Below, one piece after another: positions 1 through 64,000 of a stretch of 64,000 bases of DNA. How positions within the stretch are numbered: position 1 is the first letter of the stretch; every line of letters begins with the position of its first letter. Source of the stretch: Pleurocapsa sp. PCC 7327 (GTDB taxonomy: Bacteria; Cyanobacteriota; Cyanobacteriia; Cyanobacteriales; Microcystaceae); contig NC_019689.1 in the NCBI RefSeq assembly GCF_000317025.1, positions 509,501-573,500 on the forward strand, in the 5' to 3' direction. A program made the position numbers and the translations under genes. The notes under the pieces are model-generated. The model saw only the letters and a list, made by a program, of their open reading frames with translations. It did no database searches and was not told the origin of the DNA.

Positions 1-386
1 GATCGCCTTCAGACTATTGAAGGAAAATAAATTATTGAGCATTTATAGGAGGGCGAAGAGATCGCCTCCCATTTCAACTTTCAGCCAAACTCAACTCCGC
101 ACTTAGGAAATCAGTCCGTCAGTCACATCCGCATCCTGGTTAATTTGCTCCATGCGATCGCATCGTTGTCAAGTTCAGTAGTTCAATGGATCTCACCTAC
201 TGTTGTCTTCTGGCGATCGCCGCAGGCGCACCTTCGGTGAGCGCGTCTTGCCCTTTAAAGGAGCGATCGTCTCCCTGTAAAGTTGCTCTGCTCAATGGAA
301 TTTCACCTCTGGTTTGATTTTGGCGATCGTATTCAAACTATTCAGGGAAAATAGAGTTATTAGACGTTTACTCAAATCAGGTCATT
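1..386. repeat. Repeat-rich leader of the TA-like locus; degenerate ~55-bp repeat and relic of a second copy
   Basis: No complete gene lies here. Two copies of a degenerate repeat are visible, at about 167-220 and 276-329. Their shared core reads roughly GCTCTGCTCAATGGAA, then TTCACCT, then CTGG and a HIP1-like GCGATCG. Two further copies lie at 1051-1104 and 1141-1196, on the other side of the DUF433/DUF5615 genes. Bases 1-40 resemble the sequence just upstream of the DUF433 gene (about 325-368). Bases 40-69 nearly repeat the end of the toxin gene at 1018-1048, including ATTTATAGGAGGGCGAAG. Positions 1-69 therefore look like the outer edges of a second TA copy with its middle removed. The remaining sequence is HIP1-rich spacer. 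Confidence 0.6.
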
Positions 387-698
387 ATGGAAGTCACTCT
401 CAATCAGCATATTGAAATTACACCAGGGGTTAGAGGTGGAAAACCTCGAATTGCAGGCACTCGCATGACGGTTGCCGATATTGCCACTGTGTATTTACGG
501 ATGGGACAGTCTCTGGATTTGATTGCCGGAAAATATCACCTCCCTTTAGCCTCGGTCTATGCGGCGATGGCATACTACTATGACCATCGAGATGAAATAG
601 AGCAGAATATTCGAGAGGATGAAGCGTTCGCTGACTCGTTGCAGAGCAATTATCCCTCCCGGTTGCAGGCAAAGCTGAAGGAGTTACGCGGTGAGTGA
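387..698 (+). CDS. DUF433 family antitoxin-like protein
   Basis: This 103-residue protein belongs to the DUF433 family of small proteins with a winged-helix-like fold, which usually pair with a PIN-like DUF5615 partner as a putative type II toxin-antitoxin system. The family signature is visible: an N-terminal strand-rich segment with GGKPRIAGTRMTV (about residues 17-29), then DIATVYLRMG and an acidic C-terminal helix with YYDHRDEIEQ. Length is normal for a complete DUF433 protein. The gene overlaps the ancestral GTG start of the next gene (691) by 8 bases, as in the usual antitoxin-toxin operon. DNA binding and toxin neutralisation are inferred from the family, not seen. The partner is damaged, so this may now be an orphan antitoxin. 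Confidence 0.85.
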   Translation: MEVTLNQHIEITPGVRGGKPRIAGTRMTVADIATVYLRMGQSLDLIAGKYHLPLASVYAAMAYYYDHRDEIEQNIREDEAFADSLQSNYPSRLQAKLKELRGE

Positions 699-1029
699 CC
701 GCATTCGCTGACCTTTGGATGAAAATGTTGACCCAGATGTAGCGTTGGCTTTGCGCCGTCAGGGGATTATTGATGTGACGACGACTCGTGAGATGGGACT
801 ACTTGGACAACTGGATGAAGTTCAGTTAGCATTCGCCTGTGAGCAAAGGCGAGCAATTGTCACTCATGGCACCGATTTTCTGAGGCTGGCTAGTCAAAGT
901 GAAGATCGTTGGGGAGTTGCTTTTTGCAAGAAGAATGCCCGTTTGCTGGGCGAAATCATTCGTAGTTTGGTCTTGATTTACGAAGTGCTGAGTCTTGACG
1001 AGATGCGGGGCTGGATCGAGTATTTATAG
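691..1029 (+). pseudogene. DUF5615 PIN-like toxin, in-frame stop at codon 7
   Basis: The protein is a DUF5615-type PIN-like domain, the usual toxin partner of DUF433. Proteins of this family normally start a few residues before a conserved LDENV motif that contributes an acidic residue. Reading from the GTG at 691, which overlaps the antitoxin stop, gives V-S-D-R-I-R, then TGA at 709-711, then P-L-D-E-N-V. After the stop the frame is open to the end, with TTTREMGLLG and AIVTHGTDFLRLA clearly visible. Translation could only restart at a TTG at 715, which would remove the first beta strand and place the acidic residue at position 2. I call it a probable pseudogene. A sequencing error, or real TTG initiation giving a 104-residue protein, cannot be excluded. 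Confidence 0.7.
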
Positions 1030-1204
1030 GAGGGCGAAGCGATCGCATTCTTGTAAATTTGCTCTGCTCAATAAAACTTCACCTTCTGTTGTCTTCTGGC
1101 GACGCCCCTCTCCCGTTTTCAAGAACGGCGATCGCACTCTTGCAAAGTTAATCTGCTCAATAAAATGTCACCTTCTGTTTGATGCTGGAGATCGCGCCTG
1201 TTCT
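1018..1204. repeat. Two downstream copies of the ~55-bp degenerate repeat
   Basis: Copies at about 1051-1104 and 1141-1196 share the core TCTGCTCAATAAAA followed by CACCTTCTGTT and a GATCG-containing end. They match the two copies upstream of the DUF433 gene at 167-220 and 276-329. The repeats therefore bracket the toxin-antitoxin-like pair on both sides. Their function is unknown; they could be substrates for the recombination that produced the relic at 1-69. Confidence 0.6.
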
Positions 1205-1741
1205 CTAGTGCTGATAGAGTCGAGTCCAAACGTTGTCACCTTGAGCTTCAATTTCGCTAAGTACACGAATCGCTTGCTCAACAATCTCTTCGTCTTCTCT
1301 ATCTCGTTCTATTCGGAATGACTTTTGGCCTGGCGCTCCTGCTTTGCGCTCCCGGTCAACACCGGAAATTACCCAGTTAATAGCATCTTCAACGAGCAAT
1401 TGGTTCGCCAGCGACGGCTCTCTGCTGCATCTTTCTGTGAGCATTTGCAGAGCTTGTCGGGCATCCATATTCTCTAGCTCTGGGAAGAAGAGCTTGAGAT
1501 CGGATAGCAAGTTTCCTCGCCCCAAGTGGTCATCATCATTGAACTGGCTTTCTTCAAGAGTTGGTCTGATTTGACCTGGTAATGGCTCCGCAGCTTTTTG
1601 CTGGGAAAGTTCTGTACCTTCGGACTCCGCATATTTCTCCTGAGACTCCGCATATTTCTCCTGAATTTGGCTAGCCCTTTCGGTTAACTTTTTCAGTCCT
1701 TCAGGATCCATCAACATTCTTTCTAATTCTATTTTTTTCAT
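1205..1741 (-). CDS. Hypothetical charged protein with a heptad repeat
   Basis: I do not recognise this 178-residue protein. It is highly charged, has no signal peptide or membrane segment, and is probably cytoplasmic. Residues about 28-42 contain a perfect tandem duplication of a seven-residue unit (EKYAESQ/EKYAESE), visible in the DNA as a 21-bp tandem repeat near 1620-1665. The middle is acidic and proline-containing. The C-terminal half is helical, with DAINWVISGVDRE and ending near VWTRLYQH. The ATG at 1741 has a modest purine-rich stretch upstream (AAGGAGCGGAGC), a good ribosome-binding site. The reading frame stays open upstream for 76 more codons, without a start codon, through sequence resembling an M6 metalloprotease, so the gene may be a rearrangement product. 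Confidence 0.5.
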   Translation of the reverse strand: MKKIELERMLMDPEGLKKLTERASQIQEKYAESQEKYAESEGTELSQQKAAEPLPGQIRPTLEESQFNDDDHLGRGNLLSDLKLFFPELENMDARQALQMLTERCSREPSLANQLLVEDAINWVISGVDRERKAGAPGQKSFRIERDREDEEIVEQAIRVLSEIEAQGDNVWTRLYQH

Positions 1742-1969
1742 TGCTCCGCTCCTTGTGTTAATAACTGTAGTGTCTCTGCGTTGTTGCTCTGAATTGTTTG
1801 GATTAATTCTGGCGATCGCATGTTGCCCTTCAAAGAAGCGATCGCCCTCTCCAATACCACACTGTTCTGGATTGATTTTGGTAGGTGAGCGATCGCCAGT
1901 AACTTCAGCTCCTGAACCAGCATGAACAATGAATAGGGCATCAACAACACCGTTACGATCATTTTGTAA
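1742..1969 (-). pseudogene. Probable remnant of an M6-type metalloprotease
   Basis: In the frame that runs directly into the downstream 178-residue ORF, this stretch reads NDRNGVVDALFIVHAG followed by SGAEVTGDRS. That matches the block around the conserved VHAG.GAE of M6 (immune-inhibitor-A-like) secreted peptidases. Neither the catalytic HExxH block nor the N-terminal part is present. A stop (TAA at 1972-1970) closes the frame just upstream, and no ATG, GTG or TTG start exists inside it. After the motif the sequence becomes HIP1-rich spacer-like coding. A competing ORF (1738-2067, another frame) ends four bases inside the next gene but encodes nothing recognisable. The family assignment rests on about 25 residues only. 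Confidence 0.45.
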
Positions 1970-2011
1970 TTAATCGGTTCCAGGGGGCAATACGATGATC
2001 CGCGTATAGGA

Positions 2012-2398
2012 TTATGACGACATTGCCACAAATGACCTTTTGAGTAACCCCAATTTTTCCAGAACAACCATCACCGCCCCCGTCCGGGTTTGCACACCCA
2101 GTTTTTTGTAAAGATGTTCCAGATGTTTTCGCACCGTTCCTTCACAGCAACCCAGCACCCTAGCAATTCCGACATTGCTTTTATCCTTGGCAACCCAGAA
2201 AAGTACCTCCGCCTCACGCTTAGTGAGTCCGAGTAATTCCAAGGCAGAAACGGAAAAGGATTGCAATTTTCGTTCCTCCAATTGCAAGAGATATCGATCG
2301 CCGATAGAATCAGGTACGATCCGGATGCACAATTGTCGTCCTGCTTGCTCTATGAGTAAAGGTAAAGTATTTGTTGTTCTTGGTTGAATGTAGGAGTA
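2012..2398 (-). pseudogene. LuxR-type HTH regulator, 5'-truncated
   Basis: The C-terminal part is a clear LuxR/GerE helix-turn-helix: LTKREAEVLFWVAKDKSN, then TVRKHLEHLYKKLGVQTRTG. It would bind DNA as a transcription regulator. In the cyanobacterial family it resembles, a longer N-terminal sensor part precedes a segment like RQLCIRIVPDSIGDRYLL. Here that segment is present but the frame is closed by TAA immediately upstream (ending at 2399), with no ATG. The only possible initiation is a TTG at 2332, giving 106 residues. The ORF therefore looks like the last third of a regulator that has lost its 5' part. It could still be made as a stand-alone HTH protein. Its end overlaps spacer sequence of the M6 remnant. 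Confidence 0.6.
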
Positions 2399-2519
2399 TT
2401 ATCATCTGTCTGGATCGGGTGGGGACGCAGAAGATTCAGGATACGAAGATCGCACTCTGGGAAATTGGGGCGATCGCAACTCAACGAAATCGTTTGCCCT
2501 AACACCATAGCCCCTTTCG

Positions 2520-4363
2520 CTATTCAAAAATTACAAATCCTGCCGCCGGAACGGTAATCAACACGGCTTTGCCATTCCGCGCTTCAACCGCCACTGACTG
2601 ACCCACCTGCGCCGCATCCGTCGAGTAAATGCACTTCAAAACATCACCCCCTTGGTGCAGTTCATTGTCAATCGTCACCCAAGCCGTTTTGGGCTGGTCA
2701 TAGTCGGTGTTAATCGCCAGCAGCATCTCCTTGGTGCTGAAAATCCGCGACCAAGGTACTACAGAGCGAATTTGTACCCCCACCATTTCCGGCAAGCTGA
2801 AGCGAATCCCATCATTGGGCGCAGAAATCTGACGCAGATATTGACGACCGCGACGCAATACGATATTTTTTCGGCGAATTTCCAAAACTTTAGCGAGTTC
2901 CTGATAGACCGGATTGTCTTCATTAAAGAAATGTACCCCTCGTGTCCGAAACGCCCCAAATTTGCCTCCGAACATGGCTTCTCGGATGTAGCGATCGCTT
3001 CCTCCCTGCCCATCAAAGCACTGTTCGCTGCCATAGTAGATGCAGGGAATGCCCAAGGTAAGGTTAAAGCATTTAAGGCTAAAACATTCAGCACTACTTT
3101 CGAGGCATGGGCATCTGCACAGAAACGAGCTTTATGATTGCCCTTGCGTACTTGGTCGCGATCGTCAAAGGAAGTCACTACCTTATTGCGAAACCAGATA
3201 TGGGAACCCTTGTTGACCAACTCAGAGTTGCGGGACAGGCTGAAATAGTCGTTGGGATTGCGGTATCCCTTGACCAAATATTTCAGCTTATCGGGAATGT
3301 CATCAATGCCCAGTGCCGCACTCAGTCCAGTTAATTCTAGGGTTTCGTAAGCCCGCTTGCGCCCGCCCGTAATCTCGCCCAGTAGGAAGAAATTCTCCTT
3401 GCCAATGGTTTGGGTGAACTCGCGCATCACCGAGACAAAGTAACGAGTTGCGCCAATGTCCATGTGCTCGATCGTATCGATGCGGAAGCCATCAATGTCG
3501 GCATAGGCGATCCAATATTTATAGGCTTCACACAAATGGCGCAGGGCATCAGATACTTGGTAATCATCAGCAGAACCGTATCCGTGGTGAATATCCTTCA
3601 GGTCAAAGAAATCGCCCTCGCGGAATTCGGGGTCGTAGTCCCAATTTTTGATGTACCCCTTACGAGTAAAGGCATTGGGGTCTTGCAATTCGGCAGGCCA
3701 CACTGCCCCATCGATATCCGGTAGATGTTGCGGATCGGGTTTGACAAAGGGAATGGTAGGATTCCCCTGTCTGTCGTTGAAGCCCTCAACTGAGTAAGTA
3801 TTGCCAGTCCAGGGGCGATCGCGATCGCTAGCATAGGAAAAGACGTTGCCTGCATGATTCAAAATGATATCTAGAATCACGTAAATGCCATTTTCGTGGG
3901 CAACTCGCACCACTTCTTGCAAGTCTTCGCGACTGCCAAAGTGGGGTTCGACCTCTAGAAAATTCTGGATGCCGTAGCCGTGGTAGGTTTCCTGAAACCG
4001 AACCTGTTTAAAAATTGAGCTAATCCACAACGCCGTTACCCCTAATCGTTTCAGATAGCCAATTTTGCTCTGTAACCCCTTCAGAGTTCCTCCAACATAT
4101 TTGACTCCAGCTTCGCGCCAACGCGCTGCATCCGCTTCTTTTTTCACGGCATTTTCCCCATCAGCGGGGCTGTACAGGGGAGTTGTCCCAATTTGTACGA
4201 GATTGCCTTCGTTGTTTTTGTACCCGTTCTCTTGACCATCGGAGAAGCGATCGAGCATCAGGAAGTAGAATACCCGATCTTCCCAGGCGAGCGGCGATGG
4301 GAAATACCCGTCGGATGGAAAGATGGATTCAAGATTGACTTCTGCCAATCGTTGTTCAATCAT
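2520..4363 (-). pseudogene. GH13 alpha-amylase-family glycosidase, frameshifted by a 5-bp duplication
   Basis: This would be an alpha-glucan-active GH13 TIM-barrel enzyme. Visible family features are YHGYGIQNF, DIILNHAGNVF, the nucleophile region DGFRIDTIEHM, the acid/base region FFLLGEITGG and the last aspartate region VVTSFDDRDQ. No signal peptide is seen, so it is probably cytoplasmic. The start is ATG 4363, preceded by AGGAGG at good distance; an upstream ATG at 4396 lacks this. The frame breaks at 3055-3064, where AAGGT is present twice in tandem. Deleting one copy restores ALTLGIPCIYYGSEQ and a single 612-residue protein ending at 2520. As it stands, translation ends at 2759 with an unrelated tail, losing the last barrel elements and the C-terminal beta domain. 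A sequencing error is possible, but a 5-bp tandem duplication is a typical replication slip. Confidence 0.8.
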
Positions 4364-4757
4364 AGAACTTTCCTCCTGAACCCGACTGGGGAACAAGAAC
4401 TCGCACTAATTTATTTCTCATCACCTCGTTTCTTCGAGTTGAGAAATTCAACTAAAAAATAGGATTTTTCTAGATTGATTCTTAAAATTTTGATTGACTA
4501 TCTTAATAGTATCTTTTAATTTTATTTTTTTTTTGCAAAGAATATACAAAAATCAACTTTTTAGTCGATAACTGCTCAGGGATTGTTAATTTAACTTACA
4601 GAAAACGCCAACAGAAATTTAAAAATAAACTTGATACTGTTCGTTCGCATAATCGAGACTAAGAAAAACCTATTCGATGCCTTGACATCCTCTACTTATT
4701 ATGTAAAGCAGCAAAGGTAAAGAAGTCGGGTCGATTTAGAGGGTGCCCCAAAAAAGA
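4364..4757. other. AT-rich intergenic region
   Basis: No gene is supported here. The stretch 4440-4640 is strongly AT-rich, with poly-T and poly-A runs near 4515-4530, and probably contains the promoter of the leftward amylase gene. At 4681-4730 a segment starting CCTTGACATCCTCTAC and ending near AAGTCGGG vaguely resembles the ends of IS200/IS605 elements in cyanobacteria. No partner end or transposase is nearby, so I do not call it an element. Confidence 0.4.
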
Positions 4758-4947
4758 TTACCGTCTCGTTAGAGCTACTGGCAGGCGCACTTTGAAGCAA
4801 CTGCCAACCCCCAATTGGCTGCTGACAGTAAGATCGCCGCCGTGACGAACGGCAATGGCTTGGGCAATGGCTAATCCCAATCCCGAACCTTCGCTGCGGT
4901 AAGAGCGCGCTTTATCTGCACGCCAAAAGCGATCGAAAATAAAAGGA
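4758..4947 (-). pseudogene. Histidine kinase C-terminal remnant (HATPase tail)
   Basis: Read in its own frame, this stretch gives [14 protein letters not shown], then [18 protein letters not shown], then [10 protein letters not shown] and a TAA stop at 4758. These are the F box, G2 box and last strand of a histidine-kinase ATPase domain. Everything upstream of the F box (sensor, membrane part, DHp histidine, N and G1 boxes) is missing. The upstream response regulator runs directly into this sequence in another frame. The kinase remnant is therefore the far side of a deletion that removed the end of the regulator gene and most of the kinase gene. Confidence 0.85.
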
Positions 4948-5530
4948 AGATGTGAACTTTAACAGCTTCTTCTGTGGGAGGATCTTCAAACGACCAAAGG
5001 CGATCCAAAATCGTACTGCGGCTGAGGACGCGAGGGCTATTTCGTAGCAATAATTCTAGCAAACCGTACTCTTTGGGAGTCAAATGTAGTGGTTGTCCTG
5101 CATAGGTGACTCCGCAAGTCCCCGGATCGAGGCGCAGGCGTTCCCATTCGAGTACTGGCGGCAAAGTAGAATTGCCCCGACGCAGCAAAGCGCGTATGCG
5201 AGCAGCTAATTCTGGTAAATCAAAGGGTTTGACTACATAATCATCCGCACCCGCATCTAACCCTTTTACCTTATCGTCGCTGTTATCTCTGGCTGTCAAC
5301 ATCAGCACGGGGTTCATATAGCCTTCTCGACGCATTTGCTGGCACAGGCTAATGCCGTCGAGTTTGGGCAGCATGATATCCAGTATCACCAGATCGTAAT
5401 TGAAGGCTTGTAGATAATCCCAGCCTATCTCGCCATCGGTAGCAAGATCGACGAGATATTGTCGGTCTTTGAGAGTCTCTGCAAGCGCTTTGGCGATGCG
5501 ATCGTCATCCTCGACTAGCAGAATCCTCAT
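4871..5530 (-). pseudogene. OmpR/PhoB-type response regulator, DNA-binding domain cut by deletion
   Basis: The receiver domain is intact: LLVEDDDRIA with the acidic pair, DLVILDIMLPKLDG with the phospho-accepting aspartate (about residue 51), a threonine in MLTARD and a lysine in VVKPFDLPEL. The winged-helix domain begins normally (LTPKEYGLLELLLRNSPRVLSR) but breaks after EEAVKVHI, where relatives continue into the recognition helix and wing. The last ~25 residues (from [10 protein letters not shown]) are an out-of-frame reading of a histidine-kinase gene. The remaining 219 residues would keep phosphorylation but probably not DNA binding. The receiver resembles the RppA/NrsR type of cyanobacterial regulators; that subgroup is a guess. 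The ATG at 5530 (MRILLVEDD) fits the family better than the one at 5536. Confidence 0.85.
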
Positions 5531-5644
5531 AAGCAAGCTAGTGGGGGCTACTTATAAAAAATTCTATCGAAATTTACGGTAAAGAGATTTGTAGAAATCT
5601 TTCAAATTAAATAATCAACTTCGAACTCCCGTTAAGGCAGTTGA

Positions 5645-7750
5645 CTATATTTTCTTTGAAACAGTAAGATTGTTAATGTTTATGTAACAAGAACCTGGAG
5701 TTTTAGAGCGATCGCGACTTACTAAATCAAGACGTAAATAAGCTGCATTTTTACCGGGTAGCAATAGAGAAAAGTTAGCTGGGGCTTTTGAAAATTGTAA
5801 TTTTTCTGTAGTGTTAATTCGTTCCCCTTGTTGATTTAAGGTTGATAAACGAATCGAAAATTCGCTCAAGTTTGAACACTTCAAATCCGAAAAATTACCG
5901 GTTACTTTAATTTCTTCTGGTATTGAGCCAAAGTATAAAAAATATGTTGGCTTCGCTTTTGTAAAATCAGCCTTTATATTGACAGTACCATTTAGGTTAT
6001 TGCCAATCTCGCTCAATTGTTTTTTACGATTTTTACTAAAAACTATCCAATCAGACTGACTACTAGGTTTAGGTTGAATTCGTTCCTGCATGAGGTTAAG
6101 TGTTTGTAAAATTGTTTCCGCAGAAGTTAGACGATTTCGTTCATAAATACTCACTTTTACTCCTTCCTCTAAAACAAATTGCTTGGGTAAGCGTCGGAAA
6201 TCTCGAATCAATCCCCAGTTTTCAGTAAAGGCATCGACCACGACTTTCACGACATCTTGCTCTTCAGGTGGTAAGTGATGCTGAAATGGAGTAGCAACAA
6301 TGACATACTGAGCTTCTAACAAAGGACTCAATGGATAATAATCACGGGAGTCAACATCTGGCGTATCGATAACCCATAAAAATTTTCTTCCGTATATTTG
6401 CTCTTGAGCAACTTGCAATAAGCTATCATTTAATATTCCTGAAGAAGCAGCTACAAATATTGGTTTTCTTTCAGGACTAAGTTGTCTGAGATAATCAATT
6501 AAACGGTTAATTTCATCATAATCTTGTCGTACTATTGGTGGCTGACTAGCAGAAAAAAAGGGACGAATTGAATTATGAAATATTCCTAGTGACGTTAGTC
6601 CCATAACAGCGTTGCTAGTTAGCAAGATTATTACAGCAACTAGCATTAAGATACGTGCTTTGTCTCTGAGGATAAGCCAAGTTGTCCAAAACAATGCAGT
6701 GAGACCAAGAGCAACCAACCAAGTAAAATGTGTTGTGTAATGAATTCCTAGTTGTCTTGAGAGAAGTCCCCACTGAATCAGTGAAATGCTACCGAATATA
6801 AGAATAAAAGAGGTTTTTAAAGGCAGCAGTACGCGAGTTAGAGTTCCGGCAGAAAATGCCAGTACAGTTAGAGACCAAAAAAGCCAACCATATACTTCTC
6901 CATAATATTGAAAGTTTTCAGCCAACGATTTTTCATATGAAGCATAAAGAAAGCGGTAATTAGTGGTTATAATATTCACTAAAAATTTTGGAGCTAATAG
7001 TGTTAAAGCTGCCAAGCTACTCAAACCTATTAAACTTATCAAAATAGTATAGCGAGTTAAATTTTTTAATGCTCTTCTCGGCTCATTTCTGACTTCGTTC
7101 GAGAAGACGATAAAGCCTTGAAGAAACATAGCTACCAAAAAAGCTCTTGCACTGTAGGCAAAATGACGACGAAATAAGATAGCTAAGGCAAGTAAAAATC
7201 CAATAAGTGGTACCTGCCACCGGGACTGAAGCTTTAGATCTTTTAGGGAAACAAAAATTGCTAAGCCTATAAAAATAGCTGCACCAATATCGGGATAGCC
7301 TCGTAGAGTAGATACCCATGTAGGAGGTAGTAATAAAGTTAAAAAAGCTGTTGACCAAAAAACAGCATGAGGATAAGCAGGAAGAATTCTAGTTGTAATT
7401 GCTCCCACAACTAGACTGAATGGCAAGATATAGACTAGAGCGCAACTAATGATATAGACAAGGCGAGAATCACCAAAAATTAAGATAAAAGGAATCAAAG
7501 GGGCACAAGGCAATAAGTTATAGTCCTCAGCTAAGGATCTACGAACAGCTTTAATTGCTTGAAGTGGTGACTCTCGAAAGATAGTTACCAAACTACTAGT
7601 TTTGCTTGAATAATTCGAGTAATCCCAGAAATAAAAGGTTTTCTCGTTGGAGATATACAAATATGCGATTCCAAAGGTAACTAGACTTAAAACAGCTAGT
7701 AAGCCAAAACTGATTAGGATTGTCGGTCGGTGAAATTTTTGAATTTGCAA
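5645..7750 (-). CDS. Large polytopic membrane protein, GT39/PMT-like (putative glycosyltransferase)
   Basis: This 701-residue protein has a membrane-embedded N-terminal half with about 10-12 hydrophobic helices (residues about 12-390) and a soluble C-terminal half. The layout resembles GT-C fold glycosyltransferases of the PMT/ArnT type: a first extracytoplasmic loop with an acidic residue (about 42, in FYFWDYSNY), many helices, then a periplasmic domain. That suggests transfer of a sugar from a lipid-linked donor at the outer face of the plasma membrane. No decisive catalytic motif can be pointed out, so the activity is inferred from architecture. The codon use is AT-richer than neighbouring genes. 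It stands alone, facing left, with no co-oriented sugar genes beside it. Start ATG 7750 directly precedes the first membrane helix. Confidence 0.55.
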   Translation of the reverse strand: MQIQKFHRPTILISFGLLAVLSLVTFGIAYLYISNEKTFYFWDYSNYSSKTSSLVTIFRESPLQAIKAVRRSLAEDYNLLPCAPLIPFILIFGDSRLVYIISCALVYILPFSLVVGAITTRILPAYPHAVFWSTAFLTLLLPPTWVSTLRGYPDIGAAIFIGLAIFVSLKDLKLQSRWQVPLIGFLLALAILFRRHFAYSARAFLVAMFLQGFIVFSNEVRNEPRRALKNLTRYTILISLIGLSSLAALTLLAPKFLVNIITTNYRFLYASYEKSLAENFQYYGEVYGWLFWSLTVLAFSAGTLTRVLLPLKTSFILIFGSISLIQWGLLSRQLGIHYTTHFTWLVALGLTALFWTTWLILRDKARILMLVAVIILLTSNAVMGLTSLGIFHNSIRPFFSASQPPIVRQDYDEINRLIDYLRQLSPERKPIFVAASSGILNDSLLQVAQEQIYGRKFLWVIDTPDVDSRDYYPLSPLLEAQYVIVATPFQHHLPPEEQDVVKVVVDAFTENWGLIRDFRRLPKQFVLEEGVKVSIYERNRLTSAETILQTLNLMQERIQPKPSSQSDWIVFSKNRKKQLSEIGNNLNGTVNIKADFTKAKPTYFLYFGSIPEEIKVTGNFSDLKCSNLSEFSIRLSTLNQQGERINTTEKLQFSKAPANFSLLLPGKNAAYLRLDLVSRDRSKTPGSCYININNLTVSKKI

Positions 7751-7839
7751 GCTTTTGCCTCCGCTAGCAACTCTTTCGGATACCGTCGATGGGGAAGCAT
7801 AGAAAAATTAAAAATCTAGTTTTATCGTATACTTATCTT

Positions 7840-7861
7840 GCCAAGAAATTTATTTCTTGGC
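7840..7861. repeat. 22-bp palindrome, copy 1
   Basis: A perfect inverted repeat has 10-base arms GCCAAGAAAT and ATTTCTTGGC separated by TT. It is one of four related palindromes in the window (also 10928-10949, 31312-31333 and 51659-51680) whose arms differ but remain self-complementary. It lies between the membrane-protein gene and the miniature element at 7874. Confidence 0.85.
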
Positions 7862-7873
7862 TAAAAGCATAAG

Positions 7874-8029
7874 CTGGTTGACTGACAGAACTCAAATCCT
7901 CCTCACCCCAACCCCTCTCCTGCTCTGGGAGAGGGGCTTTTAACTTAAGACTTTTGCCTGAAGTCCCTTCGCCCTTTGTGGGAGAAGGGATTTAGGGATG
8001 AGGGGACAAAGATTTGTCAGTCAACCAAG
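7874..8029. mobile_element. ~150-bp miniature inverted-repeat element (MITE), copy 1
   Basis: The left end CTGGTTGACTGACA (7874-7887) and the right end TGTCAGTCAACCA (8015-8027) are inverted repeats of each other. The interior has two hairpin-forming stretches, built on CCCCTCTCC/GGGAGAGGGG and CCCTTC/GAAGGG. The same element recurs at 34482-34631 with the interior largely conserved. Copy 1 is flanked by the direct repeat AGCATAAG at 7866-7873 and 8030-8037, which looks like a target-site duplication. There is no ORF, so mobility would need a transposase in trans. It sits at the 3' side of mutS2 and of the membrane-protein promoter region. Confidence 0.75.
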
Positions 8030-8045
8030 AGCATAAGTCCTGATT

Positions 8046-10520
8046 TCAAATTAAATAGGCGATAGTTACCCCTGCACCGCCTTCATTTTGAAGGGCAAGT
8101 TCAAACCGTTCGACTTGGGGATGATGTTGCAAGAATTCATGAATTCCTTGGCGCAAGCGCCCCGTCCCTTTGCCATGAATAATCCATAGAACTCCCGATT
8201 CGGTGGCTTTAGAAATCGCCCTTTCCAATTCAGATTCTGCCTCTGCTACCCGACTTCCCCGCAGATCGATGGTATTTTGAGAGGTTCTTACCGTAACAGG
8301 CGGTTTCGGCGTAGCAGGTTGAGCGGGTGGGGGGGGGACAGCCCTTGGTTTGGCGGGGATTTCCACTTTTTTCCCATCCAAAGACTCGATTTCTGTTAGG
8401 GGAACAGTCATTTTCATCAGCCCAAAACGAACCGTTACTTCTTCATCTGCAAGATTCAGCACTTCTGCCGTTTGACCTAAATTAGGCAGCCTTATTCTTT
8501 CGCCAACTTTGGGCAAATAATTAGAGGAGTGCTTTTCTGGCTTGGGAAGGCGAGTTTCGGCAATTTGACCGATCGCTTCTGTGGCTTTTTGGGCATTTTG
8601 CGCGGTTGGAGATCCCTGTTGCAGTTGGCGAATGACTTTGGCGATCTCTGCTTTGGCTTGGGCGATCGCTTTTTGGACTTCCCTTTCCTGATACTGTTTC
8701 AACTCGCGCTCTCTTTCTTGCAAAGAAGCGGCTTTTTCGGAAATCTCGGTGTAAAATCGCTCGGTTTGTTGCAGTAGTTGACTGGCTTCTTTGGCTTTGA
8801 GTTCTTGCTCGCGGCGCTGCGCCTCTAATCCGGCAATGGTTTGGTTAATCTCTTCGGAATAGCCGCCGACGCGCTTTCTCGCTTCCTCGACGATCTCTTG
8901 TCCGAGTCCTAATCGTTGCGCGATCGCAAGGGCGTTAGATCGTCCGGGAATTCCCCACAGCAAGCGGTAGGTAGGCGAGAGGGTGCGATCGTCGAATTCA
9001 ACCGAGGCATTTTCAAAGCGAGAGTCTTGATATTTTAGGGCTTTTAGTTCGCCGTAGTGAGTCGTCGCGATGGTCAATAAGGCGTTATCGGCAAGATATT
9101 TGAGAAGCGCGATCGCTAAAGCACTTCCCTCCGCCGGATCGGTTCCCGCACCTACTTCGTCGAGTAGGATTAGGGATTGGTTATTTGTCCTTTGTATCTT
9201 TCCTATCGCTTCACTATCCCACTCTTGTGCTTGTCTGTTATCGTCTGGGTCTTTCTGAACTCTTGAACTACTGAACTCTGCTTTTAATGTATCAATAATG
9301 CGAATGATGCGGCGAATGTGACCGGAAAAGGTAGATAAACTTTGTTCTATTGATTGTTCGTCGCCAATATCGGCTAATACCTGTTCAAACCAGGGTAATT
9401 CGACGGGTTCTCTCGCCGGAATGAATAAACCGACTTTTGCCATCAAGGCAGCTAACCCAAGGGTTTTTAGGGCGACGGTTTTTCCTCCCGTGTTGGGGCC
9501 AGTAATAGCCACGACGCGAATTTTAGGATCGATTTGTACGTTGATGGGAACAACGTCTGCGCCTTGTTCGTGCTGGTGCTGCCAAACTAAGAGAGGATGG
9601 CGTAGCTGCCGCAGGGTAATAGGTTCGCCTTCTTCAAAATCGATAAATCTAGGCGCATTTCCTTCCAGCCATAGGCTATAACGCGCTCTCGCCGTGGCTA
9701 AATCGAGGATAGTGGCAACGGCTAATAGATACTCTAAATCGGATTCAACGGCGGCGACTCGTTCGGTTAACGCTCGCAGGATTGCTTCTTCTTCTGCTTG
9801 TTCTTGACGGCGATATTGCCTGAGTTGGTTTCCTAAGTTAACGATCGCGTTGGGTTCGATATAAAGGGTTGCGCCAGTACTAGATGTATCGTGGATGATA
9901 CCAGGAATCTGGTCTTTTTGAGGGGCTTTGACGGGGATAACAAAGCGATCGCCCCTTTGAGTAATGACGGGTTCTTGAACGGCTCCTCCCTGTCTTTGTA
10001 GGATACTCTGAAGTTTTTGATAGATGCTGTCTCGGACTTCTTTGAGGCGGGCGCGAATGCTTGCTAATTTAGGAGAAGCGCGATCGGCGACTTTTCCCGC
10101 ATCATCGATACAGCGATGGATTTCTTGCTCTATTTCGGGATAGGTGCGAATTTCGGCAACTAATTCGGTTAAAACGGGGATATCTTCTCGATTGTCGATA
10201 ACTCGTCGCAAGCGTCTAACCCCTGCGAGAGTGGTTGCAATGTCGAGCAATTCTTGTCCCGACAGCATGCCGCCGAGTTTGGCTCTCTCCAAGGATTCTC
10301 CAATATCGGCAATCCCGTCAAATGACCACCCAGTTTCTAAATCTTGTTCGAGTTGATAGACTTCTTTAGTTTGTGCCAAAAGCTGCAAGCTTTCCGTTTT
10401 TGTCGTTGGGATTTCCAAATTGCGAGCAGCAACAGCACCTACCTTAGTCGCGGCAAAGGTGGCTAGGTGCTGACAGAGACGATTCCATTCGAGTAATTCT
10501 AAAGTTTCTTGTTGTATCAA
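8046..10520 (-). CDS. mutS2: MutS2 endonuclease/ATPase
   Basis: MutS2 is a cytoplasmic ATPase with an Smr nuclease domain. In other bacteria it limits homologous recombination and, in some, rescues collided ribosomes. The 824 residues show the core clamp and lever helices, a Walker A motif GPNTGGKT (about 339-346), the signature FSGHIRRI, the Walker B ILLDEVGAGTDP, a long coiled coil (about 525-640) and a C-terminal Smr domain with TIDLRGS and IIHGKGTGRLR. Between FSGHIRRI and Walker B lies an extra ~37-residue insert (about 412-448) ending in QRTNNQ. Its DNA matches intergenic spacer repeats and it is absent from usual family members, yet the frame is kept. The start ATG 10520 fits the family N-terminus. 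Confidence 0.95.
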   Translation of the reverse strand: MIQQETLELLEWNRLCQHLATFAATKVGAVAARNLEIPTTKTESLQLLAQTKEVYQLEQDLETGWSFDGIADIGESLERAKLGGMLSGQELLDIATTLAGVRRLRRVIDNREDIPVLTELVAEIRTYPEIEQEIHRCIDDAGKVADRASPKLASIRARLKEVRDSIYQKLQSILQRQGGAVQEPVITQRGDRFVIPVKAPQKDQIPGIIHDTSSTGATLYIEPNAIVNLGNQLRQYRRQEQAEEEAILRALTERVAAVESDLEYLLAVATILDLATARARYSLWLEGNAPRFIDFEEGEPITLRQLRHPLLVWQHQHEQGADVVPINVQIDPKIRVVAITGPNTGGKTVALKTLGLAALMAKVGLFIPAREPVELPWFEQVLADIGDEQSIEQSLSTFSGHIRRIIRIIDTLKAEFSSSRVQKDPDDNRQAQEWDSEAIGKIQRTNNQSLILLDEVGAGTDPAEGSALAIALLKYLADNALLTIATTHYGELKALKYQDSRFENASVEFDDRTLSPTYRLLWGIPGRSNALAIAQRLGLGQEIVEEARKRVGGYSEEINQTIAGLEAQRREQELKAKEASQLLQQTERFYTEISEKAASLQERERELKQYQEREVQKAIAQAKAEIAKVIRQLQQGSPTAQNAQKATEAIGQIAETRLPKPEKHSSNYLPKVGERIRLPNLGQTAEVLNLADEEVTVRFGLMKMTVPLTEIESLDGKKVEIPAKPRAVPPPPAQPATPKPPVTVRTSQNTIDLRGSRVAEAESELERAISKATESGVLWIIHGKGTGRLRQGIHEFLQHHPQVERFELALQNEGGAGVTIAYLI

Positions 10521-10701
10521 GGGTCGTATATTAAAACTGGCTTTGTCTTATCTTTGTCTTATTTTATATTTTATCCGGTTTCGATCCCCACCTGGCAAGC
10601 AATCTACAAAGGAAATCGCGATCGCTCCTATTTATCCTTACTGTAATCGATCTGTCTCCGTTCTCAGCATGTTACTTTAGTCAGATTTTTGGGAGTTTTT
10701 T

Positions 10702-10738
10702 CATTGAGCATCTGTAGCGTTCTTTTTTAGAAATGGTA
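10702..10738. repeat. 37-bp dispersed repeat, copy 1
   Basis: The 37 bases beginning CATTGAGCATCTGTAGCG and ending AGAAATGGTA are found again, as an exact reverse complement, at 51790-51826, about 41 kb away. A 37-base perfect match between spacers of unrelated genes is not expected by chance. It is not coding in either place. Its nature is unknown. Confidence 0.85.
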
Positions 10739-10899
10739 GAATTTGTCATTAGTCGCGCAATAAAATGAAGCGAAGAATCTCAATTTTTCGTTAAGCTCAG
10801 ATTTCGCACCTATGCTTTACCTCACAAGGAAATGAATTCTCTTGCTCGATCGCAAAAATCCTAACCTATAGGAATAAATGATGACTAGATAAGGCTTTC

Positions 10900-10949
10900 A
10901 GTCCATTTTAATGGACTTACGCTGTTAGCCAAGAAATAAATTTCTTGGC
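10900..10949. repeat. Two-hairpin unit with 22-bp palindrome, copy 2
   Basis: An 18-bp palindrome (arms AGTCCATT and AATGGACT around TT, 10900-10917) is followed 10 bases later by a 22-bp palindrome with arms GCCAAGAAAT and ATTTCTTGGC around AA (10928-10949). The second matches the palindromes at 7840, 31312 and 51659. A similar pair of hairpins occurs at 51659-51706. The layout resembles REP/BIME-type units. Confidence 0.8.
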
Positions 10950-11076
10950 AAGATTTTAATGTTTACTGGTTATGGTGCAAGATCTAAGTTAAGGCTGAGA
11001 TGCTTCACTTCGCTGCGCTACGTTGGGCATGACAAAAACTATATTTTCAGACATCTTCTAAGATGACAGGATAGTT

Positions 11077-13596
11077 TCATCGCCCTATAAATTGTTGCTC
11101 CCCAAGCGAGGCTGCGATTAACTCTCTTACACTGGCAGCAGAGTTTAATTTCAAAGCCGCTTGCGCGATCGCCTGTGTTTCGGTTACAGTTATCTGCGCG
11201 ATCGCACCTTTAACCTCTCCAATCTTTTGAGGATTGAGACTGATTTCGTCTATCCCCAATCCTAATAAGATAGGCACTGCTAGGGGATCGGCTGCCAGTT
11301 CACCACATAGTCCCACCCAAATACCAGCTTCGTGGGCAGCTTGTACGGTTTGCTGAATCATTCGCAACACGGCTGGATGCAAGGCATCGGCTAAGGCAGC
11401 CACCTTGGCATTAGTGCGATCGCAAGCCATAACGTATTGACTGAGATCGTTGGTGCCAAGGCTGAAAAAATCCACCTCAGATGCCAAGCGATCCGCGATC
11501 GCAGCAGCCGATGGAACTTCTACCATAATGCCGACTTCCATTGCTTCATCGAAGGGAATATTAGCTCGGCGAAGTTCGGACTGGACTTCAGCCAGAATCG
11601 CTTTAGCTTGCCGGACTTCGGCTACAGTAGAAATCATCGGGAACATTATCTTAATTTTATGTCCGGGACTGGCTCGCAAAATTGCCCGCAACTGAGTTTT
11701 GAAGATATCGGTGCGATCGAGACAGAAACGAATCCCGCGCCAGCCTAAGAAGGGGTTGGTTTCCGGTTGCAAGCCGAGGTAGGAAACTGGCTTGTCGCCG
11801 CCGACATCGAGGGTGCGAATGATGAAGGGACGAGTCTCCATTAATTGCGCGATCGCGTGATAGACGGCTAATTGTTCGTCTTCAGAAGGCGCGATCGTTC
11901 GATCGAGATAAAGAAATTCAGTACGCATCACCCCAACCCCTTCTGCACCCATATTCAGGGCGACTTTAGCATCGGCTATCCCGCTGATATTTGCGAGTAC
12001 GGGAATTTGTTTCCCGTCGCGAGTAATAGCGGGTTGTTGCGCTGTCGCTAGGGCTTTCTGTTTGGCGGCTTGGACGCGATCGCGCTTTGATTGAAGAGTT
12101 GCTATAGTATCTGCATCTGGATCTATCCATACTTTGCCACTTTCGCCATCGAGTGCCAAGCAAGTTTCATCGCGCAATTTCAATACCTCTGGCGTTAAGC
12201 CAACTACTACCGGAATGCCTAATGTTCTTGCCAGAATAGCGCTATGAGAAGTGGCACTGCCACGAGTCATGCAAATGCCCAGCACTTGTTCGGGATCTAA
12301 CTTGGTTACCTCAGAAGGCGTTAAATCTGGGGCAACCAGAATGACTGGATGGGTTAGTTCTAATGCACTCAGATTGCTACCTGTTAGCAATCTCAGCACT
12401 CGCTGTCCCAGATCTGTTACATCGGCAGCACGCGATCGCATGTAAGGATCTTCAAGCTGGCGGTAAGTTGTTACCAACTCCTCGACTGCTGCATGCCAAG
12501 CAGCTTCGGCACTCAGATGTCTTTCAAAAATGTTCTGGCGCACAGTATCTAGCAGTGCCGGATCTTCTAGAAACAATACATGAGCATCGAAAATAGCCGC
12601 TTCTGAGTTGCCAATTTGACTAGCAGTTTGCTGTCTCAGCGTCCGTATTTCCTGCTTGGCAATTTGAAGCGCTGAGAGCAATTGCTGCCATTCAGCCTGA
12701 GGCTCTTCGCTAGGACGTTCGGCTAGTTTGACTGGTGCGGGGCAATAGAGAAAAGCTGGCGCGATCGCGATGCCGGGAGAGGCGGGAATTCCTTGTAGAT
12801 CTGGGGAGAGAGAGGGCGAAGAGGTGAGGGGGAGAGATTCTAAAACGCGATCGCTTTCTCCAAAGTTGTCTTCCACTAAGGCTTGTAGTGCCGCAATCGC
12901 TTCGTCAGCATCGATGCCGCGTGCCGCGATCGCAATTTCGTGTCCTTGCCTTACCCCCAATGTAGCGACTTGGTTAATACTATCGGCACGGACATATTCA
13001 GTCCCTTTGGTGAGATTTCGTACCTCGATTTGTGACTGAAAATGAGCTGCCGTGGTAACGAATTTAGCGGCTGGACGGGCATGTAACCCTAGTTGATTGC
13101 GAATAATCAGGTGAATTTCTTTGGTTTGTCTTTGTCCTTGGTTATTTGTCTTTTGTCCTTTGCTTTCAATGAAAGATAGCTGACTTCCCAATTGAGCGGC
13201 TTTGGCTGTTAAGGCTTCTCTCGCCTCGGCGATGACTCGTTCGATGTTACTGCCCGTTGCTGCGGCGACTGCTGCTGCGAGCGCGCCTTCTACCAAGGGG
13301 GCTTCGCACAGATATACTTTATCTCGTCGTTCATTTGGGAGAAATTCTAGCGCCATTTCTGCACTCATAAGAGCGCTGCCAAGATCCATTAAAACGAGAA
13401 CGCCATCGTCGCTATAAACAGACTCAATGGCTTCCCGAACCTGCATTGCATCGGTGCCTAGTGGGTTTTGGGGATCGTCAATTCCTGCGGCCGTTGCTAA
13501 TTTTACCTTACCTCGAACCATCTGCGTTACCAGTTCGCGCACGCCTTCGGCAAGTTGCCGACTATGAGAGACGATAACAATTGCGATCGCTGCCAT
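11077..13596 (-). CDS. Fused DhaM-HPr-enzyme I phosphotransferase
   Basis: This 839-residue fusion combines three phosphotransferase modules. Residues 1-135 form an EIIA of the DhaM (mannose-type) family with the acceptor histidine in VIVSHSRQL (His11). Residues about 158-245 are HPr with GLHARPAAKF. Residues about 265-830 are enzyme I: the phospho-histidine region GSATSHSAILA (about 450), LDVGGDKP, EVPSAAAI, SLGTNDLSQY and GLCGELA. Phosphate would pass from PEP through enzyme I and HPr to the DhaM domain, which in other bacteria phosphorylates ADP bound to DhaL for dihydroxyacetone kinase. No dhaK or dhaL lies in the window. The DhaM-HPr linker (about 142-160, QKTNNQGQRQTK) is encoded by the same spacer-type repeat found inside mutS2 and crtD. 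Confidence 0.92.
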   Translation of the reverse strand: MAAIAIVIVSHSRQLAEGVRELVTQMVRGKVKLATAAGIDDPQNPLGTDAMQVREAIESVYSDDGVLVLMDLGSALMSAEMALEFLPNERRDKVYLCEAPLVEGALAAAVAAATGSNIERVIAEAREALTAKAAQLGSQLSFIESKGQKTNNQGQRQTKEIHLIIRNQLGLHARPAAKFVTTAAHFQSQIEVRNLTKGTEYVRADSINQVATLGVRQGHEIAIAARGIDADEAIAALQALVEDNFGESDRVLESLPLTSSPSLSPDLQGIPASPGIAIAPAFLYCPAPVKLAERPSEEPQAEWQQLLSALQIAKQEIRTLRQQTASQIGNSEAAIFDAHVLFLEDPALLDTVRQNIFERHLSAEAAWHAAVEELVTTYRQLEDPYMRSRAADVTDLGQRVLRLLTGSNLSALELTHPVILVAPDLTPSEVTKLDPEQVLGICMTRGSATSHSAILARTLGIPVVVGLTPEVLKLRDETCLALDGESGKVWIDPDADTIATLQSKRDRVQAAKQKALATAQQPAITRDGKQIPVLANISGIADAKVALNMGAEGVGVMRTEFLYLDRTIAPSEDEQLAVYHAIAQLMETRPFIIRTLDVGGDKPVSYLGLQPETNPFLGWRGIRFCLDRTDIFKTQLRAILRASPGHKIKIMFPMISTVAEVRQAKAILAEVQSELRRANIPFDEAMEVGIMVEVPSAAAIADRLASEVDFFSLGTNDLSQYVMACDRTNAKVAALADALHPAVLRMIQQTVQAAHEAGIWVGLCGELAADPLAVPILLGLGIDEISLNPQKIGEVKGAIAQITVTETQAIAQAALKLNSAASVRELIAASLGEQQFIGR

Positions 13597-13708
13597 TGAG
13601 AATAAAAATGTTCTGTATAGTTCAATAATAATTTGTTGGCATTCTCGTCGATCGGTTCTAGAAAGTTGCCGTTAAAATTATCCTAAAGTTCTTTTAGGGC
13701 GATCGCTT

Positions 13709-14806
13709 GTGAAATTCGGTCAATGGATTGGTTTTCTTAGCTTACTTGTTTCCCTATACGTTCTCTGGAAAATTCAACAATTGTTGTTGCTAGTGTTTAC
13801 AGCAGTCATTCTTGCGATCGCTCTCAACCGAATTGTTCGTTATTTCCAACGGTTTGGGATTAAACGACACCTTGCGATCGCTGTTACTGTAATTTCCAGT
13901 CTCATCGTTACCGTTCTCATTTTCGTTCTCATCGTACCGCCTTTCCTCGAACAATTCCAAAACTTAATTGCTTTGCTCCCCAGCGTCTGGGAACGAATTC
14001 GCTTTCAAATTGACATTTTTAAACAGCAACAATTGCAATTTGAATGGCTGCCCCCACTTCCCACCCAAGCCGATCTAATCGAACGGTTACATCCTTTAGG
14101 AACAGCCTTGTTTAACAATTTCTTTGCAGTTTTTTCCAATTCTTTAGCTGTCGTTTTACAACTACTTTTGGTCTTCGTTTTAACTTTAATGATGTTGGTC
14201 AGTCCACAAGGATACCGAAAAGCATTTTTAATATTATTTCCCTCTTTTTATCGTCAGCGTGCCGATGAAATTCTCTCGGCATCCGAAGAAGCATTAGGAA
14301 ATTGGTTAATAGGTATTGTCATTACTTCTACCTTTATTGGAACTTTGAGCGGACTGAGCCTATTAGTATTACAAATTAATTTAGTTCTAGTTCATGCCTT
14401 AATAGCTGGTTTACTGAATTTCATTCCTAATATTGGCCCCATGCTCAGCATGATTTTTCCGATTACCATTGCCCTTCTCGATTCTCCTTGGAAAATTGGA
14501 GCGATTGTCGTTGCATATATTATTATTCAGCAGCTTGAAAGTTATTGGCTTACTCCTACTATTATGGCAAAACAGGTATCTGTATTACCTGCGGTAACCT
14601 TGCTCGCTCAAATCTTTTTTGCTCAAGCTTTTGGTTTCTTCGGATTATTTCTTGCCCTGCCTCTAACTGTCGTTGCTAAAATTTTAATTGAAGAAATATT
14701 ATTTAAAGATATTTTAGATAAATGGGAAATTTCTCCAAGTTCTGATTTAATTTTTACTCGCTCTTTTCCTAGTCATGAACCAGAAAATACTTCTATGGAT
14801 CGTTAG
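13709..14806 (+). CDS. AI-2E family transporter (PerM/YdiK-like)
   Basis: This 365-residue inner-membrane protein has the AI-2E transporter family layout: paired N-terminal helices (about 8-42 and 55-80), a soluble middle segment (about 85-140), then five or more helices with GLLNFIPNIGPMLS and SYWLTPTIMAK. Members export small molecules or ions; the substrate here is unknown, and the name does not prove autoinducer transport. The start is GTG 13709, the only in-frame start just before the first helix, and its ribosome-binding site is weak. It begins 112 bases from the divergent phosphotransferase gene. Its last 32 bases overlap the start of the next gene in another frame, which suggests co-transcription. 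Confidence 0.88.
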   Translation: MKFGQWIGFLSLLVSLYVLWKIQQLLLLVFTAVILAIALNRIVRYFQRFGIKRHLAIAVTVISSLIVTVLIFVLIVPPFLEQFQNLIALLPSVWERIRFQIDIFKQQQLQFEWLPPLPTQADLIERLHPLGTALFNNFFAVFSNSLAVVLQLLLVFVLTLMMLVSPQGYRKAFLILFPSFYRQRADEILSASEEALGNWLIGIVITSTFIGTLSGLSLLVLQINLVLVHALIAGLLNFIPNIGPMLSMIFPITIALLDSPWKIGAIVVAYIIIQQLESYWLTPTIMAKQVSVLPAVTLLAQIFFAQAFGFFGLFLALPLTVVAKILIEEILFKDILDKWEISPSSDLIFTRSFPSHEPENTSMDR

Positions 14807-15626
14807 CCTACTCTTTTTTGTTGGTTTGCCGCTAGATATTAAGGCTCAAGAAGAAACTATCCTCCAGGAAATCAAACGAACGGGATTAGTCAAACTCGGA
14901 ATTCGAGCGGGAGCTTTTCCCTTCGGCTATAAAGATGCGGCTAATAATTTTGCAGGGATTTGCATCGATCTATTTAAGACAGTTATAGATGAAATCAAAA
15001 AGGAATTAAAGCGAGATATTTTGGCAATTAAACTTTATGAATCCAATCTAATTAATCGTTTTAATTTGGTTGAAAATAGAATTGTTCATCTCGAATGTGG
15101 GCCTAATACAATCGATCCTCAATTACCCAGAAACGTGCAATTTTCCAATTCTTTTTTTGTTACGGGCACGCAATTGTTAATCAGGGTAGATAATGCTAAT
15201 AAAATCAAGGCTAACAGGGATTTTTCTAATTTGACCATCGGCGTTCTTCGCGGCACGATTACCCAACAACTGCTTGCCCAAAAATATCCATTAGCAAATC
15301 TGCAACAATTTCAAGGAATTACTGGACGGCGGCGAGGCATACAAGCAGTCCAACAGTTGAAAATTGATGCTTTTGCTAGCGATAGTATTCTTTTAATCGG
15401 CGAAGCAACTAGAGAAGGTTTATTTTTAGGGCAAGATTATCTATTGGTGCCTCAAAAACCACTAGATTGCGTCTATTATGGTTTTATTCTCCCTAAAAAC
15501 GACCCTCAATGGCACGATTTAGTCAACTCTGCAATTCAAGCAGCGTCATTGCCCCAAATTTTTAGCAAATGGTTTGGCGAAATTTCTCCTGAAATAAGAG
15601 AGACGGCAGAGTTTTGTAGAAGCTAG
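14775..15626 (+). CDS. Periplasmic solute-binding protein, family 3 (polar amino-acid type)
   Basis: The 283-residue protein begins with a signal peptide (MNQKILLWIVSLLFFVGLPL, cleavage likely near IKAQ-E). It then shows the two-lobed family 3 binding-protein pattern: RTGLVKLGIRAGAFPFGY, GICIDLFKTV, NLTIGVLRGT and a C-terminal lobe with YYGFILPKND. Such proteins capture amino acids or related polar solutes for an ABC importer. No importer permease or ATPase is nearby. Ligand-contact residues cannot be assigned by eye. The gene starts inside the end of the AI-2E-type gene, so the two are probably translationally coupled, an unusual pairing of an exporter-like and an importer-like component. 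Confidence 0.82.
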   Translation: MNQKILLWIVSLLFFVGLPLDIKAQEETILQEIKRTGLVKLGIRAGAFPFGYKDAANNFAGICIDLFKTVIDEIKKELKRDILAIKLYESNLINRFNLVENRIVHLECGPNTIDPQLPRNVQFSNSFFVTGTQLLIRVDNANKIKANRDFSNLTIGVLRGTITQQLLAQKYPLANLQQFQGITGRRRGIQAVQQLKIDAFASDSILLIGEATREGLFLGQDYLLVPQKPLDCVYYGFILPKNDPQWHDLVNSAIQAASLPQIFSKWFGEISPEIRETAEFCRS

Positions 15627-15768
15627 GGGTCTTAAGTTTCCTCATACACCTATGAATTTAGCTAATTATACATAAAAGGATATTATATTTTTAAGTATTG
15701 ATATTTGCTAAAGTTATAGATAGAGTAGTATCAGCGACCTAAAACTACATCTCAGATACTTAATATCT

Positions 15769-16065
15769 ATGTCAACTCTAGTCCAGAAAAATATTTATCA
15801 GTCTTCGCATCTGCTAGGATTTCTTCAACAATGGATTGACGATTTGGAGATTCGTGAAGAACAAATAGCCCATCAAATCGTTAAGCTAATTCCCGCCCAG
15901 TGCCCGTTTGCCCGTGAAGTACGGCTGTTTGGTCGGGTCATTCTTCGCATCCCTGCCCTCTGTAAACTCAATCCTCTCTACGAGCAACTGATGGGTCTGC
16001 GGTTTCGTGCCCTTTGCTTTCTTGCTGACCAGTGCGGAGAGGACATTACCCCTTATTGCACCTAA
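15769..16065 (+). CDS. Mo-dependent nitrogenase C-terminal domain family protein
   Basis: This 98-residue protein matches a family named after a C-terminal domain first seen attached to nitrogenase genes but widespread as stand-alone proteins in cyanobacteria, including non-fixers. Recognisable blocks are FLQQWIDDLEI, LIPAQCPFAREVRLFGR, IPALCKLNPLYEQLMGLRFRA and a cysteine-containing end. Two cysteines (CPF and DITPYC) and LADQC could bind metal, but this is conjecture. No nitrogenase genes are in the window, so a role in nitrogen fixation should not be assumed. It stands alone, with an AT-rich spacer of about 140 bases before it. Confidence 0.75.
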   Translation: MSTLVQKNIYQSSHLLGFLQQWIDDLEIREEQIAHQIVKLIPAQCPFAREVRLFGRVILRIPALCKLNPLYEQLMGLRFRALCFLADQCGEDITPYCT

Positions 16066-16146
16066 TTAGCTAGTACATGTCTAACTGTCTTACGAAATTA
16101 GCAATTGGTTAATTTAAATTTTTAATTAATTTCATTTGTCATTGCT

Positions 16147-16404
16147 ATGCCAGACTCAATCATGTATCGAGAGGATGCTTATGTTGTCCTCGAATCCGAC
16201 CAACCCGAACAATTGATGACTCCCGAAGGGTTATTAGAAAAACTCACCGAAATTTTGCGATCGCGTCAAGATAATTTACCAAGAGAATTGCAAAAATTTC
16301 CCATGGTTGAAGAACAAGCGCGATATTTAATGGAAAATTACTGCGAATTAGATATGGAACCCGGAAAATACTTGCAATGGTACGTTGTCCGCTTGGAAAA
16401 ATAA
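16147..16404 (+). CDS. CRR7-like NDH-1 accessory protein
   Basis: This 85-residue soluble protein resembles the chlororespiratory reduction 7 (Crr7) family of cyanobacteria and plastids. The family helps accumulate the photosynthetic NADH dehydrogenase-like (NDH-1) complex. The recognised pattern is DSIMYREDAYVVLESDQPEQ at the start, then a helical segment with PEGLLEKLTEIL, and the end EPGKYLQWYVVRLEK. Length is typical. The gene follows the nitrogenase-C-terminal-like gene by 80 bases on the same strand, but no shared function is evident. The family call is from memory and moderately secure. Confidence 0.65.
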   Translation: MPDSIMYREDAYVVLESDQPEQLMTPEGLLEKLTEILRSRQDNLPRELQKFPMVEEQARYLMENYCELDMEPGKYLQWYVVRLEK

Positions 16405-16491
16405 TATAAAAAACTACTTGGTCAGTCCCCTTTGCTGTTTGCGAATCATTGGTTATTGGTTAACTACAAAAAAACAATAACCAATGACCAA

Positions 16492-17052
16492 TCAGCTAAC
16501 TTTAGCTTCAGAAATCGCGATTAAAGCCACATCGACTCGATTTTCTTGCGGTTGCATCAATTCGGCACGGATTCCCGGTCCAAAAAATTTTTCGATCTTT
16601 TCTTGTTTTTCCTGCCACTTTTCTAGAGAAATAAAGGGAGATTCAAATTCCAAAATAAGCGTATAGGAATCGTTAATTGCCGTTTCTCGCACTCCTGTCA
16701 AAACGGGTCTTTCTTCATTGCTAGGACTCAATCCCAACCGTTTTAAAGATTCATCTAGATGTGCATCCTGACCGAAGCGATAGCGGGTCACATCTTGACG
16801 AACCTGATTTTGAGTTGGTGTTCCTTGCTTTTCTCGTAAGGCGATAATTTCTGGCGGCGTGGGTTGACTGTAAGGAACTGGCTTGAGTTCGGTGATTTTG
16901 AGTGCCAGACCGCCGAGGATTAGGGGAATTCCGTAAAACCATCCACCGATGTTTAAGGCTGCCTTTCCGGTGACGTAGGCAATGAGTCCAACAGAGGTTA
17001 AGATCCCGCCTAGAGTGAGTAACAACGATGCTAAAGAGAATTTGCGAAACAT
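16492..17052 (-). CDS. DUF2854 membrane protein
   Basis: A conserved protein of cyanobacteria and plastids with unknown function. From ATG 17052 it has 186 residues: two N-terminal membrane helices (LLLTLGGILTSVGLIAYV and IPLILGGLALKI), then a soluble part with YRFGQDAHLDESLKRLGL and a C-terminal domain containing LILEFESPFISLEKW. The family start is usually M-(F/L)-RK, so I chose the ATG at 17052 over the in-frame ATG at 17094, which would add 14 poorly conserved residues. The soluble part probably faces the cytoplasm or stroma-like side (inference). Downstream, at 16443-16480, lies a spacer repeat built on CATTGGTTATTGG. Confidence 0.8.
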   Translation of the reverse strand: MFRKFSLASLLLTLGGILTSVGLIAYVTGKAALNIGGWFYGIPLILGGLALKITELKPVPYSQPTPPEIIALREKQGTPTQNQVRQDVTRYRFGQDAHLDESLKRLGLSPSNEERPVLTGVRETAINDSYTLILEFESPFISLEKWQEKQEKIEKFFGPGIRAELMQPQENRVDVALIAISEAKVS

Positions 17053-17119
17053 GGGGAGGAAATAATGCGAGTGATAATCTCGGATAATTGACAACCTAGC
17101 TCTTGAAGCTATTAATTAG

Positions 17120-17250
17120 TTATTGTGACATACTCCCGACCGCAAGCTAAGCTAGGTGGCGGGCTTCTCCAGGTCTAGTTTAGACTTACGAGCATTTTTG
17201 AGTGAGGCGATGCCCAACCCCACTTTTTTAATTAGAATGGCTGCATTTGT
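17120..17250 (-). ncRNA. Possible omega-RNA / right end of a truncated IS605-type element
   Basis: Downstream of the TnpB stop the sequence read on the minus strand contains GGCGGG-type and CTAGCTTAGCTTG stretches, then a CGGTCGGGAGTATGTCAC end. In IS200/IS605 elements the guide-like omega RNA overlaps the 3' end of tnpB and continues to the right end, where a short hairpin marks the cleavage site. Position and GC-rich pairing potential fit, but I cannot verify a fold or the element boundary by eye. Low confidence. Confidence 0.3.
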
Positions 17251-17889
17251 ATCTCGATCGAGTTCACAACCACAAGGACAAGAATGCCATCTATCAGACA
17301 AAGTTTTAGCAACTTTGTTTAAACAATTAGAGCAGTATTGACTGGTTCCTCTTGGGTTTACTTGGATAACTTTTGCACTAGCTTTTTCAGCTTTGTACAT
17401 CAGAATTTCAATGAATTGACCCAGACCAGCATCACCAAAGCTCTTATTCATCCCTGACTTTTGAGCTTGTTTATTAGGAAGAAATTTTCCTTGCTCATCA
17501 GTTTTAGGTTTGTTTCTCTTGGACATATTTTTAAGGTCTAAATCTTCAACGAAAATTACATCATACTGCTTTAATAAATCTCTAGCTGTCTCAAAATGAA
17601 ACTGTTGTCTTTGCCTAGCTATCTTTTGATGTAACTTAGCTACTTTTTTATATAAAAGTTTCCTGGCTCTACTTTTTTTCTTTCTGGTCTCAGCTTTTTG
17701 CTGTAGGATAGCTAGGTTTTCTGAAGATTTTCTAAAGAATTTAGGAGGGGAGATAAATTCTCCGGCTGAAGTAGAAACTATCTTCTCCAAGCCTAAATCA
17801 ATTCCAATGCTGTTATTCCAATTAGGTTCTATATCACTCTTCAACTCACGGACAGACCGATCTTCTAAAGAGATTGAAATATAAAAGTA
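17152..17889 (-). pseudogene. tnpB: IS605-family TnpB (OrfB), 5'-truncated
   Basis: The C-terminal ~60% of a TnpB RNA-guided nuclease is preserved. It has the RuvC-I motif GIDLGLEK, RuvC-II VIFVEDLDLK, a zinc finger CSNC...CPCGC and RuvC-III DRDTNAA. Full-length relatives are about 400 residues and begin with an N-terminal wedge/HTH region. Here the frame opens at 17889 immediately after a TAA, with YISISLEDRSV, so the first ~150 residues are gone. An ATG gives a 230-residue product from 17844. No TnpA is adjacent. The right end of the element may survive near 17120. It is probably dead, although it keeps all three acidic catalytic motifs. Confidence 0.85.
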
Positions 17890-17962
17890 TTATGGTTGTA
17901 AATTTCGTAGCTGGCGCGATCGGGAACTAAAAAAGGCTTTGCAATAACTGGGGATTTCCTAG

Positions 17963-17998
17963 AGAAAAAACTCGCGATCGCAACAGCAACCACGAGTT
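17963..17998 (-). terminator. Intrinsic terminator of psaFJ
   Basis: Read on the minus strand, AACTCG and CGAGTT form a stem around an 18-base loop and are followed by TTTTTT. It lies about 30 bases after the psaJ stop codon and is the natural end of the psaF-psaJ transcript. The stem is short (6 bp), so efficiency is uncertain. Confidence 0.55.
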
Positions 17999-18029
17999 GA
18001 ATTCACACTGAAAGAGTGACTTTCTTAAC

Positions 18030-18149
18030 CTAACCTAGAGGGTGGAAAAGCAGATCGGGGTAAATGTTGTTAAACACAATCAACCAAACGGCTGTCTCGG
18101 CTAGCCATACAAAGAGAATTACCGGAGCCAAAGAAAGAAATTTTGCCAT
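18030..18149 (-). CDS. psaJ: Photosystem I reaction centre subunit IX (PsaJ)
   Basis: PsaJ is a single-helix thylakoid membrane protein at the edge of photosystem I, next to PsaF. The 39-residue reading starts MAKFLSLAPVILFVWLAETA and ends LLFHPLG, the canonical length and pattern: one membrane helix (about 8-27), the conserved ETA near its middle, and a YPDLLF end facing the other side. It is below the usual ORF length cut-off but complete. It lies 58 bases downstream of psaF on the same strand, the normal cyanobacterial psaFJ operon, and an intrinsic terminator follows. Confidence 0.96.
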   Translation of the reverse strand: MAKFLSLAPVILFVWLAETAVWLIVFNNIYPDLLFHPLG

Positions 18150-18207
18150 AAACTATTCTCCAAACAAGATATTGCGATCGAAAAATTATGACGGCTCAAA
18201 CGATGAG

Positions 18208-18708
18208 TTAACGGGGAGAAACAGGAATTTCCGAATCCTTTGCGGTTAAGGTACCAGCAAGGAATTCTTTAACAGCCAATAGAGGCCATGCAAAGGCAGC
18301 TATCATCTGTTTGAGTGCTAGAGGAACGTCAATGATGATTTCTTTCATTTCTGCGTCCTTCTCGTCTCTGATGGCGATCAAGTAAGCGCGACCTGCCCAA
18401 CCTATCTGTCCGGCAATATATAGGAAAAGAATGCTAGGAATGAAAAAGTCACCCATATGATCCCAGCGACCATCTACAATTAAGTGAGGATAGCCTTCTG
18501 GTCCGCACAGGGCTTGAGCATAGCGTTCGGCACGTTTTTGTCCAGATTTGGGATCGGCAGTCGTGTTGAGGAAGTTCTTGGATTTTTGCTTGAAGGCAGG
18601 GGTTTCGCTACAAGGCGTTAACCCGGCAACGCTACCATCGGCAGAGGCAGGAGGAGCAAAATTAAACCACAAGGTAACGATGAGAATTAAAGCCAACAAA
18701 TGCTTCAT
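18208..18708 (-). CDS. psaF: Photosystem I subunit III (PsaF)
   Basis: PsaF is the lumenal/transmembrane subunit that, in some organisms, helps dock plastocyanin or cytochrome c6 at photosystem I. From ATG 18708 it has 166 residues. A signal peptide ([22 protein letters not shown]) is followed by mature [11 protein letters not shown], a lumenal domain with two cysteines (TPC and [17 protein letters not shown]), then membrane segments ([20 protein letters not shown] and a C-terminal one). AAGGAA sits upstream of ATG 18708; the upstream in-frame start at 18732 adds non-conserved residues. The gene is followed by psaJ and divergent from tsaD, an arrangement also seen in other cyanobacteria. Confidence 0.97.
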
Positions 18709-18785
18709 AAGAGTTGTTTCCTTTTGTAACAAAAGACTGAGTTTTTTGTATGAAAGATGTGGAAAATCGGCTGCATGCAGATGTA

Positions 18786-18814
18786 ATAATACTCTGACAA
18801 GTTTGCCGAGTAAA
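18786..18814 (-). promoter_or_regulatory. Putative psaFJ promoter
   Basis: On the minus strand TTTACT (18814-18809) and TATTAT (18791-18786) are separated by 17 bases, a plausible sigma-70 type -35/-10 pair. Transcription would start near 18779, leaving a leader of about 70 bases before the psaF ATG. The match was found by eye and is not proof of use. Confidence 0.4.
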
Positions 18815-18858
18815 GTTTAAGTTACAAGAAGTAGTCTTTTGTATCAAACTATCAGAGA

Positions 18859-19899
18859 ATGAGCACGATTCTAGCAATCGAAACAAGTTGTGATGAAACT
18901 GCCGTTGCAGTTGTAAAAAATCGTCACATTTTGAGTAGTATTGTTGCCTCTCAAATCGACCTCCACGGAACTTACGGGGGAGTCGTACCGGAAATGGCAT
19001 CTCGCCAACATTTACAAACGATCGATCCTTGCATCGCCCAAGCGTTCGTAAAGGCGAAGCTGAGCTGGGACGAGATCGACGGCGTTGCCGCTACGGTAGC
19101 GCCTGGATTAGTAGGCGCATTGATGGTCGGAGTTACCGCAGCTAAAACTTTGGCAATTTTGCATCAGAAACCCTTCATCGGCGTGCATCATCTTGAAGGT
19201 CATATCTATGCAACCTATTTAAGCGATCCCGAATTGCAGCCGCCATTTTTGTGCCTTTTAGTTTCCGGCGGTCACACGAGTTTGATTTACGTCAAAGACT
19301 GCGGCGTTTACGAGATGCTGGGATCGACTCGCGATGATGCGGCTGGAGAAGCGTTTGATAAAGTTGCGCGGTTGTTAGGCTTAGGATATCCGGGAGGACC
19401 TGCCATCGATCGCGCTGCTAAAATGGGCAATCGAGAAGCGTTTCCCCTGCCAGAAGGAAAAGTCTCCTTACCAGAGGGAGGCTATCATCCCTACGATTCC
19501 AGTTTTAGCGGGCTAAAAACGGCTGTTTTGCGATTAGTACAGAAGCTTAAAGCAGAAAACCAACCGTTGCCGATAAACGACCTCGCAGCTAGTTTTCAGG
19601 AAACCGTAGCGCGATCGCTCGTGAAAAGAACGATTACCTGCGCGATCGATTATGGGATTTCCACAATTGTTGCGGCGGGTGGCGTGGCAGCTAACAGCGC
19701 CTTGAGAGCACATTTACAAGCTGCTGCCCAAGAACACAATCTCAAAGTCTACTATCCCCCCCTCACGCTGTGTACGGATAATGCGGCGATGATTGCTTGC
19801 GCGGCAGCAGCTCGTCTCAACCGAGGACAAACTTCTTCGCTAACCCTTGGCGTACAATCCCGATTGCCGATAACGGCTGCTGCGCAGCTATATCATTAA
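18859..19899 (+). CDS. tsaD: tRNA N6-threonylcarbamoyladenosine synthase subunit TsaD
   Basis: TsaD, with TsaB and TsaE, transfers the threonylcarbamoyl group from TC-AMP to A37 of tRNAs that read ANN codons. The 346-residue protein is full length and shows the ASKHA fold marks: [16 protein letters not shown] at the N-terminus, metal-binding histidines in HHLEGHIYA (about 111 and 115), LVSGGHTSL, the [19 protein letters not shown] block, [13 protein letters not shown], and CTDNAAMIA near the C-terminus. It starts at ATG 18859, divergent from psaF with a 150-base shared promoter region. It is essential in most bacteria. tsaB and tsaE are not in the window. Confidence 0.97.
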
Positions 19900-19952
19900 T
19901 AAAATATTGTAAAAAATTTTATTAACGCGATCGCAATACAACTCCCTTCAGT

Positions 19953-19975
19953 CGCCCTTACTAGGAAGAAGGGCG
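19953..19975 (+). terminator. Possible tsaD terminator hairpin
   Basis: CGCCCTT and AAGGGCG form a 7-bp stem with a 9-base loop about 55 bases after the tsaD stop, followed by a mostly AT-rich stretch without a clean T-run. It is a weak candidate for transcript termination. The same spacer has a second AT-rich stretch at 20035-20150 without recognisable features. Confidence 0.3.
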
Positions 19976-20156
19976 AAGCTAGAGGGATAATTTTAGTTTT
20001 CTAGCAACCTATTTTTCACTGACTGTTTACAATTGAATTTTTTAGGCGATCGACAAAAAAATTAATTTGTTTTGTTGATTTAAACGCTTTTATTAAAGCA
20101 AAAAAACGCGACAATCTTTTTTGTTAATCTTCAAAAATCCTCACTAATCTTGTTTT

Positions 20157-20360
20157 CTAAACACAGGTTACTTCTGCTAATTTCCCTTGATTTTCTCTTT
20201 CTAGAGGAGATAAATGCTGCTGTAATTTGCGATGGGGATTAATCATTCGCATCAGATCGAAATTAGGCATCTCAGCCCAACAGCTTTGACAGAACCAGTA
20301 TACGTTACCATGACGGACATGGCGAAGTAATGAATTCCCGCAACAAGGACAGTTACTCAT
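20157..20360 (-). CDS. Small zinc-ribbon protein
   Basis: This 67-residue protein has two CxxC pairs, CPCCGN near the N-terminus and FCQSCWAEMP about 20 residues later, a treble-clef or zinc-ribbon layout likely to bind one zinc ion. The rest (FDLMRMINPHRKL and a basic/polar tail) has no recognised domain. Similar small Cys4 proteins are common in cyanobacterial genomes with no known function. It is transcribed leftward, downstream of the PEP-synthase-like gene by about 100 bases, and may be its own unit. The function is unknown; nucleic-acid or protein binding is possible. Confidence 0.6.
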   Translation of the reverse strand: MSNCPCCGNSLLRHVRHGNVYWFCQSCWAEMPNFDLMRMINPHRKLQQHLSPLERENQGKLAEVTCV

Positions 20361-20459
20361 ACAACCTCAACCTCTCTATAACTCTCTTCAATCAGAATAA
20401 GATTGAAATTTGAGGAACTTGTGAGGATCGCAATCAGTTTTTCGCGATCCCCTCCTACA

Positions 20460-22781
20460 TCAAACAGGCAAGTCAGGGCGATCGCCCGACAGCATTTTTC
20501 TCGACGCTTTTAGGAGCAAACGCCGTTCGGCGCGAGCGATCGCCCGATAGGTTCTTTCAACTGCCTCCGGTTCTACAGAAATCGAGGTAATTCCCCACTG
20601 TACCAAGCGATCGACGAGTTCGGGATATTGTACGGGAGCTTGCCCGCAAATCGAGCATGGGATTGCTGCATTCCTCGCAAGGCGGACTAACTGTTGGATC
20701 GCGGCTAACATGGCTGGATGACGAGCATTCAATCTATCCGAAGACATCGCTCCTTCGCGATCGACTGCCAACAAGAATTGAGTGAGATCGTTAGTGCCGA
20801 TAGAAATGCCCCGAACGCCAGCTCGAATCAATTGTGGCAGCAGAAAAATAACGGAAGGGACTTCTGCCATAATCCACAGTTGAAACGTCTGGCGATCCAA
20901 TAATCCCGCTCGTTCGACGCGACTGCGACAGAAGCTAAACTCCTCAACACCCCGAACGAATGGCAAAATGAGGTTCACATTCGTGTAGCCAGAATCACTA
21001 ACTTGCTTCAAAGCCTGCAATTCTAGCTCGAAAAGCGTCGGATTTAACTGATAGCCGCAAGTTCCTCGTTGCTCGCTCGATTTTTTACCTAAAAGAAAAC
21101 TAAATTCGGGCGCTTTACTATCGATAGAGCGATAAAATACGGGTCGCGGTGCAAATCCTTTGGCAAACTCGCCGATCGCTTGCGTCAACCATTCGACTAG
21201 GTGCGATTGTTGAGATGGCTCTAGCCATTCCTCTAAAGGCTTTTGAGACAGCAACTCCGATATCATCCATTCCGATCGCAACAATCCCACGCCATCGACA
21301 GGTAATGCAGCCGCCTTGGCAATAGCACTCGGCTGGCTCAAATTGACCATCAACTGAGTGCCAATTGGATAATCGGCAATCGATTCCTGTACTTCTGACT
21401 TCTGTATGGGCGTTTCAGGACATGTTTCTGTGACGGTTGGCGATTCCTCTTTGAGACGATAAACTTCTCCTTTGTCGCCATCGAGTAGTAACAATTCTCC
21501 GGTGCGAACTCGTTGCATTGCGCCAGTAGCGTTGACAATGGCAGGAATTCCCAATTCTCTAGCGATAATAGCGGTATGGCTGGTTATGCCTCCCTGTTCG
21601 GCGATAATACCCGCTGCTTGTTTGATCCAGGGCAGCCAATGGGGATTAATTTGTCGCGCAACCAAAATACTTCCGGCTGGTACGGCAGCTAGATGTGCGT
21701 CATCTGCGATCGCGCGGGCAACGGCAATTGCTTTTCCTGGAGAAGCCGATAATCCAGTGAGCAGGAGTTGGGAATTTTCCATAACAGCTCGTGTAGGAAC
21801 CAAACTAGCTGCGGGCGCTTGTTTGGAGAGATTGGGGCGAATTTGCGCGATCGACAACTGCGAAACTGACGAGAGCGTCCACTCAAAGGAACCGGAGAAT
21901 TGCTGTTCGGCTACTAAACGCTGAGCTAACTGAATCAGTTGCTCTAGAGTAGTCTCGTCGAGGGAATAGCGTTCTTGTTCTTCTGGTGCTAACACATAGG
22001 TTTCGAGAGGAACGTCGCGATCGGTTGGTGCTGGCATGGATTTTAAGCGATAGGCACGGATTTTGTAGCCCAGCTGCTGAGTTTTTATCTGTCCGGTTGA
22101 GAGTTGGATTTGGTAAGTGTCAGGCAAAACCTCTCCTCTAAGGATGCTGTAGCCTAATCCCCAGGTTGACTGAATCTCAAGACAATCCGAGTCAATGGCT
22201 GCCGTGCCGGAAGCGATCGCGTTTTCGAGCGGCTGTACTAAAATGGCTAAGTCGATCTGTTCGATGCCGATCCCTCTTCGCTGCCAGTAAAACAAACTTT
22301 TTGCGCTAAATAACTCCGCCCAAGTCCGTTTTATGGCTAATTCTAATGCCTCCGGTTCGCACCAACAAACCTGCGAGGGAAGCAATCCTGAAAATCGTTC
22401 TTCGAGCGAGTGCGGCAGCGATAACGAGACGCGCAAAATTAAAGCGCAAGACTGTAATTGTTGGGCGGCAGTCGCGAAAAGCGATCGCCACTCGGCAGGT
22501 AAAGTTGCTCCAAGGATTTCCTGACGGCTTTGTCGCGCTACCCGTTGCAGGGTCGAACGATCGTCTACATCTAAATGTAAAGAAGAATAAGGGAGATCGG
22601 TCAAAATAGAGGCTTTACCTTCGAGATTTTCGATAAATTCCCCCCAAAATTCCGTGCTAATAACGAAACCAGGAGGAATCGGATAGCCTTGCTGCCTAAA
22701 CTGACTCAAGACAAAGGCTTTTTCTCCGACCGATAAACGATCGGAAGGTTGAATGCGATCGAGCCAATATAGTTCTTTCAC
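20460..22781 (-). CDS. PEP-synthase-like / PEP-utilizing enzyme
   Basis: A 773-residue protein has the three-part architecture of pyruvate-phosphate-dikinase/PEP synthase. The N-terminal ATP-grasp nucleotide-binding part is LSVGEKAFVLSQF, then IPPGFVIS. The swivelling phospho-histidine domain has GGITSHTAIIARELGIPAIV (about residues 405-425). The C-terminal TIM barrel has ISIGTNDLTQFLLAVDREG and the cysteine motif CSICGQAP. It could interconvert pyruvate and PEP using ATP. However, the N-terminal part is shorter and more divergent than in canonical PpsA, and the key arginines of the ATP site are not all obvious. A related, non-canonical activity is therefore possible. It is a solitary leftward gene. 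Confidence 0.75.
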   Translation of the reverse strand: MKELYWLDRIQPSDRLSVGEKAFVLSQFRQQGYPIPPGFVISTEFWGEFIENLEGKASILTDLPYSSLHLDVDDRSTLQRVARQSRQEILGATLPAEWRSLFATAAQQLQSCALILRVSLSLPHSLEERFSGLLPSQVCWCEPEALELAIKRTWAELFSAKSLFYWQRRGIGIEQIDLAILVQPLENAIASGTAAIDSDCLEIQSTWGLGYSILRGEVLPDTYQIQLSTGQIKTQQLGYKIRAYRLKSMPAPTDRDVPLETYVLAPEEQERYSLDETTLEQLIQLAQRLVAEQQFSGSFEWTLSSVSQLSIAQIRPNLSKQAPAASLVPTRAVMENSQLLLTGLSASPGKAIAVARAIADDAHLAAVPAGSILVARQINPHWLPWIKQAAGIIAEQGGITSHTAIIARELGIPAIVNATGAMQRVRTGELLLLDGDKGEVYRLKEESPTVTETCPETPIQKSEVQESIADYPIGTQLMVNLSQPSAIAKAAALPVDGVGLLRSEWMISELLSQKPLEEWLEPSQQSHLVEWLTQAIGEFAKGFAPRPVFYRSIDSKAPEFSFLLGKKSSEQRGTCGYQLNPTLFELELQALKQVSDSGYTNVNLILPFVRGVEEFSFCRSRVERAGLLDRQTFQLWIMAEVPSVIFLLPQLIRAGVRGISIGTNDLTQFLLAVDREGAMSSDRLNARHPAMLAAIQQLVRLARNAAIPCSICGQAPVQYPELVDRLVQWGITSISVEPEAVERTYRAIARAERRLLLKASRKMLSGDRPDLPV

Positions 22782-22959
22782 CTGAATAATAGAGATCTAT
22801 TAGCAACAAAACGTTGCTTTGTGTTTTCTCGCCCGCTACATTATCCTGGTTTAAATTGTGACCTCAGTTGTCAATGGTTCGCAGTAAATTTTAATTTTTT
22901 TGTTAAAAGTTAAAATTTAATATTAGTTTTAAACAAGAATATAGTTGAGAGCGATCGCG

Positions 22960-23793
22960 CTAAAGCCCTGTTAAGCGGGCAGGTAAAAGCGAGAGAGTCA
23001 CAACGATTAGAAAAACAAAAGCTCCTCCGGTTTCTAACATCGCCACGAATTGAATTTTGATATGGCGACACCACTGTAGATTCCAGGCAGCAATGCCAAA
23101 TTTGAGAGGAGCGATCGCAAAAGCTAAAGCGGCAATCGGTGGCAGCCAATCAAGCCAGTAGAGGACGGCGACGAGCGCAGTCGCGATCGCATGATAAATT
23201 ATCCCTAGCATTAGAGAACTGGTTTGAGGCTTGCGCAGCTTGACGGTAAAGATACTGCTGCTGAAGTAAAGAGCATTCAGCACCCATAATCCTAGCGCTG
23301 GAGGGGTAAGAGTTCCAGTGGTAGCAGCATAGGCAAAGGGAGCCGACAAACTAACCGCTGCCAAGGTGACTAGCTCGTTGACAATTGACTTTCGCTCCTT
23401 GCGCAGCACTTCTACTATATCCACCAACAAAGCGGCTATAGCTCCAGTGTATAGCCACAGCAATAAAGGCGCACTCAAAGCTAGCCAGAAGGAGATGCCT
23501 AAAGCCACAGATCCATACAACCCACCCCAAACCCAAAAACGAGGCTTCAAACTCTTTCTTTGCTTGAGTTGAAGTGCTAGCGGATACTCGGCTTGAAATC
23601 CACAAAAAGCAGCAACGAGCGCTAAAGTTGATGAGAGCGTCCAAGCTTGGGCTAATGCTGCTCCCGCCAGAAAAGAACCCGCTAAGACTATGTAAACCCC
23701 GTGTTCTGGAGAAAACATGGGTCTATACCAAGCTTGATGGTTGCGAGTAACGGGCTTTTCTAGCAAGCTTGAATTGGATTGAATGCTAGTCAT
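22960..23793 (-). CDS. YwiC-like membrane protein
   Basis: The 277-residue polytopic protein has a short polar N-terminus, then the motif RPMFSPEHGVYIVLAGSF characteristic of the YwiC-like family, and about eight hydrophobic helices to the C-terminus. It is an inner- or thylakoid-membrane protein. No transport substrate or enzyme activity is established for the family as far as I know. Hydrophobic segments are visible near residues 33-55, 60-75, 88-110, 112-128, 140-165, 175-195, 205-240 and 250-272. It is a solitary leftward gene between the PEP-synthase-like gene and a spacer dense in short repeats (23800-23960). Confidence 0.75.
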   Translation of the reverse strand: MTSIQSNSSLLEKPVTRNHQAWYRPMFSPEHGVYIVLAGSFLAGAALAQAWTLSSTLALVAAFCGFQAEYPLALQLKQRKSLKPRFWVWGGLYGSVALGISFWLALSAPLLLWLYTGAIAALLVDIVEVLRKERKSIVNELVTLAAVSLSAPFAYAATTGTLTPPALGLWVLNALYFSSSIFTVKLRKPQTSSLMLGIIYHAIATALVAVLYWLDWLPPIAALAFAIAPLKFGIAAWNLQWCRHIKIQFVAMLETGGAFVFLIVVTLSLLPARLTGL

Positions 23794-23799
23794 ATCATT

Positions 23800-23958
23800 T
23801 TGGATTTTGGATGAAAGGATTGGGGATTGGGGAGTAGTTAGTTGTTAGTAGTTATTAGTTAGTGGTTAATTGTCTCCTCCTCTCAGAAGTCCCCCAGTCT
23901 CCCCTACTTCCAACTTCCGAATTCCGAATTCCGACTTCCCCCAACTCCCCCAATCCCC
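23800..23958. repeat. Low-complexity spacer repeats
   Basis: The stretch is built from short repeated words: GATGAAAGGATTGGGGATTG, TAGTTAGTTG/TAGTTATTAG runs, and repeated CCGAATTCCGA/AACTTCC words near 23910-23935. Similar words occur at 28130-28160 and, coding, inside tamB at 53922-53968. This is the type of spacer DNA that appears to have entered genes elsewhere in the window. Confidence 0.65.
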
Positions 23959-23959
23959 T

Positions 23960-24856
23960 CTATTTCATGATAGAAGAATTCGCCAGAACCCAAGAACGAA
24001 TTAATGCATTTACCTGTTCGGGGACTTCATCGTGGGGACAATGGCCCGCTTGGAGATAATATTCGGTTAAGCTGGGGTAATATTGACGGAATTTTGCTCC
24101 GCGTTCTCTTGCTTTTATCCAGGGATCGCCTTCTCCCCAAATTGTCAACAGCGGACAAGTCATCTGTTTGAGTAAAGCATCGACTTTTTCACCTTCTGGA
24201 GTTTTGAACACGGAAGCAAATACCTGTGCCGCTCCTTTATCGCAAGAGGGACGATAGATTTCTTCTACTAATCGATCGGTAACAGCACTGCGATCGAGAT
24301 AAACTTTTTGCAGGGTTTTACGAATGGTCGATCGCTGGCGCACGTACTGAAATAAAAGATAACTTGCCCAGGGTTGCAATAAAATCGAGCGAATTAACGT
24401 TGGTAATAAATTCTGTTTTTGAGTGGGTTGAGTATCTGTAAAGGGACCCGCACTGTTGAGCAGAACGATTCCTGCCGCCGAAGCAGGACGTTGTGCCGCT
24501 ACGCATAATGAGGCATAGCCTCCCAGGGAATTCCCTGCTAGAACTGCTGGCTGACCGATGACTTCTGTAATAAAGTCGTGTAATTGATCGCACCATAAAT
24601 TGCCACTATACTGTAAATTCGGCTTCGCCGACCGTCCGAATCCTAACAAATCGATCGCCCACACTTCAAAATCCCGCTGGAGTTCGGCAAGATTTTTGCG
24701 CCAGTGATCGGTGGAGGCACCAAATCCGTGAACTAACAACAGAGAGGGTCGTCCCGCTTGTTTGGCACCTGCTTTGACGTAGTAGATAGAATGTCCTTGC
24801 CACTGCCAATACGTACCGGGAATAGGAGCGGTGGATGCAACTGGGGCTATTTGCAT
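23960..24856 (-). CDS. Alpha/beta-fold hydrolase
   Basis: This 298-residue protein has the full alpha/beta hydrolase pattern: LLLVHGFGASTDHW (oxyanion-hole region), VWAIDLLGFGRS, the nucleophile elbow AGNSLGGYAS (serine at about 126), a lid region, LLTIWGEGDPW (acid region) and QAGHCPHDEVPEQVN (catalytic histidine). It resembles the pheophytinase- and haloperoxidase-like esterases common in cyanobacteria; the substrate cannot be told from sequence. There is no signal peptide, so it is probably cytoplasmic. The C-terminus ends in the repeat-rich spacer at 23960. Start ATG 24856 fits the family. Confidence 0.85.
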   Translation of the reverse strand: MQIAPVASTAPIPGTYWQWQGHSIYYVKAGAKQAGRPSLLLVHGFGASTDHWRKNLAELQRDFEVWAIDLLGFGRSAKPNLQYSGNLWCDQLHDFITEVIGQPAVLAGNSLGGYASLCVAAQRPASAAGIVLLNSAGPFTDTQPTQKQNLLPTLIRSILLQPWASYLLFQYVRQRSTIRKTLQKVYLDRSAVTDRLVEEIYRPSCDKGAAQVFASVFKTPEGEKVDALLKQMTCPLLTIWGEGDPWIKARERGAKFRQYYPSLTEYYLQAGHCPHDEVPEQVNALIRSWVLANSSIMK

Positions 24857-25035
24857 GGCTCAACTAATGTTAAGTAATGTTAATTTTTTTTAGTGTATCT
24901 CGGTTTTTGAAGGGAAGAAAGACTCGCTTCGTCAATAGTCAGTGACAAATTTTGACAAACAGAAGCCAGTTGGGCGATCGCTTCGGCATAATAGAAACAG
25001 AAAGCTTCTCAGCAGGTCGATCTCAACTGCAAATT

Positions 25036-25569
25036 ATGACAGCTTCAGAATTTCAACCGCCTCAAATTTATACCCAAGAGGATGTCCAGCAAATTCTCCA
25101 TCTGGCGATCGCTAAGAAAACCGATCGAGGAGAATTGTCTAGAGAGCAATTGTGGGAAATTGCAGCAGAACTAGAAATTGACAGCGAATCGTTGCAAGCA
25201 GCAGAACGAGATTGGCTTAATCGTAGATTGTTGGATAAAAAGCGACAAGAGTTCGATCTTTATCGGCGAGATCTTCTCAAACAAAAAGTGACTCGATACG
25301 CGATCGTCAACATTTTTCTAGTCTCTCTCGATTTTCTCTCTGGCGGTGTTCTGTCTTGGTCGCTCTATATACTGTTGATCTGGGGACTGGGACTAGCGCT
25401 AGATGCTTGGAAAACTTTTCAAACCAAAGGCGAAGCTTACGAGCAAGCTTTCCAGAGATGGAATCTTAAGAATGAAATGAGACAAACTCTAGCGAGTCTT
25501 TGGAGTAAATTCAAAAATTGGTGGGAACCTCAAACAACGACCAGCGATTCTACAGTTGACGATTGGTAA
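25036..25569 (+). CDS. 2TM domain protein
   Basis: From ATG 25036 this is a 177-residue protein. A soluble N-terminal segment (about 1-85) contains IYTQEDVQQILHLAIAKK and a SHOCT-like/coiled region with LSREQLWEIAAELEID. Two closely spaced membrane helices follow (VNIFLVSLDFLSGGVL and SLYILLIWGLGLALDAW), then a polar C-terminus. This is the bacterial 2TM domain layout, also found at the ends of LytTR-type regulators. An upstream in-frame TTG at 24952 would add 28 residues with poor conservation character. Its function is unknown; it is divergent from the hydrolase gene. Confidence 0.7.
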   Translation: MTASEFQPPQIYTQEDVQQILHLAIAKKTDRGELSREQLWEIAAELEIDSESLQAAERDWLNRRLLDKKRQEFDLYRRDLLKQKVTRYAIVNIFLVSLDFLSGGVLSWSLYILLIWGLGLALDAWKTFQTKGEAYEQAFQRWNLKNEMRQTLASLWSKFKNWWEPQTTTSDSTVDDW

Positions 25570-25619
25570 GTAGCAATCGCTCAAATGTTAGAGCAACTGT
25601 CTATGACTATTGCAAGAAG

Positions 25620-27068
25620 TTAGGTTTCTCTAAATTTCTCCGCCTTTATCAAATCGGTATTGCCATTGTTGGAAAAAGGCAGATCTTCTAGCCATGTCAA
25701 TCCATTGGCATTGCTCTCATTTGAATTGGGAGCGGAGGGTGGGGGTTGGTGTCGATGAATGCGAATTAGCTCTAAGCGAGGACCTTGAGCTGAGACGACG
25801 GTAAATTCTAGATTTTCATAGAGCAAAGTATCGCCTTGAGCGGGAATTTTTTGCCACTGATGGATAAGAAATCCGCCGAGAGTTTGATATTCATCTGCAA
25901 GGGGCAAGTCTAATTCTAGCAACTCATTGACTTCATCCAAGTTCATCTGAGCTTGAACCAAGTAAGTCTGCTCGTCTATCATTTGCAGGGCAATGGTTTC
26001 CGATCTTTCTCCTTCGAGATTGTCGCCAATGATTTCTGAGACTAAATCTTGAAGGGTTACTAATCCAGACGTACCGCCAAATTCATCGACCACCACGACC
26101 ATTTGCTGGTGCGATCGCTGCATGAGGGAAAGTAATTCTCTCAAAGGAGTCGTTTCCGGCACGAAGCGCACGGGTTTGATCCAAGGATTAATCGGCGTAT
26201 CGGATTGCAGTTCGCCTTGCACTAATGGTAGAGCGAGGTCTTTAAAATCGATGATGCCGCGAATGTCGTCTAGGGACTCTCCTTTGACGGGATAGCGAGA
26301 ATGTCCTGTAGTCGTTACCTCATTGAGAAGAGCTTCAAAAGTTGCCGTGTCGGGAATGGCGATCAGTTGAGTGCGGGGAACCATGACTTCAGATGCCGTT
26401 ACGTCTCCAAACTCGAATACGTTTTGCAGAAGTTCTCGTTCTCTAGCTTCTAACCCTGTCGATTCGACTTCCGTAGCAATAATTAACTGTAGTTCTTCTG
26501 GAGTAACGCGCGTGTACCAGCCGCGATCGCTATACTTAATCCCAAAAATTCGCAGCAAACAATGGGTAGAATGGTTCAAAACCCAAAGAAATGGGTTGAA
26601 AATCCGCGCGATCGCACCTATGGGCGGACCTAAAAAGCGGGCTAGCTGTTCTGAATACAGAAGCGCTATTGATTTCGGGCAAAGTTCTCCTAGAATGATT
26701 TGCAGGTAGGCAATCAGAAAAAAGGCGATCGGGATTGCCAAGCCGTGAGAAAGCGCTCCAGTTATTGCTGAGGGAAGCGGCAGATGGGCGAATAGCACTT
26801 TGATGAATACTGCCATAGTACTTTCACCAATCCACCCTAACGCCAAGCTAGAGAGCGTGATTCCTAACTGCGTGGTCGATAGCAAGCGATCGATGCTTCG
26901 CTGTAAGGATTGAACCGTCTGCGCTTGAATATCGCCAGCTTCTACTAACTGGCTGATGCGCGATCGCCGCACGGAAACGATAGAAAACTCGGCGGTGACA
27001 AAAAAGGCGTTGATCGCAATCAGGAACACGACTGACAACAATCGCAGCAATATGTCTTGAATAGTCAT
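25620..27068 (-). CDS. CNNM/CorC-HlyC family membrane protein
   Basis: The 482-residue protein has the hemolysin-C/CNNM architecture. An N-terminal DUF21 membrane domain with about four helices includes FFVTAEFSIVSVRRSRI and GELCPKSIALLY. A pair of CBS domains (about residues 220-340) has VMVPRTQLIAIPD and VVVVDEFGGTSGLVTLQDL. A C-terminal CorC_HlyC domain has LPLADEYQTLGGFL. Members influence divalent cation (Mg2+ or Co2+) homeostasis; hemolytic activity should not be assumed. The C-terminal 35 residues are polar and probably disordered. It is a single leftward gene, ending 50 bases from the convergent 2TM gene. Confidence 0.88.
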   Translation of the reverse strand: MTIQDILLRLLSVVFLIAINAFFVTAEFSIVSVRRSRISQLVEAGDIQAQTVQSLQRSIDRLLSTTQLGITLSSLALGWIGESTMAVFIKVLFAHLPLPSAITGALSHGLAIPIAFFLIAYLQIILGELCPKSIALLYSEQLARFLGPPIGAIARIFNPFLWVLNHSTHCLLRIFGIKYSDRGWYTRVTPEELQLIIATEVESTGLEARERELLQNVFEFGDVTASEVMVPRTQLIAIPDTATFEALLNEVTTTGHSRYPVKGESLDDIRGIIDFKDLALPLVQGELQSDTPINPWIKPVRFVPETTPLRELLSLMQRSHQQMVVVVDEFGGTSGLVTLQDLVSEIIGDNLEGERSETIALQMIDEQTYLVQAQMNLDEVNELLELDLPLADEYQTLGGFLIHQWQKIPAQGDTLLYENLEFTVVSAQGPRLELIRIHRHQPPPSAPNSNESNANGLTWLEDLPFSNNGNTDLIKAEKFRET

Positions 27069-27136
27069 CTGGATTATAAATTCTGCAAGCGCTTGGCGCT
27101 TTGAGTCGGGCTATAGAGAATCGTTGTCCTTGTCAC

Positions 27137-27841
27137 CTACCTAACGGGAATATTAGAGATGTTTAGCTTGAGTTTTTGAGCGGGATAATCTGTCAAGTTT
27201 AGAGAAATTTGTTGACCTTCATCAACTAACTCTAGAGGAATTCTGACTATACCCGTAAAACTTTCTCCATTAGCAGGTAATTCTCCAGGTAAACCCTCTA
27301 CGATCGCGCTCAGCGGTCGTCCTTTTTTATCTTTCACTTCCAAGAAACTATACAAAAATTGTACCGGAGCCGAACCCTCATTGCTCAGATTCACTTCTAG
27401 CAATAAAGATCCTCCTTTTTGGGTCGCTTTAACGACCTCAAGGCTAACTTCTCTATCGCTGGTTTTAAGTGGAAAGCTAGCTTCTTCGCTGGAAGTTTGA
27501 CTGGATTTTGGCTCCTTATTCGAGGAAGCCGAATTTTGTTGGTCTTTGTTGGTAGGATCGGATTTCTCGTCTCGATCTCTGCCATTGATGCGATTATAGA
27601 CTTGCGTCAAAATTTTCTTTTCATCTAATGGGACGAATTCTTGAGGGTTTGCATCCTTGTTGGCATTGCTCGCCAATCTCTTAGCGGGATTGGCATCGGG
27701 TTGGCTGACTCCTTTGAGAGCATCGTGACCCATCTTGTATGCGATCGAAGCGCTAATCAGACCACTTCCTATCATCACTGCCAACAATGCTAGGGCTAGA
27801 GTTGAGGGCGATTTACCTGGATTAAACGATGTAAATTTCAT
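27137..27841 (-). CDS. Membrane-anchored hypothetical protein
   Basis: A 234-residue protein I do not recognise by function. It has one N-terminal membrane helix (TLALALLAVMIGSGLISASIAY), then a long hydrophilic, Asn/Lys/Ser-rich linker (about 45-130) and a C-terminal beta-rich domain (about 130-234) with VSLEVVKATQKGGSLLLEV and GESFTGIVRIPLEL. That pattern resembles immunoglobulin-like or FxLYD-type extracellular domains of cyanobacterial envelope proteins. The helix could be an uncleaved signal anchor, placing the C-terminus in the periplasm or lumen. It follows the CNNM gene's promoter region by about 70 bases on the same strand, but operon linkage is not clear. Confidence 0.6.
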   Translation of the reverse strand: MKFTSFNPGKSPSTLALALLAVMIGSGLISASIAYKMGHDALKGVSQPDANPAKRLASNANKDANPQEFVPLDEKKILTQVYNRINGRDRDEKSDPTNKDQQNSASSNKEPKSSQTSSEEASFPLKTSDREVSLEVVKATQKGGSLLLEVNLSNEGSAPVQFLYSFLEVKDKKGRPLSAIVEGLPGELPANGESFTGIVRIPLELVDEGQQISLNLTDYPAQKLKLNISNIPVR

Positions 27842-28023
27842 TACCCGATAACTACTATAAAAAGTTAGGCTAAATGGGCTGTTTCCATTGTAAGAATTGT
27901 CGCCGATCGGATAGAACCATAATTTAAGAAGCTATTCTGTAGGTATATATATAGATATAATAGTATCTGGACTGAATGGCTGATGTTTAATTACAATCCA
28001 ATCGTCCAGTCAAAATTTATGAA

Positions 28024-28096
28024 CCAGGGTTGGCCGAGCGGTTGAGGCAGCGAACTCATAATTCGCGCTAGGCAGGTTCAACTCCTGCACCCTGGA
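28024..28096 (+). tRNA. tRNA-Ile2 (CAT anticodon)
   Basis: The 73-base cloverleaf has acceptor arms CCAGGGT and ACCCTGG with discriminator A (28096). The D arm has GCC/GGC around GAGCGGTTGA. The anticodon stem is GCGAA/TTCGC with loop CTCATAA, anticodon CAT at 28057-28059. The T stem is GCAGG/CCTGC. The CCA end is not encoded. A CTCATAA loop flanked this way resembles E. coli ileX and chloroplast trnI-CAU rather than elongator or initiator tRNA-Met. The C34 is then expected to be modified to lysidine by TilS to read ATA. Elongator Met cannot be fully excluded by eye. Confidence 0.9.
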
Positions 28097-28129
28097 TTCT
28101 ACTTAGTTACCAGTAACCAGTTATTTGAT

Positions 28130-28343
28130 GAGATGAAAGGATTTGGGGATTGGTCAGTTGTCTTTGGTCATTGGTCATTGGGGAGTAGTCGTAGGGCGTT
28201 TTTTGCAGGAAGTGTAGGGAAATCTCTCGCGTTTTTAGATAAACCCGTCCATACGGGGGTTAGTAGTATAATTATCTCCCTTGCTCCCAGTCTCCCCATA
28301 CTTTCCGTTCCCCCTTTTACCTGCCTCGATCGCCTTGCGTTTG
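28130..28343. repeat. Spacer repeats between tRNA-Ile2 and the UspA gene
   Basis: The segment 28130-28180 contains GATGAAAGGATTTGGGGATT, which also occurs in the spacer at 23812, and TTGGTCATTGGTCATTGGGG, a word family seen at 16443-16490. A short palindromic stretch CCCGTCCATACGGG lies at about 28245-28258. No coding capacity is evident. Confidence 0.5.
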
Positions 28344-28760
28344 CTAAGACTTGACTACCAACACCGAACAAGGAGCGTCTGCCACGACTTGAGAGCTGAC
28401 AGAGCCTTCAATAACGCGATCGACTCCTTTTAATCCACGAGTACCGATGACAATCAAATCGGCTTGATGAATATTGGCAAGGCGGATGATTTCCTCGCTT
28501 GCATCGCCGCTGACAATCTCGATCGCGCTGTTGCGAATTTGTGCCCGATAAGCTTGTAATTGCTGTTGTGCTTGCTGATAAAGAGATTCGGGCGATTCAT
28601 GGGGGCGATCGGCGGCAAGCTCGCTCTCACTTGTCGGAGCGGGAAGCACGTGGGCGAGTATAATCTTGGTTTGGGGTTGAACTTGGAGGATATCTAAGGC
28701 TTGAATAATGCTCTGCGATCCATCCGAACAGTCTAGAGCTAACAAAATTGTTTTCAGCAC
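28344..28760 (-). CDS. Universal stress protein, UspA family
   Basis: From the GTG at 28760 this is a 138-residue single-domain UspA protein. It has a start strand TILLALDCSDGSQ, an internal polar segment (about 45-65), and the ATP-binding signature GTRGLKGVDRVIEGSVSSQV, which places it in the nucleotide-binding subgroup. Such proteins are cytoplasmic dimers linked to stress survival. The GTG is preceded by GAGGAGA at good distance; an upstream TTG at 28790 adds ten residues without family resemblance. It stands alone, convergent with the tRNA-Ile2 gene. Confidence 0.88.
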   Translation of the reverse strand: MLKTILLALDCSDGSQSIIQALDILQVQPQTKIILAHVLPAPTSESELAADRPHESPESLYQQAQQQLQAYRAQIRNSAIEIVSGDASEEIIRLANIHQADLIVIGTRGLKGVDRVIEGSVSSQVVADAPCSVLVVKS

Positions 28761-28877
28761 CCAAATATCTCTCCTCACACGTGCAGTCAACGCTATTGGA
28801 ATTTTGCCTCGAAGCTTAAATTTTGTCTAGCGATCGCTGGAGTTTTAAATATCATTTCGTATAATTCATAACCAGTC

Positions 28878-29996
28878 ATGCCAGAATCCCTCTCTCCCAT
28901 GCACCTGCTTGAGTCTCACAATCCTTACCCAGACTGCATCTCGCTTCAATTAGAAGCGACTCTAGCCTCTTCTAGCGGGACTCCCTCACAACAGTTCGAT
29001 CTCTATTTGACCGTTCAGTTTAACGAACAGTGGAAATCTTTGCTCGATGGTCGAATTAAATTTGGATTAAAAGGCGGCGAACTGAAACTTAGGATCGAAG
29101 GCGGCGAACTCTCTTCAGTTAATTCCGATATCAGCGAAGAATTTCAAGTGGCGACGACAATTTCTAAAATTAATCCAATTTGGCGATTTTTCCCCAAACC
29201 GAGCGAGTTATATTTAAAAGGCTCGCTGCAACAGATAAAGCTGGCAACGCTGATGCCAACGGAACCATCCTATCGCCTCGCTGCGACTTTTGAAGTCTCT
29301 CAGTCAGATATTTCTCTCACGGATGCCGAGGATTTGTGGCGACACGATATCAGCCCTAACAAACACGGAATTTTAGAGAGAGCGATCGCGCTTCTGTTGC
29401 TAGAAAATCGTTTCAAACCCTATCTAAGTTGGACGCAGCTTAGCTCTGAGTATACAAACGATTGGCAACCTCTAGTTGAAGGGCACGAAGCCGCTCTCAG
29501 CCCTGATTTACTAATGCGCTTAAAACAACTTATCGAGCGCATTTATGAAGCCCAAACCGATCATTTTCTAGAATTAGCTAAATTAGCTGGATTAAATCCA
29601 TTAACGGATTTGGCTGGAGGTAACTTTTTGGCAGTTAATTTAAGCGGGATCGAACTAAGCGGTGCTAATCTCTCGCAAGCGAATTTTAGAGGAGCTAATT
29701 TGACGGATATCGATCTCAGCGAAGCTAATCTCAGCTATGCCAAACTCAGCGGTGCTGACTTGAGCGGTGCCTATTTAGGTAATGCTAATTTGAGCTATGG
29801 GGATTTACGCCGCGCTAGCTTAGCTTTAGTTAACGCGATCGCAGCCGATTTCACGGGAGCCGATCTAGGAGAAGCTAATTTAAGCAATGCCAATTTTAGC
29901 CGAGCAACGGTATGGCAAGCCAGATTTAGCCATAATCCCGGTCTTGTAGACGAGGTGAGGCACAGTTTAAAAGAACGCGGCGCGATCGTTGAATAG
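28878..29996 (+). CDS. Pentapeptide-repeat protein with a conserved N-terminal domain
   Basis: In this 372-residue protein the first ~235 residues form a beta-rich, non-repetitive domain (FDLYLTVQFNEQWKSLLDG and PKPSELYLKGSLQQI) common in cyanobacterial proteins of unknown role. Residues about 250-350 form a right-handed pentapeptide-repeat helix of about 20 A(D/N)LXX units (e.g. LSGANLSQANFRGANLTDID), ending with a short cap. No signal peptide is visible. Pentapeptide helices act as protein-protein scaffolds, and some mimic DNA; nothing here shows which. It is followed after about 65 bases by tRNA-Arg. Confidence 0.75.
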   Translation: MPESLSPMHLLESHNPYPDCISLQLEATLASSSGTPSQQFDLYLTVQFNEQWKSLLDGRIKFGLKGGELKLRIEGGELSSVNSDISEEFQVATTISKINPIWRFFPKPSELYLKGSLQQIKLATLMPTEPSYRLAATFEVSQSDISLTDAEDLWRHDISPNKHGILERAIALLLLENRFKPYLSWTQLSSEYTNDWQPLVEGHEAALSPDLLMRLKQLIERIYEAQTDHFLELAKLAGLNPLTDLAGGNFLAVNLSGIELSGANLSQANFRGANLTDIDLSEANLSYAKLSGADLSGAYLGNANLSYGDLRRASLALVNAIAADFTGADLGEANLSNANFSRATVWQARFSHNPGLVDEVRHSLKERGAIVE

Positions 29997-30063
29997 ATGT
30001 TATTCTAGATAGAGTCAGAGATACTCCGCCGTCTCACGGCAGAGCCTCCTCTCACTCGGTCAA

Positions 30064-30136
30064 GGGCACGTAGCTCAGTGGATAGAGCATCAGATTCCGG
30101 TTCTGAGGGTCGGGGGTTCAAATCCCTCCGTGCTCG
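30064..30136 (+). tRNA. tRNA-Arg (CCG anticodon)
   Basis: The 73-base cloverleaf has acceptor GGGCACG pairing with CGTGCTC (one G-T pair), discriminator G, D arm GCTC/GAGC around AGTGGATA, and anticodon stem TCAGA/TCTGA with loop TTCCGGT, anticodon CCG. The T arm is GGGGG/CCCTC around TTCAAAT. It reads CGG arginine codons. CCA is not encoded. Confidence 0.93.
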
Positions 30137-30171
30137 CTTCCAACTCAAGATTTGAGCTTTATTTGCCGCTT

Positions 30172-30711
30172 ATGAGCGATCGCCAAGCTGGTAATTTAGT
30201 GAGGTTAATCCTGAGAATTTTAATAGTAGTCGTTGTCGTCGCAGCAACGCTAAACTTTGCCAGCTATTCAGCACTAGAGAATTTTACTCCTGCGGCGATC
30301 GCTAATTCCTTGAATCGAGAAAGGGCGGAATCGATGCAACCAGAAGAAATCCGAGCCACTATCGAACAGGCGCGGGAAGCTTGGGTAAAGGGAGATGCAG
30401 AGGCTTTTGCGTCTTTATTTAGTCCCGATGGAGAATTTATCGTCCCTGGCAACCGCTGGGTAGGACGGGAAGCGATTCGGCAAGTTGCGGCCGATTTTTT
30501 TGCCTCTCATTCATCGGTTAGAATTGACATTAAACAAATTATAATAGAAGGCGATCGCGCTGCGGTGGAATGGTACTGGGAGGAGAAAAACCAGGAGGGT
30601 CGCCTTAACAGAGCCGACGATGCTATTCTCGTAGATTTTCAAGCCGGTCAGATCGTTCGTTTTCGCGAATATATCGACACGGCAACTTGGGGAGGTCAAG
30701 ACAATTTGTAA
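30172..30711 (+). CDS. NTF2/SnoaL-like domain protein with membrane anchor
   Basis: From ATG 30172 this 179-residue protein has an N-terminal hydrophobic helix (LVRLILRILIVVVVVAATLNF, residues about 10-30) that is probably a signal anchor. An NTF2-like domain of the SnoaL/SgcJ type follows (about 60-179): EEIRATIEQAREAWVKGDAE, FSPDGEFIVPGNRWVGREAI and VEWYWEEKN. Such cone-shaped folds bind small hydrophobic ligands or catalyse simple isomerisations; no substrate can be proposed. An earlier in-frame start at 30130 would lie inside tRNA-Arg, so 30172 is preferred. Whether the domain lies in the periplasm or cytoplasm is uncertain. Confidence 0.72.
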   Translation: MSDRQAGNLVRLILRILIVVVVVAATLNFASYSALENFTPAAIANSLNRERAESMQPEEIRATIEQAREAWVKGDAEAFASLFSPDGEFIVPGNRWVGREAIRQVAADFFASHSSVRIDIKQIIIEGDRAAVEWYWEEKNQEGRLNRADDAILVDFQAGQIVRFREYIDTATWGGQDNL

Positions 30712-30728
30712 TTAAGCATTAAACGAAT

Positions 30729-31274
30729 CTAATTGCGATCGCAGACTTCTGAAATAGCTTTTTGAATGACTTGTTTTTGTTCGTCGTCGTAACCCCAGCG
30801 CTGTAAGAATGCTTTGTAATTTCCTTCTCCAGTAGCCGCACTTTCGTGTAATTCTTTTAATTTTTTAGCAACTAAATCCGATTTAATTTGTTGAATCAGG
30901 TTGGCAGTACGCTGACGAACTCTATTGGAACCTTTGGCATTTTCTTCATCATTATTGCGACGATGAGCTATTACCATTGCTGATGACATGGCTAGATTTT
31001 TAACGAGTAACTCGCTGACAATTTCTGGAGAAGATTTTAGGGCTTCAATTACTCCAGTAGCGGGATTGTCGGCGAGAGGACGATTATCTGTTAAATAAGT
31101 TACGAAAAACCCTCTAGCACCATTTTCGGTTTTGACGAGATCGGTAATGGCTGCTTGAATTTCTCTGTCTTCTAGCTGACCTGCTGACATTTGCTCTAAT
31201 AATGATTCAGTCAACGCGATCGCGTCTTCAAATGTTACCGATTCAGAAACTTGCCAACTCATAGTTTTTAACAA
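30729..31274 (-). CDS. Conserved hypothetical helical protein
   Basis: I do not recognise this 181-residue protein. It is all-helical, soluble and charged, with regions SVTFEDAIALTESLLEQM, REIQAAITDLVKTENGARGF and a C-terminal RWGYDDEQKQVIQKAISEV. The first half looks like a conserved domain, with a GARGFFVTYLTDNRPLAD stretch that may be a compact binding loop. It is a single leftward gene, convergent with the SnoaL-like gene (17 bases apart), and its upstream region is a repeat-bearing spacer. Probably cyanobacteria-specific. Confidence 0.6.
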   Translation of the reverse strand: MLKTMSWQVSESVTFEDAIALTESLLEQMSAGQLEDREIQAAITDLVKTENGARGFFVTYLTDNRPLADNPATGVIEALKSSPEIVSELLVKNLAMSSAMVIAHRRNNDEENAKGSNRVRQRTANLIQQIKSDLVAKKLKELHESAATGEGNYKAFLQRWGYDDEQKQVIQKAISEVCDRN

Positions 31275-31563
31275 GAATACCTTTTCATTGTGACGATCCT
31301 ATTATAAAGTAGCCAGAGAATAAATTCTCTGGCTAAGGAGCTAAAGTCCGTCTGATAGAACTTTATATTTTGGAGACGAGAAATTTATTTCTTGGTGCGA
31401 TCGAGTCATACCAAGTCAGGTTGAATACTTATCAAAAGATCGTTATCTCATACCGAGTGAGACGCAGTGAAGCGAAGGATCTAGTAGATTCTTCACTTCT
31501 TTGGGAATGACAATGACAACTAATTATCTGAACTTGATATCACAATAAAATAACCCCGTACAT
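31275..31563. repeat. Repeat spacer with 22-bp palindrome, copy 3
   Basis: A palindrome with arms GCCAGAGAAT and ATTCTCTGGC around AA lies at 31312-31333, followed by CTAAAGTCCGT as in other two-hairpin units. A half-site GAAATTTATTTCTTGG follows at about 31378-31393. At 31440-31510 a segment with GAGTGAGACGCAGTGAAGCG and GGGAATGACAATG belongs to a common cyanobacterial spacer repeat (relative at 10995-11040). No gene is supported. Confidence 0.75.
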
Positions 31564-33615
31564 TTATTGATTTTGCTTGCGAGCATTAATTTGAGATCGC
31601 AATAGCTTAACTTTATAAGGATCGGCATCTTTATTCCACTGTAATTGATATCCTTTAATAACAGCACAACGATCTTCCAAACATTTTAACCATCCTTGCA
31701 GGCGATTAATCGTACTAAAATCGTCTAGCAGCCCCCAATCTTTTTCTTTACGAGTTAACTTGGCAAACTTTTCATAGAGGGGATAATCGGTCAGCACCAA
31801 AGCCTCTTTTTCATGCAATATAGGAGGATTGGTTTCGTTATTAAAGTCTCGATATCTAACGGTTAAATTCCCTAAATAAATATCCATAATTGCCTGTAAA
31901 GTCGGATGAGGATTGAGATCAAAGTCTGGGTAAACCAGATAAGAAATTTTAGGCTTATTAAAAAAGAATTGAATTAAATTTGCCTCTTCTAAACGACCAA
32001 CCGTTCGACTCGCACAACCTTCATAGAGTCGCAGTAAAGGTTCGAGAGTCTCCAAGGCACTGATATGAATTAATAAAGAATTGCGGAATTTTTTGCCTAT
32101 CGGACTATTCTGACATAAAGCCGCAATTTTGTCTAAATCTCTTAAACTCAATAACATGGCATCTGCCAAAATACAAGCTTGCTTATAACCACCAAATAAG
32201 GCTTTGATATCTTCTCGAACGGTAGAAGATAATTGTCTTGGTTTTGGGCGATTGCCGAATCTACTGAGGGCTAAATAGAGCAGTAAATCTTGACGACGTT
32301 TTTGGGCGATCGCATCCCATTCTTCTTTATCAGTCACTTGTAAAACCACCTGAAAAGCGCGACGAATTGTATCAAATTCGACCCTTAATTCTGACTCATT
32401 TTCTAACTCTCCTTTGACAGGAAGACGACCCCGTTGAGTAACGAATTCCATCAAGGGAATTAGTAAATTTTCATAGTCTTCAAACCGTTTAATTGTAGTT
32501 TGAATTTTAGGGGTATTAGTACGCGAACGAAAGCGAGAAACTCGAAACGTTTCTGCTTGAGTTTTATCGCGAAAAACGAAATAAATTCCCAGTCCTGCTG
32601 GAATTGAATCGACATTAAGAACTTGGTCGATATAAGTTTTGAGTTCCTCTTGTTCATAATATTTTTGAAAGGTATTGCGACTGGTGATAATGCCATCGCC
32701 ATAGGCAACAACACCGCGATCGCGATCGTCAATTAATACCTGCGCCGCTACAATTAAGACTTGACGGGTTAACTCCCACGCTTGCAGCAAAGCTTGCCGA
32801 CGTTCGACAAGATCTTCAATAACGTTAATAACATACCCCAAATTAACGATATCTGCCGGAGTGCGAGGCGTATTAGGACGGTAATAGGGATCCCATCCAG
32901 AACTGCTGTAACCTTTTTCGGCAATGCGATCGATGTCGCTGCCGTAACCGCAACCATAGTCAAAGAAAGTCGTAACTTCTGGCACAAATAAACCCGCTTC
33001 TAGTGCCAAACGAACGGGACGAGAGAGAGATTTGCGGGGGATTGCCGCTTTGTGGCGGTCGATAGAAACAAGTTGAGTAGATGTCCCGTCAATCGGACAG
33101 ATGAGGCGATGTCCGTCAAAGGCGATTCGGTAATTGTCTAGACGTTGCTGCCATTCCAAACGAGTGCCGATAAAGCGGGAATTATCTAATAATCCCAGTT
33201 TCTCTTCAAGATCGGTGAGTTGGGTAAATTCTTGATAGAGAGGATAGTCTGAAGCGACGAAAGTTTCTTTGCGGTGGAGAATGGGTGGATTATCTGAGGT
33301 GGCATAGTCCCAATAACTTGCTTGTAGGGTTTCCATATCTACCACGACACTAAATTGTAGGGCGGGATGGGGATCGCAATCGAAGTCGGGATAAAACAGA
33401 TAGGAAATTTTCGGTTTATCGGTGCTGAATTTAATGAGGGTTGCGCCTTCAATTTTGTCGGTTACTCTCGCTTGGCGTTCGTAATCCCGTAAAGGCGCGT
33501 CGAGGAAAGTTACTGCACTGGTATGAACGTACAGTGCATTGGGTAAGCGTTTGCCTATGGAACTATTTTGACAGCTTAGAGCGATCGCTCTAAATTGCTC
33601 GTCATTGAGGAGCAT
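31564..33615 (-). CDS. DNA-phosphorothioation-associated putative methyltransferase, with internal duplication
   Basis: This 683-residue protein matches the putative methyltransferases often found next to dnd/DNA-phosphorothioation genes. Recognisable blocks are LSRPVRLALEAGL, the SAM-binding motif FFDYGCGYGSDI (about 218-228), SSGWDPYYRP, ADIVNLGYVINVIED and LIVAAQVLI. A helical part (about 330-480) follows. Unusually, the N-terminal ~150 residues and the C-terminal ~170 residues are repeats of each other: SSIGKRLPNALYVHTSA vs SPIGKKFRNSLLIHISA, KPKISYLFYPDFDCDPHP vs KPKISYLVYPDFDLNPHP, NPPILHRKETFVASDYPLY vs NPPILHEKEALVLTDYPLY. No dnd or pbe genes lie in the window. The substrate is unknown. 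Confidence 0.75.
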   Translation of the reverse strand: MLLNDEQFRAIALSCQNSSIGKRLPNALYVHTSAVTFLDAPLRDYERQARVTDKIEGATLIKFSTDKPKISYLFYPDFDCDPHPALQFSVVVDMETLQASYWDYATSDNPPILHRKETFVASDYPLYQEFTQLTDLEEKLGLLDNSRFIGTRLEWQQRLDNYRIAFDGHRLICPIDGTSTQLVSIDRHKAAIPRKSLSRPVRLALEAGLFVPEVTTFFDYGCGYGSDIDRIAEKGYSSSGWDPYYRPNTPRTPADIVNLGYVINVIEDLVERRQALLQAWELTRQVLIVAAQVLIDDRDRGVVAYGDGIITSRNTFQKYYEQEELKTYIDQVLNVDSIPAGLGIYFVFRDKTQAETFRVSRFRSRTNTPKIQTTIKRFEDYENLLIPLMEFVTQRGRLPVKGELENESELRVEFDTIRRAFQVVLQVTDKEEWDAIAQKRRQDLLLYLALSRFGNRPKPRQLSSTVREDIKALFGGYKQACILADAMLLSLRDLDKIAALCQNSPIGKKFRNSLLIHISALETLEPLLRLYEGCASRTVGRLEEANLIQFFFNKPKISYLVYPDFDLNPHPTLQAIMDIYLGNLTVRYRDFNNETNPPILHEKEALVLTDYPLYEKFAKLTRKEKDWGLLDDFSTINRLQGWLKCLEDRCAVIKGYQLQWNKDADPYKVKLLRSQINARKQNQ

Positions 33616-33668
33616 TATTGGGAATTCAATCTGGCGTGACCTTATTTTTTATAGTAAAGGCGATCGCT

Positions 33669-34307
33669 CTAGCTACCGACGCGATCGCGCAGTTCTTTTC
33701 GCAGGTGAGAGCGATCGCCCATAATATGAAGCAACGGCCCTCGTTCTGCCATTTCTACAATACTGACAGAGGCGGCGGGCATGCCAATGCGATCGCGGAA
33801 GCGTCCTATATCAATTCCCAACAACTCGCACAAGATAATCCGAATGGTTGCTTTATGGGAAACGACGAGAATGTTTCCATTGCTACAGGTTCGTTCGATT
33901 TCATCGAGTACCTGACAACTGCGGCGGGCAATATCGACTCCTTTTTCTCCGCCTGTCGGCGCATTCCAACCGGGATCGGATAACCAGCGCACGTAGTCGT
34001 CGTGAAACTCTCGATTGACTTCTTCTGGCATTTTGCCTTCCCATTTGCCATAAGCAATTTCTTTGAGTCCGTCCCTCAGTTTCATGTCTAATCCCACACG
34101 ATCGCACAACGGTTTGGCGGTAGCGATAGTCCGATGCATGGGACTACAAAAAACAGCCGTCCAAGGCAGAGATTCATAGGTTTTGGCAAAATCTTCCGCC
34201 ATTAAATAGCCTTCTGGTGTCAAGTCTACATCTAGAGTCCCGCAATAGGTTCCAGTTTGACTGGAGATAGTTTCTCCGTGTCGGAGGAAATAAATTTTCA
34301 GAGTCAT
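33669..34307 (-). CDS. Histidine phosphatase family protein (PGAM-like)
   Basis: This 212-residue protein is of the histidine phosphatase superfamily. The phospho-acceptor motif is FLRHGETISS (His about 10). A second conserved arginine-containing region is FCSPMHRTIATAKPL. The glutamate region is DGLKEIAYGKWEG, and the second catalytic histidine lies in ILVVSHKATIRIILCELLG. Members include cofactor-dependent phosphoglycerate mutase-like enzymes, cobalamin-pathway CobC and broad phosphatases; length and spacing favour a small broad-specificity phosphatase. It starts at ATG 34307 and ends about 50 bases upstream of the methyltransferase start, on the same strand, so they may share a transcript. 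Confidence 0.85.
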   Translation of the reverse strand: MTLKIYFLRHGETISSQTGTYCGTLDVDLTPEGYLMAEDFAKTYESLPWTAVFCSPMHRTIATAKPLCDRVGLDMKLRDGLKEIAYGKWEGKMPEEVNREFHDDYVRWLSDPGWNAPTGGEKGVDIARRSCQVLDEIERTCSNGNILVVSHKATIRIILCELLGIDIGRFRDRIGMPAASVSIVEMAERGPLLHIMGDRSHLRKELRDRVGS

Positions 34308-34481
34308 AGGAGTTTCTAAAACTGGAAATGCTGGATACCGTTTATAGGGTAACGCGATCGGGTTAAAGCAATTCTAAAAATAGGATCTGATTCCTTATTT
34401 CAAAGATGTGCGCGATCGCTTTTCTTAATGCAAGCATCTTGTTCGCAAATAGTTAAGATGCTCGCACTCCTGAGCGATCGA
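34308..34481. other. Spacer before the second MITE
   Basis: These ~170 bases hold HIP1 sites (CGATCGC near 34411) and the likely leftward promoter of the phosphatase gene. They end with the left direct repeat AGCGATCGA (34473-34481) of the second miniature element. No gene is evident. Confidence 0.4.
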
Positions 34482-34631
34482 CTGGTTGAGTGACAAAACT
34501 CAAACTCACCTCAACCCCTCTCCCGCTCTGGGAAAGGGGCTTTCCACTTAAGACTTTTGCCTGAAGTCCCTTCGTCCCTTGTGGGAGAAGGGATTTAGGG
34601 ATGAGGGGACAAAGATTTATCAGTCAACCAG
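34482..34631. mobile_element. ~150-bp miniature inverted-repeat element (MITE), copy 2
   Basis: The left end CTGGTTGAGTGACA (34482-34495) and right end TATCAGTCAACCAG (34618-34631) are inverted repeats with two mismatches. The interior matches copy 1 at 7874-8029, including the shared words ACTTAAGACTTTTGCCTGAA and GGGATTTAGGGATGAGGGGA. It is flanked by the direct repeat AGCGATCGA at 34473-34481 and 34633-34641. This flank is HIP1-like, so the duplication is weaker evidence here than at copy 1. It has no coding capacity. Confidence 0.75.
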
Positions 34632-34688
34632 AAGCGATCGATTACCATGGCTATAGAATTGAATGATAGATCGACTTTCAAAGCTTGA

Positions 34689-35102
34689 ATGATAGCTGCC
34701 AACCAGAATTTCACTGGCGATCGTAATATTAGTTTTGAGGCGTTATGTCAGATAATAGATTACTTTGAAAATACGGAAGATGAATTGAATAATAGAGAGA
34801 AAATTCTTTCTATTATATGGAATCCAATAGCTCTCGTATATTATTTAGTTCTCGTATGTTATTTAGTTTTATTAAATAGCTTTGGTATAAATACTGAGTG
34901 CTTGGGTATAGCTACTGACTTCTTAAAAGCAGAACTATTCGGGAGTACAATAACGTGGTCTTCAGTAATTTTATTACTGCTTGCAACAATTCCCTTGCTA
35001 TTTAATATACGACCATCTCAGATTCGACTAATATATAATAAATGCTTATCTATTTTTTTAAAACAGACGTACAATAAAATTCTTGCCAAGAAATTTGTTT
35101 AA
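34689..35102 (+). CDS. Small two-helix membrane protein, unknown
   Basis: A 137-residue protein I do not recognise. An N-terminal polar, acidic segment (about 1-40, ISFEALCQIIDYFENTEDEL) is followed by two membrane helices (NPIALVYYLVLVCYLVLL, about 46-63, and SSVILLLLATIPLLF, about 91-105) and a basic C-terminal tail. The gene is distinctly AT-rich compared with its neighbours, and the codon use suggests recent acquisition or relaxed constraint. The start ATG 34689 lies just downstream of the second MITE. The promoter is not obvious. It could be a genuine orphan membrane protein or a decaying fragment. Confidence 0.5.
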   Translation: MIAANQNFTGDRNISFEALCQIIDYFENTEDELNNREKILSIIWNPIALVYYLVLVCYLVLLNSFGINTECLGIATDFLKAELFGSTITWSSVILLLLATIPLLFNIRPSQIRLIYNKCLSIFLKQTYNKILAKKFV

Positions 35103-35237
35103 AACTAAAGTTTATTTTATCTAAAAACAAGGTCTATTTATTTGTCCGCTCCGGAAAAATATATAAAAATTAGGTAAAAAATAGAGGTTAGTTTTGTGTA
35201 TTACTATCTTTTCAACCAACCTCTACTCTAATTCAAA

Positions 35238-37055
35238 TCAATCTAACAATTCTCCGGTTTCTTGCAAAGAATGCAGGCGATGATAAATCCCTTGTTGATT
35301 CAATAACTCATCGTGGTTTCCGACTTCTACGATTCTTCCAGAATCTAATACTACAATCTTATCTGCCTCGCGAATAGTACTCAAACGGTGGGCGATAATT
35401 ATTGTCGTGCGAGTTCCAAAAATCGATCGCATTGCTAACTGAATCGATCGCTCGGATTCGTAATCTAAACTAGAAGTTGCTTCGTCGAATACCAAAACAT
35501 CGGGATCGACAATTAATGCTCTGGCAATTCCCAAACGCTGCCGTTGACCGCCAGATAAACGAACGCCTCGTTCGCCAACTATCGTGTTGTAACCTTTTGG
35601 TAAGTCGTGAATAAATTCATCAACTCTGGCAATTCGACAGGCTTTTTCTATTTGCTCGAAGCTAATTTTGCGATTTCCGTAGGTTAAATTATCTAACAGT
35701 GTTCCATTAAAAATATCCACCTCCTGATGTACAATTGCCAAGCGTCTACGATAGCCAGCAGTATCTAAAGTACGAATATTTTCTCCATCGATAAAAATAC
35801 CGCCTTGATTCGGTTCAAAATAGCGGAATAAAAGTTTGACCAGCGTTGATTTTCCCGACCCCGAACGCCCGACTAAGGCAACAGTTTGATAGGGTTCGAT
35901 GAGCAGGTTAATATCTTTCAAAATGGGACGATTGGGATGGTAGCCAAAAGTTAAATGGCGTAACTCAACTTTTCCCGTAAATTTGTAAGGATTTGAGTCA
36001 ATAGATTCGGGTAATAAACTGGCTGCATCCCTACCAGCAGGAAGCTTCATGAATTCGTGCAGGCGAATCATAGAAGCATAGCGACGGGCAAAAATTTCTG
36101 CCATTTGACTAATCGGATCGAGTTCTGAATACGCCATGCTAGAAATGGTCAGGGTAGTAATAAAATGTCCGATAGAAATATGTCCCTGCACCGTAGAAAT
36201 TAACGTAAACAACAAGACCAAAAAAACAGATAGCTGAACGATGGTTTTTTGCCATGTCAGCAAGTCAACGTATCCTTTGTGAATGCGATAGATGACGTAG
36301 TTTGATTCTCGCTCTAATCGCTGTTTTTGACGATCTAATTCATAGGCTTCCGTTGCAAAGGCTTTGACAGTTTTAATATTAGTAATAATTTCTGAGGTAC
36401 GGCTTTGGGTATTCTCCATGTGACGATCTAAAACTTCTTCTTTCTTAATCAGTCTGTTCAGATCTTTGAGAATAAAAGCCAGAATCAGCAGAAAAGAAAT
36501 GAAAAACGCGATCGCGATTCGCCATTCAATTACCCAAATCACAACAAAAATCCCCAAGATTCTTGCCATTTTGGGAATAAATTGTCCGGCAACTTCCGGA
36601 TAAGTCCAGGTATGATTTTCAATGCCTCTGGCAATGCGACTGGCAATGCGACCGGGATTATTTTCGTCGTAAAATGAGAGGGGCAGGGTCAAGATTTTTG
36701 CAATGACTTTGTGGAGATGATCCCGACGAGTGCGTAGGGCAATATCCCAATGAAACCACGCGCTTAACCACGGTTGAATGGGTGCTCTGACGACTGTCAC
36801 CAGAAAAATTAAGCCCAATAATACTCCCAAAGACAAAAATCTATCTTCGGGTCGTTGCGTTAGGAACGCAACTTGTGCTACTAAGTTTTGTAGCGGTCGA
36901 TCTAAAGGTTGATTGGAAAGAACGTTGAGAATCTGTCCGATCGCATAGGGAACGACGAGATCGACAAGTTCAAAAAAACTGGAAGCGGCAATACTAAACA
37001 GCGCGATCGCTCTATACTTGCGAAAGTAGCCGAGAATATCTCGAAAGGATGCCAT
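35238..37055 (-). CDS. ABC transporter, fused permease-ATPase (exporter type)
   Basis: From ATG 37055 this is a 605-residue half-transporter. Six membrane helices form the exporter permease (about 15-310), with LLPESIDSNPYKF before the nucleotide-binding domain. That domain contains Walker A VGRSGSGKST, a Q-loop near IVHQEVDIFNGTLLDNLTYG, signature [16 protein letters not shown], Walker B VLVFDEATSSLD and the H-loop IIAHRLST. It would homodimerise and export lipids, peptides or drugs. A longer reading from 37388 adds 111 residues without membrane or family character, across the upstream spacer, so I reject it. A weak AGAGG lies before ATG 37055. It is divergent from tldD. Confidence 0.9.
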   Translation of the reverse strand: MASFRDILGYFRKYRAIALFSIAASSFFELVDLVVPYAIGQILNVLSNQPLDRPLQNLVAQVAFLTQRPEDRFLSLGVLLGLIFLVTVVRAPIQPWLSAWFHWDIALRTRRDHLHKVIAKILTLPLSFYDENNPGRIASRIARGIENHTWTYPEVAGQFIPKMARILGIFVVIWVIEWRIAIAFFISFLLILAFILKDLNRLIKKEEVLDRHMENTQSRTSEIITNIKTVKAFATEAYELDRQKQRLERESNYVIYRIHKGYVDLLTWQKTIVQLSVFLVLLFTLISTVQGHISIGHFITTLTISSMAYSELDPISQMAEIFARRYASMIRLHEFMKLPAGRDAASLLPESIDSNPYKFTGKVELRHLTFGYHPNRPILKDINLLIEPYQTVALVGRSGSGKSTLVKLLFRYFEPNQGGIFIDGENIRTLDTAGYRRRLAIVHQEVDIFNGTLLDNLTYGNRKISFEQIEKACRIARVDEFIHDLPKGYNTIVGERGVRLSGGQRQRLGIARALIVDPDVLVFDEATSSLDYESERSIQLAMRSIFGTRTTIIIAHRLSTIREADKIVVLDSGRIVEVGNHDELLNQQGIYHRLHSLQETGELLD

Positions 37056-37409
37056 GATGCCTCTGGAGTGGGTATTCTGGTTACAGTTTATAGCTGTAAC
37101 AAAAAATAAACTTTTGCTACATCTTGTACTACAAATACTACACTCTTGAACTGGGATCAACTGACCCCCGCTATAGAGAACGGGTGCTATGGCTACTTCT
37201 TTGCAGAAATTTGCGGTCTTAGAGGTTATTCTTAGCCTTACAATGGTTAAATGCCAAGCAAGTTTTTGGAAATAGCAAGTCAGATCGAGATTATCGTTAG
37301 ATAGTGGAGGCAACGACAGCCTTGACAGAAAGCCTCCGTAGATGCGGCTTTGTAAGTTAAACTGACAATTACGGGACTTGTCAATCACATGCTATAGAGG
37401 AAATCATCT
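37056..37409. other. Divergent promoter region between ABC exporter and tldD
   Basis: These ~350 bases separate the leftward ABC exporter from the rightward tldD gene and should contain both promoters. An AT-rich stretch with TTACAGTTTATAGCTGTAAC, partly palindromic, lies at about 37080-37100. GCCTCC/GGAGGC pairing is possible near 37305-37345. GAGGAAA just before ATG 37410 is a good ribosome-binding site. No gene is supported. Confidence 0.4.
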
Positions 37410-38879
37410 ATGCCGCCTACCCTACTGATTTCTAAAGAACTACCTACCCTGCAATACAATCTTAGCCGCGATCGCTTCGATACGAGTTGGCAAGCGCCCC
37501 TGTCTACCCTGCTAGGCTTAGGACGCGCTGCCGGAGCAGATTTCATCGAATTTTTCCTAGAGCGCGTCAACTATATCAGTTGTTTGGCAGAAGATGATGC
37601 CATCACCAGCATTTCGCCTCGACTTACGACTGGTGCCGGAGTCAGAGTTTTCCGAGGAAAAGCAGACTGTTACGTCAGTACCAACGACCTTTCCTTTGCC
37701 GGACTAAAAGCAGCGCTAGAAAAAGGGTTATCTATCCTGGGACTGCAACTTCCCGCACCGAATGCCTACGTCCCAGAAATTAATTTAGAGATGATAAGAG
37801 ACTACGCCACCGTTAAAGGTAAAGAAGCGTGGCTTTCTCAATGCAGTTCGATGAAAGAAATGGGAGAAATTCTCCTAAATGCCAATCAGAAACTCAAGCA
37901 AAAAGCCTTCCACTCGCAATCTCGACGAGCGGTATATTTTCGCGATTGGCAAGAAGTTCTCGTCGCTGCCAGCGATGGAACCTTTGCTAGAGACATTCGC
38001 CTCAGCCAATCCGTCGGCTACAATCTCCTGTGTGCCGATGGCGCGCACCGTTCCTCGATAGGAAAGCGCGCTGGTAATACCAGCGACCCCAACTTTCTGC
38101 GAACTTGGAACTATGAAACCGTAGCTGAAGAAGTAGCGGAATCGGCTGGAAAGATGCTCTACGCAGACTATGTGGAGTCGGGAACTTATCCGATAATCAT
38201 GGCAAACGAGTTTGGCGGTGTAATCTTCCACGAAGCCTGCGGACACCTTTTAGAAACCACCCAAATCGAACAGAAAACTACACCGTTTATCGACAAAAAG
38301 GGAGAGAAAATCGCCCATGAAAACTTAACCGCTTGGGATGAGGGAAGATCGGAAAATGCCTTTGGGACAATTGATATGGACGACGAAGGAATGCCTACTC
38401 AAAGAACTCTGTTGATCGAAAATGGCATTTTGAAAAACTTTTTAGCAGACCGTGCGGGTTCTATGCGCACGGGACATCCTCGCACGGGCAGCGGTCGCCG
38501 TCAAGACTATAAATATGCGGCAGCCTCACGGATGCGCAATACCTACATCGCACCGGGTAACTATTCCATCCACGACCTTTTTGCCTCGATAGACAAAGGC
38601 ATCTACTGCAAACAGATGGGAGGTGGAAGCGTTGGTGCTACGGGAGAATTCAATTTTGCCGTTTCGGAAGCGTATTTAATTGAAAATGGCAAAATTACCC
38701 AACCTTTGAAGGGAGCGACTCTCATTGGCGAAGCGAAAGAGATTATGAATAAAATCTCGATGTGTTCGCAAGATTTAGGACTGGCAGCAGGTTTCTGCGG
38801 TTCCGTCAGCGGTAGTATCTACGTCACCGTCGGACAACCCCATCTTAAAGTGGATTCGATAACCGTAGGTGGAAGATAA
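37410..38879 (+). CDS. tldD: TldD metalloprotease subunit
   Basis: TldD, with TldE (PmbA), forms a heterodimeric zinc protease. In other bacteria it processes peptides such as the microcin B17 leader and degrades the CcdA antitoxin. The 489-residue protein shows the zinc-binding motif of this subunit, [10 protein letters not shown] (HExxxH, about 273-278), preceded by [15 protein letters not shown], and later MEQQ-like conserved blocks including [32 protein letters not shown] and [10 protein letters not shown]. It starts at ATG 37410 with GAGGAAA 7 bases upstream. The partner gene follows 120 bases downstream on the same strand. Native substrates in cyanobacteria are not settled. Confidence 0.93.
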
Positions 38880-38903
38880 TTCTAAATTCTACAACTGACA
38901 ACT

Positions 38904-38969
38904 GTACGGGCGGGTTTGGTCGGCGGCTATGTAACAAGACGCTCATTTTACAATTCAACCCGCTCCTAC
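38904..38969. repeat. 66-bp inverted-repeat unit between tldD and tldE
   Basis: The left GTACGGGCGGGTTTG (38904-38918) and right CAACCCGCTCCTAC (38956-38969) are imperfect inverted repeats, enclosing about 37 bases. The word pattern GGGCGGGTTT...AACCCGC.CCTAC is a known style of cyanobacterial spacer repeat. It is followed by AACTGATAACTGATTACTGATTACTGA, a short tandem word run. It could form a hairpin that reduces read-through into tldE. Confidence 0.55.
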
Positions 38970-39002
38970 TGATAACTGATAACTGATTACTGATTACTGA
39001 AA

Positions 39003-40343
39003 ATGCCTAACGTTATAGAAATAGCCAACTACGCTCAAGAAACTGCTCGCGAACTCGGCATTGAAAAATTCGATCTTTACGGTTCAGCCGTCGATAAAAC
39101 TAGCGTGGAGGTTGCTTTTGGAGAACTCAAGCAAGTGCAAGCCTCCAATCGTTCTAGCATTATCGTACGGGTTTGGAACAAAGATAATACTTTAGGCGTG
39201 ACTTCGACGACGGATGTAGACCCTCAAGGACTGAAATTAGCGCTGAAAACGGCTTACGAAGCCAGTTTCTTTGGGGCGAAAGAAAATGTGCCCGATTTCA
39301 GTTCGCAAGCCAAACAGCCAACAGCAGAAACTGACTGGGAGAAAGAAGCGCCTGCCCCAGTTTCAACCCTAATAGAAAAACTACTTGCGGCAGAAAAAGC
39401 CATAATAGAAGCTCATCCAGCCATTACAGGCGTTCCTGACAACGGTTTGGAGCAACGGGATGCGGAACGCTTCTATTTAAACAGCGATGGGGCAATGCGC
39501 CACGAATGTCGTTCCTATGCTTCTATCTATCTCTACAGCAAAACCGACCAAGAAGGGAAAAAGCCTCGCAGTGCGGGCACATTTAAAGTTAGCCGCAATT
39601 TGGCGCAACTAGACATCGATGGCTGTATCAAGGAAGTCATCGACAAAACCATTAGTCATTTAGATTATCAACCCATTCCCTCTGGAAAATACCGGGTTGT
39701 CTTTTCTCCAGGTGCTTTTTTAGGCATTTTGAGTGCGTTTTCTAACTTATTTAACGCTCAGAATATCTTAGATAAACAGAGTCTCTCGACACCGGAGTCG
39801 TTGGGCACACTTGTGGCTTCTCCCCTACTCTGCGTCAGCGATGATGCCTTGCATCCCGAAAATGTTTCAGCCGAAACATTCGATGGCGAAGGAACGCCAA
39901 CTCGTCGCGTGGAACTGATTACCAATGGAGTACTCAGTAGCTTCCTCCACAGTACGGTAACGGCAAAACGAATGAATGCGCAACCGACGGGTCATGCCAA
40001 CATTGGGGCGAAAGTTACGGTCGGTTCTCATTTTTATCACGTCTTTGCTGGCGAACCTGCTTTCCAAACCTATAGCTTGCAAGAAGCGGAGAATGTTATT
40101 TTCATCGACGAACTTCACGCGCTTCATTCGGGGGTTAATGCTTTGCAGGGGTCTTTTTCTTTGCCGTTTGATGGTTGGCTGGTGAATAAAGGCAAGTTAA
40201 CCAGCATCGAAGCTGCAACCGTAGCAGGGGATTTTCTCGATCTCTTGAAGTCGATTATTTATGTCGAATCAGAGGTGGAGTTAACGCCAAGGGGGTTGAG
40301 TCCGAGAGTTTGGGTAGACGGACTATCGATTACAGGGCAATAG
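39003..40343 (+). CDS. pmbA: TldE/PmbA metalloprotease subunit
   Basis: This 446-residue protein is the TldE (PmbA) partner of TldD. It lacks the HExxxH zinc site, as expected for this subunit. It carries the family blocks VEVAFGELKQVQASNRSSI, TSTTDVDPQGL, YSKTDQEGKKPRSAGTF and EGTPTRRVELITNGVLSSFL, and a C-terminal glycine- and serine-rich GDFLDLLKSI. It would complete the TldD active-site chamber. Its ATG 39003 follows a repeat spacer. It is tandem with tldD, and the pair is flanked by two ABC exporter genes (35238-37055 and 40497-42281, both leftward). That could reflect peptide maturation plus export, but no precursor peptide gene is seen between them. Confidence 0.9.
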   Translation: MPNVIEIANYAQETARELGIEKFDLYGSAVDKTSVEVAFGELKQVQASNRSSIIVRVWNKDNTLGVTSTTDVDPQGLKLALKTAYEASFFGAKENVPDFSSQAKQPTAETDWEKEAPAPVSTLIEKLLAAEKAIIEAHPAITGVPDNGLEQRDAERFYLNSDGAMRHECRSYASIYLYSKTDQEGKKPRSAGTFKVSRNLAQLDIDGCIKEVIDKTISHLDYQPIPSGKYRVVFSPGAFLGILSAFSNLFNAQNILDKQSLSTPESLGTLVASPLLCVSDDALHPENVSAETFDGEGTPTRRVELITNGVLSSFLHSTVTAKRMNAQPTGHANIGAKVTVGSHFYHVFAGEPAFQTYSLQEAENVIFIDELHALHSGVNALQGSFSLPFDGWLVNKGKLTSIEAATVAGDFLDLLKSIIYVESEVELTPRGLSPRVWVDGLSITGQ

Positions 40344-40496
40344 CTAGGGAATTAATTTCTTGGCGGGTGAGAGACTTTGGTAAGAAACATTAATTCGTTG
40401 TTTTCAGCAGTTACGCATTCAAACTTAATTTTATTACTGGAGAGCGATCGCTCCCGATGACAAGTAACATCTTTGAGTGCAACTTGGTATATCGCT

Positions 40497-42281
40497 CTAG
40501 CCCCTCACGAGTTCCATTTGTACGCGCCACAAACTCGCGTAGATTCCCTCTTTTTCTAATAATTCTTCGTGCGTTCCCCGTTCGACCAGCTTGCCGTACT
40601 CCATGACGTAAATGCAATCGGCATTGCGAATGGTAGAGAGGCGATGGGCGATCGCGATCGTGGTTCGATTTTGCGTAATTTTGTCTAAAGATTTTTGAAT
40701 GGCGGCTTCGGTTTCGTTATCGACGGCAGAGGTGGCTTCGTCCAAAATTAGAATCGGGGGATTTTTTAAGATGGCACGCGCGATCGCAATTCTTTGTCTT
40801 TGTCCGCCCGATAGCTTCTGTCCCCGTTCTCCGACGATGGTGTCGTAACCCTTGGGCAGTTGCACAATAAAATCGTCTGCCTCAGCAATTTTAGCGGCGG
40901 CGATGACTTCTTCTAGAGAGGCATGGGGATTGCCATAGGCAATATTTTCTCGCACCGAACCGTGAAAGAGAAAGACATCTTGACTGACTAACCCGATCGC
41001 GCTTCGCAAATCCTGCAAGCGCAATTCTCGAATATCTATGCCATCCAAGGTAATTCTACCGCGATCGACCTCGTACAGTCGTAAGAGGAGCTTTACCAGC
41101 GTACTTTTTCCCGAACCCGTCGAACCAACTATCGCAGTGGTTTTGCCAGCAGGAATATGTAAAGAAAAGTTGGCAAGGATTGCGCTGCTTCCTGGATAGG
41201 CAAATGTTACTTCATCTAATTTGATATCTCCCTCGACTGACGAGAGGGGAAGGGCAATATTACCTGAATGAATTGCGATGGGAGTATCCAAAAGATTCAT
41301 CACGCGCCTGGTAGAAGCCATTGCCCGCTGGTACAAATCTAGCGTTTGTCCTAAGCGAGTCAGGGGCCACAGCAAGCGTTGCACAAGAAATAATAGGGTA
41401 CTGTATGCGCCGACAGCTAAACGACTGTCAATAACTTCTCTGCCGCCGTACAATAGCAAGGCAGTAAAACCAAATAAAATCGCAAAACGAATCAGAGGAA
41501 CAAACGCTGCACTCAGCGCGATCGCGTTACTATTACTTTGACGATAGGCTTCGCTTTCTCCGCGCAAGCGTTCGATTTCGTACGATTCCGTCGTAAAGCT
41601 TTTAATTGTAGTAATCCCGCTCAAATTATTGGCTAAACGACTGTTGAGCAAGCTGGCTTTCTCGCGGACATCAGCATAACGAGGGGCAAGTAATTTTTGA
41701 AAGGCGATCGAACCCCATAAAATAATCGGAATGGGTAACATTGCCAACCAGGCGATATTGGGAGTCAGATAAAAGAAAGTACCAGAAATGATGAGAGAAC
41801 TGGTAGTAACTTGTATAATCTCGTTTGCCCCAATATCTAAAAAGCGTTCGAGTTGATTGATATCATCGTTGAGGATTGCTTGCAATCCTCCCATACTGCG
41901 TTCTTCAAAATAAGCTAATTCTAGCTCTTGCAAGTGAGTGTAGGCATCGAGACGAAGATCGTGTTGAATATTTTGGGCAAGATTTCTCCAGAGGCGATCG
42001 TAAGCATATTCAAACAGCGACTCCAAACACCAAATCACAAAATTGAGCAGCGATAAAACCAGAATTTGATTAAACAGATCTGTAACGCCAAATTTAGCCA
42101 GAATCGAGTTTTTTCCTGCAACTATCACGTCTACTGCCAGACCGATAATTGCAGGGGGTGCTAGATCGAATAATTTATTTAAGATCGAACAAATTGTCGC
42201 CTGCCAAATTAACGGATGATATTTGCGTCCATACTTGAATAGACGTTGTAGAGGATGTCGCGATCGCTGAATTTTAGACAT
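40497..42281 (-). CDS. ABC transporter, fused permease-ATPase (exporter type)
   Basis: The 594-residue half-transporter has six membrane helices in the first 310 residues ([40 protein letters not shown] and others). The nucleotide-binding domain has Walker [11 protein letters not shown], signature [16 protein letters not shown], Walker [13 protein letters not shown] and IAHRLST. It is related to, but not a close copy of, the exporter at 35238. The substrate is unknown. It is convergent with the end of the pmbA gene (154 bases apart). Start ATG 42281 fits the family, and a HIP1-rich promoter region lies upstream. Confidence 0.9.
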
Positions 42282-42473
42282 AATTGCTAATTATAATTTC
42301 TTCTAGGCTAGCTATTTCAAGGGTCATCCCCTTTCTCTGTTCGCGATCGCGAACCCAATAAAAAAGCTCTCATCCCGATCGACTTCGGACAACTGAAAGG
42401 AGAATTGCTAAAAATCGATAGTACTCAATCTGTTTGTGTCGCCTATGTTCTCGTCCATTACTAAGATAAAATT

Positions 42474-42506
42474 ATCCCCTTCCTCAGAGAACTCAGGAAA
42501 GGGGAT
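42474..42506 (-). terminator. Intrinsic terminator of groES-groEL
   Basis: Read on the minus strand, an ATCCCCTTTCCT arm pairs with AGGAAGGGGAT (one bulged base) around a loop of about ten bases, and AATTTTATCTT follows. It lies about 60 bases after the groEL stop. A second hairpin, TAGCAGGCA/TGCCTGCTA, is nearer the stop (about 42534-42555). Together they should end the groESL transcript. Confidence 0.6.
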
Positions 42507-42563
42507 TGTAGTTAGAGAAGATCGGTTGCCTGCCTAGCAGGCACTGCCTGCTAAGCCGAAAGA

Positions 42564-44198
42564 TTAGTAATCGAAGTCGCCACCGCCAGCAGCGCCAGCA
42601 CCAGCAGGAGCTTTATCCTTTTCGGGTTTATCGACGACGATGCACTCGGTGGTCAGCACCATGCCTGCAATAGAAGCAGCATTTTGCAGAGCAGAGCGAG
42701 TGACTTTAGCGGGATCGACGATGCCAGCTTCAAACATATCGACGAACGTGCCTTTAGCAGCATCGAAGCCGACGTTGAACTCTTTCTCTTTAACGCGCTC
42801 GGCAATTACCGCACCATTTTGACCTGCATTTTCAGCAATGCGTTTCAAAGGAGCGGAGAGAGCGCGAGCAACGATCATAGCGCCCGTCAACTCTTCATTA
42901 GCAAGGTTCTTGGTTGCCCACTCTTCGAGTTGGGGAGTAAGATGCGCCAAAGTAGTGCCGCCGCCAGGAACGATCCCTTCTTCAACGGCTGCCTTGGTCG
43001 CGTTGATCGCGTCTTCCAGGCGCAGCTTCTTGTCTTTCATTTCAGTTTCGGTAGCTGCACCGACTTTGATTACGGCTACGCCGCCAGCCAGCTTAGCCAG
43101 ACGCTCTTGTAGTTTCTCCTTATCGTAGGAGGATTCTGTCTCTTCGATTTGACGGCGAATTTGCTCGCAGCGAGCCTTAACGGCTTTTTCGTTACCTTCA
43201 GCAACGATGGTGGTGTTGTCTTTGGTAATGGTGACGCGGCGAGCTTTGCCGAGCATCTCAACCTTGGTGTTTTCTAGTTTTAGACCCGCATCTTCGCTAA
43301 TGACTTGACCGCCAGTGAGAATGGCGATGTCTTCGAGCATTTGCTTGCGGCGATCGCCAAAGCCCGGAGCCTTAACAGCAGCAACATTCAGGACTCCGCG
43401 CAGGCGGTTGACGACCAGGGTAGCGAGGGCTTCTTTTTCGATATCCTCAGCAATAATCAGTAAAGGTTTGCCTTGACGGGCAACTTGTTCGAGTACGGGA
43501 ACGAGGTCTTGAACGAGGGCAATTTTCTTGTCGGTAATTAAGATCAGAGGCTCGTCCATTACCGCTTCCATGCGCTCGGTATCGGTGACGAAGTAGGGAG
43601 AGATATAGCCCTTATCGAAGCGCATCCCCTCGGTGATTTCCAGTTCGGTAGTCATAGACTTACCTTCTTCGAGAGAGATAACACCTTCTTTGCCCACTTT
43701 GTCCATGGCACTGGCAATCATCTGACCGACTTCTTCGTCGTTACCAGCAGAGATAGAACCAACTTGAGCGATCGCTTTAGAATCTTCTACTGATATAGCG
43801 TGTTCGGCAATTCTTTCTACAAGAAATTCCGTTGCTTTTTCAATCCCGCGCTTGATAGCGATGGGGTTAGCGCCAGCAGCAACGTTGCGCAAGCCTTCTT
43901 TAACCATGGCGTGAGCGAGTACGGTAGCGGTTGTGGTTCCGTCCCCAGCTACGTCGTTAGTTTTGGAGGCTGCCTGACGAATCAAAGAAACGCCCGTATT
44001 TTCGATGTGGTCTTCGAGTTCGATTTCCTTAGCGATGGTAATCCCATCGTTGACGATCTGAGGAGCGCCGAATTTCTTCTCTAGTACGACGTTACGTCCC
44101 TTTGGACCCAAAGTAATAGCGACAGCTTCATTTAAGATATCAATTCCTCGCTCAAGAGCGCGACGAGCTTCGTCATTGTAGATGATGGATTTAGCCAT
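42564..44198 (-). CDS. groEL: Chaperonin GroEL
   Basis: GroEL is the 60-kDa subunit of the tetradecameric folding chamber, which works with GroES and ATP. The 544-residue protein shows the ATP-site [24 protein letters not shown], the family signature region [17 protein letters not shown] (about 400-415), and a C-terminus ending [10 protein letters not shown] instead of the GGM tail of E. coli. A Gly/Ala-rich tail is usual for the cyanobacterial copy that sits next to groES (GroEL1). It is the second gene of the groES-groEL operon, 81 bases after groES. Control is by the upstream CIRCE element. Confidence 0.98.
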
Positions 44199-44279
44199 AA
44201 GTTATGCCTCTTGCAAATGGATTTAGCGAACTTCGTTGTAAGTGGTGATAGTTAGCGAGCTATTAAAATTCAGTAATAG

Positions 44280-44591
44280 TTAGGAAACGATTGCTAAAAT
44301 ATCTTTCTCGGATAGCAAAACGTAGTCTTCGCCGCCGAGTTTCACATCGGTGCCAGCATACTTAGAGTAGAGAACTTTGTCTCCAACTTTCACTTCTGGC
44401 TCGGAACGACTGCCATCGTCGTTGCGCTTGCCGGGACCGACAGCAACGACTTCACCAATTTGGGGCTTCTCCTTAGCCGTGTCGGGTAGGAGAATCCCGC
44501 CAGCGGTTCTTTCTTCAGATGGGCTAACTTTTACGAAAACGCGATCGCCCAATGGTTTAACTGTCGATACGCTAATGCTAATTGCTGCCAT
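44280..44591 (-). CDS. groES: Co-chaperonin GroES
   Basis: The 103-residue heptameric lid of the GroEL chamber. It shows [29 protein letters not shown], with the mobile-loop region (about 22-35), then [11 protein letters not shown] and [20 protein letters not shown]. Length and pattern are canonical. It lies immediately upstream of groEL on the same strand, with the CIRCE operator about 50 bases before the start codon. ATG 44591 is preceded by GGAGGATTTTCC, a strong ribosome-binding site. Confidence 0.98.
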
Positions 44592-44638
44592 GGAAAATCC
44601 TCCAGATTACTAGAATTGGTCGGTGCTATATTTCATGT

Positions 44639-44665
44639 TTAGCACTCTCACCTTCCGAGTGCTAA
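44639..44665. promoter_or_regulatory. CIRCE operator (HrcA binding site) of groESL
   Basis: TTAGCACTC (44639-44647), nine bases, GAGTGCTAA (44657-44665): a perfect match to the CIRCE consensus. It lies about 50 bases upstream of the groES start codon. In many bacteria the HrcA repressor binds it and releases on heat shock. It overlaps the expected promoter region, so groESL is probably HrcA-controlled here, perhaps together with the light- or heat-dependent elements reported for other cyanobacteria. Confidence 0.95.
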
Positions 44666-44854
44666 TTTAGCGAAACAGGATAGCTCGTGGCAACTCCTAC
44701 TTGAGTACGGGTTTCCGAACTTCAGTAGCAATAGAGATGACAAAATAAAAGACCGACGTGTCAATCGGGCACAATCGCTTCGTTTTGACTCTCTGCCGCC
44801 TAAACTATTAAGCTAGATGTTTTTTGGGTTACCGGCTAAAAGTAGAGACGAAAA

Positions 44855-46226
44855 TTGATGTTTTCCATTTTATCTAACCTTCTTTATACGAGCTTCATAT
44901 TTGCCCGGGTTCCCCCGACAACAGCCCCTCAACCTCAGGAAATCGTGCAGCCGCAACCAGTACGTCCCTTACCGGGACAGCTCAATAAAATTCCTGTTTT
45001 TAACAGCAACAGTCCAGAATTAGTAGTCAATGAAGGGATTTTACTCTCTACTTTTCCGCCCCAAGGAAAAGCCAATCCCTCTGCCCATTTAAATTTTTCT
45101 TTTCAAGGATATTTTGATGTTTTTGCCCATCACGTCGCTAAGGCACCAACCCCAGAAGATTTGCGGACGTTGTACTTAGGAATAATTTTGCACAATCCAA
45201 CTCAAAAACCAGTCACGGTCGATATTCTGCAAGCAGCTAGCTATTTGAGTCAGCCAGATGCTCCATTTGTTGAGTTACCCCCTCAAGTCGAAGATCCCGA
45301 AGGAGAGATTTATGCGGGTCCTGGAAGTCGAGTTATGGGCGATATTCTGAGGAATCGCCATCAAGCGATTTTTCCGCGTCAAATCGTCATTCCTGCCGGA
45401 GAAAGTCGGATGCTGATGAATTTACCGATTCCGGTACGGGAGCTAGACCCCCCCATTGAACGGTCGTTCTACCTACATGCGATTGCGGAGTAATGGCGAG
45501 ATTTATGCAGCAAGTCTGGCTAGGTTTGCCCCAGTGGACGCGGCAGGAAAAGAAAGAAAACCGACGTTAAAAGAATGGGAAAATTTACTGGAGAAGGGAG
45601 AATTAGCCACTCCGCGCGATCGCGCTCCGTCGGCTCCCGATGCGACTGATAATATTGTCTACGGTCGGGTGGCGGGAGTTGCCCAAGGTTCTATCTGGAA
45701 AGCGAGATTGCTCGATCCGGCCGCTTTAGACCTCACGATTCCGGCGCAAGGCGAAGCTTTTTCCTATGGGTTGAGTACGCTAGAGGGCGGGCGATTGGGA
45801 ACCCATCAAAGTCAGAGTGCTCCCATGTTAGTTCGCTATCCCGATACAGCGTATGAGGCGCATGGAAACTACGGAGTGCAATATAGTCTGACTTTACCCC
45901 TGCGCAACCCTACACAAGAAAGTCAAACTGTTGCGATCTCCGTGCAAACGCCGATTAAACAAGACCAATTGAAAGAAGGATTGCGTTTTCTCGAACCTCC
46001 TGCCCAGCAAGTGTTTTTTCGAGGTTCCCTAAAGATTAGCTATACAGATGATAATGGAGAATACCGCACTCGCTATTTTCATTTAGTTCAAAGACGAGGG
46101 CAAGAGGGAGAACCGTTGGTTACAGTCAATATCCCTGCTAATGATTGGCGTATAGTGCAAGTGGATTTTCTGTATCCTCCCGATGCAACGCCGCCGCAGG
46201 TTTTGACAATTAAGACGCTTGATTAA
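44855..46226 (+). pseudogene. DUF3370 protein, single-base frameshift in a C7 run
   Basis: Two overlapping frames encode one DUF3370-type protein, a cyanobacterial envelope family of unknown function. The first (44855-45493) has an N-terminal hydrophobic leader (about 1-18), then FNSNSPELVVNEGILLSTFP and LGIILHNPTQKPVTVDILQA, and ends in an unrelated tail after VRELDPP. The second (in frame from 45456) continues with NGRSTYMRLRSNGEIYAASL and ends VLTIKTLD. The break is at 45448-45454, a run of seven C; removing one C joins the frames into about 455 residues. This may be a real frameshift, a phase-variable tract, or a sequencing error. If real, only a 212-residue fragment is made from the first start. 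Confidence 0.75.
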
Positions 46227-46337
46227 TCTGAATTTGGAGAAGTTGACGAACATTCCCCATCCACAATCAGATATTGCTTTCGCCAAATTGTGATTACGAA
46301 CCATGCCTTTGACATTAAGATTCTCTACTTTTATACG
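46227..46337 (-). pseudogene. Remnant of an IS605-type TnpB
   Basis: Read on the minus strand this gives RIKVENLNVKGMVRNHNLAK, then AISDCGWGMFVNFSKF. That matches the RuvC-adjacent block of TnpB proteins, where VEDLNVKGM.RNH.LAKAI.D.GW.F is typical. Nothing of the rest of the gene is visible on either side, and there is no start. It is a 110-bp fossil of an insertion sequence next to the frameshifted DUF3370 gene. A 45-codon GTG ORF on the other strand (46340-46477) is unsupported. Confidence 0.7.
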
Positions 46338-46607
46338 CTGTGGTCAAATTGAGTGTATGCGATAAACTAATCTGGGAATATTTTGGCGATCGCGATCGAG
46401 ATCGTCCGATAGGGCAAGGAATCGAGCAACTAAACGAGGTTTTTGCCGCGACTCCCGATTTAATCGGCATAGAATAAAGTCAGACAAACTTAGACACTAT
46501 CTTGATGTCTTATTTCTGCTTCACTCAGAGTCACTGAAACTTAAGTTAGTTTCTGTAACAACCTCTGTCCACAGACTGACAGACAAAGGCAGCACCTACA
46601 GAGGTAT

Positions 46608-47042
46608 TCAATTAGGAAAATAGTCGTCCGAAAGCGTTTCCAGAATAGAAAAAGGAGATTGTTCGGGAAAAGTTGCGATCGCTAATCCGGTTTCAGAAGC
46701 AGCATCTCGTCTGGCTTTCTGATAGCATTGCTCAAAAGTCTCTTCCAAAGTTGGCTTTAAGCTAGGGCTATCTAGCAAGAGTTTTTCTATCTGTCTTCTT
46801 TGCTCAATAATAGCGCTAATCCAACTATTTGAGCGGTAGGATGCTTGATATTTCCATTTGAGCAGATGCATCAACAACACGATAAGACGGTTGTATAATT
46901 CTCGCTTTTCACTCCTGCCCATGCTTTCTATTTCTTCTACTAAATTATCGATGTCTAGATTGCTAAAATCGCGATCGCGTAATTTCTGAGCCGTTCCTTT
47001 TAGCCACAAGTAAAAGTCTTTATCGTAAAGAGAGTTAACCAT
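46608..47042 (-). CDS. DUF29 family protein
   Basis: This 144-residue protein is of the DUF29 family, abundant in cyanobacteria and often multicopy near toxin-antitoxin genes and mobile DNA. Characteristic blocks are YDKDFYLWLKGTAQKLRDRDF, LDIDNLVEEIESMGRSEKREL, LIVLLMHLLKWKYQ and SWISAIIEQRRQIEKLL, followed by an acidic C-terminus. Start ATG 47042 (MVNSLYD) is favoured over an upstream in-frame start at 47060. All-helical and soluble, its function is unknown. The gene is in a spacer-rich zone with two transposase remnants, one on each side. Confidence 0.85.
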   Translation of the reverse strand: MVNSLYDKDFYLWLKGTAQKLRDRDFSNLDIDNLVEEIESMGRSEKRELYNRLIVLLMHLLKWKYQASYRSNSWISAIIEQRRQIEKLLLDSPSLKPTLEETFEQCYQKARRDAASETGLAIATFPEQSPFSILETLSDDYFPN

Positions 47043-47237
47043 AATTCCACCTCTAGGCAATAGTCAGTTCGGACAGCGGCACAAGCCGATCGATTCTAAG
47101 TCTGCCATATCGCCACGGATAGCTAACACTTCTAACGCTCCCCAAGATTCGATGTAAGCAGGAGCTTCATGGGGATGGCAGATTTCGCGCATTTGTTGAG
47201 TTGCTCAATCAAGTAATCTGACGGCATTCCATGCTTA

Positions 47238-47513
47238 GAGGATGTTTGGAAAGTAGCAAAAAGCACAAGGGTAGAAAAAAGCTCCCTAGACTATAGGCTG
47301 AAATATTGTTGAAAGTCTATACAACTATCTAGGAAGCGATGGCTCTAGCCTACACCACCGAACTAACATTGGCGACTCCTCAAGCATCTCCTCCCTCGCC
47401 TTATGGCATTGGTCGGAGATCCCTTCGTTGTCGCCCGCCAGAGCAATCCCATCACCGATTCGGAGTACCGAATTCAGTGGGGACTTACGGCAATTAAGTT
47501 AATAATGAAATAG
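47238..47513 (+). pseudogene. Probable 5' remnant of an IS5-like transposase and its left end
   Basis: A left-end-like sequence GAGGATGTTTGGAAAG (47238-47253) is followed about 85 bases later by ATG 47339 reading MALAYTTELT. One base out of frame comes WRLLKHLLPRL. Together these match the first part of IS5-group transposases (Y-TT-LT...W.LL..LLP). The remainder to 47513 encodes nothing recognisable as transposase. It looks like a rearranged, decayed element end. No second end or full ORF is present. The identification rests on about 20 residues plus an end-like word, so it is tentative. Confidence 0.4.
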
Positions 47514-47588
47514 CCCTGCTTTTCCACACTGCTTTCCCTTGCTAGTTACCATATAAGAAGAAATATTAAGAAATACTAAGATCAAAAG

Positions 47589-49124
47589 ATGCCAAGTAGC
47601 CAAGGCAGTCATGAACAAACCCGCGTTCTTGTCGTCGGTGCAGGCATCGGCGGACTAACCGCAGGCGCACTGCTTGCCCGTCGAGGCTACAAAGTCACTA
47701 TTTTCGACCAAGCCTTTGTACCGGGGGGATGCGCCTCTACCTTCAAACGTCGCGGCTTTACGTTCGATGTCGGGGCAACTCAGGTAGCTGGATTAGAGCC
47801 AGGAGGCATTCATCATCGGATTTTTGCAGAACTGGGAGTCGAATTGCCTGCCGCTACTACTTGCGATCCCGCTTGTGTCGTATTTTTACCGGGAGAAAAA
47901 GAACCGATTAACGTCTGGCGAGATCCTCAAAAGTGGCATGCCGAAAGACAGCGACAGTTTCCTGGAAGCGAACCTTTCTGGCAGTTAATAGCAAGATTAT
48001 TTCGGGCAAGTTGGAAGTTTCAATCCCGCGATCCTGTTTTGCCGCCTCGCAATCTCTGGGATTTATGGCGGTTGCTCTCGGCAGTGCGACTGGATACCTT
48101 AATTACCGTGCCGTTTACGCTAATGACGGTGGGAGATGCCTTGCGGTTGTACGGGTTGCACAAAGATAAGCGTCTCAAGAAATTTCTCGATTTGCAACTG
48201 AAGCTGTATTCCCAAGTGGATGCCGATGAAACGGCACTCTTGTACGCAGCGACGGCATTGGCAGTTTCTCAGGAACCCCAGGGCTTGTTTCACCTTCAAG
48301 GTAGCATGCAAGTATTAAGCGATCGCCTGGTAGAAGCCCTGGAAAAATACGGCGGTAAATTATTTATGCGCCATAGTGTCGAACAGATTTACACCAAATC
48401 CGGACGGGTTACTGGCGTAAAAGTTCGCCACCTCAAAACCAACCAAGTCTGGACGCAAGAAGCCGATATTATCGTTGCCAACGTCACAGTCCGGAATTTA
48501 GTCCAACTATTACCGATGACTAATGACCAAGGACAAAGGACAAATAACTATAAGCGTCGCGTCGATAAACTCCCAGAAGCTTCGGGAGCATTTGTAGTTT
48601 ATCTAGGAGTAGATCGCAGTGCCATCCCAGAAGGCTGTCCGCCACACTTGCAGTTTCTCTACGACTACAACGGACCTATCGGCGAGAATAATTCGCTGTT
48701 TGTCTCGGTCAGCAAACCGGGGGACGGACGTGCACCAGAAGGAAAAGCGACAATTATTGCCTCGTCTTTTACGGATACCCAGCTCTGGTGGCAGAAAACC
48801 AAAGAAGATTATAAGGCTCTAAAAGAACAATATACCCAAGAAGCGATCGCGCGCTTAGGAGAGTACTTTCATCTGACCCCAGAAACTATCGTGCATCAAG
48901 AAGCTGCCACCCCCAGAACCTTTGCCCGCTTTACGGCGCGAGAGAAAGGGATGGTCGGCGGAGTCGGTCAGCGAATTTCTACCTTTGGTCCTTTTGGTAT
49001 TGCCACTCGCACCCCAATTAAAAACCTCTGGTTAGCAGGCGATTCTACCCACCCAGGAGAAGGAACGGCAGGAGTCAGTTATTCTGCCCTTACAGTCGTA
49101 CAACAAATTGAGGCGAGATCGTAA
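47589..49124 (+). CDS. crtD: Carotenoid C-3',4' desaturase CrtD
   Basis: CrtD introduces a double bond in the monocyclic carotenoid pathway leading to myxol glycosides (myxoxanthophyll) in cyanobacteria. The 511-residue protein shows an N-terminal FAD dinucleotide-binding motif VVGAGIGGLTAGALLARRG (about 16-34) and PGGCASTFKRRGFTFDVGAT. It also shows GLEPGGIHHRIFAELGV, QLKLYSQVDADETALLYAA and a C-terminal LWLAGDSTHPGEGTAGVSY. It fits CrtD better than CrtISO/CrtH. Residues about 311-322 (TNDQGQRTNNYK) are an insertion encoded by a spacer repeat; the family does not usually have it. Membrane association is peripheral. Start ATG 47589 fits relatives. Confidence 0.88.
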   Translation: MPSSQGSHEQTRVLVVGAGIGGLTAGALLARRGYKVTIFDQAFVPGGCASTFKRRGFTFDVGATQVAGLEPGGIHHRIFAELGVELPAATTCDPACVVFLPGEKEPINVWRDPQKWHAERQRQFPGSEPFWQLIARLFRASWKFQSRDPVLPPRNLWDLWRLLSAVRLDTLITVPFTLMTVGDALRLYGLHKDKRLKKFLDLQLKLYSQVDADETALLYAATALAVSQEPQGLFHLQGSMQVLSDRLVEALEKYGGKLFMRHSVEQIYTKSGRVTGVKVRHLKTNQVWTQEADIIVANVTVRNLVQLLPMTNDQGQRTNNYKRRVDKLPEASGAFVVYLGVDRSAIPEGCPPHLQFLYDYNGPIGENNSLFVSVSKPGDGRAPEGKATIIASSFTDTQLWWQKTKEDYKALKEQYTQEAIARLGEYFHLTPETIVHQEAATPRTFARFTAREKGMVGGVGQRISTFGPFGIATRTPIKNLWLAGDSTHPGEGTAGVSYSALTVVQQIEARS

Positions 49125-49285
49125 CTAAATTTGCGATCGATTTTTACTACAGAAGGCGTTGCCATCCCCCTAGGGATTAATTTGTTGCAGGAATTTTTGA
49201 ATTTGGTATGACTTCAATAATCTAGGATGTCAAGTTAATATAATCTGTAAACCCTTAACTATTGAATAAGGAAAAATTTGGACTG

Positions 49286-49561
49286 ATGTTTTTAACTACC
49301 GTTATCCTAAACTTTATTCAGATCTACACGTTACTAATATTTATTCGTATTCTGCTAACTTGGTTTCAAACGGCAGGTTGGGCTTATCAAGGCATATCTT
49401 TTCTAAGTCCCATTACTGACCCCTATCTCAATCTTTTCCGTTCCCTCATCCCACCGCTAGGCGGAATCGATTTTTCTCCGTGGTTGGCAATTATCGTTTT
49501 ACAAGTCGTCGGGCAATTGCTAGTGCAAGTTGTCAGTCGAGGAGCCTACAGTTTCGGCTAA
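49286..49561 (+). CDS. YggT family membrane protein
   Basis: From ATG 49286 this is a 91-residue protein with two membrane helices (LNFIQIYTLLIFIRILLTW and WLAIIVLQVVGQLLVQVVS) around a conserved loop GISFLSPITDPYLNLFRSLIPPLGGIDFSP. That is the YggT pattern (YlmG in plastids, where it affects nucleoid/thylakoid organisation). It could influence cell division or membrane-protein placement. An in-frame TTG at 49262 adds eight residues; the ATG is preferred. It stands alone between crtD and the lumenal-type gene. Confidence 0.85.
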   Translation: MFLTTVILNFIQIYTLLIFIRILLTWFQTAGWAYQGISFLSPITDPYLNLFRSLIPPLGGIDFSPWLAIIVLQVVGQLLVQVVSRGAYSFG

Positions 49562-49564
49562 TTT

Positions 49565-50017
49565 CTAGTCAAGTCGCTGAATATTGGGGCGGACGCTGCC
49601 ACTAAAACCAGAGGCTTTAAACTGTTCCAACTTTAAAGGTGTCGGTTGATTGGCAGGAACTGAAATTCTAACTTCAAAATTACTGATGCCGGGCGGAACT
49701 TCAGGTATCGAGCCAATGCGACCTCGGTTTTGCAAAGCAGGTTCGCCATTGGCATCGTAGATGCGACCGAAAACGTCTGCATCGTAAACGGTTTTACCAG
49801 AAGGATTCTTGGCTTTACCCGTTATCATAAAGCAGTTGGCAGGGTCGCTCGATCCGCCACTGGTAACGTTTCCCTCAGCAAATTCGGGAGGACAATCAGT
49901 GTAAGAGATATCGAAGAGTTGAATTTGGGTCAGTGCTAAAGCGGCAGGAGTTGCTATCCAACTAAAAATCCACAACAAGCCAGAAACAACTATAACAGTT
50001 AAAGCGCGAAATCCCAT
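49565..50017 (-). CDS. Secreted hypothetical protein, FxLYD-like domain
   Basis: This 150-residue protein has a clear N-terminal hydrophobic leader (ALTVIVVSGLLWIFSWIATP, cleavage likely near ALAL-T). A beta-rich domain follows with ISYTDCPPEFAEGNVTSGG, NCFMITGKAKNPSGKTVYDA and FEVRISVPANQPTPLKLEQF. The GKAKNPSGKTVYDADVFGRIYD stretch resembles FxLYD-type extracellular domains. Two cysteines (about 43 and 62) may form a disulfide outside the cytoplasm. The fold suggests an envelope or lumenal protein; its function is not recognised. It is convergent with yggT (three bases apart). Confidence 0.6.
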   Translation of the reverse strand: MGFRALTVIVVSGLLWIFSWIATPAALALTQIQLFDISYTDCPPEFAEGNVTSGGSSDPANCFMITGKAKNPSGKTVYDADVFGRIYDANGEPALQNRGRIGSIPEVPPGISNFEVRISVPANQPTPLKLEQFKASGFSGSVRPNIQRLD

Positions 50018-50178
50018 AGACTGTAAGACTAGATAACGTTTGTTCGTCTTTCAGCTTAGCGCGAATCGTTGATGAAGTTAAGTCGTACCGCTATTCGAGA
50101 TCTTGGCGACGAAACGATCGCCCGCAAGGGGATGGCAATGCCTAACCCATGCTCAAGAATTAGCTTGCCCAAAAAGCT

Positions 50179-50781
50179 ATGAACCAAGCTGAGATTGAGG
50201 CAGCACTAAAAGCCGCATTTCTTCAATGCGAACAAGCGTTTTTGCCGCTGACAGACAGGCAAAAAGAAATTTTGCTCAAAGTGACTGTCGAAAAACTAAC
50301 AACTCAGCCAAATATTGAGGACAACCCCCTCGACGAATTAACATTAGAACAACGTCAGACTTTATTAGAATTCATACAAGATCGGCAACGGCAAAATCAA
50401 GACTGGAAAATTACGTTACTTAATGATTGGCTGAATAATCGCGATTCCGGCGCCGTTCAATTTATCCGCGACGAATATGGGTTTGGTTGGCTAAGTCGAG
50501 TTCAGCCAATTCATCTGGCAAAATACAAACAACAGCTAACCGACGAAACGCTCAAAGTTGGCGATCGCATTGAGGTTTGCAACGCTCTATGGGAGTGGGT
50601 TCAACCAGAAGATTCCGCTAGTTACGAGTGGTTTCCCTGCCAGGTAATCGACATTTCTGAAGTTTCTGATGGCGATTCGAGTTATACCAATTGTATCGTT
50701 CGCTTTGAGAACGGTTTAGAATTTGAAATCCAAGGAATCGATCGATGGAATCGTAATAATTGGCGATTTCCAGAACCATAA
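50179..50781 (+). CDS. Conserved cyanobacterial hypothetical protein
   Basis: I do not recognise a function for this 200-residue soluble protein. The N-terminal half is helical (IEAALKAAFLQCEQAFLPLT, LTLEQRQTLLEFIQDRQRQN). The C-terminal half is beta-rich with VGDRIEVCNALWEWVQPEDS, YEWFPCQVIDISEV and IVRFENGLEFEIQGIDRW. The second half looks like a small SH3-like or Tudor-like barrel. The gene precedes the methyltransferase gene by about 40 bases on the same strand and may be co-transcribed. Confidence 0.55.
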   Translation: MNQAEIEAALKAAFLQCEQAFLPLTDRQKEILLKVTVEKLTTQPNIEDNPLDELTLEQRQTLLEFIQDRQRQNQDWKITLLNDWLNNRDSGAVQFIRDEYGFGWLSRVQPIHLAKYKQQLTDETLKVGDRIEVCNALWEWVQPEDSASYEWFPCQVIDISEVSDGDSSYTNCIVRFENGLEFEIQGIDRWNRNNWRFPEP

Positions 50782-50820
50782 ACAAGGAAAAAGGTAAAGA
50801 GTAAAAGGCAAAAATCAAAA

Positions 50821-51582
50821 ATGGAATCTCAAACAAGTTCTCAAGATAAAAACTATGAAGTCTGGAAAAACGCCGAACTATCAAAAGCTTTTTTAGAAGG
50901 AGTGCGAGGAGCCATTCCTCTAGCAGCAGAGCAAATCGATATTCTCCTTCGGGTTATTCAATTAACTCAAACTAAGGTAGAAAATTTCTTAGATTTAGGC
51001 TGCGGAAACGGGATTTTAGGTCGGTCGATTTATCAACACTATCCCAAAGCTAAAGGCAGTTTTTTAGATATTTCTGAAAATATGCTACGAGCAGCTAAAA
51101 ATAATCTGAAAATGGAGAGTAACAATTCTGTTTTTATTCTTCAAGATTTTGGTAAAAAAGAATGGCTTAATTCAGTCACTCAAGAAGCTCCTTTTGATGT
51201 TATTGTTTCTGGCTTTGCTATTCATCACTTATCCGATGAGAGAAAGAAAGAACTTTATCAAGAGATTTATCAAATTCTCAAACCGGGTGGAGTATTTCTA
51301 AATTTAGAACATGTTGCTTCTCAATCGAAACTAGGAGAAGAGGGTTTCGATCGCTTATTTGTCGATGCACTTTGTTCTTTTCATCAAAAGCAAGGTTCAC
51401 AGCAGTCTAGAGAAGAAATCGCTCGACAATACTATAATCGCTCCGATAAAACTGCGAATATATTAACCCTTGTAGAAACTCAGTGTCAGTGGCTTAGAGA
51501 AATTGGTTTTGTCGATGTGGATTGTTTTATGAAAGTTTTTGAGATTGCCTTATTTGGAGGATTGCGAGCCAAAAACAGTTAG
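50821..51582 (+). CDS. Class I SAM-dependent methyltransferase
   Basis: This 253-residue methyltransferase has the Rossmann-type SAM-binding motif I FLDLGCGNGILG (about 58-69), an acidic residue ending strand 2 in GSFLDISENMLRAA, motif II-like FDVIVSGFAIHHLSDE and motif III LKPGGVFLNLEH. The substrate is unknown; the shape suits small molecules or lipids rather than DNA or rRNA. It is the second gene after the 50179 hypothetical, sharing a likely transcript. The downstream spacer holds the fourth 22-bp palindrome. Confidence 0.82.
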   Translation: MESQTSSQDKNYEVWKNAELSKAFLEGVRGAIPLAAEQIDILLRVIQLTQTKVENFLDLGCGNGILGRSIYQHYPKAKGSFLDISENMLRAAKNNLKMESNNSVFILQDFGKKEWLNSVTQEAPFDVIVSGFAIHHLSDERKKELYQEIYQILKPGGVFLNLEHVASQSKLGEEGFDRLFVDALCSFHQKQGSQQSREEIARQYYNRSDKTANILTLVETQCQWLREIGFVDVDCFMKVFEIALFGGLRAKNS

Positions 51583-51658
51583 GCTTGTAGCAGATCTATT
51601 TGATTCTAGTAGCCAGATAATCAATTCTCTATCTCAGACTTGTCCCTTTGGCATCAAC

Positions 51659-51706
51659 GCCTAGAACTAAAGTTCTAGGCTCAAAGCTCAACTCGATTAA
51701 AATCGA
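51659..51706. repeat. Two-hairpin unit with 22-bp palindrome, copy 4
   Basis: The palindrome arms are GCCTAGAACT and AGTTCTAGGC around AA (51659-51680), followed by TCGATT and AATCGA around AA (51693-51706). Compared with copies 1-3 the arms differ at several positions but remain fully complementary. It lies downstream of the methyltransferase gene. Confidence 0.8.
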
Positions 51707-51789
51707 CTGAAATTCCTATCGGATCTTTTTTTATAAGACTTTTTTGAATTGCAAATTGTGAACTGACGCACACACTCCGTAAGCCGTAA

Positions 51790-51826
51790 TACCATTTCTA
51801 AAAAAGAACGCTACAGATGCTCAATG
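51790..51826. repeat. 37-bp dispersed repeat, copy 2
   Basis: The reverse complement of 10702-10738, perfect over 37 bases (ends TACCATTTCT and GCTCAATG). It is noncoding, in the spacer upstream of cutA. No third copy was seen in the window. Confidence 0.85.
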
Positions 51827-51954
51827 CGAATTGTTAATTGTTAATTATTAATTGTGAATTGTATAAGATGTTTTGCCTAGCGATCGCGACGCTCAACATA
51901 ACATACTATACTTTTGGGATAACCTGTAATGAAACAAAAGGCTAGTGATAGTTA

Positions 51955-52284
51955 ATGGAGCAAAAGGCTACTGATTACGGAATCGTACTGGTAACGGCTT
52001 CTTCTCAAGCAGAAGGAGAAGCGATCGCATCGGCTTTGGTAGAGTTGAAATTAGCTGCTTGCGTTACCTTGCTGCCAGTGCGATCGATTTACACTTGGCA
52101 GGGCCAGGTTAATTCAGAAGAAGAATGGCAGTTGCTTATTAAAACCAATCTATCTCGGTTTTCAGTGCTAGAGGCAAAAATTAAAGAACTACACTCCTAC
52201 CAAGTGCCAGAAATTATTGCTTTGCCAATTGTAGCGGGTTCTCAGTCTTACTTGAATTGGATTGGCGAGAATGTGCGGTCTTAG
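51955..52284 (+). CDS. cutA: Divalent-cation tolerance protein CutA
   Basis: This 109-residue protein is a trimeric CutA1 family member. It has VTASSQAEGEAIASALVE, LAACVTLLPVRSIYTWQGQV, EEWQLLIKTNLSRFS and KELHSYQVPEIIALPI. CutA1 folds like PII signal proteins and has been linked to tolerance of copper and other divalent ions, but the role in cyanobacteria is unclear. Length is standard. Start ATG 51955 follows a spacer; an upstream AATGAAACAAAAG is not in frame. It is a single rightward gene. Confidence 0.95.
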   Translation: MEQKATDYGIVLVTASSQAEGEAIASALVELKLAACVTLLPVRSIYTWQGQVNSEEEWQLLIKTNLSRFSVLEAKIKELHSYQVPEIIALPIVAGSQSYLNWIGENVRS

Positions 52285-52568
52285 TTAACCGGGATCTTGC
52301 ATCATTCTCAACAACTGTTCTTGTAATTAATTTCCTGTCTGCTCGAAAAAGTCTTCCAAAGAAGACCCAATAGGAATTTCAGTCTATTTAATTAATAGCT
52401 CCCCTAGTGCCGACCTTCAATCAAATCGCCTAAATCAATCAAACTAATTCAAGCAACGAAATGATTGACGTATCTGACGAAACTTAAGCACGAAATTTCA
52501 CTCTTTATAATTGAAAGGCAATGTTGCCGACTGGCTAGTCAGACTGTTACAAAGGGTGGAAAAGGCTT
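52285..52568. other. Intergenic region before the TamB-like gene
   Basis: The ~280-base spacer contains no gene. On the minus strand a short reading GSSLEDFFEQTGN appears, too short and without a start to be a gene. The last 60 bases, containing TTACAAAGGGTGGAAAAGG, provide the ribosome-binding region for the TamB-like gene. Confidence 0.4.
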
Positions 52569-55500
52569 ATGATGACAGACAAATCCGATTCAGACAAGGA
52601 AAATAACGAACCGGAAGTCAAGTTAACTCAAAAGCCAGATCCAAAACTCCCTAAAAGATCGCAATGGAAGCGGCGCTTGTCGGTCTGGGGCGGAAGTCTC
52701 GTCTTGGTCAGTCTCGGTGGCGGACTTGCCTACGGATGGTTTTTTATTCAGCGCCAGCTAGTTCCTCTAGTAGAGGAGGAACTGACAGATTTTCTCAATC
52801 GCCCAGTCAAACTCGGTTCGCTTGAGGGCATTTCGCTATTTGGCGCGCGCTTAGGTGCTAGCGAAATCTTATCGACTCCCACCGATCCCGCTAAAGTTTC
52901 TATTACTGCTGTAGACGTAACCTTCGATCCCTTCCTATTACTTGCCAAAAGAGAATTACAGCTTAACGTTACTGCGATTCAACCCAATATTTATCTAGAA
53001 CAAGGCAAAAAAAGAAATTGGTTGGTAACTCAGTTTGATTCAACCAAAAGAGAGGGTTCGGAAGGCCGATTCAAAGTGAACGTCAAGACTCTGCAACTGC
53101 AAGACGCACAAATCATCTTAGCAGCGCGATCGCCAGCAGGTAAACTACAAAAGCCCGTCAAGATATTAATCGATACGGGAAAAGCAGAGTTTATCGATGC
53201 CGGGAAAATTATCGAGTTTGACTTATCGGGAGAACTCGCCAATGGAGGAGAACTTGAGGTTTCAGGAGTTGGCATTCCAAAAACAGAAGCGATTAACCTA
53301 ATCGTTCGGGGAAATAAGCTGCAAGCGTCTGATGTCGATAATTTGCTCGCCCTTCCTTTCGATATTTCAATGGGAACAATCGGTGCCAACCTAGAAGTCA
53401 AACTTAGACCCAAACAAATTCCTCGCGTCAATGGGGTTGCCAGCCTGCAAGAAGTAACCGCACAGATCTCCGCACTGACCCAACCCTTTACTCGCAGCAA
53501 CGGTCAACTGCGCTTTCAGGGAACCGAGATTCGCCTAGAAAATGTCACTTCTGTTTTTGGATCTATTCCTGGGGTTGCTAATGGGACTATCAACCTGCAA
53601 AAAGGCTATGCGCTGACCGCAAAAACGCAACCTATTCGAATACAACAAGTTATTGAGGCATTAAAGCTGCAAAAACCATCCGTACCAATTTTAGGAGAAA
53701 TTCAAGCCGACATTAGGGTTTCGGGATGGATCGATCGCCCGCAACTGACTCTCGACGTGGTTACAACTAAACAAACTCGCGTCGATCGCGTAGACTTTCG
53801 CCCCGGTAGCCGCGCCAATTTACAACTAATCGACTCTAATCTTTTTATTGACAGATTTCAAGCCGTCCCTACCGTAGGCGGAAAGTTAACGGGGACGGGA
53901 AGGGTTCAGTTTGAAAGTCAGAAGTCGGAAGTCGGAAATCAGAAGGCACAGGGGAAGGGACAGGATTCCAAATACATTTTCGACCTTCAGGCGACTAACG
54001 TTCCAGCCCAAGCGATCGCTCGCCTCTATCAAACCCATTTACCTGTCAATCCCGGACTGGTTTCCGGTCAAGCACGGTTTTTAGGAACGCTAGAAAATCC
54101 AGAAAAGCTGCAAGCAACTGGTTTGGCTAATTTCCGATTGGGTGGCGGAAGCGTCAGCGCCAGGAATTTTCAATTTGCCAACCGACGCTGGCAAGGAAAC
54201 GTGCAAACTTTTGGCGTTAGTTTAGCGAGTTTGAATCCAGCTTTGCCGCCTCAACTCCATCAAGGGCGTTTAACTGGTGCGTTCGCCGTTGCTGGAATGC
54301 TCGATTCTTTTCGACCAGAGACTATTCGCGCCACGGGATCGGCTAGCATTGCGATCGCGCAAGGGGTAGCAACCGCAAACGAGCTAACCCTGGCAAATGG
54401 ACGCTGGACAAGCGATCTAAAAGCGCAAGGCATCCAAGTTACCGAACTTTTTCCGAACGTTCCTTCAGAATTTGCAGGGATCCTCAATGGAACTTTTAAC
54501 CTAGCAGGAAGGGTAGAGGATTTACTGAAAACTGTTCGAGGAAATGGAACGGCGAATCTAGCCCTATCGAAAGGCGCGATCGCGGCAGAGAATTTACAAC
54601 TAGCTGATGGCAAATTCAAGGCAGCAGTCATTCCCGATGGAGTTGCGTTAAAACAGTTCTCCAAGGACGGACGGGGAACTTTAGCAGGAAAATTGCAGGT
54701 TCTTGGCCCTATAGAAAATCCCACTCTTAAAGACATTCAAGCCAGTGGGGAATTGAAATTTAGCCACGGCATCGGCGCGATCGCGCAACCGTTGACGACA
54801 GCTATAAGCTGGAACGGTCGGCGATTGGACATTCAACAAGCCACGGCTAAGGGAATTCAGGCTAGCGGATGGGCAGACATTGCTACCGAGCGACTGGGAA
54901 CTCCTAGTGCGATCGAACGATTCGAGTTACAAGTAGCTGCTAATAGAGCCGATCTGAAGGCTTTTTCTCTCTTTGTGCCAGCCAGTTTGGCTAGGTTCGA
55001 TTATTCGGGCAGCTTGGATTTTAAGGGCACGATCGCGGGAACGCTGCGATCGCCCAAGATTAATGGAAATTTAGCAATCGGTAATCTGCAAGTTGCAGGG
55101 CTTGAATTCGATCGCTCTCTTAAAGGAACGGTCAAAGAACTGCCAGAAAAGGGAATAGAGCTTGCGCTAGCAGGCAGAGAAGACGAAATTCAACTAGCAC
55201 TCGACCCTAAATACCAGCCCGTCTCTTTCGATCTGACGTTAGATCGGATGAGCGTTAGGGGCACTCGGAAAAACGAATGGCTTCAGATAGAGGCAGATAA
55301 TGTACGAGTTGGCTTATTCAAAAACATAGCCACAACCTCCCAATTCGCTTTACCCGAAACCTTGCTCGCCCAACCGCTGTCAGGAGAACTATCGGGCGAC
55401 TTTGCCTTCAATCTCAACACCTCAGAACTATCTGGAGAGCAAGTGAAAATTGCCAATCCTCGTTTTGGCAGTCTCAGCGGCGATCGCTTAACCGCCAACT

Positions 55501-57950
55501 TCCGCTATTTAGATGGCAATTTTATCCTCCAAAATGCTCGATTACAAAAAAATGACAGTCAATATCTCCTCAACGGCAGTCTGACGAACGCGCAACGAGG
55601 TTCGCAATGGCAAGCCGAAGTTGCCGTTTCTGGCGGAAAAATCCAAGACGTTCTCGAAACCCTACAAATCTTTGAATTATCGGACTTAACGCGCGGACTC
55701 AAAGCCCCCGATTACGATAAAGCAGCCGATCTTTATGAAGTCGGAAGTCGGCGCTGCTCGGACGCTACCGCTACGTGCGCGGCGGAGTCGGAAGTGAAGT
55801 TCCAAGGCAGGAGTCAGAATACAGAAATCCAGAAATCTCCAGTCCCCAATCATCCCCTTTTCTCCGTCGGCACGCCAGAAACCTCTATACTAAACCAACT
55901 GAGCCATATCTCAGAAATTGAAACGCTCTTAAGAAGACAGCGCAAACAACGCCAAGAAGCTTCTCCTTTGCCAGAATTGGCAGAATTAAAAGGTACTTTT
56001 GATGGCAATCTCGTCGTCAGCAATGCTCCCAATAGCGGTTTAAAAGCCTCTTTTGACTTTCAAGGGAAGGGGTGGCAGTGGCGAGATTTTGCCTTTAGCC
56101 AGATCGATCTCAAAGGCGGCTTTCATAATGGGATCGTCTCGCTGGCACCCTTGAAAATTCAATCGGGAGAAAGTCTATTTGCTTTCTCTGGCAGCATAGG
56201 AGGCAAGATTCCCTCCGGTCAACTACAACTGGCAAACGTGCCCATCCAACTGCTCTCAGAATTTGTCGATTTGCCGCCAACCGTTACGTTTGGGGGGCTG
56301 CTCAACGGAGATGTGAAGCTCGGAGGCAGTCGAGATAATCCGCAAGCAACGGGAGAATTGGCGATCGCCAAGGCAACCATCAATAAAACTGCGCTTTCTA
56401 CCACCCAAGGCAGTTTTACCTACGACAACGGTCGCCTGAATTTTCAAGCCAGCAGTAAACTAAATCACCAAGCTCAGCCAATAATTCTACAAGGCTCTAT
56501 TCCCTATCAAATGCCTTTTTCCACCGTCAAACTAGACAGCGATCGCCTGCAACTAAATCTGCAAGTGAAAAACGAAGGAATGGCACTGTTGGATATTCTC
56601 AGCAAAGATGCCCTCTCCTGGATTGATGGCGAGGGAGAGATAGCGCTGGATATTTCTGGTCGATTCGATCGCCAACTTGGTCGTCCCAGTCAGTTACGAG
56701 CAGAAGGAATCGCTACGTTTAACAATGCGACGATAGGCGCTCAAGTTATTCCCGAAGAGCCTTTAACTGAAGTTAACGGTAAAATTCTTTTCAATTTTGA
56801 CCGCCTTGAGGTAGAAAGTCTCAAAGGAAAATTTGGCGGCGGTGAAGTCGCGGTAGCTGGCACTTTACCCCTCGTCGAATCTACGCCCCAGCTAAATCCT
56901 CTAACAGTGACTCTAGATAACCTCGCTCTTAACCTCAAAGGACTCTATCGAGGCGGCGTGCGAGGGGAAGTCGCGATTGCGGGGAGCGTCCTAGAACCGG
57001 AGATTGGTGGCAAACTGAGATTATTTGACGGTCAAGTTCTTTTGGGAGAAGAAAACGCTACGGAAAACGGCGGCAAGGGAAATGGCGGCGATAACGGTGA
57101 ATTTGGCTTTAAATCAATGGAATTCGATCGTCTGCAACTCACCTTAGCCGACAATATCCAAATCGTGCGACCTCCCGTTTTAAATTTCTTGGCATCGGGG
57201 AGTTTGACCTTAAATGGCAACCTTTCTCAACCCCGCCCGCAAGGTAAAATTACGCTCAAAAGTGGTCAAGTCAACCTCTTCGCTTCCCAGTTCCGTTTGG
57301 ATAAAGGAGCGGACAACAGCGCTCAGTTTTCTCCCAAGAGGGGGCTAGACCCCTATTTGAACGTTCAGCTATTGACTTCAGCAACCGAGACAACCCGCGA
57401 CCCAGTACTGACCAATCCTTCCTCGACTGAAATTATCGATCCGTTTACGGCTAGCTTAGATAGTTTGCAAACCGTTCGCATTCGAGCCAGGATACAAGGG
57501 TATGCCAGTCAACTGACCAATAGCCTCGAACTTACCAGCACTCCTCCTCGCACTCAGCGAGAGATTATCGCGCTTTTAGGCGGAGGTTTTGTCAATACTC
57601 TCGGTCGCGGCGATACCACCCTGGGTTTGACTAATTTAGCTGGGTCAGCCGTCTCTGGAACGATACAAAACGCGATGAGCGATCGCTTGGGTCTTAGCGA
57701 GTTTCGCATCTTCTCAACGCCTTTAATTGACGAACAAGAGCGAATCTCCAGAAATCAAATCGGGATAGCGGCTGAAGCCGGAATCGATCTCACAAAAGAT
57801 GTTTCTTTCTCCGCCATGAAAATTTTGAATACTGACCGACTGCCTCAGTTTGGGCTTCAATACCGCATCAATGGCAATACCGTAATCCGAGGCTCTACTA
57901 ATTTCTCGGATGATAGCAGGGCTATTATCGAATACGAACAACGATTCTAA
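52569..57950 (+). CDS. TamB-like translocation/assembly protein (DUF490)
   Basis: A 1793-residue inner-membrane-anchored protein with one N-terminal helix (SVWGGSLVLVSLGGGLAYG, about 40-60). A very long repetitive beta-rich region follows, with many short AsmA/TamB-type strands (GNGTANLALSKGAIAAENLQ, ADGKFKAAVIPDGVALKQF). The C-terminal DUF490 domain (about 1440-1790) has IRARIQGYASQLTNSLELTS, REIIALLGGGFVN, LSEFRIFSTPLIDEQ and ends YEQRF. Such proteins form a bridge across the periplasm and are implicated in outer-membrane protein insertion and lipid transport. Two stretches look like insertions of spacer DNA in frame: residues about 452-467 (ESQKSEVGNQKAQGKG) and about 1057-1097, near SRRCSDATATCAAESEV. 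Confidence 0.9.
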   Translation: MMTDKSDSDKENNEPEVKLTQKPDPKLPKRSQWKRRLSVWGGSLVLVSLGGGLAYGWFFIQRQLVPLVEEELTDFLNRPVKLGSLEGISLFGARLGASEILSTPTDPAKVSITAVDVTFDPFLLLAKRELQLNVTAIQPNIYLEQGKKRNWLVTQFDSTKREGSEGRFKVNVKTLQLQDAQIILAARSPAGKLQKPVKILIDTGKAEFIDAGKIIEFDLSGELANGGELEVSGVGIPKTEAINLIVRGNKLQASDVDNLLALPFDISMGTIGANLEVKLRPKQIPRVNGVASLQEVTAQISALTQPFTRSNGQLRFQGTEIRLENVTSVFGSIPGVANGTINLQKGYALTAKTQPIRIQQVIEALKLQKPSVPILGEIQADIRVSGWIDRPQLTLDVVTTKQTRVDRVDFRPGSRANLQLIDSNLFIDRFQAVPTVGGKLTGTGRVQFESQKSEVGNQKAQGKGQDSKYIFDLQATNVPAQAIARLYQTHLPVNPGLVSGQARFLGTLENPEKLQATGLANFRLGGGSVSARNFQFANRRWQGNVQTFGVSLASLNPALPPQLHQGRLTGAFAVAGMLDSFRPETIRATGSASIAIAQGVATANELTLANGRWTSDLKAQGIQVTELFPNVPSEFAGILNGTFNLAGRVEDLLKTVRGNGTANLALSKGAIAAENLQLADGKFKAAVIPDGVALKQFSKDGRGTLAGKLQVLGPIENPTLKDIQASGELKFSHGIGAIAQPLTTAISWNGRRLDIQQATAKGIQASGWADIATERLGTPSAIERFELQVAANRADLKAFSLFVPASLARFDYSGSLDFKGTIAGTLRSPKINGNLAIGNLQVAGLEFDRSLKGTVKELPEKGIELALAGREDEIQLALDPKYQPVSFDLTLDRMSVRGTRKNEWLQIEADNVRVGLFKNIATTSQFALPETLLAQPLSGELSGDFAFNLNTSELSGEQVKIANPRFGSLSGDRLTANFRYLDGNFILQNARLQKNDSQYLLNGSLTNAQRGSQWQAEVAVSGGKIQDVLETLQIFELSDLTRGLKAPDYDKAADLYEVGSRRCSDATATCAAESEVKFQGRSQNTEIQKSPVPNHPLFSVGTPETSILNQLSHISEIETLLRRQRKQRQEASPLPELAELKGTFDGNLVVSNAPNSGLKASFDFQGKGWQWRDFAFSQIDLKGGFHNGIVSLAPLKIQSGESLFAFSGSIGGKIPSGQLQLANVPIQLLSEFVDLPPTVTFGGLLNGDVKLGGSRDNPQATGELAIAKATINKTALSTTQGSFTYDNGRLNFQASSKLNHQAQPIILQGSIPYQMPFSTVKLDSDRLQLNLQVKNEGMALLDILSKDALSWIDGEGEIALDISGRFDRQLGRPSQLRAEGIATFNNATIGAQVIPEEPLTEVNGKILFNFDRLEVESLKGKFGGGEVAVAGTLPLVESTPQLNPLTVTLDNLALNLKGLYRGGVRGEVAIAGSVLEPEIGGKLRLFDGQVLLGEENATENGGKGNGGDNGEFGFKSMEFDRLQLTLADNIQIVRPPVLNFLASGSLTLNGNLSQPRPQGKITLKSGQVNLFASQFRLDKGADNSAQFSPKRGLDPYLNVQLLTSATETTRDPVLTNPSSTEIIDPFTASLDSLQTVRIRARIQGYASQLTNSLELTSTPPRTQREIIALLGGGFVNTLGRGDTTLGLTNLAGSAVSGTIQNAMSDRLGLSEFRIFSTPLIDEQERISRNQIGIAAEAGIDLTKDVSFSAMKILNTDRLPQFGLQYRINGNTVIRGSTNFSDDSRAIIEYEQRF

Positions 57951-57997
57951 TAAGGCTTGAGGAAAACATAAATCGATTCACCAACCATAACTTACTT

Positions 57998-58297
57998 ATG
58001 TTTGAGAATTTTGTCAATAGATCGAGAGTTCATTCTTGCTTTCGCCCAGCCGGGCGGAAGCCCAAAACCCACGATTACAGCCCCTCTATCTGGGGAGACG
58101 ATTACATCTTTGAACCCATCGAGGAAGGAAATAAGGGTTATATGACAGGACGAGGACAAGGAATAGAAGGCGGCGATTGCCTGATCCTGTCAAATGGCTT
58201 TGACTTTTGTTGCTATCGGGTTGAGACAATTAATTACTATGCCAATCCGCCAGATATGTGGATAGCATTACTCAAGCTGGCGGATCGCAATTGGTAG
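57998..58297 (+). CDS. Small conserved hypothetical protein
   Basis: A 99-residue protein I recognise only as a cyanobacterial conserved type. The core is beta-rich: IWGDDYIFEPIEEGNKGYMT, then EGGDCLILSNGFDFCCYRVE and YYANPPDMWIALLKL. Its first ~30 residues (FRPAGRKPKTHD, spanning a GC-rich CGCCCAGCCGGGCGG stretch) look less conserved and may be extra. It follows the TamB-like gene by about 50 bases on the same strand and converges with mgdA. Its function is unknown. Confidence 0.5.
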   Translation: MFENFVNRSRVHSCFRPAGRKPKTHDYSPSIWGDDYIFEPIEEGNKGYMTGRGQGIEGGDCLILSNGFDFCCYRVETINYYANPPDMWIALLKLADRNW

Positions 58298-58298
58298 G

Positions 58299-59729
58299 CT
58301 AGAACTCAAAGCTTCCTTCACTGGTTCCTTCGTGAACCGTTTTCACCCATTTGAGCCGCTTTGGTCGCACGGACATGCGAGCTGTTATGCTGGGGATAAT
58401 CGCCAGCCAATGGAGCATGTAAATCGTGCCCCGCAGGGTTTGCCAGGTAATGGTCGCTAGATTGAAAAAGCTTAATTTTTCCTCGCTGCAAGTTCGACGC
58501 AATCCTACCAACATTCCCAAAAATGCGAGAGAAATTGTAAAGCCTGTTAACGGACTCAGCATTGGCAAGCGATGGCGAGCGATCGCCATCACAAAGTCCG
58601 GTACGGCTGCGGTTGGGAGAATATATTGCGTCAACGCGAAGTAAAGCAGATCGAGCTTTTTCCTCAATCCCATCCGCTGGCTGAGAATCAAGCGCCAATA
58701 GTCGAGATAGCGCTGATATCCGCCCTCTGCCCAACGGTTGCGCTGGTGCCACAAGGCGATCGCGCTGGTAACGCCTTCCTCTTCTACAGCCGGATCGAGC
58801 AAAAAGCCAATTTTCCAATTATCCAAGTGCAGGCGAATCGTTAAATCGAGATCGTCGGTGATGGTCTGTTCGTTCCAACCGCCGCACCGTTGCAGGGCGC
58901 TACGACGAGCAAATTGACCGTTTCCCCGCAGTTCGCCGATGCCTCCGACTGCGATGCGCTGCTGCTGATAATAGCTATCTAGCGCCATTTCCGTCATTTG
59001 TCCCCGCGTCCAGAAATTGACGGCGCTGTTGGCGATCGCTTTGCGTACCTGGACTGCGCCTATCTCTTGTGCTTCAAATATTGGCAGTACCCGTCTGAGC
59101 AAGTCTGGCGTGATTTTTGCATCTGCATCGAATACTCCGATAATCTCTCCCTGAGTCTGGGGTAAAACTTGATTAAGCGCTCCCGATTTACCGCCACCTG
59201 CGCCCGCAGGACGGCGAACGACTCGCAGTTGAGGATATTGTCGTGCCAGTTTTTCTAAAATTTGCGGCGTTTTGTCGCTGCTGTGGTCGTCAATTACCCA
59301 AACTTCATATTTATCGGTTGGATAGTCTAGATTGCATAGCATTGTCACCAAATTGCCTATCACCGATTCTTCGTTTTTGGCAGCAACTAGCAAGGAAACA
59401 GAAGGCGCATTGGCTAACGCTTCATCCGATAATGGGTCTGGCGTAGGTTCTGCTTTGGCTGACATCAAGCGCAGTCCGTGAATAACCATCAGTCCAGTTA
59501 TGCCCATGATTACCCAGGTTCCCCAGGTAACCAGGTGAAGCGCGATCGTCGTACTCCAAACCGCCATCAACACGAAAGCGGCTTTCTTTCTGCGCCCCGA
59601 CAATCCCTCGAAAAAATCGCTTCTAAATTCTTCCTCTTCGTCTTCTAGATCGACCCATTCGGACAAGAGGGAACCAATGGGATCTAACTCTTGCTCGGAT
59701 TCATTTTCTGACCAATATTTTTCTGGCAT
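58299..59729 (-). CDS. mgdA: Beta-monoglucosyldiacylglycerol synthase
   Basis: MgdA transfers glucose from UDP-glucose to diacylglycerol, the first step of galactolipid (MGDG, DGDG) synthesis in cyanobacteria; an epimerase later converts the sugar. The 476-residue GT2 enzyme shows an N-terminal membrane region (about 50-92), SVSLLVAAKNEESVIG, the acid motif VWVIDDHSSDKT, GVFDADAKITPDLL, and TITDDLDLTIRL with a further aspartate. QRNRWAEGGYQRYLDYW is the Q/RxxRW acceptor motif. Two or three C-terminal helices follow, and the end is LKWVKTVHEGTSE. It closely resembles characterised relatives (Synechocystis sll1377 and Anabaena all4933, from memory). Start ATG 59729. It is a single leftward gene. 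Confidence 0.9.
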   Translation of the reverse strand: MPEKYWSENESEQELDPIGSLLSEWVDLEDEEEEFRSDFFEGLSGRRKKAAFVLMAVWSTTIALHLVTWGTWVIMGITGLMVIHGLRLMSAKAEPTPDPLSDEALANAPSVSLLVAAKNEESVIGNLVTMLCNLDYPTDKYEVWVIDDHSSDKTPQILEKLARQYPQLRVVRRPAGAGGGKSGALNQVLPQTQGEIIGVFDADAKITPDLLRRVLPIFEAQEIGAVQVRKAIANSAVNFWTRGQMTEMALDSYYQQQRIAVGGIGELRGNGQFARRSALQRCGGWNEQTITDDLDLTIRLHLDNWKIGFLLDPAVEEEGVTSAIALWHQRNRWAEGGYQRYLDYWRLILSQRMGLRKKLDLLYFALTQYILPTAAVPDFVMAIARHRLPMLSPLTGFTISLAFLGMLVGLRRTCSEEKLSFFNLATITWQTLRGTIYMLHWLAIIPSITARMSVRPKRLKWVKTVHEGTSEGSFEF

Positions 59730-59931
59730 AATCGGTTTTGGCAGTTGGATGTTTGGCTTTAATTACAATGTTGCAGACTTTGGCTACACTAGCTGCGGTT
59801 AGGGTTATCTTGGGTCTATTTTATCCAAGATTATTAACTTTCTTTGATATTTGTGAATTTCCTTTGGCTAGAGCCTGTCTAAATTGCTCGTATAATGGCT
59901 ATTGCAATCTTTAACGAAATGTCTGAAGAAT

Positions 59932-59954
59932 TCCCCACTCGTAGAGGCGGTGGG
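59932..59954. repeat. Isolated hairpin, IS605-end-like
   Basis: CCCCAC (59932-59937) and GTGGGG (59949-59954) form a stem around CTCGTAGAG-type sequence, in the context GAATTCCCCACTCG...GGGGTAGTTCAT. This context resembles the terminal hairpin of IS200/IS605 elements in cyanobacteria. No transposase gene is close, so it may be a solo end left by excision, or simply a terminator-like stem for the small spacer. Confidence 0.35.
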
Positions 59955-60010
59955 GTAGTTCATATTTCTTGATTAAAATTTAAATTTCGCTCTGCTCGAT
60001 TAATCACTTT

Positions 60011-61234
60011 ATGACGACGGCAATCATAACGGCGACAACTTTGGCAGTTGGTTCGGTTTTCTGGGTGGAATTCGTTCGAGATTTTTACCACGCCTTATCC
60101 CATCATTGGCAGCCATTGTATCGCCTCCATGTTTGGCATCATCGCGTGTTTCGCCCGGATTTATCGGCTGTTAGCGAGCAGATCTACCGACAAGCCCATT
60201 GGTACAATGACGTACCAGAAGCTCTAGTGATGCTATTATTCAGTCTCCTGCCTTGGGCGATCGCAAGAGCGTTGGCTCTGCCCCATCAATGGACGGCTTG
60301 GATAGGTTCTCTTTATACGCTAAGTTTTTTAGTCGGCGCGATCGCGCGAGGAAGTGGCATTCCCTACGCCGACGAATTAACCGATGTCACCCATCGTCCC
60401 GGAGCTTTTACCAGCTTACCCGCTCGCTGGTTGGTCAATCGACCCTACCACTGGCGACATCATTTTGACAATCAAAAGGCTTATTATAGCGGTACGTTTA
60501 CTTTGGTCGATAAGCTCATGGGGACTGCCCTCTCTCTCAAGGGAAAAACTATCGCCATAACGGGAGCATCGGGAACATTAGGGCGATCGCTCTTAAAGCA
60601 TCTGCATCTGCAGGGTGCAAAAGTCATTGCTCTGACTTCCAAGGAACGAACGGTGACTCTCGACATCAACGGGGAAAATACGCCTATAAAAACCCTTAGG
60701 TGGCAAGTTGGCAAAGAATCTGAGCTAGCAGAACTACTAGAGTCAATAGATATATTGATTATCAACCACGGCATTAACGGCTTTGGGAAGAGAACCCAGG
60801 AAGCTATTGCCCAATCTTACGAAATCAATACCTTTTCGGGTTGGCGATTGATGGAACTCTTTTTTAAAACCGTCCGCACTAACGAAGACATCGCTCGCAA
60901 AGAAGTTTGGATTAACACCTCAGAAGCAGAAGTCAGTCCTGCTTTTAGTCCTCTCTACGAACTGAGCAAGCGATCGCTAGGAGACTTGATAACCCTGCGT
61001 CGCTTGGATGCTCCCTGTATCGTGCGCAAGCTGATTTTGGGACCGTTTAAAAGCGATCTCAATCCTTTTGGCGTGATGTCTGGCGATTGGGTGGCGAAGC
61101 AGATTGTTAATCTCGCTCAACGGGACGTTCGCAATATCATCGTGACAATCAATCCTTTGACGTTTATTGCTTTTCCTATTAAAGAGTTCTGTGTCTCCGC
61201 TTACTTTAAACTGTTTAGCGATCGGGTGAGATAA
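60011..61234 (+). CDS. Bifunctional sterol desaturase-like / short-chain dehydrogenase
   Basis: The 407-residue fusion has an N-terminal fatty-acid/sterol hydroxylase-like membrane domain (about 1-170) with histidine boxes WVEFVRDFYHALSHHW, HVWHHRVF and YHWRHHFDN, which would bind a di-iron centre. A C-terminal short-chain dehydrogenase (about 180-407) has the nucleotide motif ITGASGTLGRSLL, a middle NHGINGFGKR and an active-site-like YELSKRSLGDL (Tyr and Lys). The two halves suggest an oxygenase and a following alcohol/ketone step in lipid or carotenoid chemistry, with the domain order fixed. Membrane location is expected from helices in the first domain. The same fusion is known in other cyanobacteria; its product is not established. 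Confidence 0.82.
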   Translation: MTTAIITATTLAVGSVFWVEFVRDFYHALSHHWQPLYRLHVWHHRVFRPDLSAVSEQIYRQAHWYNDVPEALVMLLFSLLPWAIARALALPHQWTAWIGSLYTLSFLVGAIARGSGIPYADELTDVTHRPGAFTSLPARWLVNRPYHWRHHFDNQKAYYSGTFTLVDKLMGTALSLKGKTIAITGASGTLGRSLLKHLHLQGAKVIALTSKERTVTLDINGENTPIKTLRWQVGKESELAELLESIDILIINHGINGFGKRTQEAIAQSYEINTFSGWRLMELFFKTVRTNEDIARKEVWINTSEAEVSPAFSPLYELSKRSLGDLITLRRLDAPCIVRKLILGPFKSDLNPFGVMSGDWVAKQIVNLAQRDVRNIIVTINPLTFIAFPIKEFCVSAYFKLFSDRVR

Positions 61235-61251
61235 GTAGGCGCGATCGCTGT

Positions 61252-61422
61252 TTATTTTCTATCTGCTTGTCTAATAGCAGCTTCTCGCTTTTTTTCTAAC
61301 CTAATTCGCCACTTTTCGTCTATTGCTGTTGCGAGATCGTATACTTCTCTAGCTTGCTGTTCAAAATCCTTAGCAAGTTCGATCAGTTTATCTAGCGTCT
61401 TTTCGTCTGGGAGTTCTTTCAT
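61252..61422 (-). CDS. 56-residue helical protein, second gene of a two-gene operon
   Basis: A small gene below typical length cut-offs. It reads MKELPDEKTLDKLIELAKDF, then EQQAREVYDLATAIDEKW and RIRLEKKREAAIRQADRK, highly charged and probably a coiled coil. It overlaps the upstream 115-residue gene by the four bases ATGA (61419-61422), a classic sign of translational coupling, which strongly supports it as real. Its function is unknown. The small size, charge and coupling resemble the second member of antitoxin-type or assembly-type pairs, but nothing identifies it as either. Confidence 0.6.
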   Translation of the reverse strand: MKELPDEKTLDKLIELAKDFEQQAREVYDLATAIDEKWRIRLEKKREAAIRQADRK

Positions 61423-61766
61423 CTTAAATCTTCTAAGATATCAAGAATTAGTTTTCCTCTTATTTTAGCCTCTAGTATTTGCCCCAGTAGAGTACTCAAA
61501 TCTTCACCTGTTTCTTGAATTTCTTCAGCAGTCACATCAAAGGCTAGAAACCTCTCAACAATAGCCTGTATTCGTCTTCTGGAGATATCTATGAAAAGTA
61601 GACCATTATTGAAAAAAGCAAAGAATTGAATCAGTCTAACATTGCTTGGGAAACGTGATAATAAAGGTCTGAGTAGGTTAAGTCCTTCTGTGGCTTCTCG
61701 TTCAGTCTCGTCCAATTCCTGGTTTAATCGGTTAACAAGATCGACGAGTTCTGGTGGAATAGGCAT
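61419..61766 (-). CDS. 115-residue hypothetical protein, first gene of a two-gene operon
   Basis: A soluble helical protein: PIPPELVDLVNRLNQELDET, then TEGLNLLRPLLSRFPSNVRL, FFAFFNNGLLFIDISRRRI and LSTLLGQILEAKIRGKLIL. Leu/Ile-rich amphipathic helices suggest a dimerising helical bundle. I do not recognise the family. It starts at ATG 61766 and its stop overlaps the start of the following 56-residue gene by four bases, so the pair is likely translated together. It is divergent from the CrtX-like glycosyltransferase. Its function is unknown. Confidence 0.55.
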   Translation of the reverse strand: MPIPPELVDLVNRLNQELDETEREATEGLNLLRPLLSRFPSNVRLIQFFAFFNNGLLFIDISRRRIQAIVERFLAFDVTAEEIQETGEDLSTLLGQILEAKIRGKLILDILEDLR

Positions 61767-61989
61767 TTATCTTTGGATTTCGAGCGCAAAATAAGATCCA
61801 GATAGAATTTAATTAGCATATCACCCGATCGGTTTCACGAAATCAGCGATCGCTTGCTAAATTCTACTTGGGTAAAGCGAAAGTTAACGCGATCGCAAAA
61901 AAAAATATATTATTCAATACAGAGAAACGAAAAAAACTTATCCCATCGCTCTAATACAATAAACTTTTTTGAGAGTTAGATTTGCCATT

Positions 61990-63270
61990 ATGACCCATTT
62001 TGGTATGCTCTGTCCCGCTCTTCCCGGTCATCTAAATCCAATGATGGCTTTGGGAAGGGAACTCAAAAGGCGCGGTCACGACCTCACATTTTTTCAGATT
62101 CCAGATGTCAAATCCAAAATCTTAGCAGAAGGGTTCAATTTCCATCCCATCGGTCAAGATGTCTACCCTCCTGGTTCTCTCAAAAAATTCCTAGCCCATT
62201 TAGGAAAGCTTAAGGGACCGCCAGCAATTATCTACTGGCATCAAGATCATCAACAGGTAGCTGGTGTAGTTTGTCGCGATGCTCCTAAAGCTATTCAAAA
62301 GGCAGGTGTAGAAGCGCTTCTCATCGATCAACTCGAACCCGGTGGTGCTGCTGTCGCCGAACGTTTACAGCTTCCTTTCATCACTATTTGCAATGCGCTT
62401 GCCCTCAATCGCGAACCCGGTATTCCTCCAATCTTTACCCATTGGGTTTATCAAGAAGCTTCCTGGGTACATCTACGCAATCAGGTCGCATCTTATCTCA
62501 GCGATCTTACAGTACAACCATTTCATGTTGTAGTGGCTCGATATCGACGACAATGGAAATTGCCTCCTCTCAAAGGCTCGGATATCTTTTTTGCCAACTC
62601 TCAACTCGCGCAAATCAGCCAGCAACCTACTACTTTTGATTTTCCTCGCCAGTTTCTCCCCAAATGCTTTCACTACACCGGACCTTGGCGCAATCAATCG
62701 GCTCAAGTCGTTCCGTTTCCATGGGAACGCTTGACTGATAAACCCCTCATTTACGCGTCCTTGGGAACTTTGCAAATTAGTAAATATGATGTCTTTCACT
62801 GCATAGCTGCCGCTTGCGAACCCTTAGACGTACAACTGGTAATTACTCACGGCGGTGGGATGAATGAGGAACAAGCTCAAAAACTCCCTGGCTCCCCTTT
62901 GGTTGTCTCTTATGCACCTCAACTGGAGGTTTTAGCCAAAGCAACACTCGCCATTACCCATGCTGGTTTAAACACCGTATTGGATGCTCTCAGTTACGGA
63001 GTTCCCCTAGTAGCTATTCCCATTACCTTCGAGCAACCCGGTATTGCTGCTCGCTTGCAATGGACTGGTGCCGGACAGATGCTTCCGGTATCTCGCCTGA
63101 GCGTATCTAGGCTCCGCACTGCCATACAACAGGTATTGACTGAAAAATCTTATAGACAAAATGCGGAGCGATTGCGAGATTCTCTACGTCAAGCAGGTGG
63201 AGTCGTGCAAGCTGCGGATATTGTGGAACGGGTAATAGAAACGGGGAAACCCGTGCTTGCAGATAATTGA
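61990..63270 (+). CDS. GT1-family glycosyltransferase, CrtX-like
   Basis: From ATG 61990 this is a 426-residue UDP-glycosyltransferase of the GT1 (UGT/MGT) type. The acceptor domain starts MTHFGMLCPALPGHLNPM. The donor domain carries YASLGTLQ and the UGT signature LAITHAGLNTVLDALSYGVP with PITFEQPGIAARLQWTGAG. The start motif resembles zeaxanthin glucosyltransferases (CrtX), so a carotenoid or other lipophilic acceptor is plausible. crtD elsewhere in the window fits a carotenoid-glycoside context, but the two genes are 13 kb apart. A longer reading from TTG 61969 (MRVRFAI) is not preferred. Peripheral membrane association is likely. Confidence 0.75.
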   Translation: MTHFGMLCPALPGHLNPMMALGRELKRRGHDLTFFQIPDVKSKILAEGFNFHPIGQDVYPPGSLKKFLAHLGKLKGPPAIIYWHQDHQQVAGVVCRDAPKAIQKAGVEALLIDQLEPGGAAVAERLQLPFITICNALALNREPGIPPIFTHWVYQEASWVHLRNQVASYLSDLTVQPFHVVVARYRRQWKLPPLKGSDIFFANSQLAQISQQPTTFDFPRQFLPKCFHYTGPWRNQSAQVVPFPWERLTDKPLIYASLGTLQISKYDVFHCIAAACEPLDVQLVITHGGGMNEEQAQKLPGSPLVVSYAPQLEVLAKATLAITHAGLNTVLDALSYGVPLVAIPITFEQPGIAARLQWTGAGQMLPVSRLSVSRLRTAIQQVLTEKSYRQNAERLRDSLRQAGGVVQAADIVERVIETGKPVLADN

Positions 63271-63593
63271 AACTCCCATAGATAAGAATGTTTCTTCTAC
63301 ACCCTCTTACTGTTTTAGCTACTCAGCTAACTGTATTTTTTCAGATTAAGAAGTTATTGACTTGGCTCAAGATTAAAATTGTTCCAGTGATGCATATTAA
63401 ATTTTGCTGATAAACCACTTTACTAAAACTTCATATGGGATCCTGCATTAAAATCCTTGATTTAACTTGAATGTGAAGCTCTTTACCGAAATTTCATATA
63501 AAACTCTTGACCAAATTTGAATATGAACAGTAAATTTAGAGAGAGTTAAGCGATATTGCTGACCGTAAAAACACTAGCAGGGATAAAGCAATT
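63271..63593. other. Spacer with an imperfect tandem repeat before the secreted-protein gene
   Basis: The ~320 bases hold no gene. At 63418-63477 and 63481-63527 an imperfect direct repeat occurs: both copies begin CTTTAC, share TTCATAT, then AAAA..C.TTGA.....A.TTGAAT.TGAA; the first has about 13 extra bases. The second copy contains TTGACC. The repeat may be a duplicated promoter/operator for the gene at 63594. Confidence 0.5.
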
Positions 63594-64000
63594 ATGAATT
63601 GGAAGATTTCAAGCGCAATAGGCTCTTTAGCCTTTCTTTCAGCTAGTGCGCTCTGTAATGCAAACCCAGCGTCTGCCGCCATTATAGGTACTATAGAAAT
63701 TGGTGGAGCTAATATCGAGGCTAGAGGACTAGGAATAACCTCTCCAGAAGGGAGTCCACTTACTACTATTGACTTTGGCTGGTTTGGCGATCAAACACCT
63801 GCCGCTCCCGATCAAGTAGCGGGATTTGGCGAATTTAATATCACTTCAGCAGATGGTGTATTTGCTGCGAATAATCCACCGCCACCTCAGGCAGGTCGCG
63901 TTAGGGATTTGCCAGTTAATGGAGCGTTTGAGCCAGTACCTCAATTCCTCCGCTTTGCTTCCAACTTTGGCAATACTGTGCCCGTTACCGATCCTAGCCA
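63594..64000 (+). CDS. Secreted protein, 3' end beyond the window
   Basis: The reading starts MNWKISSAIGSLAFLSASAL, a typical signal peptide (cleavage near ASA-A at about residue 28). A Gly-, Pro- and Asn-rich mature part follows with GTIEIGGANIEARGLGITSP, TTIDFGWFGDQTPA and EFNITSADGVFAANNPPPPQ. It remains open to the last base (135 codons). This composition is common among exported cyanobacterial proteins that end in a PEP-CTERM sorting signal, but that end is not in the window, so anchoring cannot be checked. Start ATG 63594 is preceded by AGGGATAAAG. Its function is unknown. Confidence 0.7.
   Translation, partial: MNWKISSAIGSLAFLSASALCNANPASAAIIGTIEIGGANIEARGLGITSPEGSPLTTIDFGWFGDQTPAAPDQVAGFGEFNITSADGVFAANNPPPPQAGRVRDLPVNGAFEPVPQFLRFASNFGNTVPVTDPS

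Follow-up and report, generated by a model that had tools for sequence, protein, structure and literature searches.

The 64,000-nucleotide stretch of DNA analysed here (the window; C1:509501-573500 of the 4,986,817-base, single-contig cyanobacterial genome G000) raises the question of how short repeat words of the kind found in cyanobacterial spacers come to be read as protein inside four conserved genes. Re-reading of the sequence confirmed that such words lie in frame, at the places given by the initial annotation, in genes for MutS2, a DhaM-HPr fusion, a CrtD-like protein and TamB, with all four open reading frames (ORFs) remaining open across them. The inserts are probably translated tandem heptamers of a kind common in cyanobacterial spacers (which we take to be of STRR type), with gene copies surviving in disordered, stop-free and frame-keeping loops and with one loop of MutS2 having been colonised repeatedly.

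Heptamer words in four genes of the window

The MutS2 gene (8046-10520, minus strand) was recognised by its translation and by Pfam matches to MutS_V, MSSS and Smr, representing MutS domain V, an SH3-like domain and the Smr domain. The insert preceding its Walker B strand (residues 413-446; 9183-9284, minus strand) was delimited by orthologue alignment, by comparison with the sister genome G002 and by model confidence (pLDDT). Only about 20 nt of this segment, at the end nearest Walker B, consist of the GACAAAG heptamer (GACAAAK-type words at about 9179-9196, minus strand). With two to three heptamer units and a mostly non-heptameric insert, the MutS2 site of G000 does not register as a period-7 array, which weighs against the heptamer reading; a tandem 7-nt unit was found at the DhaM, CrtD-like and TamB sites. 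A search of 39 genomes, G000 included, provided 30 aligned MutS2 loci, in an alignment without the matched relatives G006, G016, G023, G028 and G032, and across these loci the stretch separating helix and Walker B strand is nearly absent in some and dozens of residues long in others. The MutS2 protein of sister G002 is 96% identical and bears the same insert, and two genomes of the same genus, G001 and G003, hold other sequences at the site. In an AlphaFold2 model (28 sequences) the insert connects helix 391-421 to strand 449-453; pLDDT falls below 50 at residues 430-443, and a second weak stretch lies at 722-742. The best-aligned solved MutS2 chains, 7qv3 and 8qpp, lack the segment.

The second gene encodes a fusion of EIIA-man, HPr and enzyme I (DhaM-like by Pfam; 11077-13596, minus strand). 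Residues 145-158 of the linker between EIIA and HPr are encoded by GACAAAK-type words (13123-13164, minus strand) amounting to about 5.6 copies of period 7, and Tandem Repeats Finder (TRF) reports an array at 13125-13162. The fusion is a patchy gene, matched at E values of 1e-60 or below in 7 of the 39 genomes, G000 included; within these seven, linker sequence varies and linker length is similar, that of G002 being 6 nt shorter than that of G000. Words of the same GACAAAK type form a loop (residues 309-320; 48513-48548, plus strand), delimited by orthologue and sister comparison, in an FAD oxidoreductase (Pfam Amino_oxidase; 47589-49124, plus strand) that we presume to be CrtD/CrtH-like. Matches to this protein were found in 37 of the 39 genomes; the loop is variable among the 30 aligned loci, and in the 95% identical G002 protein it is unrelated and longer. 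Orthologue alignment did not bear out a lengthening of the protein by either the DhaM or the CrtD-like segment.

TamB (Pfam TamB; 52569-57950, plus strand) carries AGTCGG-type words at 53915-53944 and again onward from 55739. The first site consists of three AAGTCGG-type heptamers (53918-53938, plus strand; TRF array at 53915-53945, which with the DhaM array makes period-7 TRF arrays in two of the four genes). These are absent from G002, and the comparison, which covers four relatives, shows that G000 exceeds its sister by exactly 21 nt, that is, three heptamers or seven residues, a step that is a sample of one. At the second site (55737-55860, plus strand), AAGTCGG words flank a GC-rich palindrome. 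Among the relatives compared, the palindrome of G002 contains an additional 18 nt, G001 has AAGGCAG words and G015 has GGCAACA words. The palindrome itself spans 55754-55790, and that of G002 holds a further hairpin nested inside it.

The initial annotation had described the words as encoding extra segments in all four proteins. For MutS2 and TamB the description fits. Where the CrtD-like protein and the linker of DhaM-HPr are concerned, the repeat DNA fills sequence that varies among the aligned relatives in any case. Its view that the repeats occupy sites tolerant of variation agrees with the alignments, in which orthologues differ at these sites and the segments are specific to G000 or to G000 and G002. 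The kinship it saw between the TamB words and the others did not survive, AAGTCGG being a separate heptamer family with its own spacer array at 23906-23939 (ACTTCCG, the reverse of CGGAAGT; TRF). Elsewhere in the window, spacers contain a fold-back of TTGGTTA/TTGGTCA heptamers, evident in the sequence (16443-16490), and TRF arrays of ATTGGTC (28149-28181) and of further period-7 units (23833-23868, 38968-39000 and 51829-51862).

Period-7 arrays inside and outside genes

The exact 16-mer singled out at the outset occurs only twice in the genome, so the feature is a heptamer family, and as a family it is real. Allowing at most one mismatch, GACAAAGGACAAA matches the genome 162 times and its reversed pattern 15 times; for AGTCGGAAGTCGG the counts are 61 and 10. 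Period-7 arrays were then counted in a 464-kb sample comprising the window and 400 kb around it. A strict period scan yielded few arrays (for period 7, two in ORFs and eight outside, with 0.0 in shuffles) and was followed by a less stringent one that included shuffled controls. This second scan detected 15 period-7 arrays in ORFs of at least 150 aa and 45 outside ORFs, where codon-shuffled ORFs gave 1.8 and triplet-shuffled sequence outside them 0.2. Among the 15 is one masked run of N, by which the coding count of every period is inflated by one; when N was ignored, the same 464 kb gave 13 arrays inside ORFs and 47 outside, a dispersed distribution lying mainly in spacers. Other non-triplet periods in ORFs were near the shuffle level, and outside ORFs period 14, a multiple of 7, ranked second with 20 arrays. 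A lack of excess over random expectation in ORFs, which on the terms of the initial annotation would have told against it, was not observed, and the words belong to a DNA-level class of 7-nt repeats located mostly, but not wholly, outside genes.

Comparable counts were obtained beyond this genome. Five relatives (about 400 kb) contained 10 period-7 arrays in ORFs of at least 200 aa, versus 0 in shuffled sequence, and 48 outside; for sister G002 the figures were 4 versus 0, and 31 outside. Seventeen named cyanobacterial loci had 5 in ORFs, versus 1 shuffled, and 24 outside, and 51 loci of other bacteria had 1 versus 0, and 5 outside. The 17 named loci had been chosen for MutS2, and all five of their ORF period-7 arrays lie in MutS2; in these loci ORF arrays of period 8 (eight) and period 9 (six) outnumber those of period 7.

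That the inserts are chance matches or assembly errors might be argued from the rarity of the exact 16-mer and from GACAAAG matches in some ORFs that look like what we take to be ordinary protein motifs (FTDKGQ in L232, PDKGQSD in L238). Set against the genome-wide counts of matching and reversed patterns, and against the recurrence of the MutS2 segment in the separately assembled G002, this explanation is scarcely credible.

The arrays inside and outside ORFs also differ with respect to stop codons. The modal unit is stopped on both strands in 15 of the 47 arrays outside ORFs and in none of the 13 inside, as expected if both sets draw on one pool filtered by stops; in two of the 13, the modal unit would bear an in-sense stop were the array perfect. 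Because 21 nt, the length of three heptamers, equals seven codons, an array free of stops would be read as a seven-residue repeat and could change by 21 nt with the frame intact. Arrays may arise within genes and spacers alike, or be copied into either, by slippage on a short seed or by copying or insertion of spacer DNA. Selection would then purge most of them from genes, and the survivors would be those in disordered loops or linkers, presumably of low function, on a strand without stops and with a total length that preserves the frame. The loop before Walker B in MutS2 would be tolerant enough to be colonised repeatedly by different heptamers. Sister-genome differences were also considered as repeat events in general and rejected as such, with only three of the 69 indels placed in ORFs (154 kb) being both 5 nt or longer and no more than 12 nt away from such an array; indels at heptamers were too few for a comparison of 7-nt with 21-nt steps.

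Recurrent arrays in the MutS2 loop

The distribution of arrays in the pre-Walker B loop was examined across a broad set of MutS2 sequences. The loci of the relatives were joined by 80 MutS2 loci from a scan of named genomes, including 29 from cyanobacteria; a draw across the phylum supplied 244 genomes, 225 with a MutS2 match, MutS2 being found in nearly all cyanobacteria searched. From this draw we took the automatic loci together with 74 more photosynthetic and 6 other genomes. Seven duplicates were excluded, as were thirteen loci lacking a recognisable loop or a long open frame; of the thirteen, six were cyanobacterial, two non-photosynthetic and five other. The final set comprised 150 distinct sequences from cyanobacteria and 50 from elsewhere, the latter being 46 of other phyla and 4 of non-photosynthetic relatives.

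Period-7 arrays occupy the loop in 26 of the 150 cyanobacterial sequences versus none of the 50 others, and codon-shuffled loops yield 0.00. Loop length, set by one pattern that includes eight helix residues, has a median of 23 (range 14-96) in cyanobacteria and of 14 (range 14-45) in the others. The units differ between lineages, with CCCCAAT, CCCCAGT, CCCAATT, GGCAACA, CTCAGCA, TCCTGCC, GGGAATC, AGGGAAC, ATTACCC and AGGAGTC among them. Long arrays are carried by a Symploca contig (L154), with 101 nt of TTCCCAA-type repeats in about 14 nearly perfect units that read SQFPIPN, and L010, with about eight nearly perfect CCCCAAT units. Other periods were also detected in cyanobacterial loops, namely 14 (23 loops), 9 (13), 8 (9), 16 (8), 6 (3), 12 and 15 (2 each) and 4 (1); periods 9, 8 and 6 here, with 8 and 9 in the named loci, indicate that 7 is not the sole unit. 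The rest of the 150 MutS2 frames (354 kb) contains only seven period-7 arrays. Four of these lie in the linker preceding Smr, in three genomes (L010, L338 and twice in L342), and three at the 5' end of the ORF, one of which (L138) is clearly upstream of the conserved MutS2 start.

Prolines, glutamines and charged residues are frequent in these loops, as they are in many linkers, and periods of 6 and 9 nt are present too. Both observations would suit loops that are low-complexity linkers under selection for their residues, with the DNA repeat as a by-product of codon choice. Selection acting only on residues would not produce a period of seven nucleotides, which is not a whole number of codons; codon-shuffled loops yield no period-7 arrays, and the same heptamer families are found outside ORFs. 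We therefore regard this explanation as very improbable.

On a tree of the 150 cyanobacterial MutS2 proteins, built with the loop left out, the period-7 label requires at least 16 changes, versus a mean of 24.5 and a minimum of 20 in 300 shuffles. The arrays are thus partly inherited, yet have been gained or lost many times. In accordance with the proposal that the inserts are lineage-specific, the same segments were not found in distant cyanobacteria, where different heptamers occupy the same MutS2 site. The notion that the heptamer in the loop is the main family of its own genome was unsupported in a small sample of about 80 kb each (one own versus five other places). In G015, the AACAGGC unit of the MutS2 loop was also found in two of four other loci of that genome and in 0 of 133 loci of other genomes.

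The long, nearly perfect arrays of L154 and L010 allow a further reading, in which mutS2 is a contingency gene driven by slippage. Adding or losing one or two units would shift the frame and turn MutS2 off, and a change of three units (21 nt) would only resize the loop. We consider this quite unlikely; were it true, a mismatch-repair-family gene carrying an unstable repeat would have a part in setting how much its own genome recombines or how unstable its repeats are.

Palindromic inserts, known repeat systems and wider meaning

Inserts of palindromic character were also encountered. The clearest lies outside the window in an AcrB-family transporter gene (L112:1786-4593, equivalent to G000:C1:635286-638093), where a 48-nt palindromic in-frame insert encoding 16 residues is absent from every one of the 18 further orthologues aligned across the site, and likewise from the DNA of G002. 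This insert has six genome copies at up to three mismatches, itself included, versus none for the reversed pattern. The same gene has CCAAAAT heptamers in another variable segment, and one 7-nt difference between G000 and G002, not a multiple of three and a point against the heptamer reading, lies in this gene, whose frame in G002 is split in two, with an assembly N there. A GH38 alpha-mannosidase-type gene (L101:11627-14749, equivalent to G000:C1:361127-364249) has a variable loop built from heptamers of either orientation, which form a fold-back kept in frame, and the MutS2 loop insert of L354 is likewise a fold-back of heptamers. These fold-backs resemble the spacer at 16443-16490 and would fit the copying of whole spacer pieces. 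Heptamer words in both orientations were also seen in a histidine-kinase-like ORF of L243, at about residues 480-510, just before a conserved ATPase motif. Among the MutS2 loops tested for inverted repeats, 15 of 75 beat all 30 of their codon shuffles (means 7.1 versus 5.7). In L371, L357, L362, L363 and L016 the loop is filled by long palindromes, not heptamers, that of L016 being GTAGGGGCGAATGGCCATTCGCCC-like.

The copy number and orthologue distribution of the AcrB-family insert, the strong inverted repeats in MutS2 loops and the two orientations in the GH38 gene are what one would look for if the inserts were mobile palindromic elements jumping in frame into genes, in the manner of the Rickettsia palindromic elements (RPEs) or the small dispersed repeats of Nostoc. 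In the four window genes, however, the words are tandem heptamers, and the sister difference at the first TamB site is three tandem units. The TamB palindrome, considered as a multi-copy element, was rejected as such because it is single-copy in the genome at up to three mismatches, and target duplication was not demonstrated. Mobile palindromes are accordingly an unlikely source of the inserts, and translated tandem heptamers remain the reading that we prefer. The small dispersed repeats of Nostoc, which Elhai is said to have described in 2008, are reportedly small and palindromic; by that description, they may be comparable to the insert of the AcrB-family gene and to some hairpins of MutS2.

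RPEs are portrayed as palindromes some 150 bp long that contain a conserved peptide ORF (PMC10969869). Like them, the repeat DNA described here stays open in frame within unrelated genes, namely the four of the window and the GH38 and AcrB-family genes. Unlike the RPEs of that account, the four window genes carry short tandem heptamers, and the variable segments are about 36-125 nt long and encode different peptides. The resemblance to Rickettsia elements initially suggested for the four proteins is therefore unsupported, and it is the palindromic insert of the AcrB-family gene that resembles an RPE.

The closer parallels are with tandem heptamers. According to PMC4692102, such heptamers occur in cyanobacteria and Xanthomonas, the Nostoc PCC 7120 heptamer is GGGGA(C/T)T, and 68% of the Nostoc ones are intergenic, which leaves about a third within genes. 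Our arrays resemble those STRRs, as far as described there, in being tandem 7-nt units, dispersed and mainly intergenic; they differ in that one MutS2 loop takes many different units across the phylum, the portions of that paper available containing no analysis of proteins or loops. The TAACTGA repeats of Beggiatoaceae and cyanobacteria, located mainly upstream of start codons in the passages available (PMC4679880), are likewise heptamers with few copies within ORFs, some of them outside conserved regions; a recurrent protein site is present here and absent from those passages. Among the best literature matches, in a search that took in the subscription literature in part, there was no report of heptamers in the MutS2 loop or of a recurrent protein site. 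Cyanobacterial heptamers, including those in genes, are thus already known, and the recurrent MutS2 site is new as far as searched.

A repeat with a unit length not divisible by three would be expected to be kept from genes, yet the 7-nt class described here appears, from its sequence, to become protein repeatedly. A single MutS2 loop that records many separate events would offer a natural series on how repeats enter genes and what a site tolerates, and this series may bear on the birth of disordered peptides with seven-residue repeats, such as (SQFPIPN)n. Whether mutS2 can be switched by its arrays becomes testable. For annotation, the series is a warning that loops of this kind represent repeat DNA and not conserved domains.
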